64,000 nt of DNA, from positions 1,674,001-1,738,000 of the forward strand of contig NZ_CP108131.1 in assembly GCF_036203305.1 (NCBI RefSeq), in the 5' to 3' direction. A program made the position numbers and the translations under genes. The notes under the pieces are model-generated. The model was given only the letters and a program-made list of their open reading frames with translations. It was not told where the DNA came from and did not search any database. Within the stretch, counting starts at the first letter, position 1; each line of letters begins with the position of its first letter. Shown here piece after piece: positions 1 through 64,000 of the stretch. The stretch comes from Streptomyces sp. NBC_00190. GTDB taxonomy: Bacteria > Actinomycetota > Actinomycetes > Streptomycetales > Streptomycetaceae.

Positions 1-363
1 CATGTCGACGACGCTCACGTTGCCGCCCGCCACGCTGCCCCGGCCGGCCGGGCGGCCGTCGACGAGCAGCTCGTACACACCGTCCGGGCGGGCCGGGGCG
101 CCCTGGTAGACCACCTTGGTGGGGAGCGCGTCCAGCTCGACGGCGCTGGCCCCGGTCCGGAAGGCGAGGCGCACCCCGGAGGGCTGGGCCTCGACCGCGG
201 CCAGGTTCGCGTCGGGGAACTGCCCGCGCGCGCGGGCGGGCAGCCGGTGCGGGAGCACGCCGTGCGCGGTGCGTTCCACGTCGAGGGCGCCGCGCAGCAG
301 GTGCGCCTCGACGGCGGTGGTGATCCATCGGGCCGTGCCGGCCTGGTCGGAAGGGGCGTTCAT
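1..363 (-). CDS. SGNH/GDSL-type hydrolase, N-terminal part (gene runs off the window)
   Basis: The ATG at 361-363 on the minus strand opens a frame that stays open to the window edge (121 codons). The visible part has a run resembling a beta-sandwich (VRLAFRTGASAVELDAL) like that in front of the catalytic domain of the SGNH hydrolase at 7556-8572 (VRLEFTTETARAVEIRY). The pattern matches the N-terminal non-catalytic domain of actinobacterial two-domain GDSL esterases. The catalytic GDS block would lie outside the window, so enzyme activity is inferred. Confidence is moderate because only the less conserved domain is visible. Confidence 0.6.
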   Translation of the reverse strand, partial: MNAPSDQAGTARWITTAVEAHLLRGALDVERTAHGVLPHRLPARARGQFPDANLAAVEAQPSGVRLAFRTGASAVELDALPTKVVYQGAPARPDGVYELLVDGRPAGRGSVAGGNVSVVDM

Positions 364-428
364 GCCCCCACCCTGCCGACCCCGGGCCCGCCCCGCACCC
401 GCTTTACGCGGGCGGGCGCTCACGCCGG

Positions 429-455
429 GCATGAGCGGGCATGAGCGGGCATGAG
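429..455. repeat. Short 10-bp tandem repeat (GCATGAGCGG, about 2.7 copies)
   Basis: Two exact copies of GCATGAGCGG (429-438, 439-448) and a partial third lie in the intergenic region between the SGNH gene start and the end of davB. No function can be assigned. Confidence 0.6.
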
Positions 456-547
456 TACGGGCCGCCGCCGCGATGTTTGCGCGGGGGCGGCCCGTGGTCA
501 CGGGGTCCGGGGCGTGGGTGTCACCGCCGGAGTCCGGGAGGGGGAGG

Positions 548-2245
548 TCAGTCCTCCGGGAGTTCGACCGGGGCGATGTCGTCGTAGACGTCGCCCGGGC
601 CCGGGTTGGTGGAGTCGGTCGTGCCGCCCAGGTGGTGCATGACGCCCCAGACCGCGTTCAAGGCGGTCTGGACGGCGCCCTCGGCCCAGCCTGCCGTCCA
701 GGAGATGTCGTCGCCCGCGAGGAAGATGCCGCGCTTGTCCTCGGGGAGGCGGTCCTGCATGAAGTGGGTGAACAGGCGTCGCTGGTAGCGGTAGTGGCCG
801 GGGAGGTTGGCCTTGAACGCGCCCATGAAGTAGGGCTCGTTCTCCCAGGACACGGTCACCGGGTTGCCGATGATGTGGCGGCGGATGTCGACCTTCGGGT
901 AGATCTCGCCGAGGGACTTCAGCATGACCTCCATCCGCTCGCTCGCGGACAGCGGCAGCCACTTCAGGCTGTCGTCGCACCAGGTGTACGAGAGGCAGAT
1001 GACGGCGGGCTTGTCCGGGCCGTTGTCCAGGAGGTACGTACCGCGCGTCATGCGGTCCGTGAGGGTCATCGACATGACGTCGCGACCGGTCTCCTCGTCC
1101 TTGTCCAGCCAGAACGGCCGGTCCACCGGAATGAAGAGCTTCGAGCTCTCCATGTAGTGGGTGCGCTCCATCGCGGTCCAGTGGTCGATCGGGAACAGCG
1201 AGTCGTCGCAGGCGATCTTGGACAGCAGCATCCAGGACTGCGCCGTGAAGATCGCGGCGCGGTACGTACGGATGTCGCCCGAGGAGTCGGTGACGGTGAT
1301 GCGGTTGCCGGCCGTGCGGTGCAGGCGGGTCACCGCGGGGCGCGGGGTGCCCTCGTGCAGGGAGGACAGCGAGGTGCCCTGCGCCCAGTGGACGATCTTC
1401 TCGGGCTCGCGCTCCCACAGGCGCATCGGGAGCTGCTGCGAGCCGCCCACGATGCCGCGGTGGTGGTCGTCCGCCTCGGTGTAGACGACTCGGAGGATCT
1501 CCAGGATGGAGTTCGGGAAGTCGGTGTCCCAGCCGCCGGTGCCGAAGCCGACCTGGCCGAAGATCTCGCGCTTGCGGAAGGACTGGAAGGCCTCGGACTT
1601 GCAGAGGAAGCCGTAGAAGGTCTCGTCGTCGAGCTTCTCGACGAGCTTGGCCCAGATCTCGCGGATGCGCGGGACGTCCCGCTCGCGCATCGCGGTGTTC
1701 ATGTCGGAGAAGTCGGCGCCCTCGTCGAGGCAGGCGTTCCACGCTTCGGCGACATCGCGGTAGATCTGCGGGAGGTCGGCGATGGTCTCGGCGTAGTGGG
1801 TCTCGCCCTTGAGGTCCACGACCGTCGAGGGGGTGGCCTCGGCGAGCGGGTTCGGGAAGGGCTCGGTGACCAGGCCGACGAGGTCGATGTAGTGCTGCAG
1901 GGCCGTGGAGGACGGCGGGAAGCGCATGGCGCCCATCTCCGCGGTCAGGCCCTCGGTGCCGGCGCCCTCGAAGCCGACGGTGCGCAGCCGGCCGCCGATC
2001 TGGTCCGCCTCGTAGACGACGGGCTTGAGGCCCATCTTCATCAGCTCGTAGGCCGAGATGATGCCGGACAGGCCGCCACCGATGACGGCGACCTCGGTGC
2101 CGTGCTCGGTCGCCGGTATCTGGCCGAGGCCCGCCGGGTGGGCGAGGAAGTCGTCGTACGCGTACGGGAAGTCCGGCCCGAACATGGTGATCGGGGGCTG
2201 TCCGTCGCTGTGCGGGACGGCGGTGGTGGGCACCGTGGACGTCAT
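548..2245 (-). CDS. davB: L-lysine 2-monooxygenase (flavin amine oxidase family)
   Basis: A 565-residue flavoprotein predicted to convert L-lysine with O2 into 5-aminopentanamide and CO2, the first step of the aminovalerate pathway. A dinucleotide-binding GGGLSG (residues 56-61) is followed by an acidic end of the second strand (E79). The N-terminal stretch FGPDFPYAYDDFLAHPAGLG and the C-terminal FLAGDDISWTAGWAEGAVQT match what I recall of Pseudomonas DavB, as does the length (about 560). The ATG at 2243-2245 has AAGGAGT upstream. The frame stays open far upstream, but that part looks noncoding. It follows davA by 50 bases in the same orientation. The same family includes tryptophan 2-monooxygenase; the davA-type nitrilase partner favours lysine. 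Confidence 0.85.
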   Translation of the reverse strand: MTSTVPTTAVPHSDGQPPITMFGPDFPYAYDDFLAHPAGLGQIPATEHGTEVAVIGGGLSGIISAYELMKMGLKPVVYEADQIGGRLRTVGFEGAGTEGLTAEMGAMRFPPSSTALQHYIDLVGLVTEPFPNPLAEATPSTVVDLKGETHYAETIADLPQIYRDVAEAWNACLDEGADFSDMNTAMRERDVPRIREIWAKLVEKLDDETFYGFLCKSEAFQSFRKREIFGQVGFGTGGWDTDFPNSILEILRVVYTEADDHHRGIVGGSQQLPMRLWEREPEKIVHWAQGTSLSSLHEGTPRPAVTRLHRTAGNRITVTDSSGDIRTYRAAIFTAQSWMLLSKIACDDSLFPIDHWTAMERTHYMESSKLFIPVDRPFWLDKDEETGRDVMSMTLTDRMTRGTYLLDNGPDKPAVICLSYTWCDDSLKWLPLSASERMEVMLKSLGEIYPKVDIRRHIIGNPVTVSWENEPYFMGAFKANLPGHYRYQRRLFTHFMQDRLPEDKRGIFLAGDDISWTAGWAEGAVQTALNAVWGVMHHLGGTTDSTNPGPGDVYDDIAPVELPED

Positions 2246-2295
2246 GGGGTACGACTCCTTGCGGGGGTGGGGCAGGGGGAGGGCGCTGGCGGGAC

Positions 2296-3096
2296 TCAGA
2301 CGAGGGAGGCGTAGAGCCCGGGGCGGCGGTCGCGCAGGTACGGATTGTTCTCGCGCGAGGCGGCCAGCAGCTCGGGATCGGCCTCGCCGAACACCAGCTC
2401 CTCGCCGCGGCCGGCCCGGGTCCGGGTGACCCCGTCGGGGCTCGCCAGGCAGCTGAGTCCGACGAACTCGAACTCGCCTTCCGGGCCGGTGCGGTTGACG
2501 TACGCGATGTACATCTGGTTCTCGAAGGCCCGTACGGGGACGAGCTGTTCGGCGACGAACTGGAACGGGTGCATCTGCGCGGTCGGCACCAGCAGGAAGT
2601 CGGTGCCGGCGAGCGCGTGCGCCCGGACGTTCTCGGGGAACTCCACGTCGTAGCAGATCATGATGCCGATGCGGAGGCCGTTCAGGTCCGCCTGGACGAC
2701 GGGGGTGTCGCCGGGGGTGAAGGCTTCCTGCTCGAAGCAGCCGAAGAGGTGGGTCTTGCGGTAGTTCGCGAGCCGGGCGCCGTCCGGGCCGACGAGCTGC
2801 GCCGCGTTGTACACGGTGTCGCCGTCCCGCTCGGGGTAGCCGTAGAGGACCGCGATCCCGTGACGGCGGGCGATGCCGCCGATGACGTGGGCGGACTCGC
2901 CGTCGGCGGGCTCGGCGAGACCGGCGACGTCCTCGACCGCGAGGGCGTAGCCGGTCAGGAACATCTCCGAGGTCACGAGGAGCCCGGCCCCGCCCTGTGC
3001 GGCGCGCGCGGCGGCCTCGTCGAGCGCCTTGAGGTTCTCGGCGGTGTCGCCGAGCCGTCCGGAGCTCTGGAGGAGGGCGGTGCGCAGCGGGGGCAT
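2296..3096 (-). CDS. davA: 5-aminovaleramidase, nitrilase superfamily
   Basis: A 266-residue carbon-nitrogen hydrolase predicted to hydrolyse 5-aminopentanamide to 5-aminovalerate plus ammonia. The nitrilase catalytic set is visible: E44 (SEMFLTGY), K114 (NYRKTHLFG) and C148 (MICYDVEFPE), with a second Glu in FEQEAF. Length fits DavA (about 264). It is the first gene of a davA-davB pair. The start has an AGAGG-like ribosome site. About 75-155 bases upstream of the start are the phased TTGCG boxes also found before the permease operon. A general amidase role cannot be excluded, but adjacency to a DavB-like enzyme makes this the best call. Confidence 0.82.
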   Translation of the reverse strand: MPPLRTALLQSSGRLGDTAENLKALDEAAARAAQGGAGLLVTSEMFLTGYALAVEDVAGLAEPADGESAHVIGGIARRHGIAVLYGYPERDGDTVYNAAQLVGPDGARLANYRKTHLFGCFEQEAFTPGDTPVVQADLNGLRIGIMICYDVEFPENVRAHALAGTDFLLVPTAQMHPFQFVAEQLVPVRAFENQMYIAYVNRTGPEGEFEFVGLSCLASPDGVTRTRAGRGEELVFGEADPELLAASRENNPYLRDRRPGLYASLV

Positions 3097-3170
3097 GGAC
3101 TACCTCTGTGGCAGGAGGGGTGGGGTCCTTAGACGGTACGTTCGCGCGTTCGACCCGGACAAGCCGTGAC

Positions 3171-3254
3171 CGTTGCGCTGCGCGCATCGATTCGTTGCGT
3201 GTTCCACCACTTGCCCGGAGATTCGTTGCGCGGCGTTCCGCGGGGGCCCTGCGG
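3171..3254. promoter_or_regulatory. Phased TTGCGC-box array upstream of davA (putative Lrp/AsnC operator)
   Basis: Boxes TTGCGC (3173), TTGCGT (3195), TTGCGC (3226) and a weaker CTGCGG (3249) are spaced 22, 31 and 23 bases apart, close to whole helical turns. Two of them lie in an identical 11-mer, GATTCGTTGCG (3189-3199, 3220-3230). A matching array lies upstream of the amino acid permease. Phased degenerate boxes fit the multimeric binding of Lrp-type regulators; binding itself is inferred. Confidence 0.55.
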
Positions 3255-3281
3255 GCCTGGTGAGAGCCCCCGCGATCCCTC

Positions 3282-3665
3282 TCAGGAGCCCGTGCGGAAG
3301 GCCGGGTGCGAGGCCAGGAAACGGAGATCGTCGAGGATGTCGGGGGCGTGGTCGGAGACCACCCGGCCGCTCCAGGTGTCGACGAGGGCGGGGACGGTCC
3401 GGGTGCCGTCGAAGTGGTGGCCCGCCGCCTCGTACGCGAGGCGCAGCTCGGTGTGCCCGGGCGCTGCGGTGTCGTCGCCGAGGACGGTGGCGCCGACGGA
3501 GTCCTCGATGCCCAGCAGGGCGAGGGCACCCGTCACCTGCCGGGAGCGCGGACAGTCGGCGGAGAGGTACAGGCGGTAGCGGTGCGGGACGGGGGAGAAA
3601 CCGGTCCCGATGCGGCCGCGGAGGGCGGGCGCCGGACCGGTTCGGGGCAGGACGGTGTACGACAT
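3282..3665 (-). CDS. Glutathione S-transferase N-terminal-domain protein (thioredoxin-fold only)
   Basis: A 127-residue protein resembling only the thioredoxin-like N-terminal half of glutathionyl-hydroquinone reductases (GST_N type). HRYRLYLSADCPRSRQ holds the position of the usual Cys-Pro active site, and GTRTVPALVD with a VVSDHAPDI stretch matches the substrate/GSH-binding cis-Pro region. The helical C-terminal half of a full GST is absent, so it is either a stand-alone redox/binding protein or a truncated enzyme. A short leader ORF lies about 100 bases upstream on the same strand. It ends about 185 bases before davA and points the same way, but the davA operator array lies in between. Confidence 0.65.
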   Translation of the reverse strand: MSYTVLPRTGPAPALRGRIGTGFSPVPHRYRLYLSADCPRSRQVTGALALLGIEDSVGATVLGDDTAAPGHTELRLAYEAAGHHFDGTRTVPALVDTWSGRVVSDHAPDILDDLRFLASHPAFRTGS

Positions 3666-3765
3666 GGCTCTCCTGGGGCGGGGCGCGCGGAAGTGGCCTG
3701 AGCGGGGCGGTGCTCCCGGCGGCGCGGGGCGCGGGCCGGGTCGCCCGTGTGGGTCCGAAAGAGGC

Positions 3766-3858
3766 TCAGCCTCGCGCGGTGAATGCGCTGCACACCCGCA
3801 GGAGGTCGATGTGCAGGCGCCGGGTCAGCCACCAGCGGCGGAGGGTCCCTGTGTCCAC
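3766..3858 (-). CDS. Putative leader peptide (30 aa, HIDLLRVCSA motif)
   Basis: A GTG-started 30-codon frame with a purine-rich ribosome site (GGACGGGA region). It contains LTRRLHIDLLRVCSAFTA, the signature of the short actinobacterial 'putative leader peptide' family (RRHxDLxRVxSAxC-type). Those leaders usually precede genes for sulfur, cysteine or redox metabolism and are thought to act in translational attenuation. Here the downstream gene on the same strand, about 100 bases away, is the GST-like gene. The match is by pattern only; the regulatory role is inferred. Confidence 0.6.
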   Translation of the reverse strand: MDTGTLRRWWLTRRLHIDLLRVCSAFTARG

Positions 3859-4033
3859 CGGTCCCGCCCCCGTCCCGTCCTCGCGAGGCCCGTCCCGCGG
3901 TCGTTAGGCTTCCCGGGGCGGGCGCCGGCCGTCGCGGCCGTCCCCCGCAGTCTCGTGGCGGCACATGGGGCCGTCAAGAAGGCGGTGACGGCCGGTTTCG
4001 CCGCCGCACCGACGGAAAGGGAGTTCCGCACCG
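3859..4033. other. Intergenic region between leader peptide and GNAT gene
   Basis: This holds the divergent upstream regions of the leader peptide (minus) and the acetyltransferase (plus). No convincing extra gene was seen, and no clear consensus promoter could be placed. Confidence 0.4.
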
Positions 4034-4735
4034 ATGTCCCCCGAGGTACCCGACGTACTCGACAACCCGGTCTGGGCCGCGCTGACCGGACCGCACCGTG
4101 CCTTCGCCGAGCACGGGCCCGCGGGCCTGGCCGCCCGCTACGCGCAGGACGCGAGCCCGTTCGCGGCGCTCGCCGACCCGCGGGACCCCCGCGCGTGGGC
4201 GGATCTTGCGGCGCTGGCCGGCCCCGGTGAGGGGGTCTGGGTGACCGGGCTGCTGACCCCGCCGCCGGGCTGGGAGACCGTGGCGGCGATTCCCGGCGTA
4301 CAGCTGGACGGCCGGGGGGTACGGGCCGAGGCCGCGCCCGACGCGGCCGCGCTGGGGCCGGGCGACGTGCCGGAGATGCTGGAGCTGGTCGAGCTGACCA
4401 GGCCGGGCCCGTTCATGGACCGGACCGTCGAACTGGGCACGTACCTCGGGATCCGGCACGAGGGGCGGCTCGTCGCGATGGCCGGGGAGCGGATGCGGCC
4501 GGCGGGCTGGTCGGAGATCAGCGCGGTGTGCACGCACCCGGACCACCGGGGCCGGGGCCTGGCGGGCCGGCTGATACGGGCGGTCGCAGCCGCGGTACGC
4601 GAGCGCGGGGACAGCCCGTTCCTGCACGCGGCGGCGGAGAACACGGGGGCGGTGCGGCTCTACGAGTCGATGGGGTTCACCCTGCGGCGCCGGCCGGACT
4701 TCCTGGGGCTCCGTACGCCGGCCAAGGAGGCGTGA
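4034..4735 (+). CDS. GNAT family N-acetyltransferase
   Basis: A 233-residue protein whose C-terminal half is a GNAT fold. The acetyl-CoA pyrophosphate-binding motif is visible as VCTHPDHRGRGLAGRL (R/Q-x-x-G-x-G/A), followed by the typical NTGAVRLYESMGFTLRRR end. The N-terminal about 100 residues form the FR47-type half-domain seen in actinobacterial GNAT proteins. The substrate cannot be told from sequence. It stands alone on the plus strand, about 80 bases before the WhiB-like gene. Confidence 0.85.
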   Translation: MSPEVPDVLDNPVWAALTGPHRAFAEHGPAGLAARYAQDASPFAALADPRDPRAWADLAALAGPGEGVWVTGLLTPPPGWETVAAIPGVQLDGRGVRAEAAPDAAALGPGDVPEMLELVELTRPGPFMDRTVELGTYLGIRHEGRLVAMAGERMRPAGWSEISAVCTHPDHRGRGLAGRLIRAVAAAVRERGDSPFLHAAAENTGAVRLYESMGFTLRRRPDFLGLRTPAKEA

Positions 4736-4815
4736 CCCACGGGCCGTCGGCCACGGCGGGGTTTCGCGGGGCGTCCAGCGGTCAGACGCGGGACAACCCA
4801 CGGAAAGGAACTGCC

Positions 4816-5109
4816 ATGACCGACGTCTCACGCCTGCCCGGCGCCGCGCACCACTTCTGGCAGTGGCAGTCCCGGGCGGCCTGCCGCGATCTGGGCTCCG
4901 GCCGCTTCTTCCATCCCGCCGGAGAACGCGGCGAGGACCGGGAGGAGCGGGACGCCGCCGCCAAACGGGTCTGCGCGGGGTGCCCGGTGCGGGCCGCCTG
5001 CCTCGATCACGCGCTGCGCACCCGTGAGCCGTTCGGCGTCTGGGGCGGGCTCACGGAGGAGGAACGGCACGCCCGGCTCGCCGGGGTGGAGCCGGCTCTG
5101 CGGGCCTGA
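4816..5109 (+). CDS. WhiB-family iron-sulfur transcriptional regulator
   Basis: A 97-residue Wbl protein. Four cysteines, C23, C53, C56 and C62, have the WhiB spacing (C-x29-C-x2-C-x5-C) that binds a redox-sensitive [4Fe-4S] cluster. They are followed by the G-V-W-G-G turn (residues 74-78) and a basic-rich tail. Wbl proteins typically act by binding the principal sigma factor. The ATG at 4816 has GGAAAGGAA upstream; an earlier in-frame ATG would add residues unlike the family. Which Wbl class it belongs to cannot be decided by eye. Confidence 0.92.
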   Translation: MTDVSRLPGAAHHFWQWQSRAACRDLGSGRFFHPAGERGEDREERDAAAKRVCAGCPVRAACLDHALRTREPFGVWGGLTEEERHARLAGVEPALRA

Positions 5110-5178
5110 GCGGCGGCGGGGACGTGCCCTACTTCCCCGAGGCCGCTTGGCCGTGCGGGCCTGTCTACGCGGGCCTGG

Positions 5179-5634
5179 CTAGGCGGGCGCGCCCGAGGTG
5201 AAGCGGCGCAGGAGCGGGGAGAGGACCAGGACGGACTTGGTGCGTTCCACGAAGGGTTCGCCCGCGATGCGTTCCAGTACCCGCTCGAAGTGCCGCATGT
5301 CGGAGGCGAAGACCTGGACGAGGGCGTCCGCGTCGCCGGTGACGGTCGACGCGGACACCACCTCGGGGTACCGCTCCAGACCTCGCCGGATGTCGTCCGG
5401 CGAGGTGTTGTGGCGACAGTAGATCTCGATGAAGCCCTCGGTCTCCCAGCCCATCGCGGCGGGGTCCACGCGGACCGTGAAGCCGGTGATGGCGCCTTCG
5501 GCCCGCAGCCGGTCCACGCGCCGCTTCACGGCGGGGGCGGAGAGACCGACCTCGGAGCCGATGTCCGCGTAGGAGCGGCGGGCGTCCTCGGCCAGGGCGT
5601 GCACGATGCGTTCGTCGAGATCGTTCAGTCGCAC
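5179..5634 (-). CDS. Lrp/AsnC-family transcriptional regulator
   Basis: A 151-residue regulator with an N-terminal winged helix-turn-helix (LNDLDERIVHALAEDARRS through LSAPAVKRRVDRL) and a C-terminal RAM ligand domain with the GDADALVQVFA motif. The GTG at 5632-5634 is chosen because the protein then starts VRLNDLDERI, as family members do; longer starts add unrelated sequence. It begins 10 bases after the permease stop, so the two are probably cotranscribed. The phased TTGCGC boxes upstream of both the permease and davA make it the likely local regulator of lysine uptake and breakdown, with lysine as a candidate effector. Confidence 0.88.
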   Translation of the reverse strand: MRLNDLDERIVHALAEDARRSYADIGSEVGLSAPAVKRRVDRLRAEGAITGFTVRVDPAAMGWETEGFIEIYCRHNTSPDDIRRGLERYPEVVSASTVTGDADALVQVFASDMRHFERVLERIAGEPFVERTKSVLVLSPLLRRFTSGAPA

Positions 5635-5644
5635 TGCGGGTGGA

Positions 5645-7099
5645 TCACTTCTCTGCTGTGGCCAGTGTGGAGCGGCGAATGCCGTACAGGAAGTAGACCA
5701 CGAGGCCGACGGCCATCCAGACACCGAAGGCGACCCAGGTCGCGCCCGGCAGGCTGTACATCATGTAGGCGCAGGCGATGAAGCCGAGGATCGGCGGGAC
5801 CGGGTACCACGCCACCTTGAAGGTGCGCGGCATGTCGGGCTTGGTGCGGCGCAGGATGACGACGGCGACGTTGACCAGGGCGAAGGCGAAGAGCGTACCG
5901 ATGCTGGTCGCGTTGGCGAGCTCACCCAGGGGGATGAACGCGGCGAGGGCGCCGCAGAAGATGGAGACGATCACGACGTTGGCGCGCGGGGCGCCGGTCT
6001 TCTCGTCGACCTTGGCGAAGACCTTGGGGACCAGGCCGTCGCGGGACATCGCGAAGAGGATGCGGGTCTGGCCGTAGAGGACGGCGAAGACGACGGAGGC
6101 GATGGCGACCACGGCGCCGGCGGCGAGGACGACGCCCCAGACGCTGGTACCGGTCACGTTGGTCATGATCTGGGCCAGGGCGGCCTCGGTGCCCTCGAAG
6201 TCCTGCCACGGCATGGCGCCGACGGCGACGAAGGCGACGAGGACGTACAGGACGGTGACGATGCCCAGCGAGAGCATGATCGCGCGGGGCAGGTCCTTCT
6301 TCGGGTTCTTGGCTTCCTCACCGGCGGTGGAGGCGGCGTCGAAGCCGATGTACGAGAAGAAGAGCGTGGAGGCGGCGGCGCTGATGCCGGTGACGCCGAG
6401 CGGGGCGAGCGGGGCGTAGTTGCCGGACTTGATGCCCATGACGCCGATGCCGATGAAGAGCACCAGCGTGACGATCTTCACCGCGACCATGATCGAGTTG
6501 ATCATGGCGCTCTCCTTGGCGCCGCGCATCAGGAAGACCATGGCGAGCAGGACCACGACCAGCGAGGGCAGGTTGATCCAGCCTCCCTCGCCGAGCGGGG
6601 CGCCGAGCTTCTCCGGGATGGTGATGCCTATGGTCCCGTCGAGGAGCTCGTTGAGGTACTGGCCCCAGCCGACGGCGACGGCCGCCACGGAGACGGCGTA
6701 CTCCAGGACCAGGCACCAGCCGCAGATCCAGGCGATGAACTCGCCCATGGTCGCGTAGGAGTACGAGTACGAGGAGCCGGAGACCGGCACGGATCCGGCC
6801 AGCTCCGCGTAGGAGAGGGCCGAGAACAGCGCGGTCAGGCCCGCGATGATGAAGGAGATCGTCACGGCCGGGCCGGCCTTGGGGGCGGCCTCGCCGAGGA
6901 CGACGAAGATGCCGGTGCCCAGGGTGGCGCCGATGCTGATCATCGTCAGCTGCCACATGGTGAGCGAGCGGCGCAGCGTGCCGCCCTCACCCTGGCCGCC
7001 CTCGGCGACCAGCTGCTCGACCGGCTTGCGGCGCAGCAAAGGATGGGCAGGCTTGCGGGGCTCGGAGGTGAGCGGTGGCGCCTGGCCGGTTTCGAGCAC
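5645..7099 (-). CDS. APC-family amino acid permease (candidate lysine/cationic amino acid uptake)
   Basis: A 484-residue membrane protein with about 12 hydrophobic helices. The first contains the APC-superfamily signature ISIGATLGTGIFV, preceded by a cytoplasmic N-terminus (LRRSLTMWQLTM). Overall it resembles bacterial CAT-type cationic amino acid transporters. The GTG at 7097-7099 has AAAGGAG directly upstream; a longer frame to 7285 exists but lacks transporter-like sequence. It heads a two-gene unit with the Lrp regulator. Lysine specificity is an inference from the davAB genes and the shared operator-like boxes, not from transporter sequence. Confidence 0.85.
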   Translation of the reverse strand: MLETGQAPPLTSEPRKPAHPLLRRKPVEQLVAEGGQGEGGTLRRSLTMWQLTMISIGATLGTGIFVVLGEAAPKAGPAVTISFIIAGLTALFSALSYAELAGSVPVSGSSYSYSYATMGEFIAWICGWCLVLEYAVSVAAVAVGWGQYLNELLDGTIGITIPEKLGAPLGEGGWINLPSLVVVLLAMVFLMRGAKESAMINSIMVAVKIVTLVLFIGIGVMGIKSGNYAPLAPLGVTGISAAASTLFFSYIGFDAASTAGEEAKNPKKDLPRAIMLSLGIVTVLYVLVAFVAVGAMPWQDFEGTEAALAQIMTNVTGTSVWGVVLAAGAVVAIASVVFAVLYGQTRILFAMSRDGLVPKVFAKVDEKTGAPRANVVIVSIFCGALAAFIPLGELANATSIGTLFAFALVNVAVVILRRTKPDMPRTFKVAWYPVPPILGFIACAYMMYSLPGATWVAFGVWMAVGLVVYFLYGIRRSTLATAEK

Positions 7100-7279
7100 G
7101 GGGGGACTCCTTTGACACTGCGGGTGGGGATAAGGCGTCGACCGCAGCGGTCCTGAGCAGGAGCAGGCGCGCGGAAAGCGCGCCTGGGCATGGGGGACCG
7201 CCGAGCAGGCGGTCCGCGCCACTCCACGTACAGCGAGTGAGCCTACGAGCTGAGGGATAGCGCCCGTAATGCACCATCC

Positions 7280-7357
7280 TTGCACATTGGCGAATGATCG
7301 TTGCGCGGATCTGTCCCGGATGGCCCTTTGTTGCGCACGGATGATCGATCACTGCGC
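7280..7357. promoter_or_regulatory. Phased TTGCGC-box array upstream of the permease-Lrp operon
   Basis: Boxes TTGCAC (7280), TTGCGC (7301), TTGCGC (7331) and CTGCGC (7352) are spaced 21, 30 and 21 bases apart. The davA array has nearly the same spacing (22, 31, 23) and the same core. This supports a common multimeric regulator, most simply the Lrp-family protein encoded at 5179-5634. The rest of 7100-7555 holds no recognisable gene. Confidence 0.55.
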
Positions 7358-7555
7358 GGTAACGCTCCGCTTCCTTTTCTTGACAGTTCATCAGATCTGC
7401 CGCAGCGTGCCGCCGGGGCCGGGCGGCCCCACTGGTCCGCCCGCCGGCGGTCGATCCGGGCTCCGGCGGGGTACGGGTGAACCCGGCGGCCCGGGAGCGG
7501 GGCGGGGGCGCGGCGCCCGGCCGCGGATCCCGCACCCGGCGAACGGAGGAGACGC

Positions 7556-8572
7556 GTGAGAGGACCGAGCGGCGCCGACGAGGAGTGGCAGGACCCCGGA
7601 CCCTTCCTGCGCGGAGTGGCCTGGCTGGACAAGGGGCGCCCGGTACGGGCCGACCCGGCCGACACCATGCGGCTGCCCTGGGACACCGGCGAGCGGGCCA
7701 CCCTGCCCATAGGCGTCCGGCTGGAGTTCACCACCGAGACGGCGCGGGCGGTGGAGATCCGCTACCGGGCCACGGTTCCCGGTCCCACCGACGCCCTGCG
7801 CGACCTCTCGCACGGCTTCGCCCTGTGGGACCGGCACGGGGTGGTCCGCGAGGTGTTCACCGAACCGGCCGGCGAAGCCGTCGTACGGATCGAACTGCCC
7901 GGCGGTGCCGGCCCGTTCACCATCCACCCGCCCGAGACCCAGTCCCCGCTGATCCTCGGCCTGCGCGGAATGGGCGGCCCGCTCGCCCCGCCGCCGCCCG
8001 CCCCGCGCTGGATCGTGCACGGCGACTCCATCACCGAGGGCTGGTGGTCCACCCGCCCCGCCCACGGCTGGCCCGCGGTCACCGGCCGGGCGCTGGGCTG
8101 GGACACCGTGAACCTCGGCTACGCGGGCGCCGCCCGCGGGGAGCTCGCCACCGCCGAACAGCTCGCCGCCCTGCCCGCCGACGTCATCACCCTCGCCTTC
8201 GGCACCAACTGCTGGTCCCGGGTGCCCTTTTCCGCCCCGCTGCTCTACGAGACCACCCGCGCCTTCCTCGACCTGGTCCGCCAGGGGCACCCGCGGACCC
8301 CGATCCTGCTGGTCTCCCCCGTCCTTCGGCCCGACGCCGAGCGCACCCCGAACAAACTGGGCGCCACCCTGGGCGCCCTGCGCGACGCGATGGAGCGCGC
8401 CACGCGGGACCGGATGGCCGCCGGGGACGGCCGCCTCGCCGTGCTCCCGGGCCGTGACCTGCTCGGTCCCGAGCACCTGGCGGACGGACTCCACCCCAAC
8501 GACGCCGGACACCAGGTACTCGGCCTCGCTGTGGCCACGGCTCTGCGGCGGACCGGGTTCGGTACCGGGTGA
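7556..8572 (+). CDS. SGNH/GDSL-family esterase/hydrolase
   Basis: A 338-residue two-domain hydrolase. Residues 1-145 form a beta-rich N-terminal domain. The SGNH domain follows with block I GDSIT (S158 nucleophile), block II around GYAGA, block III FGTN (N of the oxyanion hole) and block V with D310 and H313 in DGLHPND. The GTG at 7556 has GGAGGA at a good distance. No signal peptide is seen, so it is probably cytoplasmic. Such proteins are carbohydrate or acyl esterases; the substrate is unknown. The partial gene at 1-363 looks like a relative. Confidence 0.85.
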   Translation: MRGPSGADEEWQDPGPFLRGVAWLDKGRPVRADPADTMRLPWDTGERATLPIGVRLEFTTETARAVEIRYRATVPGPTDALRDLSHGFALWDRHGVVREVFTEPAGEAVVRIELPGGAGPFTIHPPETQSPLILGLRGMGGPLAPPPPAPRWIVHGDSITEGWWSTRPAHGWPAVTGRALGWDTVNLGYAGAARGELATAEQLAALPADVITLAFGTNCWSRVPFSAPLLYETTRAFLDLVRQGHPRTPILLVSPVLRPDAERTPNKLGATLGALRDAMERATRDRMAAGDGRLAVLPGRDLLGPEHLADGLHPNDAGHQVLGLAVATALRRTGFGTG

Positions 8573-8696
8573 GTGAAACAGCCCACACGAATCCGCTTGA
8601 ACAGATCGACCCCGACAGGGCGTGTCCTTCGCACAGTTGCCGACGCACCGGAGACGGGCGACGGACACGGAGACACCACACGTGGGAGAGATCAAG

Positions 8697-9674
8697 ATGG
8701 GCATCAAGCGCGGAACCACCCTGGCCGCCGTGGCAGTCGTCGTCACCCTCACGGCGACAGCCTGCGACGGCGGGTACGAGTCCAAGGCCGGCGACGCGAA
8801 GCCGGCCGGGGCCGCGGCCGCGGCCCCGGCCTCCGGAGCCGGCGGCTACGGCTCCGACTACGGCGCGGGGGACGCCGCCGGAGCGGGAGATGCCGCCGGA
8901 GCGGGCACCAAGGCCGCCGGGCAGCTGGCGATCGCCCAGAACGAGGAGCTCGGCTCCGTCCTCGCCGACAGCGCCGGATTCACCCTCTACCGCTTCGACA
9001 AGGACACCGCCAAGCCGCCGAAGTCCAACTGCGAAGGGGACTGCGCGAAGACCTGGCCGGTGGTCGCGGCCGGCGACGCCACCGCCGCCGCGGGCATGGA
9101 CGCGTCGGTGCTCGGCGAGGTGGTTCGCAGCGACGGCAGCAAGCAGCTGACCGTGGGGGGCTGGCCGGTGTACCGCTACAGCAAGGACACCAAGGCGGGC
9201 GAGACCAACGGGCAGGGCGTCGGCGGGACCTGGTTCGCGCTTGCGCCCGACGGGAAGAAGGCCGCGAAGCAGGCGACTGCCGCACCGGCTGCCCCGGCAG
9301 GTGCGGGCGAGGCCTCGGGCGCCCTGACCGTGGCCAAGGACCCCAAGCTCGGCGAGCACATCGTCGACGGCAACGGGATGACCGTCTACCGGTTCAAGAA
9401 GGACACCGCCTGGCCGATGGCCTCCAACTGCACCGGTGACTGCGTGGCCAAGTGGCCGGTGGTGCCCCCGGTGGACAAGGCCAACGCCAAGGGCATCGTG
9501 GAGAAGGGCTACTCCGTGCTGGACCGCCCCGACGGCAAGAAGCAGCAGGCGATCGACTGCTGGCCCGTCTACACCTTCTCCGGCGACAAGAAGGCCGGCG
9601 ACATCAACGGGCAGGGCGTCGGCGGCACCTGGTACGCGGTCTCCCCCGACGGCAAGCTGATCACCACCTCCTGA
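8697..9674 (+). CDS. SCO0930-type lipoprotein with two secreted repeats
   Basis: A 325-residue exported lipoprotein. The signal peptide ends in a lipobox (LTATAC, Cys about residue 23) and is followed by an Ala/Gly-rich linker. Two repeats of the 'secreted repeat of unknown function' family (Lipoprotein_15 type) follow. Each has YRF-KDT, SNC-GDC, WPV and GQGVGGTW motifs, with paired cysteines (SNCEGDC, SNCTGDC). An extra Cys in the second repeat (IDCWPV) replaces the Gly of the first. The ATG at 8697 has GGGAGAG upstream. The family is often considered redox- or metal-associated, but its role is not established. Confidence 0.85.
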   Translation: MGIKRGTTLAAVAVVVTLTATACDGGYESKAGDAKPAGAAAAAPASGAGGYGSDYGAGDAAGAGDAAGAGTKAAGQLAIAQNEELGSVLADSAGFTLYRFDKDTAKPPKSNCEGDCAKTWPVVAAGDATAAAGMDASVLGEVVRSDGSKQLTVGGWPVYRYSKDTKAGETNGQGVGGTWFALAPDGKKAAKQATAAPAAPAGAGEASGALTVAKDPKLGEHIVDGNGMTVYRFKKDTAWPMASNCTGDCVAKWPVVPPVDKANAKGIVEKGYSVLDRPDGKKQQAIDCWPVYTFSGDKKAGDINGQGVGGTWYAVSPDGKLITTS

Positions 9675-9764
9675 CCACCGCCTCCTGACCGCCACCCCTT
9701 CCCCCACTCACGAACCGCGCGGCCCCCTGCCCCCCCCTCCCCCCGGCAGGCGGGCCGCGCACCG

Positions 9765-9793
9765 TTCCGCCCCGGCGCCGTCGTCCATAGACT
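9765..9793 (+). promoter_or_regulatory. Putative promoter TTCCGC-N17-TAGACT, leaderless start for the LytTR gene
   Basis: A -35-like TTCCGC (9765-9770) and -10-like TAGACT (9788-9793) are 17 bases apart. A start about 7 bases downstream coincides with the ATG at 9801, and no ribosome site precedes that ATG, so the mRNA may be leaderless. A promoter with the same TAGACTCC -10 region lies before the symporter gene at 11263. Confidence 0.45.
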
Positions 9794-9800
9794 CCACCGC

Positions 9801-10673
9801 ATGCTGCGCGTACTGGCCGTCGACGACGAGAAGCCGCTCCTGGAGGAGCTCCTCTACCTGTTGCGCTCCGATCCCCGGGTGCGCAGCGCGGAGGGGGCCT
9901 CGGACGCGACCGAGGCGCTGCGCCGGATCACCCGGGCGCTGGAGACCGGCCCGGACGGGGCCGACGCCATCGACGTGGTCTTCCTCGACATCCACATGGC
10001 CGGGCTGACCGGGCTGGACATCGCCCGGCTGCTGGCCGGGTTCGCGCGGCCGCCGCTGATCGTGTTCGTCACCGCCCACGAGGGGTTCGCCGTGCAGGCC
10101 TTCGACCTCAAGGCCGTGGACTACGTACTCAAGCCCGTACGACCGGAGCGGCTGGCCGAGGCCGTGCGGCGGGCGTGCGCGCAGCTGGGCCGGGCCGGAG
10201 AGGCTCCGGCGGCCGCCGGACAGTGGGTGCCGGCCGGTCCGCCCGCCGCCGCCGTTCCCGCCTCACCGGCCCCGTCGGCCCTGCCGGCCGTGCCGGTGCC
10301 GCGCCGCCCGGCGGCCGAGGTCACCGTCGCCGACCGCACGCCGGAGCAGATCGCCGTCGAACTGGGCGGGGTCACCCGGTTCGTGGCGATCGCCGACATC
10401 GCCTACGTCGAGGCCCAGGGCGACTACGCCCGGCTGCACACCGACGAGGGCAGCCATCTGGTCCGGATCCCGCTGTCCACGCTGGAGGAGCGGTGGGCGG
10501 CGCGCGGGTTCGTCCGGATCCACCGCCGTCATCTGGTGGCCCTGGCCCGGATCGACGAGCTGAGGCTGGACGCGGGCACCACCAGCGTCCGGGTGGGCTC
10601 GGCGGAGCTCCAGGTGAGCCGCAGGCACGCGCGGGAGCTGCGGGACCTCCTGATGCGCCAGGCGACCGGCTGA
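9801..10673 (+). CDS. LytTR-family response regulator
   Basis: A 290-residue regulator with an N-terminal receiver: acidic VDDE near residues 8-10, phosphoacceptor D63 in VVFLDIHM, a conserved Thr in FVTAHE and a Lys in YVLKPVRP. A Pro/Ala-rich linker follows, then a C-terminal LytTR DNA-binding domain (about 170-285) with the ADIAYVEAQGDYARLHT and FVRIHRRHLVAL motifs. The likely partner is the LytS-type kinase at 12990-14225; the symporter and a small gene lie between, all on the plus strand. The mRNA is probably leaderless. Confidence 0.92.
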   Translation: MLRVLAVDDEKPLLEELLYLLRSDPRVRSAEGASDATEALRRITRALETGPDGADAIDVVFLDIHMAGLTGLDIARLLAGFARPPLIVFVTAHEGFAVQAFDLKAVDYVLKPVRPERLAEAVRRACAQLGRAGEAPAAAGQWVPAGPPAAAVPASPAPSALPAVPVPRRPAAEVTVADRTPEQIAVELGGVTRFVAIADIAYVEAQGDYARLHTDEGSHLVRIPLSTLEERWAARGFVRIHRRHLVALARIDELRLDAGTTSVRVGSAELQVSRRHARELRDLLMRQATG

Positions 10674-10865
10674 GCCGGCCGGCGTGCCCGCGCCCGACCG
10701 TCGGCCGGGCGACGGCGACCGTCCGGCGGCGCGGCAGCGCCGTTCGTCGCACGCCGAGGGGCGTACGGCGATCCGCCGGAACCGTCGGCCGCACCGGCCC
10801 GGTGAACGGCCCTCCGGGGTCACCGCCCCCGCGTATCGTGGATCTTCCGGCGCGGGAGGAGCGAG

Positions 10866-11141
10866 ATGTCCGAAATCCAGGCGCTGCTCGACGCCCTCAC
10901 CGGACTGCCCCGCACCCGGCCCACCGGGCCCGACGAGGCCGAGGCACTGCTGGCCCGGCTGCGCAGCGCGGCCGCCCGCTGGGCCGACATCCTGTACGAG
11001 GCCGGCGAGGGCGTCCGCGACCAGGTGCCGCCCCGCGCGGAGGCGGCGCTGACGCTGGCCTTCCGCCGCGCCGAGGAGTCGTACGTGGAGCTGGAGATCG
11101 CCCTGCGCGACTGCGCGGAACACCGCGACCCGGTGATCTGA
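10866..11141 (+). CDS. Hypothetical protein, 91 aa
   Basis: A small acidic, probably all-helical protein (MSEIQALLDALTGL to RDCAEHRDPVI) with a good GGAGGAG ribosome site and streptomycete codon use, so it is likely real. I do not recognise a family. It sits between the LytTR regulator and the symporter-kinase genes, all in the same orientation, but a promoter before the symporter suggests separate transcription. Confidence 0.6.
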   Translation: MSEIQALLDALTGLPRTRPTGPDEAEALLARLRSAAARWADILYEAGEGVRDQVPPRAEAALTLAFRRAEESYVELEIALRDCAEHRDPVI

Positions 11142-11175
11142 GCCGCGGGGCCCCACCCGGTCCGAATCGTGCCTG

Positions 11176-11203
11176 TTGCCCTGTCAGGGGGCGTGCGTAG
11201 ACT
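11176..11203 (+). promoter_or_regulatory. Putative promoter TTGCCC-N16-TAGACT for the symporter-kinase operon
   Basis: TTGCCC (11176-11181) and TAGACT (11198-11203) are spaced 16 bases apart, about 60 bases before the GTG of the symporter at 11263. The -10 region, TAGACTCC, is identical to that of the LytTR gene promoter. Confidence 0.45.
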
Positions 11204-11262
11204 CCCGTCACCCTCCCCCTCGCGTCGCCGGGGGACCGCACCCCCTGCCGAAGGACCGCCCG

Positions 11263-12993
11263 GTGAACCAGACGTACGCGCTGACCGCGGTCACCGTCGT
11301 CGTACTGGTCACGGTCCTGGTCGGCGCCCTGGGGCTGCGGATATCCCGGACCACCTCCGACTTCTACGTCGCCTCGCGCACGGTCGGGCCCCGCCTGAAC
11401 GCGGCGGCCATCAGCGGGGAGTACCTCTCCGCCGCGTCCTTCCTCGGGGTGGCCGGGCTGGTGCTGCTCCAGGGTCCGCAGATGCTCTGGTATCCGGTGG
11501 GCTACACCGCCGGGTACCTGGTGCTGCTCGTGCTGGTGGCGGCCCCGCTGCGCCGATCGGGCGCGTACACGCTGCCGGACTTCGCCGAGGCCCGGCTCGA
11601 GTCCCAGGCGGTGCGCCGGATCGCGGTGCTCTTCGTCATCGGGGTCGGCTGGCTGTACCTGCTGCCGCAGCTGCAGGGCGCGGGGCTGACCCTGGCGATC
11701 CTGACCGGAGCCCCGCACTGGGTGGGCGGGGTGGTCGTCGCCGTCGTGGTGAGCGCCGCCGTGGCCGCCGGCGGGATGCGCAGCATCACCTTCGTGCAGG
11801 CCTTCCAGTACTGGCTCAAGCTCACCGCCCTGCTGGTCCCGGCCTTCTTCCTGGTCGCCGCGTGGGCCGGGGACGGTGCGCCGCGGGCCTCCTTCGACGC
11901 CCCGGCCGTCTTCCGCGAGCACACCGCCGTCACGCTGGCCGAGGACGTACGGCTGTCGGTGGAGGCGCCGCTCACGGTGACGGTGACCGGGCAGGTGGAC
12001 GGGCGGACGTACGAGGCCGCCCCGGTGACCCTGGCCGCCGGACAGCACTCCGTACGGGCCCGCGCGCGGCTGGAGTTCAGCCCGGACACGCCCGTCCCCG
12101 ACACCCGGGCGGAGGCGGGCCTCGGGGTGTCCAGCTGGTCGGAGCCGCTGTCCGGGGACCGCCGGGAGTACCGGCTGTACGCGACGTACGGGCTGATCCT
12201 GGCCACCTTCCTCGGCACGATGGGCCTGCCGCACGTCGCGGTGCGCTTCTACACCAGCCCCAACGGGCGGGCCGCGCGCCGCACCACGCTGGTCGTGCTC
12301 GGGCTGGTCGGGGTCTTCTACCTGCTGCCGCCGGTGTACGGGGCGCTGGGCCGGATCTACGCACCCGAGCTGGCCCTCACCGGCGACGCGGACGCGGCGG
12401 TGCTGGTGCTGCCCGAGCGGATGCTGGGCGGGCCGCTCGGGGACCTGCTGGGGGCGCTGCTGGCCGGGGGCGCCTTCGCGGCCTTCCTGTCGACGGCCTC
12501 GGGGCTGACCATGGCGGTGGCCGGGGTGCTGCACCAGGACCTGCTGCCGGCCCGCGGGGTGCGCAGCTTCCGCTTCGCGGTGCTGCTGGCGATCCTGGTG
12601 CCGCTGGGCGGGAGCGTTCTGGCGCGCGACGTACCGGTGGCGGACGCGGTGGGGCTGGCCTTCGCGGTGTCGGCCTCGTCGTTCTGTCCGCTGCTGGTCC
12701 TGGGCATCTGGTGGCCCCGGCTGACGCCGCCGGGTGCGGTGGCCGGGCTGGTCACGGGCGGCGGGGCGGCGCTGAGCGCGGTACTGGCGACCCGGGGCGG
12801 CCTGGCCCCGGCGGGCTGGATGCACACGCTGCTGGCTTGGCCGGCGGCGTGGTCGGTGCCGCTGGGGTTCCTGACGATGGTGCTGGTGTCGCTGGGCACC
12901 CGGTCGAGGATCCCGGGCGGGACGGCGGCCACCCTGGCGCGGCTGCACCTGCCGGAGGACGTGGCCGGGGACCGGACGGCGGGCGCCCGGTGA
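11263..12993 (+). CDS. Sodium/solute symporter (ActP-like cation-acetate symporter family)
   Basis: A 576-residue membrane protein of the SSS family. Signature segments are SDFYVASRTVGPRLNAAAIS after the first helix, AASFLGVAGL, and TMGLPHVAVRFYTSPNGRAARR. Between about residues 205 and 285 lies a hydrophilic insertion (FDAPAVFREHTAVTLAEDV onward) typical of the actinobacterial subgroup, probably extracytoplasmic. It starts at GTG 11263 with GAAGGA upstream. Its stop overlaps the kinase start in GTGA, so the two are translationally coupled. This suggests that the transporter and sensor work together, possibly on acetate, pyruvate or another small carboxylate. Confidence 0.85.
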   Translation: MNQTYALTAVTVVVLVTVLVGALGLRISRTTSDFYVASRTVGPRLNAAAISGEYLSAASFLGVAGLVLLQGPQMLWYPVGYTAGYLVLLVLVAAPLRRSGAYTLPDFAEARLESQAVRRIAVLFVIGVGWLYLLPQLQGAGLTLAILTGAPHWVGGVVVAVVVSAAVAAGGMRSITFVQAFQYWLKLTALLVPAFFLVAAWAGDGAPRASFDAPAVFREHTAVTLAEDVRLSVEAPLTVTVTGQVDGRTYEAAPVTLAAGQHSVRARARLEFSPDTPVPDTRAEAGLGVSSWSEPLSGDRREYRLYATYGLILATFLGTMGLPHVAVRFYTSPNGRAARRTTLVVLGLVGVFYLLPPVYGALGRIYAPELALTGDADAAVLVLPERMLGGPLGDLLGALLAGGAFAAFLSTASGLTMAVAGVLHQDLLPARGVRSFRFAVLLAILVPLGGSVLARDVPVADAVGLAFAVSASSFCPLLVLGIWWPRLTPPGAVAGLVTGGGAALSAVLATRGGLAPAGWMHTLLAWPAAWSVPLGFLTMVLVSLGTRSRIPGGTAATLARLHLPEDVAGDRTAGAR

Positions 12994-14225
12994 CGGGGGC
13001 GGTGGTCGCGGTGCTGGCGGTGGCGGGCGCGGTCCTGCTGCTGGGCGGGGGCTGGGCGGCGGGCCGCCGGCACGCCCGGCGCGGTGAGCGGGCCGCCGGC
13101 CTCGATCTCGGGACCCCGGTGGAGCGGGCCACCTTCCACACCCTGCACACGGCTTCGCTCGCCGCTCCCCCGCTGCGCGCCGGGCTGACCGAGGACGCCG
13201 CCCGCAAGGCCGCCCGGCGGCTGCGGTCACTGCTGGGCACGGAGGCGCTGTGCCTGACCGACCGGGAGTCGGTGCTGGCGTGGGACGGTCCGGGCGCCGA
13301 CCACCACGAGCGGCGGGCGATGGCCCGGGTGGCGGTGATGCTGGCGTCGGGGCGGAGCCAGAGCGTGCGGACCGAGTGCCAGCGGCCGGACTGTCCGCTG
13401 AAGTGGGCGGTGGTGGCCCCGCTCACGGGCGAGGACGGGATGCTCGGCGCGCTGGTGGCCTACGGGTCGCGGGAGTCGGCGGTGCTGGTGCGGGCGGCGA
13501 CGGAGGTCGCGCGGTGGGTGTCCGTACAGCTGGAGCTCTCGGAGCTGGACCGGTCGCGGACCCGGCTGATGGAGGCGGAGATCAAGGCGCTGCGGGCGCA
13601 GATCTCCCCGCATTTCATCTTCAACTCACTCGCCGCGATCGCCTCGTTCGTCCGGACGGATCCGGAGCGGGCCCGGGACCTGCTGCTGGAGTTCGCAGAC
13701 TTCACCCGGTACTCCTTCCGGCGGCACGGTGATTTCACCACGCTCGCCGAGGAGTTGCGGTCCGTCGAGCAGTATCTGGCGCTGGCCGGAGCCCGGTTCG
13801 GGGACCGGCTGAAGGTCACCCTGCAGGTGGCACCGGAGGTGCTGCCCGTGGCGCTGCCGTTCCTGTGCCTCCAGCCGCTGGTGGAGAACGCCGTCAAGCA
13901 CGGACTGGAGGACTCCCCGCGGGACTGCCGGATCACGATCACCGCGCGGGACGCGGGTGCGGAGGCGGTGATCACGGTGGAGGACAACGGCGTCGGGATG
14001 GATCCGGCCCTGCTGCGCCGGATCCTGGCCGGGGAGCACCGGGGTTCCTCGTCCGGCGTCGGGCTGCCCAACGTCGACGAGCGGATCCGGCAGGTGTACG
14101 GGGACGCGTACGGGCCGGTGATCGAGACGGGCGTCGGAGCCGGCATGAAGGTCACCGTGCGCATACCCAAGTACCGTGCGGGTGTGCACAGTTCACCGCC
14201 GGGCCACCCGCCTCACCGGTACTGA
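12990..14225 (+). CDS. LytS/YehU-type sensor histidine kinase
   Basis: A 411-residue kinase with one N-terminal transmembrane helix (residues about 3-22), a GAF-like sensor region (65-185), then a His_kinase domain with H208 in QISPHFIFNSL and a HATPase domain (LVENAVKHGL, VEDNGVGM, SGVGLPNVDERI). The sensor region holds a close Cys pair (TEC-x4-C, C130 and C135) that could be redox- or metal-active; this is only a suggestion. The GTG start overlaps the symporter stop. It probably phosphorylates the LytTR regulator encoded at 9801-10673. Confidence 0.9.
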   Translation: MTGAVVAVLAVAGAVLLLGGGWAAGRRHARRGERAAGLDLGTPVERATFHTLHTASLAAPPLRAGLTEDAARKAARRLRSLLGTEALCLTDRESVLAWDGPGADHHERRAMARVAVMLASGRSQSVRTECQRPDCPLKWAVVAPLTGEDGMLGALVAYGSRESAVLVRAATEVARWVSVQLELSELDRSRTRLMEAEIKALRAQISPHFIFNSLAAIASFVRTDPERARDLLLEFADFTRYSFRRHGDFTTLAEELRSVEQYLALAGARFGDRLKVTLQVAPEVLPVALPFLCLQPLVENAVKHGLEDSPRDCRITITARDAGAEAVITVEDNGVGMDPALLRRILAGEHRGSSSGVGLPNVDERIRQVYGDAYGPVIETGVGAGMKVTVRIPKYRAGVHSSPPGHPPHRY

Positions 14226-14282
14226 CGGCGGCGGCCGTGGCATCCTTCGACCGGCGCGACGTGACCGGAAGGGATTGCCGAC

Positions 14283-17090
14283 GTGCGGGTCGGACGGGAA
14301 CAGCAGCGTGACGAGTTACGGGAATGGGTGCGCGGGGGTGCGCACGGCGGCGGCGCTCACGGGGCCTGCCTGATGGTGGAGGGCGAGCCCGGCGCGGGCC
14401 GGACCGCCTTCGTACGGGAGGCACTGGTGCTGGCGGCGGCGCTGGGCTGCCGGGTGCGGTACGCGGCGGCCGACGCGCTCGCGGCGGACCTGCCGCTGCG
14501 TGCCGCACTGGACTGCGTGCACCCTTCGGGCCCGGCCCGGGCCGCCGTCGTCGCGCTGCTGCGGGAGGCCGAGCGGGCGGCGGCACCCGGCGGCGCCCTG
14601 CTGGCGGCGATGGACCTGCTGGTGGCCGGGGTCGAGGAGTGGTGCGCGCAGCGGCCGCTGCTGCTGGTACTGGACGACCTGCACTGGGCGGATACGGCCA
14701 GTCTGCTCCTGTGGCGGCGCCTGGCCCGCACGGCGGCGGCAGGGCGGCTCCCGCTGCTGCTGGCGGCGACCAGGCGGCCGCTGCCCCGCCGGCCCGGGGC
14801 GCAGCGGCCGTGCGCGGCGCCACATGGACACACGGTCCGGCTGGAGCCGCTGACCGCGGCGGAGTCGGCCGAGCTGGTCCACGGCTTGCTGGGGGCGCCG
14901 CCCGGGCCGCGGCTGCGGGAGGCGGCGGAGCAGGCGGGCGGCAATCCCCGGTTGCTGCGGGACCTGCTCGCCCAGTGGTCCGGGCTCGTCCGGGTCGAGG
15001 GCGGCTGCGCCGAACTGTCCGTTGCGGTGGCCGAGTTGCCGCCGCCGCCCGCTTCCCTGGCGCACGGGCCCGACTTCCTCTCCGGCCCGGCGCGCACCAC
15101 CCTGCGGCATGCGGCGCTGCTGGGCCCGGCGTTCACCGCGCGCGAGCTGGCCCTCGTACAGGCCAGGCCCGCACGGGAGTTGCTCGCGGATCTGGAGGAG
15201 CCGCTGCTGGCGGGGCTGCTGGAGGACATCGGGGACCGGCTGCGCTTTCGCCATCCGGCGCTGCGGCGGGCGCTGTACGCGCAGACGCCGGGGGCCCTGC
15301 GCACGGCCCTGCATCAGGACGCCGCGCGGGCCTTCGCCGAGGCGGGGCTGGCCCCGGCCCGGATCGCCGGGCAGCTGCTGTGCGCCGGCCGGCTGAGCCC
15401 CTGGGCGGTGCGCTGGCTCGCCGCTTCGGCGCCGGCGCTGATCGCCGAGGCCCCGGGCGTCGCGGCCGAGCTGCTGGAGCGGGCCGTGGCACAGGGCGAT
15501 CCGCGGGAGCGGGAGACCCTGGAGGCACTGGAGGAGCAGCTGGCGGACGCGGCACTGATGCTGCGGCGAACGGAGTCCGCGGCCCTCCTCGACGCGCTGC
15601 GGGCCCGGACCACGGATGCCGACCGGCGGGCGGCGGTGGACTTCAAGCTGGTCTCGGCGCTGATGATCCAGGGGGACATGGACCGTTCCCTGGCGGTGAC
15701 CGAGCGGGCCCTGGCGGAGGAGTTCCCCTCGGCCGTCTGGCGGCTTCGGCTGGAGGCCTGCCGGGTGCTGGCGCTGGCCGATCTGCACCGGCCGGCCGAG
15801 GCGTTCGCGCTGGCCGGGCCGGTGGTGGCGGGCGCTCGGCGGCTGGGCGATCCGCTGTGCGCGGCGGAGGCCCATCACGCGATGTCGTTCGCGCTGTTCC
15901 ACCTGGGGCGCGGCCGGGACTCGCTGCACCACGTCGCGGAGGGGATCGCGTACGCGCGGCGCAGTCCGGCGGCCAACGACATGCGGCTGCTGCTGCTGGC
16001 GAACCAGGCGGAGGGCCACCTGCGCTTCGACGAGCCGGAGACCGTGGCGGCGGCCCTGCGGGAGGCGCGGGAGCTGGCGGCCGCGACCGGCTCGACGGGG
16101 CGGCTGGTGGTGACCGAGGCCCGGCTCGCCGAGTTCCACTACCGGCTCGGTGACTGGGACGAAGCCGTGTCCGGCGTGGCCAGGGCGCGTGCGCTGCCGG
16201 TGTCCGACGGATGGCTTCCGGTGGTGGTGCACGGGCTGCGGGCGCTGGTACTGGGCCACCGCGACGAGCGGGAGGCGGCGGGCGCGGAGCTCGCGGAGCT
16301 GCCGGCCGACGCCTTCGGTACGCCCGCGGCACGCCGGTACGCCTCCCACGTGCTGCTGGCCCGGGCCCTGTTGGCGGAGCGGGACGGCCGCCCGGCCGAC
16401 GCGCTGCGCGCGCTGCTGCCCGAGCTGGCCGATGACGCGCGGGACGCGGTGTCGTACGAGCGCCCCTGGGTGCTGTCGGAGATCGTCCGGCTCGCCCTGG
16501 AGAGCGCGCAGACGGGTACGGCGCGGGAGGCGGTGGCGGCGTGCGGGCGCGTGGCGGCGGCGCTGCCCGGCTACCCGGGTCCGGCGCTGGCCCTGCTGCG
16601 CTGCCGGGGCCTGTTCGCGCAGGATCCGGAGCTGCTGGCGCAGGCCGTGGCGCACGGGGAGCGCGGCGGGTGGCCGCTGGTGCTGGGTCACACCCTGGAG
16701 GACCTGGCGGTGGCCCGGGCCTGGCACGGCGATCTGGCGGGGTCCCGGTCGGCGCTGACGCGCGCGGTTGCGGCGTACGAGGACCTGGGCGCCCGGTGGG
16801 ACATCGCCCGGGCCGATGCCCGGCTGCGGAGCCTGGGGGTGCGCCGCGGCAGCCGGTCGGCGCGGCGGCGGCCGGCGAACGGCTGGGAGGCGCTGACCCC
16901 GGCCGAGCTGAAGGTGGCGCTGCTGGTGGCGCAGGGCCGTTCGAATCCGGAGATCGCGAGCGCGCTGTTCCTGTCGCGCAGGACGGTGCAGACGCACGTG
17001 TCGCACATCCTGGCCAAGCTCCAGGTCCGCTCCCGTGCGGCGGTGGCGGCTCAGGCGGCGGCCCGTCCCGAGGGTGCGCCGGGTCCGTAG
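14283..17090 (+). CDS. LAL-type LuxR-family transcriptional regulator with AAA ATPase domain
   Basis: A 935-residue regulator: an N-terminal AAA/STAND ATPase module with a P-loop-like GEPGAGRT (residues 34-41) and Walker B LLLVLDDLHWAD, a long helical TPR-like middle, and a C-terminal LuxR helix-turn-helix (LTPAELKVALLVAQGRSN to RRTVQTHVSHILAKLQV). The P-loop Lys is replaced by Arg, unlike the GxxGxGK(S/T) norm, so nucleotide handling may be altered. Starts at GTG 14283. Its 3' end overlaps the convergent sigma-factor gene by 40 bases. Confidence 0.9.
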   Translation: MRVGREQQRDELREWVRGGAHGGGAHGACLMVEGEPGAGRTAFVREALVLAAALGCRVRYAAADALAADLPLRAALDCVHPSGPARAAVVALLREAERAAAPGGALLAAMDLLVAGVEEWCAQRPLLLVLDDLHWADTASLLLWRRLARTAAAGRLPLLLAATRRPLPRRPGAQRPCAAPHGHTVRLEPLTAAESAELVHGLLGAPPGPRLREAAEQAGGNPRLLRDLLAQWSGLVRVEGGCAELSVAVAELPPPPASLAHGPDFLSGPARTTLRHAALLGPAFTARELALVQARPARELLADLEEPLLAGLLEDIGDRLRFRHPALRRALYAQTPGALRTALHQDAARAFAEAGLAPARIAGQLLCAGRLSPWAVRWLAASAPALIAEAPGVAAELLERAVAQGDPRERETLEALEEQLADAALMLRRTESAALLDALRARTTDADRRAAVDFKLVSALMIQGDMDRSLAVTERALAEEFPSAVWRLRLEACRVLALADLHRPAEAFALAGPVVAGARRLGDPLCAAEAHHAMSFALFHLGRGRDSLHHVAEGIAYARRSPAANDMRLLLLANQAEGHLRFDEPETVAAALREARELAAATGSTGRLVVTEARLAEFHYRLGDWDEAVSGVARARALPVSDGWLPVVVHGLRALVLGHRDEREAAGAELAELPADAFGTPAARRYASHVLLARALLAERDGRPADALRALLPELADDARDAVSYERPWVLSEIVRLALESAQTGTAREAVAACGRVAAALPGYPGPALALLRCRGLFAQDPELLAQAVAHGERGGWPLVLGHTLEDLAVARAWHGDLAGSRSALTRAVAAYEDLGARWDIARADARLRSLGVRRGSRSARRRPANGWEALTPAELKVALLVAQGRSNPEIASALFLSRRTVQTHVSHILAKLQVRSRAAVAAQAAARPEGAPGP

Positions 17091-17602
17091 CCGGGCATGG
17101 CGGCGCGCAGCGCCCGTAAGGCGTAGTACGTACGGGACTTCACGGTCCCGGGGGGAACTCCGAGCACCTGGGCGGCCTCGCAGACGGAGGCTCCGCGGAA
17201 GTAGATCTGCACCAGCACGGCGCGGTGCTCGGGGCTGAGCAACAGCAGGGCTCCGTGCAGGTCCAGGGAGGTGACGGCCTCCTCGGTGCGGTCGTCGGCG
17301 GCCGGCGAGTGCTCCAGGGCGTCCGGCCCGACCTCGGCGGGGCGTACCTGGCGGGCCCGCCGGGCGTCGATGGCCAGGCGCCGGCCGACGGTGTAGAGCC
17401 AGGGCCGCACGGAGGCGTGGGCGCTCTCCAGCGCCTCGGGGTGGGTCCAGGCGCGGAAGAGCGTCTCCTGGAGGAGGTCCTCGGCGCGCTGCCGGTCGCC
17501 GAAGGTCAGGCCGAGGAGGAAGCCGTAGAGGGCCTTGCCGTGCTCGCTGTGCAGCCGGGCGAGGGCGTGTGCGTCGGTGCGACGGGTGAGGGTGCTGGTC
17601 AC
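17051..17602 (-). CDS. ECF-type RNA polymerase sigma factor
   Basis: A 183-residue sigma factor with region 2 (FGDRQRAEDLLQETLFRAW) and region 4 (LSPEHRAVLVQIYFRGASV, then AAQVLGVPPGTVKSRTYYAL). The GTG at 17600-17602 has GGAAGGGG upstream. No zinc-binding anti-sigma gene follows: the next gene is the convergent LAL regulator, whose end overlaps. Its control must therefore come from elsewhere. Palindromic DNA between guaB1 and this gene could affect read-through. Confidence 0.9.
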   Translation of the reverse strand: MTSTLTRRTDAHALARLHSEHGKALYGFLLGLTFGDRQRAEDLLQETLFRAWTHPEALESAHASVRPWLYTVGRRLAIDARRARQVRPAEVGPDALEHSPAADDRTEEAVTSLDLHGALLLLSPEHRAVLVQIYFRGASVCEAAQVLGVPPGTVKSRTYYALRALRAAMPGYGPGAPSGRAAA

Positions 17603-17770
17603 GGGGTGCCCCTTCCAGGTCGGATGACCTGAGCGTGACGGAGCCGTGCCGTGGAGTTATCCGCCGCTTGGCGTATCCCGCCCCGCCGGTCGCCGACCGG
17701 TCGGTCGGACGAGCCGAACGGTCGACCGGCTCCGCCGGGGGCTGTGGTGCGCGCCGCGCGCGAACGCCGA

Positions 17771-17855
17771 CCCACGGACGGTCCCGGGACGGGCCGCGCC
17801 CCGGGAAACGGGCGTGGCCCCCGGGACCGTCCGTGGGGACGGGCCCGGGGGCCAC
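17771..17855 (-). terminator. Two overlapping hairpins after guaB1 (terminator, possibly attenuator)
   Basis: Hairpin A has arms 17814-17832 and 17837-17855 (18 of 19 paired, 4-base loop), 20 bases after the guaB1 stop. Hairpin B has perfect 18-bp arms 17771-17788 and 17820-17837. Both use the segment 17820-17832, so they exclude each other. Neither has a U-tract, as is usual in streptomycetes. They separate guaB1 from the downstream sigma-factor gene. Confidence 0.65.
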
Positions 17856-17874
17856 GGGAGGAAGAGCGGGGGAA

Positions 17875-19376
<1,502 letters not shown>

Positions 19377-19574
19377 ACTTCATTCTCCCACGACCTGCCG
19401 TTTACACGGTCCGGGCCGATCGTCCAGGACATACCGGGCCGTGTGGTCGGTTCCTACAGGACCTTGGTCCCGGGCGCGCGCGGGATGCGCCGGACGGGCG
19501 GAGACTGGAGACCGGAGAAGGGGAGTGGGGAGAGGAAACGCAGGCTCCAGGTCTCCGAGGAGAGGCGTCCCGAC

Positions 19575-20774
19575 ATGCGACGCAGTCCCGCCCGTGCGTT
19601 GGCCGCGGCACTGCTGCTCGTCCTCGCGTCGGCTCCGGCCGCCGCCTCGGCCCCGGTTGACCAGGCTCCGCCGCCCGCGGCGGTCTCCGCCCGGTACGGG
19701 GACGACTGCCCGCAGGAGGGTCTCGGCCCCGAGCTGACCGCCAAGCTGGACCAGGCCATCGAGCGCACCCGGAAAGAGGCCGGCGTACCCGGAGTGATCG
19801 TCGGGCTGTGCCTGCCCGGTCGGGGCAGCTACATCCGTGCCACCGGCGTCGCCGACACCGCCACGGGCCGGCCGATGCAGACCGGCCTGCTCATGCGCAT
19901 CGCCAGCGTGACCAAGACGTTCACGGTCACCGCAATACTCGAACTGGTCGACGACGGCCTCGTCGGACTCGACGACCCGATCTCCAAGTACGTCGCCGGC
20001 GTCCCCGACGGCGGCCGTATCACCCTGCGGCAGATGGCCGAGATGCGCAGTGGCCTGTACCCGTACACCGCCGACCCCGACTTCGTGCAGGCGCTGGTCG
20101 CCGGCCCCGAGCGCCAGTTCACACCGCAGGAACTGCTCGCCTACGCCTTCCGGCACCCCAACACCTCCGGGCCCGGGGAGAAGTTCCAGTACTCCAACAC
20201 CAACACCGTCCTGCTCGGCCTGGTGGTGGAGAAGGTGAGCGGGCTCAGCCTGGCCGACTTCATCGACAAGCGGGTCGACGGCCCCGCGCACCTGCGCCGC
20301 ACGCTGTTCCCGCTCGCGGCCGAGTTCCCGTCCCCTCACGCACACGGCTACACCGATCTGACCCCGACCGGCGCGAAAACCGACGCCACGGACTGGAATC
20401 CGAGCTGGGGGTGGGCGGCCGCCGCGATGATCTCCGACCTGGACGACCTCCGGCGCTGGGCTCAGGTCCTCGCCACCGGCACGCTCCTGTCCCCCGCCAC
20501 CCAGGCGGAGCGGCTGAAGATGCTCCCCACCGGCATTCCCGGCAACGACTACGGGCTCGGCATCTTCGACAACCACGGATGGATCGGGCACAACGGCTCG
20601 CTGCCCGGATACGAGAGCGTGAGCGTCTACCTCCCCTCCGATCGGGCGACCCTGGTCATCCTGATCAACACCGACATCCACCACGAGGGCAGCGAGCCGA
20701 GCACGCTCATCGCCAAGACGATCACCGGCATCGCGACCCCGGACAACGTGTACGACATCCAGCCCCAGGACTGA
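19575..20774 (+). CDS. Secreted serine hydrolase, D-alanyl-D-alanine carboxypeptidase / class C beta-lactamase fold
   Basis: A 399-residue exported protein. A signal peptide (Arg-rich start, hydrophobic core, A-x-A at about residues 24-26) precedes a penicillin-recognising serine hydrolase domain. Its catalytic motifs are SVTK (S111, K114), YSN (206-208) and HNG (339-341). This family includes Streptomyces R61-type D,D-carboxypeptidases and esterases. The ATG at 19575 has GAGGAGAGG upstream. It is transcribed away from guaB1 and converges on xdhC. Confidence 0.85.
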   Translation: MRRSPARALAAALLLVLASAPAAASAPVDQAPPPAAVSARYGDDCPQEGLGPELTAKLDQAIERTRKEAGVPGVIVGLCLPGRGSYIRATGVADTATGRPMQTGLLMRIASVTKTFTVTAILELVDDGLVGLDDPISKYVAGVPDGGRITLRQMAEMRSGLYPYTADPDFVQALVAGPERQFTPQELLAYAFRHPNTSGPGEKFQYSNTNTVLLGLVVEKVSGLSLADFIDKRVDGPAHLRRTLFPLAAEFPSPHAHGYTDLTPTGAKTDATDWNPSWGWAAAAMISDLDDLRRWAQVLATGTLLSPATQAERLKMLPTGIPGNDYGLGIFDNHGWIGHNGSLPGYESVSVYLPSDRATLVILINTDIHHEGSEPSTLIAKTITGIATPDNVYDIQPQD

Positions 20775-20778
20775 GCGG

Positions 20779-21936
20779 TCATCCCCGCACGGCCGCCCGG
20801 ACGGCCTGCGCCGTACGCCGGTGCACCGGACCGCTGCGTTGCGCCAGCGGGAGGACCGAGCCGCCGTGCCGGACCGCCGTGAACTCGGCGGCTATGGCCA
20901 GGGCCGTCTCCTCGGGGGTCGCGCCGCCCAGGTCGAGGCCGATCGGGGAGCGCAGCCGGTCCAGGGCGGCCTGCGGCACTCCTTCCTCGCGCAGGCGCGC
21001 GGCCCGTTCGGCGTGGGTGCGCCGCGATCCCATGGCGCCGACGTAGGCGAGTGGCAGCCGCAGGGCGAGCGCGAGCAGGGGTACGTCGAACTTGGCGTCG
21101 TGGGTGAGGACGCACACGGCGGTACGGGAGTCCAGCCGGCCCGCGTCCCGCTCCCCGGCCAGGTGCCGGTGCGGCCAGTCCACGACCACCTCGTCGGCGT
21201 CGGGGAAGCGGGCCGGGGTCGCGAAGACGGGCCGGGCGTCGCACACGGTGACGCGGTGGCCGAGGAAGGCGCCGATCCGCGCCAGGGCCGCGGCGAAGTC
21301 GATGGCTCCGTAGACGATCAGCCGGGGCGGTTCGGCGGCCGATTCGACCAGCAGGGTCAGCGGCTCTCCGCACAGTCCGCCGGCCGTGCCGAGCTCGACG
21401 GTGCCGGTGCGCCCGGCCAGCAGCAGCGCCCTGACCTGCCCGGTGGCGGCCCGGTCCAGCTCCGCGCCCGCACCCAGGGTGCCCTCGTGCGATCCGTCGG
21501 CGTGCACGGCGAGAGCCCGGCCGAGCTGGGACTGGGGGCCGCGGACCACCCGGGCCAGCGCGGCCCGCGTCCCGCCGGCGGCGGCGTCGAGCACCGAGCC
21601 GAGGACCGGGCGCACCGGGTCGCGCCCGCGCACCGGCGTGACCAGGACGTCCAGGACTCCCCCGCAGGTGAGACCCACGGCGAAGGCGTCGTCGTCGCTG
21701 TAGCCGAAGCGGTGCAGGCCGCCCTGGCCGGATTCGATCGCGTCGAGGCACAGCTCGTGCACGGCGGACTCCACGCAGCCTCCGGAGATGGAGCCGAGCG
21801 CGGTGCCCCGGTCGTCGACGGCGAGTGAGGCGCCCGGTCCGCGTGGCGCGCTGCCGCTGACGGAGACGACGGTGGCCAGGGCGAATTCCCGGCGCGCGGC
21901 ACACCACGCGCGTAGCTCGTCGGCTATGTCGAGCAT
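20779..21936 (-). CDS. xdhC: XdhC/CoxI-family molybdenum hydroxylase maturation protein
   Basis: A 385-residue protein with the N-terminal XdhC_CoxI motif (SISGGCVESAVHE) and a C-terminal Rossmann-like domain (LIVYGAIDFAAALARIGAFLGHRV; then GAMGSRRTHAER). The family inserts or protects the sulfurated molybdenum cofactor in xanthine-dehydrogenase-type enzymes. The plausible client here is the CoxLMS-like enzyme at 27255-31005. Its ATG overlaps the stop of the upstream IS701-type gene in TGATG, so translation is coupled to a transposase-like gene, which is unusual. Confidence 0.88.
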   Translation of the reverse strand: MLDIADELRAWCAARREFALATVVSVSGSAPRGPGASLAVDDRGTALGSISGGCVESAVHELCLDAIESGQGGLHRFGYSDDDAFAVGLTCGGVLDVLVTPVRGRDPVRPVLGSVLDAAAGGTRAALARVVRGPQSQLGRALAVHADGSHEGTLGAGAELDRAATGQVRALLLAGRTGTVELGTAGGLCGEPLTLLVESAAEPPRLIVYGAIDFAAALARIGAFLGHRVTVCDARPVFATPARFPDADEVVVDWPHRHLAGERDAGRLDSRTAVCVLTHDAKFDVPLLALALRLPLAYVGAMGSRRTHAERAARLREEGVPQAALDRLRSPIGLDLGGATPEETALAIAAEFTAVRHGGSVLPLAQRSGPVHRRTAQAVRAAVRG

Positions 21937-23249
21937 CAGCGGATGTACTCACGGCGCGGGGTCTGGCCGGGAATGAGCGGCCGGGGCGGCATGACGGCGG
22001 GAGCCGACGGCCGGGGGAGGGTCGGCCGGGCCGCGGCGGCGGACCGGGTGGCGGCGGAGCGGGCGACTCCGGTGTAGGCGTCGTGCACCGGGTCGCGCGC
22101 GCCCAGGAGTTTCGCGGCGTGGGCGACGCTGGCCAGGGTGGCGTGGTGGTGCCAGCCGCGGAAGGAGCGGCCCTCGAAGTCCCGGATCCCCACGGGTTCG
22201 CAGGTCTCGGCGAAGTCGAGGGAGACGCGGTCGGTGAGCTTGGCGAGCAGGAACAGCTGGGCGAGGGGCCGGTCGCCGATGTTGGTGATCCAGAACTCGG
22301 AGGGCAGCAGGGCGGCTTCGGTCCAGGCTCCCACCAGCAGCAGCGGGGTCGACGGTACGGGTGCCGGCCGGTCCTCGCTGGGGGTGGCGAGGATGGTGGC
22401 CGAGGTCAGCAGGGTCACCGCGCCTTCGGCCCGGCCGTGCCGGGTCCATTCGACGACGCGGCGCTGGGAGCGCAGGGAGTCGATGAGCTCGCGGGCGGGC
22501 GCGGTGTGGGGGCCCGGCTTGTGGCGGCCGGCACCACCGAAGGAGACGGGCAGCGAGCCGTCGACCTTGAAGACGAAGGGGATGTCCTGCAGGGCGAAGG
22601 ACTCGATGCTCTGCGGGAGGTCGCCGTTGGCGACTTCCATCACCACGGGCCGGCGCTGGAGTTGCCAGCTGGCGGCCATGCGCTGGACGGCGTGTACGGC
22701 GTCCTGGGCGGGGGTGAGGGAGCGGGCCGTGTCGGGGATTCCGGCCCTGCGGCGGCGCAGGAGTTCGCTGGTCCAGGGCCCGGGGAGGGTGAGGGTCCAT
22801 TCGACCGGGAAACTCGCCTCGCTGGAGGCGAGCCAGATCCCGCTGGCCTGCTGACAGTTGGCGGTGCGGCCGAGCTGGGGGACGAACTGCCGGCCGACAC
22901 CGACCGAGCGGTCACCCGCCTTCTCTATGACCATGGGCTGGAGCACCCAGGCCAGCGGGCGCTGCGCGGTGCGTTCGAGGTGCTGGGCGAGGGAGCGGCG
23001 GACCGGGGTCCAGTCCCAGGGGGACTTGCTGATGAACTGCTGAAGACTCTGCTCGACGGAACTGGCTCCTGTTCCGGCGATGTTACGGATGGTTTTCTTT
23101 CCGGTGGTCCGCACCAGGCCGTTCAGATAAACGCGGGCCCAGTTTCGCTGGTCCCGCCGGGGTAAGGACTCGAAGAGAAGAGAGATCAGGACGTCGATCA
23201 ATTCGGAGATTTCCTTCGTGGAATCCTCCGGCAGGACTACGCGAGCCAT
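21936..23249 (-). CDS. IS701-family transposase-like protein (possibly domesticated)
   Basis: A 437-residue protein with the IS701 DDE-superfamily architecture. The N-terminal LFESLPRRDQRNWARVYLNGLV and QQFISKSPWDW stretches and the late FEGRSFRGWHHHATL motif are typical of full-length IS701 transposases. I saw no terminal inverted repeats or target duplications around it. The stop overlaps the xdhC start, and a SigB-like promoter sits just upstream, as for a resident gene. Either a transposase that lost its ends or a co-opted DNA-binding protein. Confidence 0.75.
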   Translation of the reverse strand: MARVVLPEDSTKEISELIDVLISLLFESLPRRDQRNWARVYLNGLVRTTGKKTIRNIAGTGASSVEQSLQQFISKSPWDWTPVRRSLAQHLERTAQRPLAWVLQPMVIEKAGDRSVGVGRQFVPQLGRTANCQQASGIWLASSEASFPVEWTLTLPGPWTSELLRRRRAGIPDTARSLTPAQDAVHAVQRMAASWQLQRRPVVMEVANGDLPQSIESFALQDIPFVFKVDGSLPVSFGGAGRHKPGPHTAPARELIDSLRSQRRVVEWTRHGRAEGAVTLLTSATILATPSEDRPAPVPSTPLLLVGAWTEAALLPSEFWITNIGDRPLAQLFLLAKLTDRVSLDFAETCEPVGIRDFEGRSFRGWHHHATLASVAHAAKLLGARDPVHDAYTGVARSAATRSAAAARPTLPRPSAPAVMPPRPLIPGQTPRREYIR

Positions 23250-23279
23250 CTGGGCCTCCCCCGCGACCAGCTAGATCCA

Positions 23280-23303
23280 ATACCCTACTTTACCGCGGAG
23301 AAC
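23280..23303 (-). promoter_or_regulatory. Putative SigB-type promoter (GTTC-N14-GGGTAT)
   Basis: On the minus strand GTTC (23300-23303) and GGGTAT (23280-23285) are spaced 14 bases apart, resembling the GTTT-N14-16-GGGTAT pattern of streptomycete SigB-like stress sigma factors. A start near 23272 would give a leader of about 23 bases to the IS701-type gene. The local DNA is AT-rich for this genome. Confidence 0.4.
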
Positions 23304-23321
23304 GGCCGTAGGCCCCGGCGG

Positions 23322-23969
23322 CTACTTCCTGAGGTCGCTGGCAGTATCGAGCCGCTCTTCCTCTACCACGAGTGGGATGGGGATCTGGTTCGCCGCATAG
23401 TAGAGCGCGATCAGGAAGTGTGCGACAAGCGTGAGCGGTGCGGAGAAGAACGCGAGGAGCACGGTCAGGGGGTAGGCGATGGCGCCGAGGCCGAAACGCA
23501 CCCTGGTCGCCCGCGCACCTTCCTTGTCGACCTGCTCGTGGAAGAGGTGCCCGACCTGGGTGACGTACCACCAGAAGGCCAGGAACGCCAAGGCGTAGGC
23601 CACGGTGACGAGACTGTAGAGCACGGCCGCGGCGTTGGCCGAACCGCCTTCCTCCATGAGGTGCTCGGCGAGCACATTGGTCGTGTACGGAATCACCGAC
23701 ACCACCATCAGCACCAGGAGATTCAGGAACAACAGAGGGCGGTCGACGCGCTTGAGGTGACTGAAGATGGTGTGGTGATTCACCCACATCACACCGATAA
23801 TGAGGAAACTCACCACGTACGCGGCGTAATGCGGCCACTGTTCACGGACCCCGTGCCAGAAATCGGATCCCGTTTCCTCCGGAACCTTCAATTCCAGGAC
23901 GAGGATCGTAATGATGATGGCGAATACGCCATCACTGAATGCCTCGACCCGTCCGGTTTCGCGTTCCAT
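23322..23969 (-). CDS. TMEM175-family potassium channel-like membrane protein (DUF1211)
   Basis: A 215-residue membrane protein with about six hydrophobic helices. The first carries the family signature RVEAFSDGVFAIIIT (R-x3-FSD), which lines the ion path in bacterial TMEM175 channels. A second family stretch, WVNHHTIFSHL, follows helix 2. The ATG at 23967-23969 is preceded by GGGGAGG; a longer frame upstream lacks support. Bacterial members conduct K+ with weak selectivity. It ends about 70 bases before the IS701-type gene. Confidence 0.85.
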   Translation of the reverse strand: MERETGRVEAFSDGVFAIIITILVLELKVPEETGSDFWHGVREQWPHYAAYVVSFLIIGVMWVNHHTIFSHLKRVDRPLLFLNLLVLMVVSVIPYTTNVLAEHLMEEGGSANAAAVLYSLVTVAYALAFLAFWWYVTQVGHLFHEQVDKEGARATRVRFGLGAIAYPLTVLLAFFSAPLTLVAHFLIALYYAANQIPIPLVVEEERLDTASDLRK

Positions 23970-24012
23970 GGCCTCCCCTTCGCCACTGCATATATCTACG
24001 ACTCGCGCATAC

Positions 24013-24041
24013 GGGGAGGGCGTACGTCCCCCGCCCTCCCC
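24013..24041 (-). terminator. Hairpin ending the 24-gene minus-strand operon
   Basis: Perfect 10-bp arms GGGGAGGGCG (24013-24022) and CGCCCTCCCC (24032-24041) with a 9-base loop, 25 bases after the stop of the last gene (24067). No U-tract. Confidence 0.6.
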
Positions 24042-24066
24042 GCACACGCTACCCAGATTCCGGCCG

Positions 24067-24408
24067 TCAGCCGCCGAATCCGGCAGTCTGCCGCCAGATT
24101 CGGCCATCGCGGACGACAAGTGTCCCGAACGCGTGCTCCGGTTCACCGTTCAGGTTCATGATCGCCCGGTAGAAGATGGTGTCGTCCGTCTCGATGTACT
24201 CCTGGAGTTCCACCAGCGTGGGCTTCACGGTGAGATAGCCGGTGAACGTCTCGCGAACGGCGTCGATGCCCACCGAGACCCCCTCGAAGCGCAACAGCAC
24301 CGCGTCGTCGGTGTAGTTCTTCATGACCGCCTCGATGTCCAGGGCGGCCAGCGCTTCCATCTGGCGGACGAACACCGGGTGCAGCTTGGAGATGTCGTAC
24401 TTGGCCAT
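24067..24408 (-). CDS. SnoaL/NTF2-like protein (operon end)
   Basis: A 113-residue small cone-shaped-fold protein: helix-rich start (MEALAALDIEAVMKNYTDDAVLLRFEG) and strands ending in AFGTLVVRDGRIWRQTAGF. The ATG at 24406-24408 has GGAG six bases upstream. An alternative ATG at 24421-24423, directly after the kinase stop, lacks a ribosome site. It is one of four such proteins in this operon. The fold hosts isomerases, hydrolases and ligand-binding proteins, so no reaction is assigned. Confidence 0.75.
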   Translation of the reverse strand: MAKYDISKLHPVFVRQMEALAALDIEAVMKNYTDDAVLLRFEGVSVGIDAVRETFTGYLTVKPTLVELQEYIETDDTIFYRAIMNLNGEPEHAFGTLVVRDGRIWRQTAGFGG

Positions 24409-24423
24409 GTCGACTCCGTTCAT

Positions 24424-25950
24424 TCAACTGGTGGAGGAACTGCTGGAGGGGCTGGTCGGGGAACTGGTCGATGTGGGTGTTTCGGCAGGTGAGGCGCAGG
24501 ACTGGGCGCTCCCGGCGAACGGCAGCCGCACGACCATCCGGGTCTCGCCCGGGCGCGAGCGGGCCGTGATCGACCCGTGGTGCCGCTGGGTCACGATGCG
24601 GTAGCTGAGGTGCAGCCCCAGGCCCGTGCCCTTGCCCACGTCCTTGGTCGTGTAGAAGGGTTCGAAGATCCGCGGCAGGGATTCCTCCGGGATTCCGCGG
24701 CCCGTGTCGGTGATCTCCACGACCATGCAGACGCCTTCGGCGCGGGCGCGCAACGTGAGCACGCCGGCCCCTTCCATGGCCTCGGCGGCGTTGTCGACCA
24801 GGTTGGTCCACACCTGGTTCAACTCGCTCGGATAGCCCGTCAGTTCGGGCAGGTCCGGCTCGTACGCGCGCACGATGCTGATCCCGGCGAGCTTGGCACG
24901 CAGCACGACCAGCGTGTTCTCCAGACCGTCGGTCACCGGGAAGCGCTGTTCGGGCGCGCGGTCGAGATTGGCGTAATCCCGGGTGGCGGAGACGAGTTGG
25001 GAGATGCGCGGGCCGGCCGCCCGTAGTTCCGCGGCGAGCGAGCGGATCTCCAGCAGCGCCGCCAGGTGGTCCAGGGCGACGGCGAGGGCGGGCTCGCCGA
25101 CGCCCTCCAGCCGCTCCAGCAGCCAGCCCAGCTCCAGCCCGAGGTCCGCCACTCCCGAGCCGAGCAGGCCGGACCGTTCGGTGCCCGCCTCCTCCGCCCA
25201 GTCGGCGATCTCCTCCTCGGCGTCGGCCTGGGCGAGCGGGTCGGTGATGTCCGGCGGCGGCAGCTTGTCCAGTTCCTCCGCGAGCCGGTCGAAGACGGAG
25301 CGCTCCGCGCCGCTGGCGGCCGCGCCCCAGGCCTGGGCGGTGCGGGTGAGCCGGTCGAGGGCGGGAGCCAGCTCCTGCGCGGCCCGGGCCACGGCGGCCG
25401 CCGGGTTGTTCAGCTCGTGGGCCAGGCCCGCGGCGAGGGTGCCGAGCGCCTCCACGGTGGCCCGCTTGCGGGCCTGCACCTCGGAGGACTTGATCCGCCA
25501 GGCCAGTACGGGGATCAGTACGGCGGCCACCCCGTGGCAGCGGGTCAGCATCTCGAAGAAGACCGGCTTCGCGTAGGCCACGACGGTGGTCGACGGCCCG
25601 CTCGCCGCCGCGGTGGCCACGTAGGAGCCCTCGGTCAGCAGCGGCAGTTCGCCGGTGAACCGGTGGGCGGCCGACGGTTTGCCGTCGTGGTCCTCGGCGG
25701 AGGCGCTCTCCTCCTCGGTGGAGTGCCGGGTGAGCACCTCCTCCCGGCCGTCGACGACCTTGGTGACGACCAGCCCGCCCGAGAGCAGGACGTGGAAGCC
25801 GGTCGCCTCCTCGCCGTCCCGGAAGAGCACCTCGCCGTCGGCGAGCACCCGGGGCTCGGAGACCGAGACCAGCCAGTCCAGCTGGTCCTCGGTGATACCG
25901 GCGAAGATCTCCAGCCCGCGCAGCGCGGACCTCAGTTCCAGGGCGTTCAC
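24424..25950 (-). CDS. Sensor histidine kinase with N-terminal cyclic-nucleotide-binding-like domain
   Basis: A 508-residue soluble kinase. Residues 8-135 resemble a cNMP-binding domain (FAGITEDQLDWLVS, ADGEVLFRDGEEATGFHVLLSGGL). The DHp helix has H178 in LAAGLAHELNNPAAAV and the HATPase domain has NLVDNAAEAM, ITDTGRGIPE and KGTGLGLHLS. The tail ends in a Ser/Thr/Pro-rich stretch. GTG at 25948-25950 overlaps the MFS stop in GTGA. No response regulator is encoded in the operon. The receiver-flavoprotein across the divergent promoter (48211-49923) is a possible partner, by inference only. Confidence 0.85.
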   Translation of the reverse strand: MNALELRSALRGLEIFAGITEDQLDWLVSVSEPRVLADGEVLFRDGEEATGFHVLLSGGLVVTKVVDGREEVLTRHSTEEESASAEDHDGKPSAAHRFTGELPLLTEGSYVATAAASGPSTTVVAYAKPVFFEMLTRCHGVAAVLIPVLAWRIKSSEVQARKRATVEALGTLAAGLAHELNNPAAAVARAAQELAPALDRLTRTAQAWGAAASGAERSVFDRLAEELDKLPPPDITDPLAQADAEEEIADWAEEAGTERSGLLGSGVADLGLELGWLLERLEGVGEPALAVALDHLAALLEIRSLAAELRAAGPRISQLVSATRDYANLDRAPEQRFPVTDGLENTLVVLRAKLAGISIVRAYEPDLPELTGYPSELNQVWTNLVDNAAEAMEGAGVLTLRARAEGVCMVVEITDTGRGIPEESLPRIFEPFYTTKDVGKGTGLGLHLSYRIVTQRHHGSITARSRPGETRMVVRLPFAGSAQSCASPAETPTSTSSPTSPSSSSSTS

Positions 25951-27203
25951 GCGGGACTCCCCTCGGCCCGGGTGCGGGCGGCGAGCCGCAGGGTGACCAG
26001 CAGGGCCAGCGCGCACACCCCGGCGACGGCGGCCATGAAGCCGACCGAGGTGCGGTGCAGCCCGTGGATGTTGGTGAGCATCCCGGCGAGGACCGCCGGC
26101 ACGCTCATCGCGAGGTACGCGAAGACGTATACGGCAGCGGTCAGTTCGCCGCGGTGCGCGGGGTCCGCGAGCGCGCTCAGCGCCCGGAAGGAGCCGAGGA
26201 AGGCGGCGCCCCAGCCGCTGCCGAGGACCGCCGTGGCCACCAGGAACACGGCGGCCGAGCCGAGACCCAGCGCGAGCAGGACCAGGGCGAGCCCGGCGAG
26301 CAGTCCGCACAGCCCGAGCACGGCCGTGTGCAGGGCCTCGGTGCGGCCCAGCATCAACTGGGCCGCGGTGGCGGCGCCCGCGAGGAGTGCGACCGTGGCG
26401 CCGCCGACGAGGTAGTTGGTCGACTCCAGGAGCGAGAGGGCCAGGTGCGGGCCCAGCGAGAGGTAGAAGCCGCCCACGGACCAGACGGCGACGATGGTCA
26501 GGACGAGGACGGCGAACCGGCCGCGGGCGCCGGCCGGCACGTGAATCCGGTGCGGGACCACCCGGAAGCGGCCACCCGCCCCCGGTGCGCTCTCGCGCAT
26601 CCGGACCACGCCGACCAAGGTCACGGCGAAGGCCCCGACCAGCAGCAGGTAGCTCAGTACGGTCGGCGCGGGCGCGTACTGGACGAGGAGGCCGGCCCCG
26701 ATCCCGCCGAGCCCGATCCCCACGGTCGGCCCGGCGCTGTTGACCTGGGCGCCGAGCGCGGGCCGGGACACGGGGCTGAGTTCCAGCAGGGCGGCGCCCA
26801 TCGCCCCGGTGGCCAGGCCCACGGCGAGCCCCTGCACGGCGCGGGCGGCGAGCAGCAGCCCGAGCCCCTGGGCCGAGGCGAACAGGCCCATCGAGACGAT
26901 CGCGAGGAGCAGGCCGGCGGCCAGCACCGGGCGCCTGCCGAGGGTGTCGGACAGCGACCCGAACAGCAGGAGCCCGGCGAGCACGGTGACCGCGTACAGC
27001 GCGAACACCACCGTGATCATGCCGGAGGACAGGTCCCACTTCTCCTGGTAGAGCACGTAGAGGGCGGAGGGCACGGAGGAGGAGAGCATCAGCAGGACGA
27101 GGACCGCGCCCACCACCCAGAAGCCGGAACCTCTGGGCGCACTGGCCGCTGGTGCGGCTGGGTGCACGCTGACTCCCGTGGTCGTTTTCGACATGTCGGC
27201 CAC
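25947..27203 (-). CDS. MFS transporter
   Basis: A 418-residue, roughly 12-helix transporter. The MFS loop 2-3 motif is visible as FGSLSDTLGRRPVLAAGL, and QGLAVGLATGAMGAAL lies near helix 4. It resembles drug/small-molecule exporters, but the substrate is unknown. GTG at 27201-27203 follows GGGGGAG; an ATG at 27192-27194 is an alternative. Its stop overlaps the kinase start, and it lies 51 bases after the molybdenum hydroxylase FAD subunit gene. Confidence 0.82.
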   Translation of the reverse strand: MADMSKTTTGVSVHPAAPAASAPRGSGFWVVGAVLVLLMLSSSVPSALYVLYQEKWDLSSGMITVVFALYAVTVLAGLLLFGSLSDTLGRRPVLAAGLLLAIVSMGLFASAQGLGLLLAARAVQGLAVGLATGAMGAALLELSPVSRPALGAQVNSAGPTVGIGLGGIGAGLLVQYAPAPTVLSYLLLVGAFAVTLVGVVRMRESAPGAGGRFRVVPHRIHVPAGARGRFAVLVLTIVAVWSVGGFYLSLGPHLALSLLESTNYLVGGATVALLAGAATAAQLMLGRTEALHTAVLGLCGLLAGLALVLLALGLGSAAVFLVATAVLGSGWGAAFLGSFRALSALADPAHRGELTAAVYVFAYLAMSVPAVLAGMLTNIHGLHRTSVGFMAAVAGVCALALLVTLRLAARTRAEGSPA

Positions 27204-27254
27204 TGCTTGCTCAACTCCCCCGTGATGGACCCCGCGTGGGACCCGTGATGACGG

Positions 27255-28082
27255 TCAGGCGAGGGCCTGGGCCCTCGCCAGCGCGCGGGCCGTGAGCACC
27301 CCCGCGAGGTGGCCGAGGTATTCGGCCGAGGTGCCGCGCCCGGGGACGAAGAGCTCCCGGGGCTCGGCGCGGAACGCCGCGAGTACGGCGTCCGTGGTGT
27401 ACGGGCCCCCGCGCAGCCGGTCCTCGACCGCGCGCAGCCGCAGCGGGCGGGCGGTGGCTCCGGTGACGGCGATGCGCGGTCCGTCGGGGGTGATCCGTAC
27501 GGCGGTGGCGCACACCGGGTAGCGGGTGGCCCGGTCGGCGGTCTTCTCGAAGGCGGCGGCCCGTCCCGCGGCGGGCACCAGCAGGGCGGTGACGACCGTG
27601 CCGGCGGGTGCGCCGGCGGCCGCGAACTCCTCGGCGGGTACGGTCGACCGCCCGCCGGGACCGGCGAGTTCGACCTCGCCGTCGGCGGCGATGGCGGCGA
27701 CCGGCAGGTCGGTGGCCCGGCCGCCGGCGGCGAGGTTGCCGCCGACGGTACCGAGGTTGCGGACCTGGGGGTCGCCGTTGGCGCGGGCCGCGGCGGCCAG
27801 TTCCGGTGCCCCGGCGAGCACCAGCGGGTCGGCGGAAAGCTCGGCGAGCGTGGTGAGGGATCCGATCCGCAGCCGCGGTCCGTCGGGGGTGCGCGTGATG
27901 CCCCGCAGCTCCTCCAGCCGCCGGATGTCGACGAGCAGCCCGGCCTGGTCGGCGCCGGCACGCAGGTCGGGCAGCAGGCTCTGGCCTCCTGCCAGTACCC
28001 GGGCGCCGCGCGTCCCGGACAGCAGGGTGAGCGCCTCGTCGAGGCCCGCGGGCCGGACGTAGTCGAATTCGGTGAGGATCAC
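27255..28082 (-). CDS. Molybdenum hydroxylase FAD subunit (CoxM/XdhB type)
   Basis: A 275-residue FAD-binding subunit of the CO dehydrogenase/xanthine dehydrogenase family. It has VLAGGQSLLPDL and NLGTVGGNLAAGGRATDLP, the two FAD-contact motifs of the vanillyl-alcohol-oxidase fold, and a C-terminal CODH_C-like end. The GTG at 28080-28082 overlaps the large-subunit stop in GTGA, so the genes are coupled. It passes electrons from the Fe-S subunit to a cytoplasmic acceptor. The substrate of the complex cannot be assigned. Confidence 0.9.
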   Translation of the reverse strand: MILTEFDYVRPAGLDEALTLLSGTRGARVLAGGQSLLPDLRAGADQAGLLVDIRRLEELRGITRTPDGPRLRIGSLTTLAELSADPLVLAGAPELAAAARANGDPQVRNLGTVGGNLAAGGRATDLPVAAIAADGEVELAGPGGRSTVPAEEFAAAGAPAGTVVTALLVPAAGRAAAFEKTADRATRYPVCATAVRITPDGPRIAVTGATARPLRLRAVEDRLRGGPYTTDAVLAAFRAEPRELFVPGRGTSAEYLGHLAGVLTARALARAQALA

Positions 28083-30484
28083 TGGGCTTCCCCTCTCAGG
28101 CGGCGCCAGACCTTCTCGGGGGTGAGCGGCATGTCGATGTGCGTGACGCCCAGGTCGGAGAGGGCGTCGACGACGGCGTTGACGACGGCCGCGGCGGGCG
28201 GGACGGTGGCGATCTCGCCGGCGCCCTTGGCGCCGAGCGGGTTGTGCGGGCTGGGCGTGCACGTCTTGTCGAGGGAGAAGAACGGCGCGTCGGTGGCGCG
28301 CGGCAGGGCGTAGTGGTTCAGGTCGGCGCTGACGAGCAGCCCGTTCTCGTCGTACTCGGCGGCCTCCATGAGGGCCTGGCCGAGCCCGTGGACGATGCTG
28401 CCCTCGATCTGGCCGAGGACCACCTTCGGGTTGCCGATGTTCCCGGCGTCGTCGACCGCGGTGTAGGCGACGACCTCGGTCTCGCCCGTCAGCTCGTCCA
28501 CCTCGACGACCGCGACGTGGGTCCCGAAGGGGTAGTTGAAGTCCGGCGGGTCGAAGTGGGTGGTCTCGTCGAGCGCGGGCTCGATCTCCGGGGGCAGACC
28601 CCAGCCGTACCACATGGCCATCGCCAGCTCGGCGAAGGTCTTGGTGTTCTCCGCGTTGCCCTCCTCGAAGACCTTGCCGCCCTCGTAGACGACCTTGTCC
28701 TCGGGGATGCCCAGGAAGACCGCGCCGGCCTTGACCAGCTTGGCCTTGATCTTCCGGGCGGTGAGGGCGACGGCGGGCGCGGCCATGCTGTAGGAGCGCG
28801 AGCCGTAGGTGCCCTGTCCGTACGGGGCCTTCAGCGTGTCCCCCTCGTACACCTGGACCTGGGCCGGGTCGATGCCGAGCTCGTCGGCGGCGACCTGCGC
28901 GAAGACGGTGCCGTGGCTCTGGCCGGTGGAGGCGGAACCGACGGTGACGGTGACCTCGCCGGTCGGGTGGACGCGGACGTTCGCGCTCTCCCAGGTGCCG
29001 CCGAGCATGCCCTCCTTGGACATCCGGGTGGAGGGGCCGACCCCGCAGATCGCGACGTACGTGGCGATGCCGACGCCCAGGCGCTTGCCGCGGGTGCGGG
29101 CCTCCGCCTTGCGTGCGGGCATGTCGGCGTAGCCCGACAGCTCGATGGCCCGGTCGAAGTTCAGCTGGTAGTTCCCGGAGTCGTAGGTCCAGCCGAGGCC
29201 GTTGTCGTACGGGAACTTCTCCGTCGGCACCAGGTTCTTGCGCCGCACCACCGCCGGGTCCATGCCGATCTCGGAGGCGTACCGGTCGACCAGGCGTTCC
29301 ATGAGGAAGGCGGCCTCGGCGCGCCCGCTGCCGCGCTGGGCGCCGAGCGAGACGGTGTTGGTGAAGGCGGCGTAGACCTCGCAGAAGGCGGCGTCGATGT
29401 CGTACATCCCGCTGATGGAGCGGCCCATCAGGGCGGTGGCGACGCCGGGGCCGATCGTCGAGGGGTACGCGCCGAGGTTGGCGTAGCTCGTGCAGCGCAC
29501 GGCGGTGATGCGGCCGTCGCGGGTGCCGGCGAGGACGACGTGCTGGCGGTGGTCGCGGCCCTGCACGGTGGAGTTCATCAGCCCGGTACGGGTGTCCACC
29601 CACTTCACGGGCCGGCCGAGCGCCTTGGACAGCAGCAGGACCAGCGCCATGTCGGGGTACAGGTACCCCTTGGTGCCGAAGCTGCCGCCGACGGTCGGGG
29701 CGATCACCCGGAGTTTGTTGAAGGGGATGCCGAGGACCAGCGCGGAGAGCAGGAAGCGGTGGTTGTGCGGTCCCTGGGTGGAGGCGTAGAGGGTGTACTC
29801 GCCGGTGGCGGCGTTGTAGTCCCCGACCGCTCCGCGCGGCTCGATGGGGCTGTTGATGGTGCGCTGGTTCACGAGGTCGAGCTCGACGGTGACCTCGGCC
29901 TCGGCGATGGCCGCGTCGGTGCGGTCCTTGTCGCCGCAGGTCCAATACGCGTTCAGATTGCCCGGGACGGCCTCGTGCAGCTGGGGCGCGCCCTCGGCGA
30001 GCGCCTCGTCGGCCCGGGTCACCACGGGCAGCGGCTCGTACTCGACGGCGATGGCGGCCAGCGCGGCGGCGGCCTGGCGCGGGGTCTCGGCGACCACCAC
30101 GGCGATGGGGTCGCCGACGTGGCGCACGGTGTCGCCGGTGAGGACCGGGCGGGCGCCGGGAAGTCCGTAGGGGTGGGGCGGGAAGTGGCTCTCGACCCCG
30201 CCGGGTATCCAGATGCACGGCAGCGGCATGACGTCGGTGAAGTCGGCGGCGGTGGCCACCTTCAGCACGCCGGGCAGCTGCTCCGCCGCCTTCGTCTCGA
30301 TGGAGAGGATCTTCGCGTGGGCGACCGGGCTGCCCAGGATGGCCATGTGGGCCGTGCCCGGCAGGTCGATGTCCCCGACGTACGTGGCCTCGCCGCGCAG
30401 GAGCTGCGGGTCCTCGCGGCTGTCCAGCGGCTTGCCGAGGATGCCGTTCTCCTGGAGAGCGCTCTCCCCCGTCGCTGTGGTCAT
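28079..30484 (-). CDS. Molybdenum hydroxylase large (molybdopterin-binding) subunit, CoxL/aldehyde dehydrogenase type
   Basis: An 801-residue subunit. Visible marks are [22 protein letters not shown] at the start, [32 protein letters not shown] and the C-terminal GAKGAGEI containing the base-catalytic Glu. The AYRCSFR loop of true form I CO dehydrogenase is absent: the aligned loop reads AQRGSGR. It is therefore a form II-like enzyme, more probably an aldehyde, purine or other heteroaromatic hydroxylase. The ATG at 30482-30484 follows AGGAGG. Confidence 0.9.
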
Positions 30485-30489
30485 GTCCC

Positions 30490-31005
30490 TCACGCCTCCT
30501 GTCCGGCAGCGGCGGAGCCGGCGGGCGCTTCGGCGCGGGCGGCCGCGCAGGCCCTCTGCACTCCGCGGACGACGCTGTGGTAGCCGGTGCAGCGGCACAG
30601 GTTGCCGGTGAGCCACTCACGGATCTCGGGCTCGGTGGGGGCCTCGCCGCCGGCCGTGCTGTCGACCAGCTCGCCGAGGGCCATGACCATGCCGGGGGTG
30701 CAGAACCCGCACTGGGTGCCGTGCTCCTGGCGCAGTGCCTCCTGCAGCCCGGTCAGTTCGCCGCCGGCCGTGGTGACGCCCTCGATGGTGGCGACCTCGG
30801 AGCCGGCGGCCGAGGCGGTGAGGATCAGGCAGCTCTTGACCGACCTGCCGTCCAGCTGGACGACGCAGGTGCCGCACTGGCCGGTGTCGCAGCCGACTTT
30901 GGTGCCGGTCAGTCCGAGGCCGTCGCGGAGTCGTTCCACGAGCAGTTCGTTCGGCTGCGCCGAGAACTGCTCGGGTCTTCCGTTCACGTTCAGTGTGATA
31001 TCCAT
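30490..31005 (-). CDS. Molybdenum hydroxylase [2Fe-2S] subunit (CoxS type)
   Basis: A 171-residue subunit with a plant-ferredoxin-type cluster (C39, C44, C47, C59) and a second helical-domain cluster (C99, C102, C137, C139; QCGFCTPGM and LCRCTGYH), exactly the CoxS pattern. A short Ala-rich tail follows. It precedes the large-subunit gene by five bases. Its start lies inside the end of the NADP-binding oxidoreductase gene (16-base overlap). Subunit order S-L-M differs from the M-S-L order of the classical cox operon. Confidence 0.93.
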   Translation of the reverse strand: MDITLNVNGRPEQFSAQPNELLVERLRDGLGLTGTKVGCDTGQCGTCVVQLDGRSVKSCLILTASAAGSEVATIEGVTTAGGELTGLQEALRQEHGTQCGFCTPGMVMALGELVDSTAGGEAPTEPEIREWLTGNLCRCTGYHSVVRGVQRACAAARAEAPAGSAAAGQEA

Positions 31006-31604
31006 GCCAGCGCCTGCGCTTCCGTGAGCGGCCGGTTGAAGAGGGGCCCGCCGGGCTGCTGGAGAATTCCCCCGGAGTGCAGCGGGCCGGTGTCTACGGG
31101 CGCGAATCCGAGATCCGTGATGATTCCCGCGACGATTTCCTTCGCTTTCCCGTCGTCGCCCGCCGTGAAATGCGCCAGGCGCTCACCGGCAGCGGTGCCG
31201 GCGACTGCGAGAGTTTCGAAGTGCATGGTGTTGAGGGATTTCACGACCTGTGCGCCCGGATACCACTCGGCGACCAGGTCGCTGGAGCCCCGGCCGCCGA
31301 GGTCGGCGGGGGCGCCGGGGCCGCTGAACGCGTTCGTGGCGTCCACCAGCACCTTGTCCTGTACGACGTGCGGCTGCAGCAGGCCCCGCACGCTGTCGAA
31401 CGGCACCATCAGCACCAGGAGTTCGGCCTGCCCGGCGGCCTTGAGGGGGTGCGCCGCCGAGGCCGCCGGGCCCAGTTCGGCCACGAGCGGGCCGAGGGTC
31501 TGCGGGCCCCGGGCGTTGGCCAGCACGACTTCGTGGCCTGCCGCCACCAGGATCCGTGCGAGGACCGTGCCGATCCGTCCGGTGCCGATGATGCCTGTCC
31601 GCAT
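30990..31604 (-). CDS. NADP-binding oxidoreductase (F420-dependent NADP reductase-like)
   Basis: A 204-residue protein starting MRTGIIGTGRIG, a Rossmann GxGxxG typical of the NADPH:F420 oxidoreductase family. Further family-like stretches are LLVLMVPFDSV, VLVDATNAFSGPG and VVKSLNTMHFETLA. It could move hydride between NADP and F420, or may be a related dehydrogenase. The ATG at 31602-31604 follows GAGGAGCG. It lies between the aldehyde dehydrogenase and the molybdenum hydroxylase genes. Confidence 0.78.
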   Translation of the reverse strand: MRTGIIGTGRIGTVLARILVAAGHEVVLANARGPQTLGPLVAELGPAASAAHPLKAAGQAELLVLMVPFDSVRGLLQPHVVQDKVLVDATNAFSGPGAPADLGGRGSSDLVAEWYPGAQVVKSLNTMHFETLAVAGTAAGERLAHFTAGDDGKAKEIVAGIITDLGFAPVDTGPLHSGGILQQPGGPLFNRPLTEAQALAWISH

Positions 31605-31645
31605 GTGACGCTCCTCGATCTCTGGATTCCGCGCGGCCCGCGGTG

Positions 31646-33130
31646 TCAGTCCATGCCGATCCAGACCGACTTGGTCTGGGTGTAGCTCTCCAGCGACTCG
31701 GGTCCGCATTCGCGGCCGTAGCCGGAGGCCTTGTAGCCGCCGTAGGGGACGGAGGGGTCGTACTGGTTGTAGCAATTGACCCAGACCGTGCCCGCCTTGA
31801 TCTGCGAGGCGACGCGGTGGGCGCGCCGCAGGTCCTTGGTGTGGACTCCGGCGGCGAGGCCGTACGCGCTGTCGTTGGCGATGCGTACGGCGTCGTCCTC
31901 GGTGTCGAAGGGGATGATCGACAGGACCGGCCCGAAGATCTCCTCCTGGGCGATCCGCATCCCGTTGTCGACGCCGGTGAAGACGGTCGGCAGGAAGTAG
32001 AGGCCCTGGCTGGAGGCGCCCTCGGGGGTCCACCCGCTGCCGCCCGTGCGCAGGACCGCGCCTTCCTTCTCGCCGACCTCGATGTACGAGCTGACCTTGT
32101 CGAACTGGCCGCGGTGGGCCAGCGGCCCGAACAGCGTGGCGGGGTCACGGGGGTCGCCCGGCTTGAGGGCGGCGGCCCGGCGGACCAGGCGTTCGACCAT
32201 CTCGTCGTGGATGGGCCGGTGCAGGAGCAGGCGGGAGCCGGCGGTGCAGATCTCGCCCTTGTTGTAGTAGATGCCGAAGAAGGCGAGCTCCTCGGCGGCA
32301 TCGAGGTCGGCGTCGGCGAAGACGATGTTGGCGGACTTGCCGCCGAGTTCCATCGTCACCTTCTTCAGGGTGCCGGCCGCCTTGCGGATGATGGACTGGC
32401 CGACCACGGTGGAACCGGTGAAGGCGATCTTGTCGATGTCCGGGTGGTCGGTGAGGGTCTCGCCCAGTTCCACGCCGGGACCGGTGATCACGTTCAGCAC
32501 ACCGTCCGGGATCTCCGCCTCCTGGAAGAGCTCGGCGATCTTCAGGGCGGTGAGCGGGGTGGCCGGGGAGGGCTTGTGGACGACCGTGTTCCCCGCCGCC
32601 AGCGCCGGTGCGATCTTCGTCATCGACAGCAGCAGCGGGAAGTTGAACGGGGTGATGGCGCAGACCACGCCCAGCGGCTCGCGCAGGGTGTAGGCCAACT
32701 GCCCGCCGGCCGGCGCCCGCGAGGAGCCGTCGACGCGGGTCACCGCACCGGCGTAGTAGTGCATGAGCTGGGCGGCCATGGGAGCGTCGACCGTGCTGGA
32801 GAACGCGAACGGCTTGCCCATGTCCACGGTCTCCAGCAGGGCGATCTCCTCCAGGTCGCGCTCGATGAGCTCACCGACCCGGTTCAGCCTGAGCGCGCGC
32901 TCCTGGGCGGAGAGTCTGCTCCACGGACCTTCCTCGTACGCCTTGCGGGCGGCGGCGACGGCCGCGTCCGCGTCGGCGGCGGTGGCCTGGGCCACCGGCA
33001 CGATCTCCTGGCCGTCCACGGGGCTGATGTCCGGTTCGGTACGGCCGTCCTGGGCGGGAACCCATTTGCCGCCGATGAACAGTTTCCCGGGGTTGGCCAA
33101 GGGCTGGTCGCTGAGCGCGCGCTTGGTCAT
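31646..33130 (-). CDS. Aldehyde dehydrogenase (NAD(P)-dependent)
   Basis: A 494-residue ALDH with all core residues: N163 (TPFNFP), the Rossmann turn FTGSTVVG near 238, general base E261 (MELGGKS) and nucleophile C295 (GEICTAGSR), plus EEIFGPVLS near the end. It oxidises an aldehyde to a carboxylate. The neighbouring TPP-dependent decarboxylase, GMC oxidoreductase and DJ-1 proteins suggest an aldehyde made or detoxified in the same operon. The ATG at 33128-33130 follows GGAAGG. Confidence 0.93.
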   Translation of the reverse strand: MTKRALSDQPLANPGKLFIGGKWVPAQDGRTEPDISPVDGQEIVPVAQATAADADAAVAAARKAYEEGPWSRLSAQERALRLNRVGELIERDLEEIALLETVDMGKPFAFSSTVDAPMAAQLMHYYAGAVTRVDGSSRAPAGGQLAYTLREPLGVVCAITPFNFPLLLSMTKIAPALAAGNTVVHKPSPATPLTALKIAELFQEAEIPDGVLNVITGPGVELGETLTDHPDIDKIAFTGSTVVGQSIIRKAAGTLKKVTMELGGKSANIVFADADLDAAEELAFFGIYYNKGEICTAGSRLLLHRPIHDEMVERLVRRAAALKPGDPRDPATLFGPLAHRGQFDKVSSYIEVGEKEGAVLRTGGSGWTPEGASSQGLYFLPTVFTGVDNGMRIAQEEIFGPVLSIIPFDTEDDAVRIANDSAYGLAAGVHTKDLRRAHRVASQIKAGTVWVNCYNQYDPSVPYGGYKASGYGRECGPESLESYTQTKSVWIGMD

Positions 33131-33163
33131 GGCTGCCTTCCGGTGTCGGATGCGGGGGCGGTA

Positions 33164-33904
33164 CTAGCCCTTCGCGAGCTGCGATAAGAACGTCTCGGCG
33201 AGGGCCTTGGAGGAGTACGGGTTCTGACCGGTGGTCAGTTTGCGGTCCACGACGACGTGCGAGTCCCAGATCGCCTCGGCCTTCTCGTAGCGGGCGCCGA
33301 GCCGGGTGAGCTCGACCTCCAGGATCAGCGGGAGCCGGCCGGCCATGTTGGTGACGAGCTCCTCGCTGTGCGAGAAGGCCGTCATCCGGTAGCCCTCGAA
33401 GGGCCAGCGGCCTTCGCCGTCGCGCAGCGCGAGCAGCGAGGTGTGGCCGTGGCACACGGTGGCGAGCGGCTTGTCCTGGGCGATGATCCAGCGCAGGATC
33501 TGCGCGAGTTCGTCGGACTTCGGCAGGTCGCCGATCGCGCCGTGACCGCCGCTGATGTACACGCCGTCGTAGTCGGCGATGTCCTTCTCGGTCAGGGACT
33601 CCAGCGCGATGGGGGCCTTCAGCTGGGGGGTGTTCCCGATGACCCGGACGTACTCGGCGGCGTTGGCCGCGTCCTCGTCCGGCGAGCCCTGCGGCCGGAC
33701 CCACTGGAGGAACTGGGGATCGATGCTCGTCTGGTCGACGGTCGGAACCTGGCCACCGATCGTCGCGACGTCCACGGCGTGGCCCGCGGCCTTGAACAAC
33801 GTAAAGGGAACGACGAATTCCTCGGCCCAGAATCCCGAGGGGTGCTGTTCGCCGTCCAGTAGATGGAGCGTGGCCTTGGCCGTCATGACGACGAGAATCT
33901 TCAT
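33164..33904 (-). CDS. DJ-1/PfpI-superfamily protein, Hsp31/glyoxalase III-like
   Basis: A 246-residue class I glutamine-amidotransferase-like protein with E29 (SGFWAEEFVVP), a SGGHGA oxyanion loop (118-123) and the nucleophile elbow C151-H152 (ATVCHGH). This trio is the catalytic set of glutathione-independent glyoxalases of the Hsp31 group, which turn methylglyoxal into lactate. The ATG at 33902-33904 follows AAGGAGA. It is one of three DJ-1-type genes in the operon, each of a different subgroup. Confidence 0.85.
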   Translation of the reverse strand: MKILVVMTAKATLHLLDGEQHPSGFWAEEFVVPFTLFKAAGHAVDVATIGGQVPTVDQTSIDPQFLQWVRPQGSPDEDAANAAEYVRVIGNTPQLKAPIALESLTEKDIADYDGVYISGGHGAIGDLPKSDELAQILRWIIAQDKPLATVCHGHTSLLALRDGEGRWPFEGYRMTAFSHSEELVTNMAGRLPLILEVELTRLGARYEKAEAIWDSHVVVDRKLTTGQNPYSSKALAETFLSQLAKG

Positions 33905-33973
33905 GATTCTCTCCTTGTTCTGGATTCGCTGCCGATTCAACACGGCGCCCGCAGGGGGCGTAAGGGGACGGCG

Positions 33974-34717
33974 TCAGGCCCGCGATACTTCGTCACGTGC
34001 GTCCAACGCCGAGATGATGGTGCGGAATTCACCGACCAGGGGGTGGTCGGGATGGGCTTCTGCGAATATGCGCTCTCCGTACAGCGCCGCCATTTCCGGC
34101 GAGTACGGAAGGATCCCGGCCAGGGGTGCGCAGTAGACCTCCTCGGCGCGCCGCCGGGCCTCTACCCGGTCGATGCCCTCGGGGGCCATGCTCAGCACCA
34201 CGGTCCGCCGGCAGGCCAGGCGCCCCGCGAGGGCGATGGTCTCCTCGACCCCGGAGAGGTCGATCCGGTCGGCCCGGGCCATGATCATCAGTACGTCGGC
34301 GCTCGCCATGGCGGTGACCGACTCGTTGTTCAGCCCGGCGTGGGTGTCGAGCAGCAGTACGTCGAGGGCGTAGTGCCCGGCCAGCCGGTCGAACCCCTCC
34401 GGGAGCAGACCCACGTCGTAGCCGCTGGTCATGAGCTCGCGCAGGGCCGCGGTGCCGGTCCGGGCCGGTACGACGTACAGCCCGGGCGCGCCCACCTGCT
34501 GGGCCGCCGCCTCGATCTCGCAGCGGCCGAGCAGGTAGTCGGCCAGGGAGGCGCCGGGTCCGAGCCGGAACAGCAGGTCCAAGGTGGGTGACTGGATGTC
34601 GGTGTCCACCACTCCCACCCGGCGCCCCCCGGCCGCGATCAGCAGCGCGAGGTTCGCCAGTACCGAGGACTTGCCCGTCCCACCGCGGTGCGAGTGCACC
34701 ACGATGGTGCGGGTCAC
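33974..34717 (-). CDS. MinD/ParA-like P-loop ATPase
   Basis: A 247-residue SIMIBI ATPase. The deviant Walker A reads HRGGTGKSS near residue 11, switch I is VVDTDIQSP and Walker B is VLLLDTHAG. It resembles CpaE/FlhG-type single-domain ATPases, not ParA with an N-terminal HTH. Its GTG follows the phosphatase TAA with no gap, so it belongs to the partner-switching block. A MinD-like ATPase there is unusual; a role in positioning or septum-linked output is only a guess. Confidence 0.82.
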   Translation of the reverse strand: MTRTIVVHSHRGGTGKSSVLANLALLIAAGGRRVGVVDTDIQSPTLDLLFRLGPGASLADYLLGRCEIEAAAQQVGAPGLYVVPARTGTAALRELMTSGYDVGLLPEGFDRLAGHYALDVLLLDTHAGLNNESVTAMASADVLMIMARADRIDLSGVEETIALAGRLACRRTVVLSMAPEGIDRVEARRRAEEVYCAPLAGILPYSPEMAALYGERIFAEAHPDHPLVGEFRTIISALDARDEVSRA

Positions 34718-35974
34718 TTAGGCCACCACCTTGTGACGGGCACCGTCCGCGTACGGCCCCCGCGCCGCGCGTGGCCGGTGCAGGGCCAGCATGGTGACGT
34801 CGTCGTGCTGTTCGGCGGTGCCGGTGTGCTCGCGCACCGCCCAGTCCATCCGGTCGACCACGTCCTTGCCGCTCACCGGGGCGCCGGCGAGCAGTTCCAG
34901 CATCCGTTCGTCGCCGAGGAAGCTGCCGTTGGGGCAGCGGGCCTCGGGGACGCCGTCCGTGAAGGCGAAGAGCGTGTCGCCGTGGTCCAGCTGGGCGTAG
35001 CCCAGGGTGTACACGCAGTCGGGCAGGACCCCGACGGCCGGGCCGGTGACGTCCAGCGCGATGGGCCGGCTGCCGTCGGCGCGCAGCAGCAGCGGCGGGT
35101 TGTGGCCGCCGTTGATGTAGACGAGGCTGCCGGTCAGCGGGTCGAGCACGCCGAAGAACAGGGTGGCGAAGTAGCCCTGGCGCAGGTGGTTGCGGGTGAG
35201 GTAGCCGTTGGTGGCGGTGACCGCGTTGAGCAGCGGGGTGGCACCGACCACCGGGATCCGCCGGCTGCCGCCCGCGCGTCCGGCGACCAGGTGCTGGAGG
35301 CCGCTGTTCTCCGCGGTGTGCCGCAGCAGCGAGCGGATGAGCGCCATGAAGAGCGCCGCCCCGACCCCCTTGTCGCAGACGTCGGCGACGACGAAGGCGA
35401 GCCGGCGGCCGCGGGAGATCTCGAAGACGTCGTAGAAGTCCCCGGCGACCTGGCGTGCGGGCCGGAACCGGACGTCGATCTCCCAGCCGTCCGGGACGGG
35501 CAGCGATTCGGGCAGGAACCCGGCCTGGATCTCCCGGCCGATCTCCAGCTCCTTCTCGTAGCCCATGAGTTCGGCGCGGGCGTCGGCTTCGCGCAGGGTG
35601 CGGCCGAGTCCGGCGCGCTCCGAGCAGCTGTGCAGGCGGGCCCCGACCAGGGTGGGCAGGAAGGGAGGTACGAGGTAGTCGTGCCCGATCCGGACGTGTT
35701 CCTCCAGGGCGGCGAACTCGGTCACCGTCCAGACGACCACGATGGGGGCCCCGGCCCAGCGGCGCAGCCGGCGTACGGCCGTCCGCACGGACTCCCCGTC
35801 GGATTCGGCCGGGGCGAGCAGCACGTCCGCGACGGGCAGCAGCTCCTGCGGGCCGTCCCGGAGCTCCGTCAGCGTGCGGGTGACGAGTTCCGCGTCCATG
35901 GTCCGCAGCGCCGTCAGCAGCTCGGGCGGCGGTGGCGGGTACTCGTCGAGGATGATCACGGTCGTGGAGGGCAT
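34718..35974 (-). CDS. PP2C-type (SpoIIE/RsbU-like) serine phosphatase
   Basis: A 418-residue protein. The C-terminal phosphatase begins LEIGREIQAGFLPESLPVPDGW and has metal-binding Asp motifs in VAGDFYDVF, FVVADVCDKGVGAALFMALI and HDDVTMLAL. The N-terminal about 120 residues resemble a receiver-like fold without a clear phosphoacceptor. It would dephosphorylate a STAS anti-anti-sigma protein. Its ATG (35972-35974) lies within the end of the kinase gene, 19 bases overlapping. It is preceded by GAGGGGA. Confidence 0.9.
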   Translation of the reverse strand: MPSTTVIILDEYPPPPPELLTALRTMDAELVTRTLTELRDGPQELLPVADVLLAPAESDGESVRTAVRRLRRWAGAPIVVVWTVTEFAALEEHVRIGHDYLVPPFLPTLVGARLHSCSERAGLGRTLREADARAELMGYEKELEIGREIQAGFLPESLPVPDGWEIDVRFRPARQVAGDFYDVFEISRGRRLAFVVADVCDKGVGAALFMALIRSLLRHTAENSGLQHLVAGRAGGSRRIPVVGATPLLNAVTATNGYLTRNHLRQGYFATLFFGVLDPLTGSLVYINGGHNPPLLLRADGSRPIALDVTGPAVGVLPDCVYTLGYAQLDHGDTLFAFTDGVPEARCPNGSFLGDERMLELLAGAPVSGKDVVDRMDWAVREHTGTAEQHDDVTMLALHRPRAARGPYADGARHKVVA

Positions 35975-36429
35975 GGGTCCGTCCCCTCAGCCTTCACTGT
36001 CAGCATGCTGATGTTGCGGCCGTCCCTGTGCGCATAGCTGAACTCGTCCACGCTGGTCAGTGCCAGATGGATGCCGAGACCGCCGATCCGCCGGTCCTCG
36101 GGGGCGACCCCGGGGACGGGCGGGAGGCGGCCTTCGACGGGGTCGAAGGCGGGTGCGGCGTCTTCGATGGTGATCTGCACCCCGCCCGGGCCGGAGCGGC
36201 CGCGGACGGTGATCCGTCCGTCGCCGCCCCGGTACCCGTGCATCACGATGTTCGTGGCCAGCTCGTCCACGGCCAGCCGGAGCCGGTAGGCGGCGCCCTT
36301 GTCCAGGCCCGCCCGTCCGGCCAGCCGCAGGACGAACGAGGCGATCTCGCCCAGTGCCCCCACCGTCGCGGGCACCTCCAGTACGACGGGCGTCCTCGCC
36401 AGTTCGACCATGTCACTCACGGTGGTCAC
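35956..36429 (-). CDS. RsbW-like anti-sigma factor serine kinase (HATPase_c_2)
   Basis: A 157-residue GHKL kinase: the N box LAVDELATNIVMHGYRGG, then TIEDAAPAFDP and GGLGIHLALTSVDEFSYAH. Such proteins hold a sigma factor inactive and phosphorylate a STAS antagonist. The GTG at 36427-36429 overlaps the STAS stop in GTGA. No cognate sigma gene is in the operon, so the target lies elsewhere, perhaps a SigB-type factor. Confidence 0.9.
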   Translation of the reverse strand: MTTVSDMVELARTPVVLEVPATVGALGEIASFVLRLAGRAGLDKGAAYRLRLAVDELATNIVMHGYRGGDGRITVRGRSGPGGVQITIEDAAPAFDPVEGRLPPVPGVAPEDRRIGGLGIHLALTSVDEFSYAHRDGRNISMLTVKAEGTDPCPPRP

Positions 36430-36737
36430 TCATCGGAGAGGAGGATGCTGCGGTCGAGCCCTGCCGTCCGGATGGTCCGGGACACGGGCTCGATGGCACC
36501 GACCACCTTGATGGTGACGTTGTTCGCGACCTTCTGCTGGGCGAAGACCAGGGAGCGGAGTCCGGCGCTGGCCATGTAGCCGACGCCGGCCATCCTGATC
36601 TCGACGGTGCTGGTGCCGTGTCCGGCGGCCTTCTCGATGGTCTGGTGGAAGTCCGGCGCGGTCTTGGCGTCCAGCTCGCCCGTCAGCTCGATCACGGTGG
36701 TGTCGCCCTCGATGCTCAGGGACACGGAAAGCGGCAT
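36426..36737 (-). CDS. STAS-domain anti-sigma factor antagonist
   Basis: A 103-residue RsbV/SpoIIAA-like protein. The phosphorylation site motif is YMASAGLRSLVFAQ, Ser before Ala-Gly-Leu-Arg as in SpoIIAA. The ATG at 36735-36737 with AAGGAGA is preferred to an upstream frame start at 36773. Directly coupled to the RsbW-like kinase, it is the natural substrate of that kinase and of the PP2C phosphatase next to it. Confidence 0.9.
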   Translation of the reverse strand: MPLSVSLSIEGDTTVIELTGELDAKTAPDFHQTIEKAAGHGTSTVEIRMAGVGYMASAGLRSLVFAQQKVANNVTIKVVGAIEPVSRTIRTAGLDRSILLSDE

Positions 36738-36753
36738 GTCAGGTCTCCTTCGG

Positions 36754-38885
<2,132 letters not shown>

Positions 38886-38889
<4 letters not shown>

Positions 38890-39236
38890 CGCGCGGCCTT
38901 GGCCTTGGCCTTGGCGGCCGCGGCGGCGGCCTCGCCGGTCTCGAAGAAGTCGAGGAAGCCGGTGGCCGACATGACGAACCGGACTTCCTCGCTCACCCCG
39001 TAGAGGGTGACGGCGACGCCGGCGTGCTGCGCCTCGCGGTAGACGACGAGCAGGGTGCGCAGGCCCGCGCTGGAGACGTAGGTGACCGCCGTGAGGTCGA
39101 TCTTCAGCGGCTTGCCCTCACGGACCAGCGGCAGCAGGGCCTGGAGCAGCGCTCCGGATGTCTCGCTGTTGATCTCACCGGTGGCGACGAGCACGGTGCC
39201 CGTCTTGTTCCGGCGTTCCTTGACGTTGAGAGTCAT
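38886..39236 (-). CDS. STAS-domain anti-sigma factor antagonist (second copy)
   Basis: A 116-residue STAS protein. The phosphorylation-site region TYVSSAGLRTLLVVYRE keeps the SSAGLR motif. The C-terminus ends in an Ala/Lys repeat (AAAAAAKAKAKAAR) of low complexity. Start preceded by GAGGGGAATGCA. It is separated from the first STAS gene by glgX, to which its stop is coupled. Two antagonists may let different inputs reach the same RsbW-like kinase. Confidence 0.9.
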
Positions 39237-39273
39237 TGCATTCCCCTCTGTTTGGGGCGCCCCCCGTTGAGCG

Positions 39274-41097
39274 CTACTTCTTGGCCACTGGACGCAGCCG
39301 GACCTTGACCTTCACCCGCCCCTGGACATCGGGCAGCCGAACGGTGAGGGCTTCGGCGTCGAAGTCCGTGTACGGCTTCTCGTCGATCTCGACGGACGCG
39401 ATCCGCACCGAGCCGGCCGGGAGCAGGTCGGGCGAGACGCGCAGGACGCGGTCGGGCAGGTTGGTCGGGTCGGGCTGGAAGTGGAAGTCCATCTCCCGGC
39501 CGTTGACGAGGAGGTTGTTGTAGACGGCGGAGAGGTAGCAGAGCTCCGCCGAGTGGTACATGGACATCGAGTGGCTGCCCTTGAGCCGCTCGGTGCCGAG
39601 CAGGTACGGCGTTCCGCTGGCGAGCACGTTGAAGTAGACGGCGCCCTCGTCGTGGTCGAGGAAGAAGGTGTTGTAGAAGGCCTGCGCCTGCCGGGCCTCG
39701 CGCAGGTTCGCCTCGCCGCCGACCGTGCCGTTCAGGATGAGGTAGGCGAGGATCGCCTGCTCCTGCTGCCACCAGGCCTTGCGGTCGTGCCAGGCGAAAC
39801 GATACGTCTCCTGGTCTCCGGACTTGACCCGCTCGACGACGTCGTACCAGCCGCCGCGCTGCACGTCGCTGCCGACCGCCGGCATGATCTCGCCGATCTT
39901 CTTGGCGAGCTGCTCGTACGCCGGCTTGGCCTTCAGCGAGTTCATCCGCATCAGGTTCCAGGCGATCTTCAGGTTGTGGCCGACGACGGCGCGGTCCTGC
40001 TGCCAGCTGTGCGCCTTGTCGTGCGACCAGTCGCGGTTGAAGCGCTCCTGGACGAAGGGGCTGTTCTTGTAGTCCGGGAACTTGTCCGCGATGGTGTCGA
40101 AGGTGTACTCGAGGAAGTCGGCGTACTTCTGGTCGCCGGTCGCCAGGTACAGGTTGATCAGGTACGCGGGCGCGTGGTCGCCGACCGAGTTCCAGTTCTT
40201 GCGCTCGGCGTTCTCACCGAGGGACTCGTGGTCGGCGCTGAAGAGGATCGGGTCGATGTGCGAGTAGTAGCCGCCCTGCTCCGGGTCGAAGAAGAACTTG
40301 TCGAACAGCCGGATGGTGGCGTCCGCGTCGTTCTTGATCCGGATGTCACCGGTGACGCGGTACGTCTGGATGGGGCCGGCCAGCGCGTAGATCTGCTCGT
40401 ACATCGGGATCGCGTCGTAGTCGTCGGAGAACTCCGAGGTGAACAGCTTTCGCTCGCTGTCCCCGTCGACGCTGATGCCGTGGTACCAGAAGACCACGTC
40501 CTCCTCGCTGTCCACGACCCGCATGTGCTTGCGCAGGTACTCGGTGCCGCGCTCGGCGACCTCCAGGTACTCGTCCTTGCCGGTCAGCAGGTAGGCCGAG
40601 GCCATGCCGTAGACCAGGCGGGAGATCGTGTCGGTCTCCTGGACGTGGCTCGCGGTCTTGTCACCGCCGAGCCGGATCTCGGTGCGGTACTCGGTGAAGT
40701 CCACCGGACCGTCGCCGAACTGCGCCCGCTTGTAGAAGTCGGCCAGCGACTCGATCTGCTTGATCCACCAGCTGGGCTCCTCGAAGCGGAAGTCCTCGGC
40801 GCCGCGGCCCAGGAACACCAGGCGCTTGGCGTCGAAACGCCCGCCGTGCTCCGGGTAGTGGACTCCGTAGACGAAGAGGAACCGGCCGGGCGAAAGCATC
40901 TCGTCGATGTGCCCGGACGCGTCGATGTAGGGCTCGTCCAGGTTGCGCACCAGCTCGGCGCTGGGGTCACCGGCGAGCGAGACGTCGAACGCACGCCCGT
41001 CGGAGGTCTTCAGACCCAGTACGCGCGAGCCGGAGTCGAAGCGGGTGACGTATCCGGCGATGGTGTCGGAGAAGGAGAAGCTCACGGCATCCGCCAT
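39274..41097 (-). CDS. AGE-family epimerase/isomerase-like protein (N-acylglucosamine 2-epimerase superfamily)
   Basis: A 607-residue protein. The central part (about 110-520) has alpha/alpha-barrel features of AGE/cellobiose epimerases: repeated His/Trp/Tyr-rich helices such as WWIKQIESLADFYKRAQFG, FWYHGISVDGDSER and NWNSVGDHAPAYLINLYLATGD. An extra N-terminal about 100-residue beta domain and a C-terminal beta domain (VRLPDVQGRVKVKVRL) make it longer than ordinary AGE epimerases (about 400). The ATG at 41095-41097 with AAGGACG is preferred to an upstream GTG. The sugar substrate is unknown. Confidence 0.75.
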   Translation of the reverse strand: MADAVSFSFSDTIAGYVTRFDSGSRVLGLKTSDGRAFDVSLAGDPSAELVRNLDEPYIDASGHIDEMLSPGRFLFVYGVHYPEHGGRFDAKRLVFLGRGAEDFRFEEPSWWIKQIESLADFYKRAQFGDGPVDFTEYRTEIRLGGDKTASHVQETDTISRLVYGMASAYLLTGKDEYLEVAERGTEYLRKHMRVVDSEEDVVFWYHGISVDGDSERKLFTSEFSDDYDAIPMYEQIYALAGPIQTYRVTGDIRIKNDADATIRLFDKFFFDPEQGGYYSHIDPILFSADHESLGENAERKNWNSVGDHAPAYLINLYLATGDQKYADFLEYTFDTIADKFPDYKNSPFVQERFNRDWSHDKAHSWQQDRAVVGHNLKIAWNLMRMNSLKAKPAYEQLAKKIGEIMPAVGSDVQRGGWYDVVERVKSGDQETYRFAWHDRKAWWQQEQAILAYLILNGTVGGEANLREARQAQAFYNTFFLDHDEGAVYFNVLASGTPYLLGTERLKGSHSMSMYHSAELCYLSAVYNNLLVNGREMDFHFQPDPTNLPDRVLRVSPDLLPAGSVRIASVEIDEKPYTDFDAEALTVRLPDVQGRVKVKVRLRPVAKK

Positions 41098-41098
41098 G

Positions 41099-41575
41099 TC
41101 ATGCACCGTCCTTGTCGTGAGAGCCCTCGTGAGTACGGTCGTGAGTGCTGTCGTCCTCGTATCCCTGGCTGACTTCGACGATCACTCCGTCGGGGTCGCG
41201 GATCCACACGGTCCGCCAGCCGCAGATGAAGTCGTCGAAGTCCAGCGGCCCCAGGGTCACTTCGGCCGCGTCGCCCAGCTCGGCCAGGAACGCGTCCACG
41301 CTGTCGGTCTGGAAGGCCAGGTGGCGCATCCGCCCCGGGGCCTGCGGCCCGTCTCCGGCTACCGCTGGGGGGACCCCCAGTGCCGGGCCGGCCGGTTCGG
41401 CGCCGGCCGCGAAGAGCTCCAGGTACGCGTCCCCCTTGCGCAGGAACACGATCTGGGCCTCCCCCAGGTCGACCACCCGGGCCCGGGTGAAGCCGAAGTA
41501 GCGGGTGTAGAACTCCTCGGTGGTCTTCTGGTCCGTGCAGTTCAGGCCCACGTGCGACCAGACCAGCCCGGCCAT
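41099..41575 (-). CDS. VOC-family (glyoxalase/dioxygenase fold) protein
   Basis: A 158-residue protein with two beta-alpha-beta-beta-beta units: SHVGLNCTDQKTTEEFYTRYFGF (metal-site His near residue 8) and RHLAFQTDSVDAFLAEL, then WIRDPDGVIVEV (metal-site Glu). It belongs to the glyoxalase I/extradiol dioxygenase fold; reaction unknown. A His/Asp-rich tail (THDRTHEGSHDKDG) is unusual and might bind metal. ATG overlaps the DJ-1 gene stop in TGATG. Confidence 0.82.
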   Translation of the reverse strand: MAGLVWSHVGLNCTDQKTTEEFYTRYFGFTRARVVDLGEAQIVFLRKGDAYLELFAAGAEPAGPALGVPPAVAGDGPQAPGRMRHLAFQTDSVDAFLAELGDAAEVTLGPLDFDDFICGWRTVWIRDPDGVIVEVSQGYEDDSTHDRTHEGSHDKDGA

Positions 41576-42186
41576 CAGGCCTGCCCCCGGCCCCGCCCGG
41601 CCGCGATCAGCTCGATGATCCGGCGGGCGAAGAGGTGGTGGTGGGCGCCGGTGCGGCCGGTGACCAGGTCCCCGTCGACCACCACGTCCTCGTCGACGTA
41701 CTCTCCGCCCATGTTGCGGACGTCACCGATGAGGTTGTTGTGGCAGACCACCTTGCGGCCGCGGATCTTGCCGGGGATCGAGGAGGCCAGCCACATGCCG
41801 TGGCAGATGATCCCCTTGAGGACCGTCGGCTCCTCGAAGGCCCGGCGCAGCAGCTCCGTCGCCGGGGCCAGCTGGTCCACGTCCTCGGTGTAGCGCAGCC
41901 GGTCGGCCACCATGCCCGAGGGCACGATGATCGCCGAGTAGCGGCGCAGGTCCTCGTCGCTCAGCCCCTCCAGGGACTGGCTGGCGGTGAAGGGCGCCCG
42001 GTACTCGTGGCCGGAGAAGGTGATGGAGTCGTTGCCCCACAGCCGGGTCAGGAAGTCGACCTCGGCGCCTTCCTCCGCGAACCGGTGCTGGTAGTAGAAG
42101 ATCTCCGGCTCGTAGAAGTCGCTCTCGACCAGGACCGCGATGCGGGTCCCGCTCAGCGCGCCCTCACGCAGGACGGCATCAGGCAC
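41575..42186 (-). CDS. DJ-1/PfpI-family protein
   Basis: A 203-residue DJ-1/PfpI protein. E26 (VESDFYEPEIFYY) and the elbow C128-H129 (GIICHGMWLAS) match the family catalytic dyad. Members are deglycases, peptidases or glyoxalases, so function is not settled. GTG at 42184-42186 follows AAGGGGG and overlaps the GMC oxidoreductase stop by eight bases. Confidence 0.85.
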   Translation of the reverse strand: MPDAVLREGALSGTRIAVLVESDFYEPEIFYYQHRFAEEGAEVDFLTRLWGNDSITFSGHEYRAPFTASQSLEGLSDEDLRRYSAIIVPSGMVADRLRYTEDVDQLAPATELLRRAFEEPTVLKGIICHGMWLASSIPGKIRGRKVVCHNNLIGDVRNMGGEYVDEDVVVDGDLVTGRTGAHHHLFARRIIELIAAGRGRGQA

Positions 42187-43807
42187 GGGACACCCCCTTC
42201 AGGAAGTCCGCCGCGCGCTCGGCGATCATCGCGATGGCGGTGTGGCAGTTGCCCGACGGGACCGCGGGCATCACGCTCGCGTCGACGACGCGCAGGTTCC
42301 GTACGCCGTGCACCCGCAGCTCGGGGTCGACGACGGAGAGGTCGTCGATGCCCATCCGGCAGGAGCCGGCCTGGTGGTGGTAACTCTCCGACTTCTGCTT
42401 CGCGAAGGTGCGCAGGTCGTCGTCGGTCACGGTGCCCGGCCCGGGCTGGAGCTCCTGCTTGTACCAGGGTGAGAAGGCGGAGGTCGCGAAGATCTCCCGG
42501 GCGATCTTGATGCCCTGCACCATCCGCTCCAGGTCCCAGCGGTCGCCCAGGTAGTTCGGGTTGATCAGCGGGTGGGCCAGCGGGTCGGCGCTGGCGAGCT
42601 TGATCCAGCCGCGTGAGACGGGCCGTACGACACCGGGCAGGATGGACACCGTGTTCGGGTGGTCCTGGCCGACGATCACGTCGAAGGGCACGTGGACGAA
42701 GGCGATCTGCAGGTCCGGCGCGGGCAGTCCCGGCTGGGAGGACAGGAACAGAGCGCTCTCCGACAGGTTCTGCGCCGGCGGCGGGAGCTCCTGGGTGACC
42801 TCGGCCATCAGACCGGTCAGGACGTGGTTGTGGAAGTTCTCGCCGACCCCGGGCAGGGCCGCGGTGACCTCGATGCCGTGTTCGCGCAGCTGGTGCGGGT
42901 GCCCGATGCCGGAGAGCAGCAGCAGCTTGGGGGATTCGATCGCCCCGGCGGCCACGATCACCTCCCGGCGGGCCCGTACGGTGTGCGGGCCGGGCTCGGC
43001 GGTGGCGCTGTGGCTGTCGCGGACGGTGCGGCCCGGGACGTCGCTGCCCGAAAGCGTGGCGGGGGCCTGGAGCTGGACGTACTCGACGCCCGTGCAGGTG
43101 TCCCCGTCGAACAGCAGCCGGGTGCTCTGCGCACTGGTGCGCAGGGTCAGGTTGGGGCGGTCGAGCGCGGGCTCCAGGTACGCGGCGAGGGTGCCCTGGC
43201 GGCGGCCGTCGGCCACGTCGATGTGGTGCCAGCCGGTGCCGAAGAGGCCGCGGCGGGGACCGTCGGTGTTGAAGTCTGCGATCTCCTGGTGCCCCAGCTC
43301 GACGGCCGCGTCGATGAAGGCGCGGGAGACCGGGTTGGGGCCGTGCTGCCCGGCGTTGGTGATGCGCTGCGGGCCGCGGGTGCCGGTGGTGGCGGCGGTG
43401 GCGTCCTCCTGGCCCTCCAGGAGGGAGAAGTACGGGAGCACGTCCTCGTGCGCCCAGCCGGCCGCGCCCTGGTAGGCCCAGTTGTCGAAGTCCGAGGCGT
43501 GGCCCCGGATGTGCATCATGATGTAGAGGTTGCTGCTGCCGCCGGGGGCCTTGCCGCGCGGTTCGTACGTGCGGCGGCCGCCCAGGCCGGGCTGCGGGGT
43601 GCTGGTGTAGCCCCAGTCCACGGGCCCGCCGAGCAGCTTGTACCAGGAGGACGGGTCGTCCACCTCGGGCGGGATACGGGATCCGCCCGCCTCCAGGACG
43701 AGGACGCTGACGTCCGGGTCCTCGGAGAGGCGGCTCGCCAGCACGCTGCCCGCGGTGCCGGATCCCACGACGACGTAGTCGTACTCTTCGGTCTCGGAGA
43801 CACCCAC
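42179..43807 (-). CDS. GMC-family FAD oxidoreductase (choline dehydrogenase-like)
   Basis: A 542-residue flavoprotein: an N-terminal FAD motif VVGSGTAGSVLASRLSE, the GMC signature GKAPGGSSNLY-x-M near residue 80, and the C-terminal catalytic His region ESYHHQAGSCRMG with a second conserved His in SGNCHTAIAMIAERAA. GMC enzymes oxidise primary alcohols to aldehydes, which fits an operon with an aldehyde dehydrogenase. The GTG at 43805-43807 has GGGGGGAG in good position; a longer frame upstream overlaps the NTF2 gene and is not needed. Confidence 0.9.
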   Translation of the reverse strand: MGVSETEEYDYVVVGSGTAGSVLASRLSEDPDVSVLVLEAGGSRIPPEVDDPSSWYKLLGGPVDWGYTSTPQPGLGGRRTYEPRGKAPGGSSNLYIMMHIRGHASDFDNWAYQGAAGWAHEDVLPYFSLLEGQEDATAATTGTRGPQRITNAGQHGPNPVSRAFIDAAVELGHQEIADFNTDGPRRGLFGTGWHHIDVADGRRQGTLAAYLEPALDRPNLTLRTSAQSTRLLFDGDTCTGVEYVQLQAPATLSGSDVPGRTVRDSHSATAEPGPHTVRARREVIVAAGAIESPKLLLLSGIGHPHQLREHGIEVTAALPGVGENFHNHVLTGLMAEVTQELPPPAQNLSESALFLSSQPGLPAPDLQIAFVHVPFDVIVGQDHPNTVSILPGVVRPVSRGWIKLASADPLAHPLINPNYLGDRWDLERMVQGIKIAREIFATSAFSPWYKQELQPGPGTVTDDDLRTFAKQKSESYHHQAGSCRMGIDDLSVVDPELRVHGVRNLRVVDASVMPAVPSGNCHTAIAMIAERAADFLKGVSRA

Positions 43808-43821
43808 GAGATCTCCCCCCC

Positions 43822-44205
43822 TCAGCCCTGGCTCAGGACCTGGAAGGGGACGGTGTCGTGGTAGTTCGCCATGTAGGCGATCTTCCCGTCCGCGATCCGG
43901 AAGAAGTTCATGACCTCGGCCTCGATGGACTCTCCCGAGGCGCTGACCGCGGTCAGGTGGGAGACGGCCGCGGCCTTCTCCCCGTCGACGAGGAAGTGCA
44001 CGGGCTCGTTCCGGAAGACCCGGTACATGGTGCCCATGCCCTTCATCATCGAGCGCAGCAGTTCGAGGCCCTCGATGTGGCCGGCCAGCTGCTCGTCCAT
44101 GACCTGGTCGTCGGCGAACAGGTCGCACCAGCGGTCCCAGTCCCCCGCGTTGGCGTACTCGTAGTACTTCGTGAGAATCTCTCGCGCATCCATGGCGTCG
44201 CTCAT
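43822..44205 (-). CDS. SnoaL/NTF2-like protein
   Basis: A 127-residue NTF2-fold protein (REILTKYYEYANAGDWDRWCDLFADDQV; end MNFFRIADGKIAYMANYHDT), a pattern of the SnoaL/ketosteroid-isomerase-like group. It starts four bases after the preceding gene and ends 14 bases before the GMC gene. An alternative ATG at 44193 is possible. Role unknown; see the two relatives just upstream. Confidence 0.8.
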   Translation of the reverse strand: MSDAMDAREILTKYYEYANAGDWDRWCDLFADDQVMDEQLAGHIEGLELLRSMMKGMGTMYRVFRNEPVHFLVDGEKAAAVSHLTAVSASGESIEAEVMNFFRIADGKIAYMANYHDTVPFQVLSQG

Positions 44206-44209
44206 TCCC

Positions 44210-44665
44210 CTATCGGTCCCTGCGGGTTCCGTCCGGCGCGAACGGCGCCCAGAACTGGCTGAAGGCGGACGCCGAGTCGCCGAAGAGCCCGTCGCGGCCC
44301 TCGACGATCCGGCCGTCCTGCCACCGCATGAAGTGGAAGACCGGGTAGTCCATCCGCTCGTACGGGGACCGGCTGTCCTCGGCCGCGCCGTCCCGCAGGG
44401 CGACGTTGCGGCACACGTCGGCGGAACAGTCCTCGCCGACGAGCACCGCTTCCAGGTCCATCCGGAAGGTGCCGCCCGTGAGCTTGTGGGTCTGCCCCAT
44501 CAGCTCCAGGAAGGCGTCCAGGCTCTCGTACCAGCCGGCGAGCGGGTGGTTGCCCGGTACCAGCCAGCGCAGGTCCTCGGAGTAGTACTCCAGGATGCGC
44601 GCCCGGTCGCCGGAGCCCAGCGCGGCGTAGGCCGCCCGCACCCGCTCCCGTGTCACTTCGGTCAT
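44210..44665 (-). CDS. SnoaL/NTF2-like protein
   Basis: A 151-residue NTF2-fold protein (VRAAYAALGSGDRARILEYYSEDLRWLVPGNHPLAGWYESLDAFLELM). The Trp/Pro-rich pocket strand and FHFMRWQDGRIVEGRD end match SnoaL-like polyketide-cyclase relatives. The ATG has GAAGGAG upstream. It is the second of three consecutive NTF2 genes that differ clearly from each other, so they are not recent duplicates. Confidence 0.8.
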   Translation of the reverse strand: MTEVTRERVRAAYAALGSGDRARILEYYSEDLRWLVPGNHPLAGWYESLDAFLELMGQTHKLTGGTFRMDLEAVLVGEDCSADVCRNVALRDGAAEDSRSPYERMDYPVFHFMRWQDGRIVEGRDGLFGDSASAFSQFWAPFAPDGTRRDR

Positions 44666-44687
44666 CGTGGCTTCTCCTTCGCCCGCG

Positions 44688-45122
44688 TCAGAGGGAGCCG
44701 GAACCGGGCATCGGAGCCAGGTCGTTGACGGTGTACTGCTTGATCAGCGGTCCGTCGGGACCGGCGACCACGGTCCAGGTCTGGTCGGCGTCGAAGCCGA
44801 GCCACTGGCTCCGCGCCGCCGGCGGGTCCCAGATCTTGGCCTGCCAGTTGACGAGCACCCGGACGATCGCCCGGTCGCCCTCGATGACGGGCTCCACCTT
44901 CGTGACCGTGTGCACCTCGTCGAAGAACCGGTTCGTGACGGCCTCGTACCAGCGGCCGAAGCCCTGGTGGCCGAGGAAGGTGTCCTCGGGGACCTTGAAC
45001 TCCAGGTCCTCGGTGATCAGGGCGAGCACCTCGTCCAGCCCTACGTGCCTGTCCAGCGCCACGTACCAGTCCTCGGCGAAACTGCGGATCGCGTCCTCGG
45101 TCAACTGCCGCTCGGCGGGCAT
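44688..45122 (-). CDS. SnoaL/NTF2-like protein
   Basis: A 144-residue NTF2-fold protein (DAIRSFAEDWYVALDRHVGLDEVLALITEDLEFKVPED). GAGGAG lies ahead of the ATG at 45120-45122. First of three NTF2 genes following the TPP enzyme; adjacency suggests they act on, or bind, intermediates of that pathway, but no catalytic Asp/His set can be fixed by eye. Confidence 0.8.
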   Translation of the reverse strand: MPAERQLTEDAIRSFAEDWYVALDRHVGLDEVLALITEDLEFKVPEDTFLGHQGFGRWYEAVTNRFFDEVHTVTKVEPVIEGDRAIVRVLVNWQAKIWDPPAARSQWLGFDADQTWTVVAGPDGPLIKQYTVNDLAPMPGSGSL

Positions 45123-45162
45123 GCGGTCTCCTCCTGTTCCGTGTGCTGCGTGACTGCTCTGG

Positions 45163-46806
45163 TCAGATCTGGATGTCGACGAGGAACGGACCGGGGTGGG
45201 CCAGCATCCGGCTCACGGCGGCGGCCGCCTCGTCCGGCTTCTCCACCCGCATCCCGCCGGCGCCGAGCGACCGGGCCAGCCCGGCGAAGTCGATCTCGGG
45301 GTGGGAGAGGTCGAAGGAGCCCGGGAATCCGTGCTCGGGGATGTCCCGCTCCCGCCAGTACTGGGCGATGTTGTCGTCCAGCAGCCGGTACTTGCGGTTG
45401 TTGCAGACCACGAACTTGGCCTCGATGCCGTGCCGGGCCGCCGTCCACAGCGCCTGGTAGGTGTACATCGACCCGCCGTCGCCCGCGAAACCGACGACGA
45501 GCCGGTCCGGGCGGGCGAGCTTGGCGCCGACCGCGCCCGGGAAGCCCACGCCCAGCGATCCGCCCCGGGTGAGGTGGTAGTCGCCCGGGCGCTCGGCCGG
45601 CAGGTACTTCGTGACCAGCGGGGAGGTGGTCAGCGCCTCGTCGAAGACGATCAGGTCCCCGCCGGTGCGCTCGGCCAGGGTCCGCAGGAAGACGGTCATC
45701 GGCGTGCCGTCGTCCGTCTGCGCCTGCCCGTCGCGGACCCTTTCCCGGGTCCGTACGTCGAGCCGGGCCGCCGCGGCCGCCCGCCGCTGCGGGGTCAGCC
45801 GGTGTTCCAGTACGCCGGCCAGCGCGCGCAGCGCCTGCTTGGGATCCGCGGCGAGGCCGAGGTCCACCGGGTGGTTCTTGGCGATCTCGTAGGCGTTGAG
45901 GTCGATGTGGACGACCTTCGCGCCTTCCCGGAAGGGGCTCTCCAGCTCGGGGAACACCTCCGGGAAGACATAGGTGCCGACGATCAGCACCCCGTCGGCG
46001 TCCCCCACGAGGTCCTTGCTGTGCGGGCCGAACATGTGGCCCGTCTGGCCCCGCCGCAGCGGGTGCGAGGCCGCGATGTTGACCTCGGAGGAGTCGACCT
46101 CGTACACGTCGGCGCCCAGCAGCTCGGCGACCGCCGCCAGTTCGTTCTGCGCCCCGGAGAGCGAGACCCCGTCCCCGATGAGGACGACCGGCCGCTCGGC
46201 GGAGGCGAGCAGCTCGGCCGCCCGCCCCACCGAGGCCGGCGAGGGCGCCACGTCCGTGAGCGGCACCGTGGCGGGCAGGACGGGCTCGGAGTTGAGCTCG
46301 TCCAGCACGTCCATCGGCAGCGCCACGAACACGGGCCCGCGGGGCGGGGTGAGCGCGATCTTCACGGCCCGCCGGATGGTGCGGAGCACGGAGTTCCGGT
46401 CGGTGACCCGGGTCGCGTACTTCGTCACCGGCTTGGCCATCGCCACCAGGTCGGACGCCATCTGCGCGTCCATGGCGTCGTAGCGCACCCCGGCGTCACC
46501 GGCGACCACGACGAGCGGGGTGTGGCCGCGCAGCGACTGGTAGAGCATGCCGATGCCGTTGCCCAGCCCCACCCCGGAATGCAGCTGGAGGAGCGCCGCG
46601 CCGCCGGTCGCCCGGGCGTATCCGTCGGCGATACCGGCGGCCACGGTCTCCTGGAGGGCGAGGATGTACTGGAAGTCCTCCGCCGCGTCCACAGCGTCGA
46701 GGAATCCCTGTTCCACCGTCCCAGGATTTCCGAACATCACATTCAGGCCGTCGGCCTTGAACTGCTCGATCAGCCTTTCCCGTCCGGGAGTGGCTCCGGT
46801 GTTCAT
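45163..46806 (-). CDS. Thiamine-diphosphate-dependent decarboxylase, benzoylformate decarboxylase-like
   Basis: A 547-residue TPP enzyme. Catalytic E53 (LQETVAAG), the TPP/Mg motif GDGGSMYTYQALWTAARHG with the distal Asn run VVCNN, and H76 in LQLHSGVGLGNG match benzoylformate decarboxylase, whose LHSAAGTGN carries the catalytic His. It would decarboxylate a 2-oxo acid to an aldehyde. Acetolactate-synthase-like function is less likely given the His. ATG at 46804-46806 follows GAGGGGGAG; earlier starts would add a short basic tail. The likely product aldehyde is a substrate for the ALDH in the operon. Confidence 0.85.
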   Translation of the reverse strand: MNTGATPGRERLIEQFKADGLNVMFGNPGTVEQGFLDAVDAAEDFQYILALQETVAAGIADGYARATGGAALLQLHSGVGLGNGIGMLYQSLRGHTPLVVVAGDAGVRYDAMDAQMASDLVAMAKPVTKYATRVTDRNSVLRTIRRAVKIALTPPRGPVFVALPMDVLDELNSEPVLPATVPLTDVAPSPASVGRAAELLASAERPVVLIGDGVSLSGAQNELAAVAELLGADVYEVDSSEVNIAASHPLRRGQTGHMFGPHSKDLVGDADGVLIVGTYVFPEVFPELESPFREGAKVVHIDLNAYEIAKNHPVDLGLAADPKQALRALAGVLEHRLTPQRRAAAAARLDVRTRERVRDGQAQTDDGTPMTVFLRTLAERTGGDLIVFDEALTTSPLVTKYLPAERPGDYHLTRGGSLGVGFPGAVGAKLARPDRLVVGFAGDGGSMYTYQALWTAARHGIEAKFVVCNNRKYRLLDDNIAQYWRERDIPEHGFPGSFDLSHPEIDFAGLARSLGAGGMRVEKPDEAAAAVSRMLAHPGPFLVDIQI

Positions 46807-46839
46807 CGAACTCCCCCTCATTCCCACGAGTTGCCGGAA

Positions 46840-47664
46840 TTACCAGCCGTAACGGGTGAGACCGTCCTCCAGGACTTCCACGATCTTCTGTCCCGTGAGG
46901 TACGAGTCAGGGGTGGACCGTCCGGTCACGAACGGGAAGTCGACGATGACCGAGACCGGCTTGCCGAAATTCCCGTGGTACGCGCCGCGCGGGCCCGTGG
47001 CGTCGCGCAGGATGTACTCCAGCGGATACGGCGGCGGCCCCATGTTGAAGTCGGTACCGAGGAATCCGGTGCCGTCCTTGTAGTCGTACTCCTTGCAGTG
47101 GCCGGTCACGTGCTTGCCCCAGATGATGCTCCTGCGGTCGCTCCAGTCCCGCGCGAAGGCGAGGCAGGCGACCCCGTAGCACTCCGCGGCCACGACCTTG
47201 CCGGCCCTCTTGAAGGCCAGGATCAGGGCGTGCACGCGCTCGTTGTTGGCGAGGTCGGCGATCGGGCCGCTGCCGCCGACGATGAGGATCGCGTCGTATC
47301 CGGCGATGTCGGCGTCGAGCTTGTCCAGATCGCGGTGGTACTGCTCCAGCTTCCGCAGATAGCCCTCGTCGCTCGTGTACGGGCGCTCCGGGACCCACGC
47401 CTCGATGTCGAGCGGCGAGTCCAGCCGGCTCGACTGCTCGAACTCCCGGCCCAGCCGGGCGTTCTCCTCTGTGGTGACCGAGCGTCCCAGTGGAGGATCG
47501 ATGTAGTTCGCGTCGAGGCTCGGCGGAAGAGCGTGTGCACGCTTTCCGGTCGGCGTGGCGAATATGACCTCGTAGCCCCGCTCATCGAACTTCGATACGG
47601 GCCCTATCAGTTCTTCGGCCCAGTAACCGTGTTCGGAGACAATGACCAGAATCTTTCTGCTCAC
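46840..47664 (-). CDS. DJ-1/PfpI-superfamily protein (first gene of the operon)
   Basis: A 274-residue class I GATase-like protein. E17 (YWAEELIGP), the GGSGPIADL oxyanion loop and C162 (VVAAECYGVACLAF, Cys followed by Tyr instead of His) are visible. It differs from the other two DJ-1 proteins of the operon, being longer at the C-terminus with a GKHVTGHCKEYDY segment. The GTG at 47662-47664 has GGAGGAA upstream. A promoter-like TTGACG-N17-CAGTGT lies just ahead. Confidence 0.82.
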   Translation of the reverse strand: MSRKILVIVSEHGYWAEELIGPVSKFDERGYEVIFATPTGKRAHALPPSLDANYIDPPLGRSVTTEENARLGREFEQSSRLDSPLDIEAWVPERPYTSDEGYLRKLEQYHRDLDKLDADIAGYDAILIVGGSGPIADLANNERVHALILAFKRAGKVVAAECYGVACLAFARDWSDRRSIIWGKHVTGHCKEYDYKDGTGFLGTDFNMGPPPYPLEYILRDATGPRGAYHGNFGKPVSVIVDFPFVTGRSTPDSYLTGQKIVEVLEDGLTRYGW

Positions 47665-47704
47665 GTATTCCTCCAGGCGCCGCCTGTTGTCGTTGGCGTC
47701 CCCC

Positions 47705-47733
47705 ACACTGGCCGCGCCCGGAGCCTTCGTCAA
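47705..47733 (-). promoter_or_regulatory. Putative promoter of the 24-gene operon (TTGACG-N17-CAGTGT)
   Basis: On the minus strand TTGACG (47728-47733) and CAGTGT (47705-47710) are 17 bases apart, a near-consensus principal-sigma promoter. The start near 47698 would give a leader of about 34 bases to the GTG at 47664. It is close to a set of inverted repeats (47748-47820). Confidence 0.45.
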
Positions 47734-47747
47734 AGCGCCGGTGTGCG

Positions 47748-47820
47748 ACTTCGTGAGGTAGCGGCCCACCTCATGGGGGCACCTCAGGAAGTCGTCTCCC
47801 GACGTCATGAAGTAGCTTCA
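47748..47820. promoter_or_regulatory. Inverted repeats in the divergent intergenic region (operator candidates)
   Basis: ACTTCGTGAGGT (47748-47759) and ACCTCAGGAAGT (47781-47792) form an 11-of-12 inverted repeat. A second palindrome, TGAAG-N3-CTTCA, lies at 47808-47820, and CCTGACTTC follows. The cluster sits between the operon promoter and the divergent UBP zinc-finger gene. The regulator is not identified; the region otherwise holds no gene. Confidence 0.45.
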
Positions 47821-47941
47821 GGACTACCTGACTTCGGCCGAATCGGTGAACCATTACCGAGGCCGCGCCCTATCGTCTGGACGCGCCGTGAATCACGGGC
47901 GCGCGGAGTAGGAGCCGTCGAGAAGAAGAGGGACGGGGACG

Positions 47942-48214
47942 ATGACGATGGACCTGTTGTGCACCCACATCGATCGGATACGTCCGGTGAAGCCCGGAAC
48001 CGAGGGCTGCGAGGAGTGCCTCATCGCCGGTGACACCTGGGTGCACCTGCGGATGTGCCTCAGCTGCGGGCACGTCGGATGCTGCGACTCCTCGAAGAAC
48101 CGTCACGCCACCCGCCACTACCGCACCACCGAGCACCCCATCGCGGCCTCGCACGAGCCCGGCGAGGACTGGGCGTGGTGCTACGCCGACAAGCTGATGC
48201 TGGACCCGGCGTGA
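47942..48214 (+). CDS. UBP-type zinc finger protein
   Basis: A 90-residue protein made almost only of a ZnF-UBP domain: Cys/His ligands CTH, CEEC, CLSCGHVGCCD and several His (NRHATRHYRTTEHP), with the terminal WAWCYADK motif of ubiquitin-C-terminal-tail binders. In bacteria, which lack ubiquitin, its ligand is unknown. GTGA overlap with the receiver-flavoprotein gene couples their translation, suggesting one functional unit. Confidence 0.88.
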   Translation: MTMDLLCTHIDRIRPVKPGTEGCEECLIAGDTWVHLRMCLSCGHVGCCDSSKNRHATRHYRTTEHPIAASHEPGEDWAWCYADKLMLDPA

Positions 48215-49923
48215 GCGCGGCGCAGGAGAGCGCGGCCGTCACGGCCGCCGGCGAGCACGTGGAGAACAAGAAGCCGGTCATCCTGGCCGTGGACGACGAC
48301 CCGCAGGTGCTCCGCGCCGTCCGCCGTGACCTGCGCAGCGCCTACGGCGACCGCTACCGGGTGCTAGGCGCCTCCTCGGCCGCCGACGCCCTGAAGATCC
48401 TGGACTCCCTCGACGAGCGCGGCCACGACCCGGCGCTGTTCCTCGTGGACCAGCGGATGCCCGACGTCACCGGGGTCGAATTCCTGCTGGAGGCGGTCAG
48501 CCGCTTCCCGGACGCCCGCCGCGTGCTGCTGACCGCGTACGCGGAGACCGACGCGGCGATCACCGCCATCAACCGGGTCCGGCTGGACTACTACCTGCTC
48601 AAGCCGTGGGACCCGCCGCACGAGCGGCTCTTCCCGGTCCTGGACGACCTGCTGTCGGACTGGCTGGCCACCTACCGGCCCGCGTACGACGGAATCATCG
48701 TCGCCGGTCACCTGGTCTCCCCCGGCACCCACGCCGTGCGGGACTTCTTCACGCGCAACGGCCAGCCGTTCCGCTTCCTCAACGTGGAGCGGGACCCCGA
48801 GGCGCTGACCCTGATCGCCGCCCAGCCCGACGCGGCGCTCCCGCTGGTCCGCTTCCCGGACGGGTCGGTGCTCTCCGCGCCCACCGACACCGAGCTCGCC
48901 CAGCGCCTGGGCCTGGCGACCACCGCCTCCCGGCCGCACTACGAGTGCGTCATCGTCGGCGCGGGGCCCGCTGGCCTGGCGGCCGGGGTGTACGCGGCTT
49001 CGGAAGGCCTGTCGACGCTGATGCTGGACTCCCGCGCCCCGGGCGGCCAGGCCGGCACCTCCAGCCTGATCGAGAACTACCTCGGCTTCCCCTCGGGCCT
49101 CTCGGGCGGCGACCTGACCCGCCGCGCCACCATCCAGGCCTCCCGGTTCGGCGCCGAGATCCTGCACCCGGTGGAGGTGGTCTCACTGACCCGGGACGAT
49201 CCGGCGAAGATCCTCACCCTGGCCGACGGCACGGAGATCTCCGCCGAGACGGTCCTACTGGCCACGGGAGTCTCGTACAACCGCCTCGACGCGCCCGGCG
49301 CGGACCGCTTCGAGGGAGCCGGTCTCTACTACGGCGCGGCCACGACCGAGAGCTCGGCGTGCATCTCGCAGCACGTGTTCATCGTGGGCGGGGCCAACTC
49401 GGCCGGCCAGGCCGCGGTGCACTTCGCCAAGTACGCCGCCCGCGTGACCATCCTGGTCCGCGCGGCCTCGCTGGACGCGAGCATGTCCCGTTACCTGATC
49501 GACGAGATCGACCGCACCCCGAACATCGAGGTGAAGGTCCGTACGACGGTGGTCCGGCTGGACGGCGACGAGCACCTCGAACGGCTGACCCTGCACGACG
49601 CGGAGACGGACGAGGACACGGAGGTCCCGGCACGCTTCATGTTCACCTTCATCGGCGCCCGCCCGCACACCGACTGGCTGTCGGGGGTCGTCGAGCGGGA
49701 CGAGTACGGCTTCGTCCTCACCGGATCGGACCTGATCGCCAACGGTGGCGAGCTCCCGGCCGAGTGGAGCCTGGAACGGGCCCCCTACCCGCTGGAGACC
49801 AGCGTTCCGGGCGTGTTCGCGGCGGGCGACGTACGGGCCCACTCGGTGAAGCGGGTCGCGTCGGGCGTGGGCGAGGGCGCGATGGCGGTCAACCTGATCC
49901 ACCGCTACCGCTCGATGGGCTGA
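48211..49923 (+). CDS. Receiver-domain / thioredoxin-reductase-like flavoprotein fusion
   Basis: A 570-residue fusion. Residues 22-140 are a receiver (acidic D28-D30, phosphoacceptor D80 in LFLVDQRMPD, K131). Residues 155-235 look like a glutaredoxin/thioredoxin fold without active-site cysteines (LVSPGTHAVRDFFTRNGQPF). From 244 on is a TrxR-type FAD/NAD(P) flavoprotein (VIVGAGPAGLAAG, VFIVGGANSAGQAAV, GVFAAGDVRAHSVKRVASGVGEG). The CxxC of true thioredoxin reductases is missing: the region reads TTESSACIS with a single Cys. So phosphorylation may gate an NAD(P)H flavoenzyme whose acceptor is unknown. Confidence 0.88.
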   Translation: MSAAQESAAVTAAGEHVENKKPVILAVDDDPQVLRAVRRDLRSAYGDRYRVLGASSAADALKILDSLDERGHDPALFLVDQRMPDVTGVEFLLEAVSRFPDARRVLLTAYAETDAAITAINRVRLDYYLLKPWDPPHERLFPVLDDLLSDWLATYRPAYDGIIVAGHLVSPGTHAVRDFFTRNGQPFRFLNVERDPEALTLIAAQPDAALPLVRFPDGSVLSAPTDTELAQRLGLATTASRPHYECVIVGAGPAGLAAGVYAASEGLSTLMLDSRAPGGQAGTSSLIENYLGFPSGLSGGDLTRRATIQASRFGAEILHPVEVVSLTRDDPAKILTLADGTEISAETVLLATGVSYNRLDAPGADRFEGAGLYYGAATTESSACISQHVFIVGGANSAGQAAVHFAKYAARVTILVRAASLDASMSRYLIDEIDRTPNIEVKVRTTVVRLDGDEHLERLTLHDAETDEDTEVPARFMFTFIGARPHTDWLSGVVERDEYGFVLTGSDLIANGGELPAEWSLERAPYPLETSVPGVFAAGDVRAHSVKRVASGVGEGAMAVNLIHRYRSMG

Positions 49924-49982
49924 GAGCGAACAGGCGCCGGAACGCTTGCGATCAAGACCACAGCGGACGCAACGTTGATTAC

Positions 49983-50501
49983 ATGATTACAGTCGAACAG
50001 AGCGAACAGCTCCGCGTGTGGTTCGCCGAGCGTCTGCCGGTGGACGTCTACGAGTCCCTCGTATCGGTCACGGCCGACCGCGAGGAGATCACGGTCGTCG
50101 GCACCGTGCCGGCGGCCGAGTCCGTCAAGGAGTTCCGCGAACGCACCCGCGAACAGCGCATCGAGGTCGCCCGCGAGGCCGAGGAGCTCTACCGCCGCAA
50201 GGTGGCCTGGGGCGTGCGGGTGGGCGAGGAGACCGCGCTCTTCACCCACCTCGCCGTCCCGGTCATGACCCGTCTGCGCCAGTCCGAGCGCCAGGTCCTC
50301 GACACCCTGGTCGCCGGCGGCGTGGCCCGCAGCCGGGCCGACGCCCTCGCCTGGTGCGTCCGCCTGGTGGGCCGCAACACCGACACCTGGCTGGCGGAAC
50401 TGCGCGAGTCCCTGGACAAGGTCCAGCAGGTCCGCTCGAAGGGCCCGGACGTGGCCGAGTCCCCGGACCCGACGGACTCCAGGAAGTCCGAGTCCGAATG
50501 A
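49983..50501 (+). CDS. Conserved-looking hypothetical protein, 172 aa
   Basis: A charged protein (LRVWFAERLPVDVYESLVSV; EVAREAEELYRRKVAWGVRVG; GVARSRADALAWCVRLVG). The SRADALAWCVRLV part resembles a ribbon-helix-helix second helix, so DNA binding is possible, not shown. Codon use is typical. No ribosome site is visible before the ATG at 49983. I do not recognise a named family. Confidence 0.6.
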   Translation: MITVEQSEQLRVWFAERLPVDVYESLVSVTADREEITVVGTVPAAESVKEFRERTREQRIEVAREAEELYRRKVAWGVRVGEETALFTHLAVPVMTRLRQSERQVLDTLVAGGVARSRADALAWCVRLVGRNTDTWLAELRESLDKVQQVRSKGPDVAESPDPTDSRKSESE

Positions 50502-50574
50502 CGGAATCCCCCCACGGGCAAGCATGATCCCGTAAGGCTGGCCACGACCACCATCCAGGGAGAGGCAGCGCACC

Positions 50575-50898
50575 ATGACGACCACCGTCGAATACATCCG
50601 CTACCGGATCGCATTGGACGACCAGCAGGCCTTCGAGGACGCGTACACCCGGGCGGCCGAGGCCCTGGCCGCGTCGCCCGAGTGCATCGACTACGAGCTG
50701 GCACGCTGCGAGGAGGAGAACGAGCGCTACATCCTCCGCATCCGCTGGACCTCGGTCGACGCCCACCTGGGCGGCTTCCGCAAGGGCGAGCACTTCCCGG
50801 CCTTCTTCAGCGCGATCCGGCCGTACGTGACGGCGATCGAGGAAATGCAGCACTACACGGTGACCGACATCGTGGGCACCGGAAAGGCCGCAGGGTAA
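50575..50898 (+). CDS. Antibiotic biosynthesis monooxygenase-domain (YgiN-like) protein
   Basis: A 107-residue ferredoxin-like-fold protein (YIRYRIALDDQQAFEDAYTRAAEALAASPECIDYELARCEEE, then YILRIRWTSVDAHLGGFRKGEHF). ABM-domain proteins next to group II truncated haemoglobins are common in actinobacteria, where they may share a haem or redox function. A GGGAGAGG ribosome site precedes the ATG. The haemoglobin gene starts two bases after its stop. Confidence 0.82.
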   Translation: MTTTVEYIRYRIALDDQQAFEDAYTRAAEALAASPECIDYELARCEEENERYILRIRWTSVDAHLGGFRKGEHFPAFFSAIRPYVTAIEEMQHYTVTDIVGTGKAAG

Positions 50899-50900
50899 CC

Positions 50901-51377
50901 ATGAGCACGACACCCACCATCTACGAGTGGATGGGCGGCGCGGAGGCGATGAACCGTCTCACCGACGCCTTCTACGCCCACGCCCTGCGGGACGAGATCC
51001 TGGCCCCGGTCTTCGCCGGCATGGACTCGGAGCACCCGCAGCACGTCGCGGTCTGGCTGTCGGAGGTCTTCGGCGGCCCGTCGGACTACTCCGCCCACCA
51101 CGGCGGCCACCAGCACATGGCCACCAAGCACCTGGGCCGCGCGATCACCGAGAGGCAGCGCCGCCGCTGGGTGGACCTGCTCCTGGACACGGCCGACGAG
51201 GTCGGCCTCCCGACGGACCCGGAGTTCCGCGCGGTGTTCGTCTACTACATCGAGTGGGGCACCCGCATGGCCCTGATCTACTCGGGCGCCAACCCGCCCC
51301 CGGTCGACGCGGCCAAGATCCCGGTCTGGTCCTGGGGCCAGACCCCTCCGTGGGTCCCGAAGACCGCGACGGACTGA
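50901..51377 (+). CDS. Group II truncated haemoglobin (trHbO type)
   Basis: A 158-residue 2-over-2 globin: TIYEWMGGAEAMNRLTDAFYAHAL with B10 Tyr (Y25), proximal F8 His (H77 in MATKHLGRAIT), distal W at G8 (W90) and the long Pro-rich C-terminus. These proteins bind O2, NO or related ligands and may act in peroxide or nitrosative defence. It is coupled by two-base spacing to the ABM gene and ends just before a strong inverted repeat. Confidence 0.93.
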   Translation: MSTTPTIYEWMGGAEAMNRLTDAFYAHALRDEILAPVFAGMDSEHPQHVAVWLSEVFGGPSDYSAHHGGHQHMATKHLGRAITERQRRRWVDLLLDTADEVGLPTDPEFRAVFVYYIEWGTRMALIYSGANPPPVDAAKIPVWSWGQTPPWVPKTATD

Positions 51378-51380
51378 CCC

Positions 51381-51438
51381 GCTCCGCCCCAGCCGGCCCG
51401 GCCTCGCAGGCGTTCGAGGCCGGGGTCTGGGGCGGAGC
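51381..51438. terminator. Long inverted repeat between convergent genes (bidirectional terminator)
   Basis: Perfect arms GCTCCGCCCCAG (51381-51392) and CTGGGGCGGAGC (51427-51438), with inner GGCCTCG/CGAGGCC pairing, lie between the haemoglobin gene (plus) and the barstar gene (minus). The sequence resembles the GC-rich palindromic intergenic elements widespread in streptomycete genomes (GGCGTTCGAGGCC core). Confidence 0.65.
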
Positions 51439-51441
51439 CCA

Positions 51442-51499
51442 GGTCCTTCAGCCCCGCCCGGGTTCTCAGCGCCGCCCGGGTCCTTCAGCCCCGCCCGGG
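51442..51499. repeat. Tandem 18-19-bp repeat, three copies, in the end of the barstar gene
   Basis: GTCCTTCAGCCCCGCCCGG occurs at 51443 and 51480, with a divergent copy (GTTCTCAGCGCCGCCCGG) between. The block spans the barstar stop codon (51466-51468) and the last codons of that gene. Confidence 0.7.
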
Positions 51500-51864
51500 C
51501 CCGGCCCGGCCAGCAGCACCGTGAGCGGCGGCGCGCCGTCCTGCCCGCGCCAGAAGTCCACGGCCTCCTCCAGGATCTCCAGCAGGGTCTCCCAGTCGCC
51601 CGGCCGCTCGGCGGCGTACCCGCGCCACGAGGTCACGGCGACGAGCCGCCCCTCGGCGTCCGGCAGCCACGACAGGTCCCTCAGCGCGTCCGCCAGCGCG
51701 TCCCAGTTCCCCCCGAACCACTCCGGCAGCCGCAGGGCGTCCCCGCACCGCCGCATCAGCCCGGCCTTGCCGCGTACGCCGTCCAGGTCCAGCCGCACGG
51801 TCGTCCAGTCGGCGGCTTCGGCGGCGGCGAGGGCAGGGGCGAGCGGCTGCGGGTCGAGGGTCAT
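51466..51864 (-). CDS. Barstar-family ribonuclease inhibitor
   Basis: A 132-residue protein with the barstar core: TVRLDLDGVRGKAGLMRRCGDALRLPEWFGGNWDALADALRDLSWLP. The WFGGNWDAL signature and the acidic helices that plug the RNase active site are clear. The ATG overlaps the stop of the RNase gene (ATGA), so the inhibitor is made together with its target. The tail lies within a tandem repeat and is Gly/Pro-rich. Confidence 0.92.
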   Translation of the reverse strand: MTLDPQPLAPALAAAEAADWTTVRLDLDGVRGKAGLMRRCGDALRLPEWFGGNWDALADALRDLSWLPDAEGRLVAVTSWRGYAAERPGDWETLLEILEEAVDFWRGQDGAPPLTVLLAGPGPGGAEGPGRR

Positions 51865-52283
51865 CGGAGAACCGCCTTGAAGGTCTCGTAGTGGTCGTCC
51901 GTGTAGAAGAACTCCCCACCCTCGCCCGTCACGATCCGCCGGGCCCCGCGGTCCCGCTCCCCCGGCGTCCTCACGGTGAACTCGTGGTAGTAGCCGCGTT
52001 TCTGCCGGGGCAGGGCCTTCTCGAAGTTCCCGAAGACGGTCCCGTCCTGGCGGTACGGATACGGCCCGCCCTTGTCGATGAGCGCGAGCACGTCCAGGGC
52101 CTGCCGCGGCAGCTCGGCGGCCCGCACGGTCGCCAGCCCCTTCGCCCACACCGGAGCGCCGGTGCCGGCGGCGGCAGGCGCGGGCTTCTGCCCGCCACAG
52201 CCCACCGCACCGACCAGCGCGGCGCACAGGAACACGGCCCCCAGTACACGAAGCAGCGACCGGGGCACGTTCCGAAAGATCAT
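51861..52283 (-). CDS. Guanyl-specific ribonuclease (RNase Sa/barnase-like), exported lipoprotein
   Basis: A 140-residue protein with an N-terminal signal and a probable lipobox (VGAVGC, Cys29), then a microbial RNase N1/T1 domain. The catalytic residues line up with RNase Sa: Glu E101 (YYHEFTVRTPG), Arg R115/R116 (GARRIVTG) and His H131 (TDDHYETFK). The protein is likely tethered outside the cell, while barstar would protect the cytoplasm. Together the genes form an RNase/immunity pair in the barnase-barstar pattern. Confidence 0.92.
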   Translation of the reverse strand: MIFRNVPRSLLRVLGAVFLCAALVGAVGCGGQKPAPAAAGTGAPVWAKGLATVRAAELPRQALDVLALIDKGGPYPYRQDGTVFGNFEKALPRQKRGYYHEFTVRTPGERDRGARRIVTGEGGEFFYTDDHYETFKAVLR

Positions 52284-52333
52284 GCGCCGATCGTGCCAAA
52301 TATCCGATTCGCTCGCGAATCGCCCGATGGCGT

Positions 52334-52555
52334 CTAGAGCGCGGCCATCTTGGTGTAGGGACTCAGGATTCGCTTCTGGACCGACCCGAAGTCGACGAGA
52401 ACAGCGATCCCCTCCTCGATTCCGACGACACGGCCGAGGCCGTGCTCATCGTGAGTGACCCGGTCGCCGACGCTGAACTGCCGGATGGGCTGTTCCACGG
52501 GGGCCTTGAACGGGCTGGACGGCAAATGGCGGCGAGGTACTGCTGACTTTGTCAT
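52334..52555 (-). CDS. Small protein with Tudor/SH3-like fold, 73 aa
   Basis: VGDRVTHDEHGLGRVVGIEEGIAVLVDFGSVQKRILSPYTKMAAL resembles the C-terminal Tudor-like segments of UvrD/PcrA helicases (VGDRVTHDKWGLGTV...). The N-terminus is short and basic. ATG at 52553-52555 gives a protein typical of a conserved streptomycete small-protein group. Possibly an RNA-polymerase- or nucleic-acid-binding adaptor; not established. Confidence 0.7.
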   Translation of the reverse strand: MTKSAVPRRHLPSSPFKAPVEQPIRQFSVGDRVTHDEHGLGRVVGIEEGIAVLVDFGSVQKRILSPYTKMAAL

Positions 52556-52636
52556 TGAACCCAGTATGCGCCCCGCGGGCCGCCTCGTGGTCCGCCGTTC
52601 GGATCTCAATTCCGGCACCATCCGCCCCAGCGGTGG

Positions 52637-53662
52637 CTACAGGTCGTCGGGGTCGGCCCGCTCCAGCGCCGGCCGCAGCCCCGGGGACGACTCGGTGAGC
52701 AGGTAGTCGGCCACCGCCGTATCGGTGACCAGGCTGGTCACCAGACCCGACCGCAGCACCGCCCCGATCGCGGAGGCCTTGCGCAGCCCGCCTGCGATGG
52801 CAACGACCTCGGGGATCCGCCGGAGCCGGTCCGCCTCGACGGTGATGCACCGCTCGCCGAGGTCCCGGCCGACCCGCCGCCCCTCGGCATCGAAGAGGTG
52901 CGCGGACATCTCGGCCGCCACGCCCAGCGAGGCGTAGTGCTCCCGCTCCTCGTCCGTCAGCATGTCGTGGACGGTGGAGATGCCCGGCTCCCAGGAGCCG
53001 ATGGAGACGGCCGCGACCGTCACCTTGTCGAAGTACTCGAAAGCGCGCGCGATCCCCGTCTGGTTGCGCAGCGCGGCCGCGGTCGCCGGGTCGGGCAGCA
53101 GCATCGGCGCGTAGATCGGGTGCGCGTCCCCGCCCGACACCTGCGCGGCCCGCCGCACCGCCTCCACGGACCCGCGCTCGGCGGTCCCCGCGTCGTACAC
53201 GCCGGTCAGCTGCACCACGGTGCAGGGCGGCAGCCGGTGCAGGGAGGCGGCCATGTGAATGGTCGACCGCCCCCACGCCAGGCCCAGTACGTCGCCCTCG
53301 TTGACCAGCTCGCCCAGCAGATCGGCGGCCACCGCGCCCAGGTTCTCCGGATCCGGCGCGTCCTCGGTGGCGTCGGCGGGCGACTCCACCACGACGGCGT
53401 GCCTGAGCCCGTACCGGGCCCTGAGCGCGTCCGACCGCTCCGCGTCCAGTTCCGCCGGTACCCGGATCTCGATCCGTACGAGGTCGCGTTCGAGGGCGGT
53501 CTCCAGGACCCGGGCCACCTTGAAGCGGCTCACGCCGAACTCCTCGGCGATCTGGATCTTGGACTTGCCCTCCAGGTAGAAGCGGCGAGCCATGGCCGCC
53601 GCCTGCACCAGCTCCGCGGGTCCCATCCGCAGGGCTGACCGTCCCGCCGACATTGCAGACAC
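52637..53662 (-). CDS. SorC/DeoR-type sugar-binding transcriptional regulator
   Basis: A 341-residue regulator: an N-terminal HTH (ARRFYLEGKSKIQIAEEFGVSRFKVARVLETA) and a sugar-binding effector domain (DVLGLAWGRSTIHMAASLH, VAAVSIGSW, VVAIAGGLRKASAIGAVLRS), like CggR/SorC-type regulators of sugar phosphate metabolism. The GTG at 53660-53662 is chosen because GAGGAG sits at the right distance. It lies downstream of rpe in the same orientation and has TGTTCA-type repeats in front, so autoregulation is likely. Confidence 0.88.
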   Translation of the reverse strand: MSAMSAGRSALRMGPAELVQAAAMARRFYLEGKSKIQIAEEFGVSRFKVARVLETALERDLVRIEIRVPAELDAERSDALRARYGLRHAVVVESPADATEDAPDPENLGAVAADLLGELVNEGDVLGLAWGRSTIHMAASLHRLPPCTVVQLTGVYDAGTAERGSVEAVRRAAQVSGGDAHPIYAPMLLPDPATAAALRNQTGIARAFEYFDKVTVAAVSIGSWEPGISTVHDMLTDEEREHYASLGVAAEMSAHLFDAEGRRVGRDLGERCITVEADRLRRIPEVVAIAGGLRKASAIGAVLRSGLVTSLVTDTAVADYLLTESSPGLRPALERADPDDL

Positions 53663-53679
53663 CGCGTTCTCCTCACTGC

Positions 53680-53703
53680 TGTTCACACTGTCGTGTTCAC
53701 ACT
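53680..53703. promoter_or_regulatory. Direct repeat TGTTCACACT x2 upstream of the SorC-type regulator
   Basis: TGTTCACACT occurs at 53680-53689 and 53694-53703, 14 bases apart. Related GTTCATC, GTTGATC and GTTCACC elements follow up to about 53780. A plausible operator for the regulator itself. Confidence 0.5.
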
Positions 53704-53791
53704 CTCGACTCGCCGTTCATCCTGTCAGATCCGACGGCCGTTGATCAGCCTGTACAGCCCCCGTTCACCGAGCTGTTCATCAACCCTTGGT

Positions 53792-54478
53792 TCAGTGGTC
53801 GCAAGCCCACGGCGCCACGGCGATCGCCGCGCCCGCCTGCTCACGCAGCGTGCTCACGGCGGCCGCCGGATCGACGGCGCCGTACACCGCGCTGCCCGCG
53901 ACGAAGACGTCGGCACCGGCCTCGGCGCAGCGTTCGATGGTCGAGGCCGAGACCCCGCCGTCCACCTGGAGCCACAGCTCCAGACCGTGCTTGGCGATCA
54001 GCTCCCGGGTGCGGCGGATCTTGGGCAGCATGATGTCGAGAAAGGGCTGGCCGCCGAAGCCCGGCTCGACCGTCATGATCAGCAGCATGTCGAGCTCGGG
54101 AAGGATGTCCTCGTACTGCTCGATCGGCGTCGCGGGCTTGAGCGCCATGGACGCCCGCGCCCCCTTGGCCCGGATCTCCCGCGCCAGGCGCACGGGGGCC
54201 GCCGCGGCCTCGGCATGGAAGGTGACCGAACCCGCGCCGGCTTCCACGTACTGGGGGGCCCAGCGGTCCGGGTCCTCGATCATCAGGTGGAGGTCCAGCG
54301 GGATGTCGGTGGCCCGGCTCAAGGACTCCACGATCGGCATACCGAGGGTCAGGTTGGGGACGAAGTGGTTGTCCATGACGTCGACATGCAGCCAGTCGGC
54401 CCCCTCGACGGCCTTCGCCTCGTCGGCGAGCCGTGCGAAGTCTGCGGACAGGATGCTGGGATAAATCTGAGCGGCCAT
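53792..54478 (-). CDS. rpe: Ribulose-phosphate 3-epimerase
   Basis: A 228-residue TIM barrel interconverting ribulose 5-phosphate and xylulose 5-phosphate in the pentose phosphate pathway. [49 protein letters not shown] and VDGGVSAST carry the metal-binding and phosphate-contact residues. ATG at 54476-54478. In many actinobacteria rpe adjoins rsmB and fmt; here about 7.8 kb of other genes lies between them. Confidence 0.95.
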
Positions 54479-54563
54479 GCCCCAAGCCTGCCATGCCTTC
54501 GCACGGTTCCGGCCACGACCCCGCAAGTCACACTCGGGGTAGCGCGGCTTAAGTGATCATGGA

Positions 54564-54580
54564 GAACATTTCACTTGTTC
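54564..54580. promoter_or_regulatory. Palindrome GAACA-N7-TGTTC upstream of the MFS gene
   Basis: GAACATTTCACTTGTTC lies in an AT-richer intergenic stretch between rpe (minus) and the MFS gene (plus). It overlaps a looser AAGTG...CACTT inverted repeat (54551-54576). Possible operator for either gene; regulator unknown. Confidence 0.35.
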
Positions 54581-54593
54581 TGCGAGATCGCCT

Positions 54594-55922
54594 GTGGGCA
54601 CGTTTGTGTTCATGACATCGATGCCAACACCGGCTCCCGGAGATGCCACCGGCGCGCTCTCCTCTCCCTCACCCTCACCCTCACCCTCCTCCTCGTCGTC
54701 CTCCTCCCTCTCCCCTTCCCCCTCCCCCTGGCGCAACCGGGACTTCCGCACCCTCTTCGGCGCCGCCACCCTCAACCAGCTCGGCACGAACACCGGCTAC
54801 GTGGCCGTCCCCCTGCTCGCCCTCACCGCCCTCGACGCCACCGCCGCCCAGGTCGGCACCCTCGCCGCGCTGTCCACGCTCGCCTTCCTCCTGATCGGGC
54901 TGCCTGCCGGCGCCTGGGTCGACCGGCTGCGCACCCGCCGGGTCCTGATCGCGGCGGACCTCGCCCGGGCGGTCCTCTTCGCCTCGCTCCCGCTCGCGTG
55001 GTGGCTGGACGTGCTGACCCTGGCGCAGCTCTACGCGGTCGTCCTGCTGAACGGCTGCGCCACCGTCTTCTCGGACGTCGGCTCGCAGAGCGTGCTGCCC
55101 CAACTGGTCGGCCGCGGCGGCCTGGTCCGGGCGAACGCGGCCATGGTGACCCTCATGGCCGCCGCCAACATCGCCGGCCGCGGCGTGGGCGGCGCGCTGA
55201 TCGCCACCCTGACGGCCCCGTTCGCGCTGGCCTGCGCCTCGGCCGCGTACCTCGCCTCGGCGCTCCGCCTCACCCGGGTCCGGCCGACCCCGGCGCCGCC
55301 CGCAACCGCCCGTATCCCGCTGCGGTCCCAGATCGGGGAGGGCCTGCGGCACGTACTGGGCCACCCCGAGCTGCGCGCGCTGGCGCTGGCCGCGACCCTG
55401 AACAACCTGGGCAGCGCGGTCCTCAACACCATGCTCCCCGTGCTCTTCGTCCGTGAACTGGGCCTGTCCCCGGCCGCGCTGGGCCTGTTCTGGGCGGCGG
55501 GCGGCGTGGGCCTGCTCCTGGGAGCCCGCCTGGCCCGGCCCTTCGCCGCGCGCGTGGGCTACGGCCGCGCCCTGCTGCTGAGCCTGACCCCGGCGGCCCT
55601 GCTGGTACCGCTGCTCGACCACGGCCCGTGGCTCTGGCTGGCGGGCGCCGGCTGGCTGCTGGCCATGATGAAGATCGGCTCGGACAACGTCCTCGGGGTC
55701 AGCCTCCGTCAGCACCTGACCCCGGACCCGCTCCTGGGCCGCATGAACGCCACTTTCCGCTTCACCCTGACGGGCGCCCTGGCCCTCGGCTCCGCCGCCT
55801 CGGGCCTCGTGGCGGAACTGACGTCGCTCCGCACGACCCTGTGGACGGGGGCCGCGATCCTGGCCCTCTCCTTCATCCCGGTCGCGGTCTCCCCGATCCG
55901 GCGCAGGAGGACGGGGGTGTGA
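54594..55922 (+). CDS. MFS transporter, DHA3-type exporter-like
   Basis: A transporter of up to 442 residues with about 12 helices; the core begins WRNRDFRTLFGAATLNQLGTNTGYVAVPLLALTAL, typical of the macrolide-efflux-like MFS_3 group. It starts with a Ser/Pro tract of repeated codons (TCACCC-type DNA repeats, about 54665-54730). The GTG at 54594 is taken, but ATGs at 54612 and 54621 are equally possible. Substrate unknown. Confidence 0.82.
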   Translation: MGTFVFMTSMPTPAPGDATGALSSPSPSPSPSSSSSSSLSPSPSPWRNRDFRTLFGAATLNQLGTNTGYVAVPLLALTALDATAAQVGTLAALSTLAFLLIGLPAGAWVDRLRTRRVLIAADLARAVLFASLPLAWWLDVLTLAQLYAVVLLNGCATVFSDVGSQSVLPQLVGRGGLVRANAAMVTLMAAANIAGRGVGGALIATLTAPFALACASAAYLASALRLTRVRPTPAPPATARIPLRSQIGEGLRHVLGHPELRALALAATLNNLGSAVLNTMLPVLFVRELGLSPAALGLFWAAGGVGLLLGARLARPFAARVGYGRALLLSLTPAALLVPLLDHGPWLWLAGAGWLLAMMKIGSDNVLGVSLRQHLTPDPLLGRMNATFRFTLTGALALGSAASGLVAELTSLRTTLWTGAAILALSFIPVAVSPIRRRRTGV

Positions 55923-55989
55923 GGGGCGAAATCCGGTGGCCGGGCGGAACCCGCTGCGCCGTCACACGGCCCGCCCCGGACCGGAGCGG

Positions 55990-56087
55990 CCGATCCGCTG
56001 CGCGTGTTCATCGTGACCACGTTCGACCTCGACGAGTACGTCTACGGGGCGTTGCACGCCGGGGTCGCGGGGACGCTGATCGTCTAG
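55990..56087 (+). pseudogene. Remnant of a NarL/LuxR-family response regulator receiver domain
   Basis: The plus strand encodes [28 protein letters not shown], ending in TAG at 56085-56087. This aligns with the beta4-alpha4 part of NarL-type receivers ([29 protein letters not shown]). Only about 30 codons remain; no DNA-binding domain follows. It lies between the MFS gene and the convergent DUF6177-like gene, indicating past gene loss at this junction. Confidence 0.7.
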
Positions 56088-57511
56088 CCGGGCGGCGCCC
56101 CGCGCAGATGACGCACGAGCCGCTCGAGGGCGGTCCAGCTCTCGGCGGTCTCGCCGTCGCCGAGCGGGTAGTAGAAGGCCGGCCGGGCGCTCGGGCCGAG
56201 CCGCACCGGGCGTTCCTTCAGCGGCGTCCTGCTCGCGGTGTCGCGCCCTGCCTCGCGGACCTCCTCGGGGCCCAGCACGAAGGCGTAGGGCAGCGGCGGG
56301 CTTTCGAAGTGGGGTGGGGCGCTCAGGTCCCGGCGCGCCGCGCGCAGCTGGCACAGCATGGTCTTCAGCCCGTACCGGGTCACCAGCTCCTCGGCCAGCC
56401 CGGGCAGTGCCCCCAGCGGAAGCTCCTCACCGGGGCCGTAGCCCACGGTGAGGGTGATGTCCTCTTCCACACCCTCCGGGGTGCGGATCACGCGCAGGGT
56501 GGCGACGGCAGGCCGGTCCGGGGCGCCGACGACGACCGTCCAGGTGGACCGGGGAGCGCGCTCGTACGCCAGGTCGGTCAGCTGCCGCCGCGACCAGGTC
56601 AGGCCGGCCGGCTCCGACGTCCCCCAGCCGGCCGGCGGGCCGCCGGTCAGCGCCCGCCAGGCGGCTTCCAGCGCGCCGCCGAGAACGAGGTCCTCTGTCG
56701 GGCGGTGCAGGGCACGGAAGGAGACGACGAGCTGACGCTCGCCGGTGGGTCCGGCCTCCGTGAACGCGTCCGCCACCCGGGTCTCACCGTTCTCGTCCCG
56801 GGCCGGGGAGAAGGCGTCGTCCTGCCAGGTCAGTACCGCGCCGGTCAGCCCGTCGTAGTAGCCGCACCGCTCGTCCTGCACCACCCAGCGCGAGGGCATG
56901 GACTCCAACAGCATGCGGGTGGGGAGGGAGAGGCGGCAGTGTGGCGGGGTGACGATCTGCAGCGACCGGTCGCTCTCCAAAGTGGCCCGCAGCGCCTCGG
57001 AGAGCCAGCTCGTCATGGGGACGACCGGGCGGTCCTGGAGGACGACCGCTGCCGCGTCGGTGAGCATGTCCACGGCCGGCTGGGCGGCGGCGGGGACCGG
57101 TACGGCAGTGACGCCCGAGACGTCGACCGGGCGGGCCGCGCCGGCGGTGCCGGGGGCGTCCGGCGGATAGACCCGGCCGCCCAGAAGCATGGTCATCCGG
57201 GCCGCGAAGGCACCCGCGAGCTCCTCGGCCTGGGGGACGCCCACGGCGGCGCGGGCCTCGATCCACCACGCCGGGCCGTCGCCGGACGGCTCGGCGCCGG
57301 GCCCCAGCAGCCGCGCCGCCTCGCCCGGCACCTGGAGCAGCAGCGGCACCTCGATCGAGACGAGCGGCCGGCCCTCGGCGTCGCACAGTTGGACCACGGC
57401 ACCCTCGCCGGTGGTGTCGACCCGCAGGTCCGGGCCGCCCGCGAGCAGGCCCGCCAGGACGCTCAGCGCGTCCGGCATGCGCTCGGTGAGCGCGATCACG
57501 TCCTTGGTCAT
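56084..57511 (-). CDS. DUF6177-like protein of the toxin island
   Basis: A 475-residue protein without signal or membrane segments. Stretches such as VVLQDRPVVPMTSWLSEALR, MTKDVIALTERMPDALS, and the end AFYYPLGDGETAESWTALERLVRHL recall the actinobacterial DUF6177 family, often encoded beside WXG-type secretion or polymorphic toxin genes. The family name is from memory and needs a profile search. Function is unknown, perhaps a toxin chaperone or immunity-type protein. Confidence 0.6.
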   Translation of the reverse strand: MTKDVIALTERMPDALSVLAGLLAGGPDLRVDTTGEGAVVQLCDAEGRPLVSIEVPLLLQVPGEAARLLGPGAEPSGDGPAWWIEARAAVGVPQAEELAGAFAARMTMLLGGRVYPPDAPGTAGAARPVDVSGVTAVPVPAAAQPAVDMLTDAAAVVLQDRPVVPMTSWLSEALRATLESDRSLQIVTPPHCRLSLPTRMLLESMPSRWVVQDERCGYYDGLTGAVLTWQDDAFSPARDENGETRVADAFTEAGPTGERQLVVSFRALHRPTEDLVLGGALEAAWRALTGGPPAGWGTSEPAGLTWSRRQLTDLAYERAPRSTWTVVVGAPDRPAVATLRVIRTPEGVEEDITLTVGYGPGEELPLGALPGLAEELVTRYGLKTMLCQLRAARRDLSAPPHFESPPLPYAFVLGPEEVREAGRDTASRTPLKERPVRLGPSARPAFYYPLGDGETAESWTALERLVRHLRGAPPG

Positions 57512-57586
57512 GCAGTGTTCCTCTTGGTCATCTCTGGTCGGTGGTCGTCTCGGTGTCGCCGTCCGCGGCGGCGGGCGCCGCCCGGA

Positions 57587-58090
57587 TCAGTCGGTCGCTT
57601 CGGTCGTCGTCGTCCTGAGCAGCGCCTTGGCGCGGACGAGGAGGTCGTCGTCCGCCAGTTCCACGGAGCCTGCTTCGGCGTCGGTCACGACGCGCCGCAG
57701 GATCCTGCTCCATTCGCCGACGAACTCCTGTGCCCCCACCGTCACATCGCCCCGCTCGGTGAGTGACGACTCGTGGTTCCCCAGCGTGCTGTGCCAGCGC
57801 GCCCGGATCCTCAAGTCGCCGCCCTCACGGGTCAGCTCCCATTCGGCGGAGAAGGTGTCCGATCCCCAGAAGACCCCGGCTCCGGAGAACTCCGGGCGCC
57901 GGACCTCTTCGAGCAGCGGCACCAGATCGTCGAGCAGCACTGCGATGTCGTAGCGGTACGTCAGCCGAATCGGCACCCGGTTCCACACGAGGACGGCGTC
58001 CTCGGCTCCGGAGGAGTACATCTCACCGACGGCCTTCTCCCCGTCGGCCGGCGCACGCACCCCACGGCCCACGACATCCTCTTCGAACAC
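57587..58090 (-). CDS. Hypothetical protein, candidate immunity protein (intact paralogue)
   Basis: A 167-residue protein from GTG 58088-58090, paralogous to the broken gene at 58251-58716 over most of its length (VFWGSDTFSAEWELTREGGDLRIRARWHSTLGNHESSLTERGDV). In-frame coding-like sequence (EYLLAVGNERVFEED) continues upstream without an ATG/GTG start, so the N-terminus may have been lost or shifted. An immunity role is inferred only from its place next to the polymorphic toxin genes. Confidence 0.6.
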   Translation of the reverse strand: MFEEDVVGRGVRAPADGEKAVGEMYSSGAEDAVLVWNRVPIRLTYRYDIAVLLDDLVPLLEEVRRPEFSGAGVFWGSDTFSAEWELTREGGDLRIRARWHSTLGNHESSLTERGDVTVGAQEFVGEWSRILRRVVTDAEAGSVELADDDLLVRAKALLRTTTTEATD

Positions 58091-58250
58091 CCGCTCGTTG
58101 CCGACGGCCAGCAGGTACTCGCCGCACTGCCGACCCTCCGGACGTACCGCATCGGTGCGGTTCGACTCCGCCGGTCGATGACGCCGGGGGCCTCGAAGCC
58201 CGCATCCGGACAGGTGATGACGGGGACACCGCGGGCGCTGCGCTGTCGGC

Positions 58251-58716
58251 TCAGGCCGCGAGCAGGGCCTTGGCGCGGAGGAAGAGGTCGCCGTCGTCCA
58301 ACTCCATAGACTCCGCCTCGATATCGGTGAGGATCCGCCGCAGAACCTTCGCCCACTCGTTTACGAATTCCTGTGTATGGACCACCACGTCGCCCCGCTC
58401 CGCCAGGAGCGACTCGTGGCTCCCGAGCGTGCTGTGCCAGCGCGCCTGAATCCGCAGCGAATCGCCCTCGCGGACCATCCTCCATCCGGCCGAGAATGTG
58501 TCGGCCCCCCAGAAGACCTCGCCCTCCGGGCATACCGGCCGCTGGATTTCCTCGAGAAGGGGCACCAGGTTCCAGGTTCCAGGTTCCAGACGAGGATGGC
58601 GTTTCGGCCTCGGAGGGGGACATCTCACCAACCGCATCAGCCATGTCGGCGACGGATTCACGCGTCCGAATGGCCGGGCAACCCGCCTGGATCGAGAAAC
58701 TCACCTTCGTTCCCAT
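58251..58716 (-). pseudogene. Decayed paralogue of the 57587-58090 gene
   Basis: The N-terminal codons (MGTKVSFSIQAGCPAIR to GEMSPSEAE) are in one frame and the conserved C-terminal part (VFWGADTFSAGWRMVREG to LFLRAKALLAA) in another. Against the intact paralogue there is a 1-base loss near 58600 and a net loss of about 40 bases, replaced by three copies of AGGTTCC (58567-58587). The downstream two-thirds remains well conserved, so the break is probably recent. Confidence 0.7.
58567..58587. repeat. 7-bp tandem repeat (AGGTTCC x3) at the break of the pseudogene
   Basis: Three exact AGGTTCC copies sit exactly where the decayed paralogue lost about 40 bases relative to its neighbour, consistent with slippage or repair synthesis at the deletion. 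Confidence 0.85.
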
Positions 58717-58817
58717 CGCACCGTCGTCCGTACCCCATGGAGACGGGGTGGCCGGCGCACCGCCCCAGCCGTGCACCGGCCGCCTCCGCAGACCCGCCGA
58801 CGAAGCCCTACCCGCCG

Positions 58818-59105
58818 TTAGCCCGGCGGCATGGGCTGCTCCGGCCCATCGTTGAACAGATAGTCATACATTGCCCGGAGGTAAGCATTCAGGGTTTCCC
58901 GGTCGGGGAATTCGATGTCGGTCAGCCGCTCGTATTCGGCCGGCCCAAAGGAGTCGTCTGTGACGATCTCCTCGAATCCCGTGCGGATCAATTCCACGTA
59001 AGCGTCGCTGAAGCTCAGCAGAGTGGGCCTCAGATGACTACTCGTCTCATACCCCCGCTCAAGATCCAGGTTTACTCTGAGAAAATTCTTGAAACGCGCG
59101 TCCAT
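58818..59105 (-). CDS. Small hypothetical protein, candidate cognate immunity protein
   Basis: A 95-residue acidic protein (MDARFKNFLRVNLDLERGYETSSHLRP to GPEQPMPPG). It begins 12 bases after the toxin stop and uses codons less GC-biased than its neighbours, as is usual for toxin/immunity modules gained by transfer. An AGAGAAAG ribosome site precedes the ATG. It is the best candidate to neutralise the toxin encoded just upstream; this is by position only. Confidence 0.65.
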   Translation of the reverse strand: MDARFKNFLRVNLDLERGYETSSHLRPTLLSFSDAYVELIRTGFEEIVTDDSFGPAEYERLTDIEFPDRETLNAYLRAMYDYLFNDGPEQPMPPG

Positions 59106-59117
59106 TGAAATCTTTCT

Positions 59118-61562
59118 CTACGGATGACGGCCGTGCGCCGGATTGGCGAACATGGTGTGGAGACGGTATTGCCCGTCAGGCATCAGTCGATAAACAGGCA
59201 GGATGGTTCCGCCCTCGAAGTCCACCGGCTTGAATTCGCCCAGGTTAGCCGGGTCACGATAGTAGCCGGTGAACCTCTCCTCTGCTCCGGGCCCGAGTAC
59301 GTCCTCGATCGGCGTCTCCATAGCCTCACTTCCGGTACGCGCCATCTCGTCGCGGAAGTAGGCATCGGCGCGCACCATGTCTTCTGCGTTGTCGAAACGC
59401 GTCGCGAACGCGCCGACTCGGTGGGCACCGCCGCTCACACCGTCCACCGTGGTCCCGGTCAACGGGTCGATGTTGTTTTCGGACTTGACCAGACCCGGAT
59501 AGTTCGAGTTCGGCCCGTACATCTTCGGCGCCCCGTTGCTGTCGCGGGCCACCGTGCCGAGCCGGTCGGTCAGGGCTTTGTCATCAGGGTGGAGGTGGCG
59601 GCCCGGTGCGTGCCCCTGGCCGCCCTGCTGGTCGTCCAACTCCTTGATGCGATCGTCGACCACCTTGGGGTCCATCGGCTGGTCTCCGGCGCCACCGGGC
59701 GAAGCGTCGGGTGCGTCGCCCTGGCCGCCTTCACCCGGGTTGCCCGAGGCGTCGTGGCCGCCGCCGTCACCCTGGTGCGCAGCGCCCGACCCGTCACCCT
59801 GGTGCGGACCGCCCGAGCCGTGGCCGTCGCCGCCCGTCGAGGTGGTGTCGCCGTGGGTGGCGGTGCCGCCGCCCGCCGCGCCCGGGTCGGTGCCGCCATG
59901 GGTCCCGGAGCCACCGCCGCCTGGCGTGGTGTGACTGTTGTGGGCCGTGTTGTGGCCCGTGCCGCCCGGGGTGTGGGTGGCCGTGCCACCGACGGAGTGG
60001 TTGGCCGTGCCGCCCGGGGTGTGGGTGGTGCCACCCGTCGAGTGGGATCCGCCGACCGGGTGTGCCGAGCCGGTCGGGTGGCCGGTCCCGTTCTCCACGT
60101 GGCTGGGGCCGCCCGCGCCCTCGAGCACCTTCTCCCTGACGGGAACGGTCTCGTGCTCCTTGACGTTGGGCAGGTCGTCCTTGTGCGGCTCCCTGACGGG
60201 TTCGGTGTCGGCAACGACGTTGCCGTGTTCGTCCCTGATGTGGCCGTCATTGCCGATGACGCGCTTGTTGCCCGCATGGTCGACGTACTCGTGGCCGGGG
60301 GGCGCCTTCTCGCCGGAGCCGGCGGGAGTCGAGGGCGAGTCCCCCGTGTGCCCGGGAGCCGGGGCCGCGTCGGCCGGGTGCGGCGACGTCCCCGTGGGCA
60401 TGTTCCTGGCCATGTCGTCGACGCCCGCCCGGCTGGCTTTGAAGCCCTCCATGAGGTCGCCGACCTTGATCTTGGTGATGCCCGCAGCCTTGCCGAGGTA
60501 GCTCATCGGATCGACGAGCGCGCCCGCCTTGCCGATCACGGTCAGGGCCTCCGCGCCCGCGCCCAGCTTTCCGGCCTGGCCGGCCTTGCCGAGCTTGAGG
60601 AACGTGCCCGAGCCGAGGGTCACGACGTTGAACAGCACCGTCCCGAACGCACGCGAGGGGTCCTTGCCCCACTCGTCCCACGCGACCAGCGACTTGCCGA
60701 AGTTGCGCAGGGCCGCCTTCTGGCGTTCACGGTCACTGTGGTCTTCCGGGCCGAACATCTTGTCCAGCGCCCAGTCGTACGGCGTGATGATGTACCCGCT
60801 GACGCCGCCGAAGACATCACCGATGCTCGACCACGTCTTCTTGAAGTTGTCCCAGTCGAAGACGTTGACCATGCTGCCCAGGCCCTTGAGCGTGCCCACG
60901 ACACCGTCGACGAAGAAGCCCTTCAGCGCGCCGCCGACGTTGTCCTTCGTCCACTCCCAGGCAGCCCGGAGCCCCGTGTATTCACGCTCGTCCGCGGTTC
61001 CCCAAGGCGTCTCCTTGGCGTCCTTGACGTCGCTGTCCCTGAAGCCGTACATGCCGGCCTTGTGCGAACCGTCGTCGACGTCGAAGTGCGTACCGCCCAC
61101 CAACGCGGTGATCTTGTTGGCCGCATCACGCTCGACGCCCTGGAACGCCACCCACGTCGTACCGACCTCACGGACGAGGCGCGCGTTCTCGTCGACCTTG
61201 CCCTGGTCCTGCTGCCAGTCGTCGTCGTCCTTGTTGTCCGCGACGAACTTCACCGCATCCGTGCGGAGTTGCTTCATCTTGGTCACCAGCGGACGGGCGC
61301 TCGACGCGAAAGTCGTCAGCGCACCGCTGGCGGACTCCAGCTTCTTCGCGAACTCGTCCGCCTTGTCCCGCACCGGAATCGTCGAGTTGAGCAACTCCTC
61401 CTGCTCAGGAGCGTCATAGACCGGATCCAACGCCTGAAAGGCGCTGTGAACGTCCTTGCCCGTACCGCGAATGCTGGAGGCGGTCTTCTTCAGCGAAGCC
61501 GCATGCGTCTCCAGATTCTCCAGGTTGCCCGTGAAGGTAGGTATCTTCCCCGGATCGATCAC
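59118..61562 (-). CDS. WXG/T7SS-type polymorphic toxin, 814 aa
   Basis: A large secreted-toxin-like protein. Residues 1-120 form a helical N-terminal domain like T7SS effectors (FTGNLENLETHAASLKKTASSIRG). A middle region of about 280 residues is hydrophobic in places (GALKGFFVDGVVGTLKGLGSMVNV). Then comes a Gly/His/Thr/Pro-rich linker (about 400-670) with imperfect repeats such as HTPGGT and SVGGT. The last about 140 residues (HRVGAFATRFDNAEDMVRADAYF to RLHTMFANPAHG) are the probable toxic domain, which I do not recognise. The GTG overlaps the preceding gene stop in GTGA. Confidence 0.8.
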   Translation of the reverse strand: MIDPGKIPTFTGNLENLETHAASLKKTASSIRGTGKDVHSAFQALDPVYDAPEQEELLNSTIPVRDKADEFAKKLESASGALTTFASSARPLVTKMKQLRTDAVKFVADNKDDDDWQQDQGKVDENARLVREVGTTWVAFQGVERDAANKITALVGGTHFDVDDGSHKAGMYGFRDSDVKDAKETPWGTADEREYTGLRAAWEWTKDNVGGALKGFFVDGVVGTLKGLGSMVNVFDWDNFKKTWSSIGDVFGGVSGYIITPYDWALDKMFGPEDHSDRERQKAALRNFGKSLVAWDEWGKDPSRAFGTVLFNVVTLGSGTFLKLGKAGQAGKLGAGAEALTVIGKAGALVDPMSYLGKAAGITKIKVGDLMEGFKASRAGVDDMARNMPTGTSPHPADAAPAPGHTGDSPSTPAGSGEKAPPGHEYVDHAGNKRVIGNDGHIRDEHGNVVADTEPVREPHKDDLPNVKEHETVPVREKVLEGAGGPSHVENGTGHPTGSAHPVGGSHSTGGTTHTPGGTANHSVGGTATHTPGGTGHNTAHNSHTTPGGGGSGTHGGTDPGAAGGGTATHGDTTSTGGDGHGSGGPHQGDGSGAAHQGDGGGHDASGNPGEGGQGDAPDASPGGAGDQPMDPKVVDDRIKELDDQQGGQGHAPGRHLHPDDKALTDRLGTVARDSNGAPKMYGPNSNYPGLVKSENNIDPLTGTTVDGVSGGAHRVGAFATRFDNAEDMVRADAYFRDEMARTGSEAMETPIEDVLGPGAEERFTGYYRDPANLGEFKPVDFEGGTILPVYRLMPDGQYRLHTMFANPAHGRHP

Positions 61563-61942
61563 TTCTTGGGGCCCTTCATCTCTTCCGGAGTCGGAGCCTT
61601 GGAGTACTCGTCCTGCTTGTTCTTCGCCATCTGCAGGTCGCCCTTGACGTACTCCTCAGTGGCCAGGCGCGCCCCGGTGATGGACTTCCCCGTCCGCACG
61701 GGAAGGAACTTCAGGTCGTTCTCGGTTCGCTGCTGGAACTCCTGCAACGCCTGAGCCACAGGACCGAAGGCGCCCCCCTTGGGGATCTCGGTCCCGCCCA
61801 GAACCATCGTGCCCGCCGACGTCGCGGCGCCCACCAAGCCGTCGCCGTAGGACTCGAACTCTTCCTCGAACTTGCCGCCCGCCTCGGCGGTCTTGCTCAG
61901 GACTTCACGAACGCCATCCGGCTTGATGTCCCATGTGGACAC
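61559..61942 (-). CDS. DUF6507/WXG-like small partner of the toxin
   Basis: A 127-residue mostly helical protein (MSTWDIKPDGVREVLSKTAEAGGKFEEEFESYGDGLVGA; RTENDLKFLPVRTGKSITGARLATEEYVKGD) resembling the DUF6507 family, which accompanies T7SS-type effectors in streptomycetes. The GTG at 61940-61942 follows ACGGGGGGC. The stop overlaps the toxin start. Likely an export partner or co-effector; no Trp-x-Gly turn of classical ESX proteins is present. Confidence 0.72.
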   Translation of the reverse strand: MSTWDIKPDGVREVLSKTAEAGGKFEEEFESYGDGLVGAATSAGTMVLGGTEIPKGGAFGPVAQALQEFQQRTENDLKFLPVRTGKSITGARLATEEYVKGDLQMAKNKQDEYSKAPTPEEMKGPKK

Positions 61943-62000
61943 GTGTTGCCCCCCGTTCTGTAAAACGTTTCTTCCCAGTGCCCCGACGTCAGCCGATGCG

Positions 62001-62210
62001 TCAGCCGATGGCGTCGACGGCGGCCTTGGCCCTGACCTGCGGCCGATGCGCCGTGCCGTCGTTCGTCTCCATCGTCGAGCGCGGCAGCGCGATGCACCGA
62101 AATTCGCCCGCCGCCATTCCGCACTGGTGTGCCATGTCTATCAACTGGGCATTGCTGTCTGCAAAGTGAGTACGGGTCACACCCGCATACCTGTTACTGA
62201 GCAGTGACAT
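62001..62210 (-). CDS. Small hypothetical protein, 69 aa
   Basis: An ATG frame (MSLLSNRYAGVTRTHFADSNAQLID to KAAVDAIG) 58 bases upstream of the DUF6507-like gene, same strand. GCGGGGA lies directly before the ATG, and codon use is less GC-biased than neighbouring genes. It could be a real small gene of the island or chance. No family recognised. Confidence 0.4.
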   Translation of the reverse strand: MSLLSNRYAGVTRTHFADSNAQLIDMAHQCGMAAGEFRCIALPRSTMETNDGTAHRPQVRAKAAVDAIG

Positions 62211-62288
62211 TCCCCGCGGAATCAGCCATCACTGTCACGCGCTTGTGACACAGCGCGGATCGGCCTCGCCGACGGGACCCATGGAAAC

Positions 62289-62328
62289 GGATCGAGGGCT
62301 CACAGCAGCAGCTGCAAGCCCTCGATCC
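62289..62328 (-). terminator. Hairpin after rsmB
   Basis: Perfect 12-bp arms GGATCGAGGGCT (62289-62300) and AGCCCTCGATCC (62317-62328) lie 18 bases after the rsmB stop on the minus strand. It separates the housekeeping gene from the toxin island. Confidence 0.7.
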
Positions 62329-62345
62329 GCCAGGAGCGGCGGCCC

Positions 62346-63824
62346 CTACGCCGTGCGTCGCAGCAGCGCCAGGTACATCGCGTCCGTACCGTGCAGGTGC
62401 GGCCACAGCTGTACGTCCGGGCCGTCGCCCAGGCCCGGTACGCCCGCCATGTACGGCCGGGCGTCGATCAGTTCGGCGGACACCGGGGCCTGGCCCGCGC
62501 CCCGGCCCTTCAGGACGTCGTCCACGACCACACGCGTCTCCGCCAGGTGCGGCGAGCACGTCGCGTAGCCCACGACACCGCCCACCCGCACCGCCGACAG
62601 AGCCTCCCGCAGCAGCGCCCGCTGGAGCGGCGCGAAGCCCTCCAGATCCTCCGGGCGGCGGCGCCAGCGGGCCTCCGGGCGGCGGCGCAGGGCACCCAGG
62701 CCCGTGCACGGCACGTCCATCAGCACCCGGTCGAAGGAGCCCGGCCGCCACGCCGGCCGGGTGCCGTCCGCCGCGATGACCTGGTACGGCCCGGGGTTGC
62801 CGGACAGGGCCTTCCCCACCAGGCGGGCCCGGTGCGGCTGCTTCTCGGAGGCCAGCAGGAACGCCCCGCGCTGCGCCGCCAGCGCCGCCAGCAGCGCCGC
62901 CTTGCCGCCCGGGCCGGCGCAGCCGTCGAGCCAGCGCTCGTCCCGGCCCTCGACCGGCACGGCCGCCAGGGCCATCGCCACCAGCTGGCTGCCCTCGTCC
63001 TGGACACCCGCGCTGCCGTCGCGCACGGCCTCCAGCGCGCCCGGCTCGCCGCCCTCGGCCATCCGCACGGCGTACGGGGACCAGCGGCCCGGCAGCGCGG
63101 ACTCCTCGCCCACCGCCTCGAGCAGCTCTTCCGGGGTGGACCGCCCCGGCCGGGCCACCAGCGTGACCTCCGGCCGCTCGTTGTCCGCCTCCAGCAGGTC
63201 CTCGATCCCGGCGCGCCCGCCGCCCAGCGAGTCCCACAGGGCGCTGACGATCCACCGCGGGTGCGAGTGGTACACCGCGAGGTGTTCCTCGGCGTCGTCC
63301 TCGTACGGCGGCGCCACCCGCTCCAGCCAGCCGTCCAGGTCGTGCGCGGCGATCTTGCGCAGTACGGCGTTCACGAACTTCGCGCGCCCGTCCCCGAGCA
63401 CCACCCGGGCCAGCTCCACGCTCGCCGAGACGGCCGCGTGCGTGGGGATCCGGGTTCCCAGAAGCTGGTGCGCGCCGAGCGAGAGCACGTCCAGCACCGG
63501 CGGGTCCACCTCCCGCAGCGGCCGGTCGATGCACGCCTTGATCACGGCGTCGTAGGTGCCCTGCCGACGCAGCGTCCCGTAGACGAGCTCGGTGGCCAGT
63601 GCCGCGTCGCGCGCCTGGAAGCTCTCGTCCTGACGGGCCTTGCGCAGCAGCGGCGGCAGCACGAGGTTGGCGTACGCGTCGCGCTCGTCCACCGCCCGCA
63701 GCACCTCGAAGGCCAGCAGCCGGACGGGGTCCTTCTGGGGCCGGCGGTACGGCTTGGCCTGCTTGCCGGACGGCTTGCCGCCGCCCGCGGGACGCCGACT
63801 GGGCTGACGAGGCTGTTCGCTCAC
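62346..63824 (-). CDS. rsmB: 16S rRNA (cytosine-C5)-methyltransferase RsmB
   Basis: A 492-residue enzyme: a disordered Lys/Arg/Pro-rich start, a NusB-like RNA-binding domain (DPVRLLAFEVLRAVDERDAYANLVLPPLLRK to LSLGAHQLLGTRIPTHAAVSASVELAR), and a SAM-dependent methyltransferase domain with LDGCAGPGGKAALLA. The two catalytic cysteines are visible, DVPCTGLGALRR (motif IV) and VGYATCSPHLAETR (motif VI). It methylates one cytosine (C967 in E. coli numbering). GTG at 63822-63824. Confidence 0.95.
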   Translation of the reverse strand: MSEQPRQPSRRPAGGGKPSGKQAKPYRRPQKDPVRLLAFEVLRAVDERDAYANLVLPPLLRKARQDESFQARDAALATELVYGTLRRQGTYDAVIKACIDRPLREVDPPVLDVLSLGAHQLLGTRIPTHAAVSASVELARVVLGDGRAKFVNAVLRKIAAHDLDGWLERVAPPYEDDAEEHLAVYHSHPRWIVSALWDSLGGGRAGIEDLLEADNERPEVTLVARPGRSTPEELLEAVGEESALPGRWSPYAVRMAEGGEPGALEAVRDGSAGVQDEGSQLVAMALAAVPVEGRDERWLDGCAGPGGKAALLAALAAQRGAFLLASEKQPHRARLVGKALSGNPGPYQVIAADGTRPAWRPGSFDRVLMDVPCTGLGALRRRPEARWRRRPEDLEGFAPLQRALLREALSAVRVGGVVGYATCSPHLAETRVVVDDVLKGRGAGQAPVSAELIDARPYMAGVPGLGDGPDVQLWPHLHGTDAMYLALLRRTA

Positions 63825-63843
63825 GTGAAAGGTGCTCCGGAGA

Positions 63844-63915
63844 TACGAGTGCTACGAGTGCTACGAGTGCTACGAGTGCTACGAGTGCTACGAGTGCTAC
63901 GAGTGCTACGAGTGT
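63844..63915. repeat. 9-bp tandem repeat (TACGAGTGC, 7 exact plus 1 near copy)
   Basis: Seven perfect copies and one with a terminal T lie in the 145-bp gap between the probable fmt stop and rsmB, within 20 bases of the rsmB start. As RNA it would be part of the leader read by ribosomes moving from fmt to rsmB. Copy number is likely variable between strains. Confidence 0.95.
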
Positions 63916-63969
63916 GCAGGCAGGACAGAGAGGGGCAGCGAGGCCGCCGGTGTGACGCAGCGGCTGGGT

Positions 63970-64000
63970 TCAGCCTACGTCGGCGCCGCCGAGCCGCTCG
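63970..64000 (-). CDS. fmt: Probable methionyl-tRNA formyltransferase, C-terminal end (partial)
   Basis: The last nine codons, ERLGGADVG then TGA at 63970-63972, are visible on the minus strand. This is consistent with an Fmt C-terminus, and fmt usually precedes rsmB in streptomycetes. The identification rests on context and nine residues, so it is tentative. Confidence 0.4.
   Translation of the reverse strand, partial: ERLGGADVG

Follow-up and report, generated by a model that had tools for sequence, protein, structure and literature searches.

In Streptomyces sp. NBC_00190, a run of 24 genes is likely an icfG-type operon, in which a partner-switching module is built into a glycogen and sugar-carbon gene set that was expanded in Streptomyces. 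In the DNA, the unit is marked by its gene content and order, by conserved active residues, and by one promoter-like site and one end hairpin. Positions refer to the window, the whole stretch of 64,000 nucleotides that was analysed. The first-pass annotation had claimed 24 minus-strand genes with tight or overlapping gaps and gene calling confirmed it: the genes follow one another from 47664 down to 24067, and the 23 intergenic gaps range from −19 to 69 bases with the single exception of 138 bases before the MFS gene, where an alternative start at 27203 would leave 51. The named families were all recovered, namely three DJ-1/PfpI, four SnoaL/NTF2 and one VOC protein, a TPP enzyme, GMC, ALDH, AGE and GlgX, together with two STAS proteins, HATPase_c_2, SpoIIE, a MinD-like ATPase and a three-subunit molybdenum hydroxylase. 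Three further genes, coding for an F420/NAD-type reductase, an MFS transporter and a cNMP-binding histidine-kinase-like protein, lie beyond that earlier list. From the divergent flank to the distal end, the features are:

48211..49923, plus: divergent response regulator fused to thioredoxin reductase, RR-TrxR (PF00072/PF07992)
47948..48214, plus: small divergent protein, UBPzf (no NCBIfam match)
47748-47759, 47781-47792 and 47802-47813, no strand assigned: three palindromes ACNTCNNGANGT, proposed operator array upstream of the promoter-like site
47705..47733, minus: promoter-like site TTGACG-N17-CAGTGT (TTGACG 47733-47728, CAGTGT 47710-47705)
46840..47664, minus: DJ-1/ThiJ-like protein a (PF17124/PF01965; start GTG 47664 by alignment; Cys210, numbered on the 322-aa call, conserved in 48/48)
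45163..46806, minus: TPP-dependent enzyme, benzoylformate-decarboxylase-like (Pfam TPP N, M, C)
44688..45122, minus: SnoaL/NTF2 protein a (PF12680)
44210..44665, minus: SnoaL/NTF2 protein b (PF12680)
43822..44205, minus: SnoaL/NTF2 protein c (PF12680)
42179..43807, minus: GMC oxidoreductase (PF00732/PF05199)
41575..42186, minus: PfpI/DJ-1 protein b, slr1854-type position (PF01965; Cys128 conserved in 63/63)
41099..41575, minus: VOC/glyoxalase-fold protein (PF00903)
39274..41097, minus: AGE-superfamily protein, 607 aa, slr1855 counterpart
38886..39236, minus: STAS1, anti-sigma-antagonist-like, slr1856 counterpart (PF01740)
36754..38889, minus: GlgX glycogen debranching enzyme, slr1857 counterpart (TIGR02100, above cut-off)
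36426..36737, minus: STAS2, slr1859 counterpart (PF01740)
35956..36429, minus: RsbW/SpoIIAB-like kinase, HATPase_c_2, slr1861 counterpart (PF13581)
34718..35974, minus: RsbU/IcfG-like PP2C phosphatase (PF07228)
33974..34717, minus: MinD-like ATPase, RGGTGKS Walker A
33164..33904, minus: DJ-1/HchA-like protein c (PF01965; NF003168 under cut-off)
31646..33130, minus: aldehyde dehydrogenase (PF00171)
30990..31604, minus: F420/NAD-dependent reductase-like protein (PF03807)
30490..31005, minus: molybdenum hydroxylase FeS subunit (PF01799/PF00111)
28079..30484, minus: molybdenum hydroxylase large subunit (PF02738/PF20256)
27255..28082, minus: molybdenum hydroxylase FAD subunit (PF00941)
25947..27203, minus: MFS transporter (PF07690)
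24424..25950, minus: cNMP-binding domain with histidine-kinase-like ATPase (PF00027/PF02518)
24067..24423, minus: SnoaL/NTF2 protein d (PF12680)
24005..24049, minus: 18-pair hairpin, probable transcript end (stem survey and alignment)
20779..21936, minus: XdhC-type molybdenum-hydroxylase maturation factor, beyond the hairpin (PF13478; NF045664 under cut-off)

The set had been thought undescribed, which does not hold for its core: AGE-STAS-GlgX-STAS-RsbW-RsbU is the icfG operon of Synechocystis (slr1852-1862). In Synechocystis sp. PCC 6803, the AGE-STAS-GlgX-STAS genes are accompanied by a PP2C phosphatase and a SpoIIAB-like kinase, with a DJ-1/PfpI gene ahead, and literature excerpts describe the cluster (slr1852-slr1862) as a protein-phosphorylation switch linked to glycogen and sugar use. 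Its kinase and phosphatase genes are swapped relative to the window, whose order is shared by several other cyanobacterial loci. Synechocystis salina (locus L103) has the content of slr1852-1862 in the order PfpI-AGE-STAS1-GlgX-STAS2-RsbU-RsbW, and its AGE and GlgX proteins are 63% and 62% identical to those of the window. Is GlgX an ordinary housekeeping copy? We rejected this possibility, since it is nearer to the copies in icfG-type cyanobacterial loci (62–64% identity) than to its two own-genome paralogues (43% by tblastn to 47%). It scores 696.8 bits to TIGR02100, against a cut-off of 640.9. No slr1853-type carboxymuconolactone-decarboxylase domain was seen among the window operon genes, a difference from the icfG cluster. 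One family in 17 cyanobacterial loci resembles slr1852/slr1853, as judged from one sequence; an all-against-all search for recurrent neighbours returned mostly antisense or spurious ORFs.

Conservation was followed in the best 80 of at least 497 matches to the AGE protein, a set whose counts lean to AGE-bearing clusters. AGE, STAS1 and GlgX occur in order in the window and in 71 of these 80 loci, across four phyla, and all six core genes are present in 62/80 (8 of the 18 incomplete loci are truncated by a contig end). A close AGE homologue is rare: among 296 evenly drawn Actinomycetota, with up to four candidates scored in each genome, the only one was in the genome studied here. Seven Nostocales loci and L151-L154 and L156 carry GlgX-AGE with no partner-switching match, and thus the GlgX-AGE pair can do without the switch.

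The partner-switching module was claimed to be complete, and in sequence it is, with conserved active residues. Both STAS proteins are short and single-domain, and their phosphoacceptors are kept in nearly all aligned rows, window included (Ser56 of STAS1 in 69/70, Ser57 of STAS2 in 66/67). The N-box residues E56 and N60 of the RsbW-like kinase are each kept in 63/64 rows, and a 15-row alignment shows that the phosphatase retains its active-site motifs. In the same 15 rows, the window and the other Actinomycetota have a receiver-like phosphatase N-terminus, degenerate in the window, which S. salina L103 does not share. This sets the window apart from the icfG cluster; however, the N-terminus varies among cyanobacterial rows too, and the IcfG-type form may not define the cluster type. 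The kinase, STAS phosphoacceptor, PP2C phosphatase and conserved motifs also recall SpoIIAA/SpoIIAB and RsbV/RsbW/RsbU of Bacillus, but no linked sigma factor was found with the 30 probes used, and the two STAS genes flank a glycogen-enzyme gene.

How might the module operate? According to the excerpts available for Synechocystis, the SpoIIAB-like kinase phosphorylates both STAS proteins, IcfG removes the phosphate from Slr1856, and mutants in icfG or slr1859 are impaired in the presence of glucose and under low carbon (citing Shi 1999, Gonzalez 2001). The same body of excerpts reports that the icfG-operon kinase binds SigC, and the targets of the STAS proteins are still called unknown there. 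Since IcfG does not dephosphorylate Slr1859 and deletion of Slr1856 leaves growth unimpaired, in the reports excerpted, the Synechocystis switch is only partly understood. By analogy, the RsbW-like kinase of the window would phosphorylate the STAS proteins, the RsbU/IcfG-like phosphatase would dephosphorylate one or both, and, as kinase-SigC binding in Synechocystis suggests, phosphorylation state would set the binding partners of the kinase and STAS proteins. The Synechocystis work lends outside support to the proposed link with sugar carbon, and we infer that the module controls glycogen carbon.

The first-pass annotation named beforehand, as counting against a single unit, a gene order conserved in no relative and strong internal promoters or terminators. 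The order from DJ-1 protein a to the molybdenum hydroxylase is kept in 19/19 full Streptomyces loci and the distal operon end in 6/6 genomes; Sphaerisporangium melleum (L061) also keeps the gene order, without an ALDH match. The XdhC-type gene has the same place in 6/6 relatives. Among laboratory strains, S. lavendulae CCM 3239 (L042) has the unit as well. Within 31000-48400, a consensus scan found no sigma-70-type site (shuffles mean 0.8), and the six terminator-like sites, from a scan that sees only terminators with a T run, were all on the opposite strand and at chance level (shuffles mean 5.2). Internal promoters and terminators were checked by such consensus scans and by a hairpin scan. 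The hairpin announced for the operon end is present at 24049-24005, with 18 pairs the longest unbroken minus-strand stem within 23901-47900 (runner-up 14 pairs), and is kept in 7/7 aligned sequences with changes in both arms. Could the run instead comprise several independently expressed units? Modules do separate in relatives: most of L045-L060 have a reduced form with no operon gene after MinD, and L070 and L083 carry the genes for DJ-1 protein c and the FeS and large molybdenum hydroxylase subunits on the opposite strand. The promoter-like site is also a poor consensus match, agreeing with TATAAT at 2/6 positions of the second hexamer. Against this, the conserved order (L061 included), the tight gaps and the longest stem falling only at the operon end make independent units very unlikely, and the 24 genes would form a single transcript.

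The promoter-like TTGACG-N17-CAGTGT had been read correctly to the letter, although the consensus scan made no call there. Among 20 aligned Streptomyces rows (the window and 19 loci), TTTGACG is kept in 20 and CAGTGT in 17; S. melleum L061 departs from both hexamers. The mechanical start of the first gene, ATG 47808, would place this site inside the gene; we rejected it for GTG 47664, which the alignment favours and which lies downstream of the site. The palindrome ACNTCNNGANGT has four exact matches in the window, three of them in the array, with 0.72 expected. At least one copy is found in 19/19 full Streptomyces loci and two or more in 11/19; in L061 there are three copies, with a spacing of 21 bp. 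Such clusters are recurrently adjoined by a degenerate IS701 transposase-like protein; a role for it as the palindrome binder is not supported, because L046-L056 carry the protein with no palindrome upstream of DJ-1 protein a (L056 has no match to that protein).

Is the operon, as first proposed, a sigma-B-like general-stress unit whose products make or clear reactive aldehydes? The DJ-1, VOC, ALDH and Mo-hydroxylase genes are there. According to literature excerpts, butanol induces slr1854, the neighbouring DJ-1 gene of Synechocystis, whose product is listed as general stress protein 18, and slr1853/slr1854 appear in an ethanol-response table. However, the TPP, DJ-1, VOC, ALDH and Mo-hydroxylase proteins (other than the FAD subunit) reach no NCBIfam cut-off among the matches listed, which for the TPP enzyme were the best 25 of 54 and for ALDH the best 25 of 44; the TPP enzyme scores 311 bits to PRK07092 (cut-off 493), short of a curated benzoylformate decarboxylase. 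Moreover, excerpts on Synechocystis report an icfG operon repressed by salt, a poor fit to a simple general-stress unit, and mutant phenotypes that concern glucose and inorganic carbon. With no linked sigma gene either (30 probes against the best 80 loci), we regard the stress reading as unlikely and retain the icfG-type operon, whose core, in the Streptomyces lineage, would have gained the carbonyl/redox enzymes, the molybdenum hydroxylase and the MinD-like ATPase.

What is the output of the switch? By Pfam, none of the 24 genes encodes a sigma factor, so the cognate sigma of a sigma-B switch is absent from the operon, and the only sigma match in the window (17348-17551) lies outside it. Thirty probes, taken from the 60 sigma matches of the own genome, detected no sigma gene at E 1e-8 in the ORFs of the best 80 loci (best 7.8e-4, L066). 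With no sigma gene found by these probes in the 80 loci, the switch probably has an unlinked output or one other than a sigma factor. Direct action of STAS1, or of the MinD-like ATPase, on the co-translated AGE and GlgX is then conceivable. STAS1 sits between AGE and GlgX in the 71 loci above and overlaps GlgX by 4 bases in the window, and a MinD-like gene is found at 44/80 best loci, in 42 cases with the orientation of the operon (in L067 and L090 the match is on the opposite strand, 8–10 kb from AGE). Yet the excerpts have the Synechocystis kinase binding a sigma factor, unlinked sigma factors are common, the normal substrates of such kinases are STAS proteins, and the probes covered half of the 60 matches; we therefore hold direct action to be possible but tentative.

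MinD/ParA proteins have a deviant Walker A, KGGxGK[ST], with the signature Lys at its first position. The window ATPase resembles MinD/FleN ATPases (PDB 5j1j, 1hyq; 70–72 bits) in its deviant Walker A, but its motif is RGGTGKS, with Arg11 for the signature Lys in 43/45 rows, and it is linked to partner switching. The AGE protein has the AGE barrel fold, with additional strand-rich parts at both termini in the predicted model. In AGE enzymes, the Glu of the GHNxE motif has a catalytic role. In a weak profile alignment, the Glu of the GHNSE motif of 8h1k falls on Lys377, invariant in 29/29, and the model has pLDDT <50 in parts near the presumed active site. Thus, the protein differs from cellobiose 2-epimerase and N-acylglucosamine 2-epimerase by its terminal extensions and, in this alignment, by Lys377 for the GHNxE Glu.

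Two likely inputs lie at the operon ends, the response regulator-thioredoxin reductase and the cNMP-binding kinase; the former suggests a redox input. RR-TrxR exceeds 600 bits at 32/80 best loci, a count that excludes weak 36–70-bit matches at reduced loci, and the cNMP-binding kinase exceeds 250 bits at 11/80. Both adjoin GlgX-AGE in Nostocales. The UBPzf protein, a putative zinc finger, adjoins RR-TrxR in L061 as well as in the full Streptomyces loci. A bolder and doubtful proposal is that the actinobacterial unit is a sigma-free metabolic switch: sensors of thiol redox state and of cyclic nucleotides would feed the partner-switching proteins and the MinD-like ATPase, and these would act, by direct contact with no sigma factor between, on glycogen debranching and on an AGE-fold enzyme with a new activity.

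Compared with the icfG cluster, the window adds the MinD-like ATPase, TPP/GMC/SnoaL/ALDH/Mo-hydroxylase genes and a second sensor pair. The excerpt of PMC6213207 treats IcfG for Synechocystis only, as did the discussions of the icfG operon found in the open-licence literature. There we found nothing on partner-switching with MinD-like and anti-sigma proteins, on a Streptomyces operon of glycogen debranching, anti-sigma factor antagonist and epimerase, on glgX with rsbW in a Streptomyces operon, or on a domesticated IS701 transposase in Streptomyces; among the matches listed for a fused response regulator or a thioredoxin-disulfide reductase, none was relevant by title and start of abstract. 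What is undescribed thus seems to be the actinobacterial version, with its MinD-like ATPase, DJ-1/TPP/GMC/SnoaL/Mo-hydroxylase genes, end sensors, palindromes and recurrent IS701-like protein. Members of four phyla carry the icfG operon as a module. Several features brought out by this comparison invite tests: the MinD-like ATPase that keeps recurring, the altered motif of the AGE-like enzyme, the lack of a linked sigma factor, and sensors for redox state and cyclic nucleotides, which in some lineages accompany the switch or take its place.

The window (contig 1 of an 8.9 Mb genome, positions 1674001–1738000) carries the unit as 24 called minus-strand genes, with intergenic distances of −19 to 69 bases plus one of 138 bases, which shrinks to 51 if an alternative start is used. 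The protein families named in the first-pass annotation were borne out by Pfam and NCBIfam, which together added an F420/NAD-type reductase, an MFS transporter and a cNMP-binding histidine-kinase-like protein.

That annotation had considered the gene set undescribed. In Synechocystis salina (locus L103), we found the order PfpI-AGE-STAS-GlgX-STAS-phosphatase-kinase (AGE, epimerase-superfamily protein; GlgX, glycogen debranching enzyme), which is the content given for the icfG operon of Synechocystis PCC 6803. The window GlgX is 62% identical to the L103 protein, versus about 43–47% to each of two other copies in its own genome (43% by tblastn) and 50% to two measured copies from switch-less Nostocales. 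The claim of novelty therefore does not hold for the core. According to PMC12329169, slr1856 and slr1859 encode putative anti-sigma antagonists, slr1857 an isoamylase, slr1860 the phosphatase IcfG, and slr1861 a kinase that is also an anti-SigC factor; the paper links mutants to glucose and inorganic carbon. PMC8670252 treats slr1852–1862 as a single salt-repressed operon, with Slr1855 an N-acetylglucosamine 2-epimerase. PMC11619594 reports that the kinase acts better on Slr1856 in vitro, that IcfG does not dephosphorylate Slr1859, and that growth is affected by deletion of slr1859 but not of slr1856; PMC6213207 lists IcfG together with Slr1856.

How widespread is the unit? Of 120 relatives, 16 encode the AGE-family protein and 11 the MinD-like ATPase (own genome counted in both); the two occur together in nine genomes. 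A contig scan returned at least 497 AGE relatives, and the locus counts below refer to the best 80 of these. The order AGE-STAS1-GlgX is found in 71/80, and the six core genes (AGE, STAS1, GlgX, STAS2, RsbW and RsbU) are complete in 62/80: 19/19 full Streptomyces loci (window-like gene set), 13/14 reduced Streptomyces/Kitasatospora loci, 13/15 in other Actinomycetota, 2/4 in Deinococcota and Chloroflexota, and 15/28 in Cyanobacteriota. Among the 18 incomplete loci, 8 run into the end of their contig, 7 belong to Nostocales and carry GlgX-AGE-RR-TrxR-cNMP-kinase instead (RR-TrxR, response regulator-thioredoxin reductase fusion), and 3 (L069, L073, L095) miss at least one core match with neither feature. 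From DJ1a, the first gene, to the Mo-hydroxylase, the 19 full loci keep the window's order, L043 stopping before the large subunit. The unit is patchy: at a strict threshold and with few candidates scored per genome, the own genome was the single match among 296 Actinomycetota sampled evenly.

When 81 AGE proteins were placed in a tree, those of Actinomycetota fell together on one side of a branch with support 100, and the closest relatives of the window's AGE are from Streptomyces. Since the AGE of Sphaerisporangium melleum (L061) stands beside full-unit Streptomyces, the tree suggests transfer between families. Further members of the genus and order (L151–L157) have a diverged AGE (56–59%) together with GlgX; within 19–20 kb at E 1e-6, L151–L154 and L156 gave no STAS, kinase or phosphatase match, and L155 and L157 a STAS2-like match only. 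Two 1.4–1.7 Mb genomes of the same class contain MinD-like relatives (38–39%) with no AGE match, of which the one inspected (L026) adjoins genes read as FHA-domain proteins.

The RR-TrxR gene lies divergent from the unit, and is followed by:

50575–51377, plus strand, ABM-domain protein and bacterial globin

RR-TrxR matches above 600 bits occur at 32 of the best 80 loci, and cNMP-binding kinase matches above 250 bits at 11. Nostocales carry both next to GlgX-AGE, and Nonomuraea and Sphaerisporangium album carry both next to the core; this recurrence suggests a thiol-redox and cyclic-nucleotide input. Beside RR-TrxR, full Streptomyces loci carry the ABM-domain protein (18/19) and globin (14/19), as does L061, a possible redox or nitrosative link.

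What is the output of the switch? Thirty sigma probes, drawn from the own genome's 60 sigma-factor matches and readily matching one another, found no sigma gene in the best 80 loci at E 1e-8 (best 7.8e-4), a search that sigma factors divergent from the probes could escape. The switch's target probably lies elsewhere in the genome or is something other than a sigma factor.

The proposed promoter TTGACG-N17-CAGTGT matches exactly at 47733–47705. When the divergent region was aligned (window, 19 Streptomyces loci and L061), TTTGACG was present in 20/20 and CAGTGT in 17/20 Streptomyces rows, L061 deviating from both, and the first gene started at GTG 47664. CAGTGT bears little resemblance to the consensus TATAAT, and a consensus scan did not report the site. 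Upstream of it lie:

47748–47813, three palindromes ACNTCNNGANGT, exact matches

The window holds four copies versus 0.72 expected, three of them in this array. Full Streptomyces loci have at least one copy upstream of the unit in 19/19 and at least two in 11/19; S. melleum, which belongs to a different family, carries three spaced 21 bases apart, though the remainder of its region has diverged.

At the other end, the predicted hairpin (24049–24005) consists of 18 pairs, and across 24 kb no other unbroken minus-strand stem is as long. The hairpin is kept in 7/7 sequences, with changes in both arms. Gene order at the distal end out to XdhC is retained in 6/6 close relatives. Downstream of the hairpin are:

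23322–23969, minus strand, TMEM175-like potassium-channel gene
21936–23249, minus strand, IS701-family transposase-like protein (289 bits, cut-off 150)

Cyanobacterial loci L073 and L104 have weaker TMEM175-like matches (81 and 109 bits) between VOC and AGE. The IS701-like protein keeps an identical position in 6/6 close relatives and occurs at 21 of the best 80 AGE loci (all within L046–L086; 19 on the operon's strand), and also at L140–L145, L151–L155 and L158, adjoining the GlgX-AGE pair in L151–L154. The own genome has only 7 such matches, including the window's. In none of the 34 cluster-linked rows (the window among them; L054 and L158 seem to be one locus) are the DDT and YREMK motifs found in the L150 copy intact, and the L149 copy, at another site of the own genome, likewise lacks them. 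The cluster-linked protein appears to be a domesticated transposase that has lost its catalytic activity.

The added enzymes may have a stress or aldehyde role, as first proposed; none of the TPP, DJ-1, VOC, ALDH and Mo-hydroxylase proteins scanned reached an NCBIfam cut-off among the matches listed. The best reading of the unit is an icfG-type carbon switch that one Streptomyces lineage has expanded with carbonyl and redox enzymes. Its genes would be co-transcribed, and the switch would work by phosphorylation, sense redox state and control glycogen.
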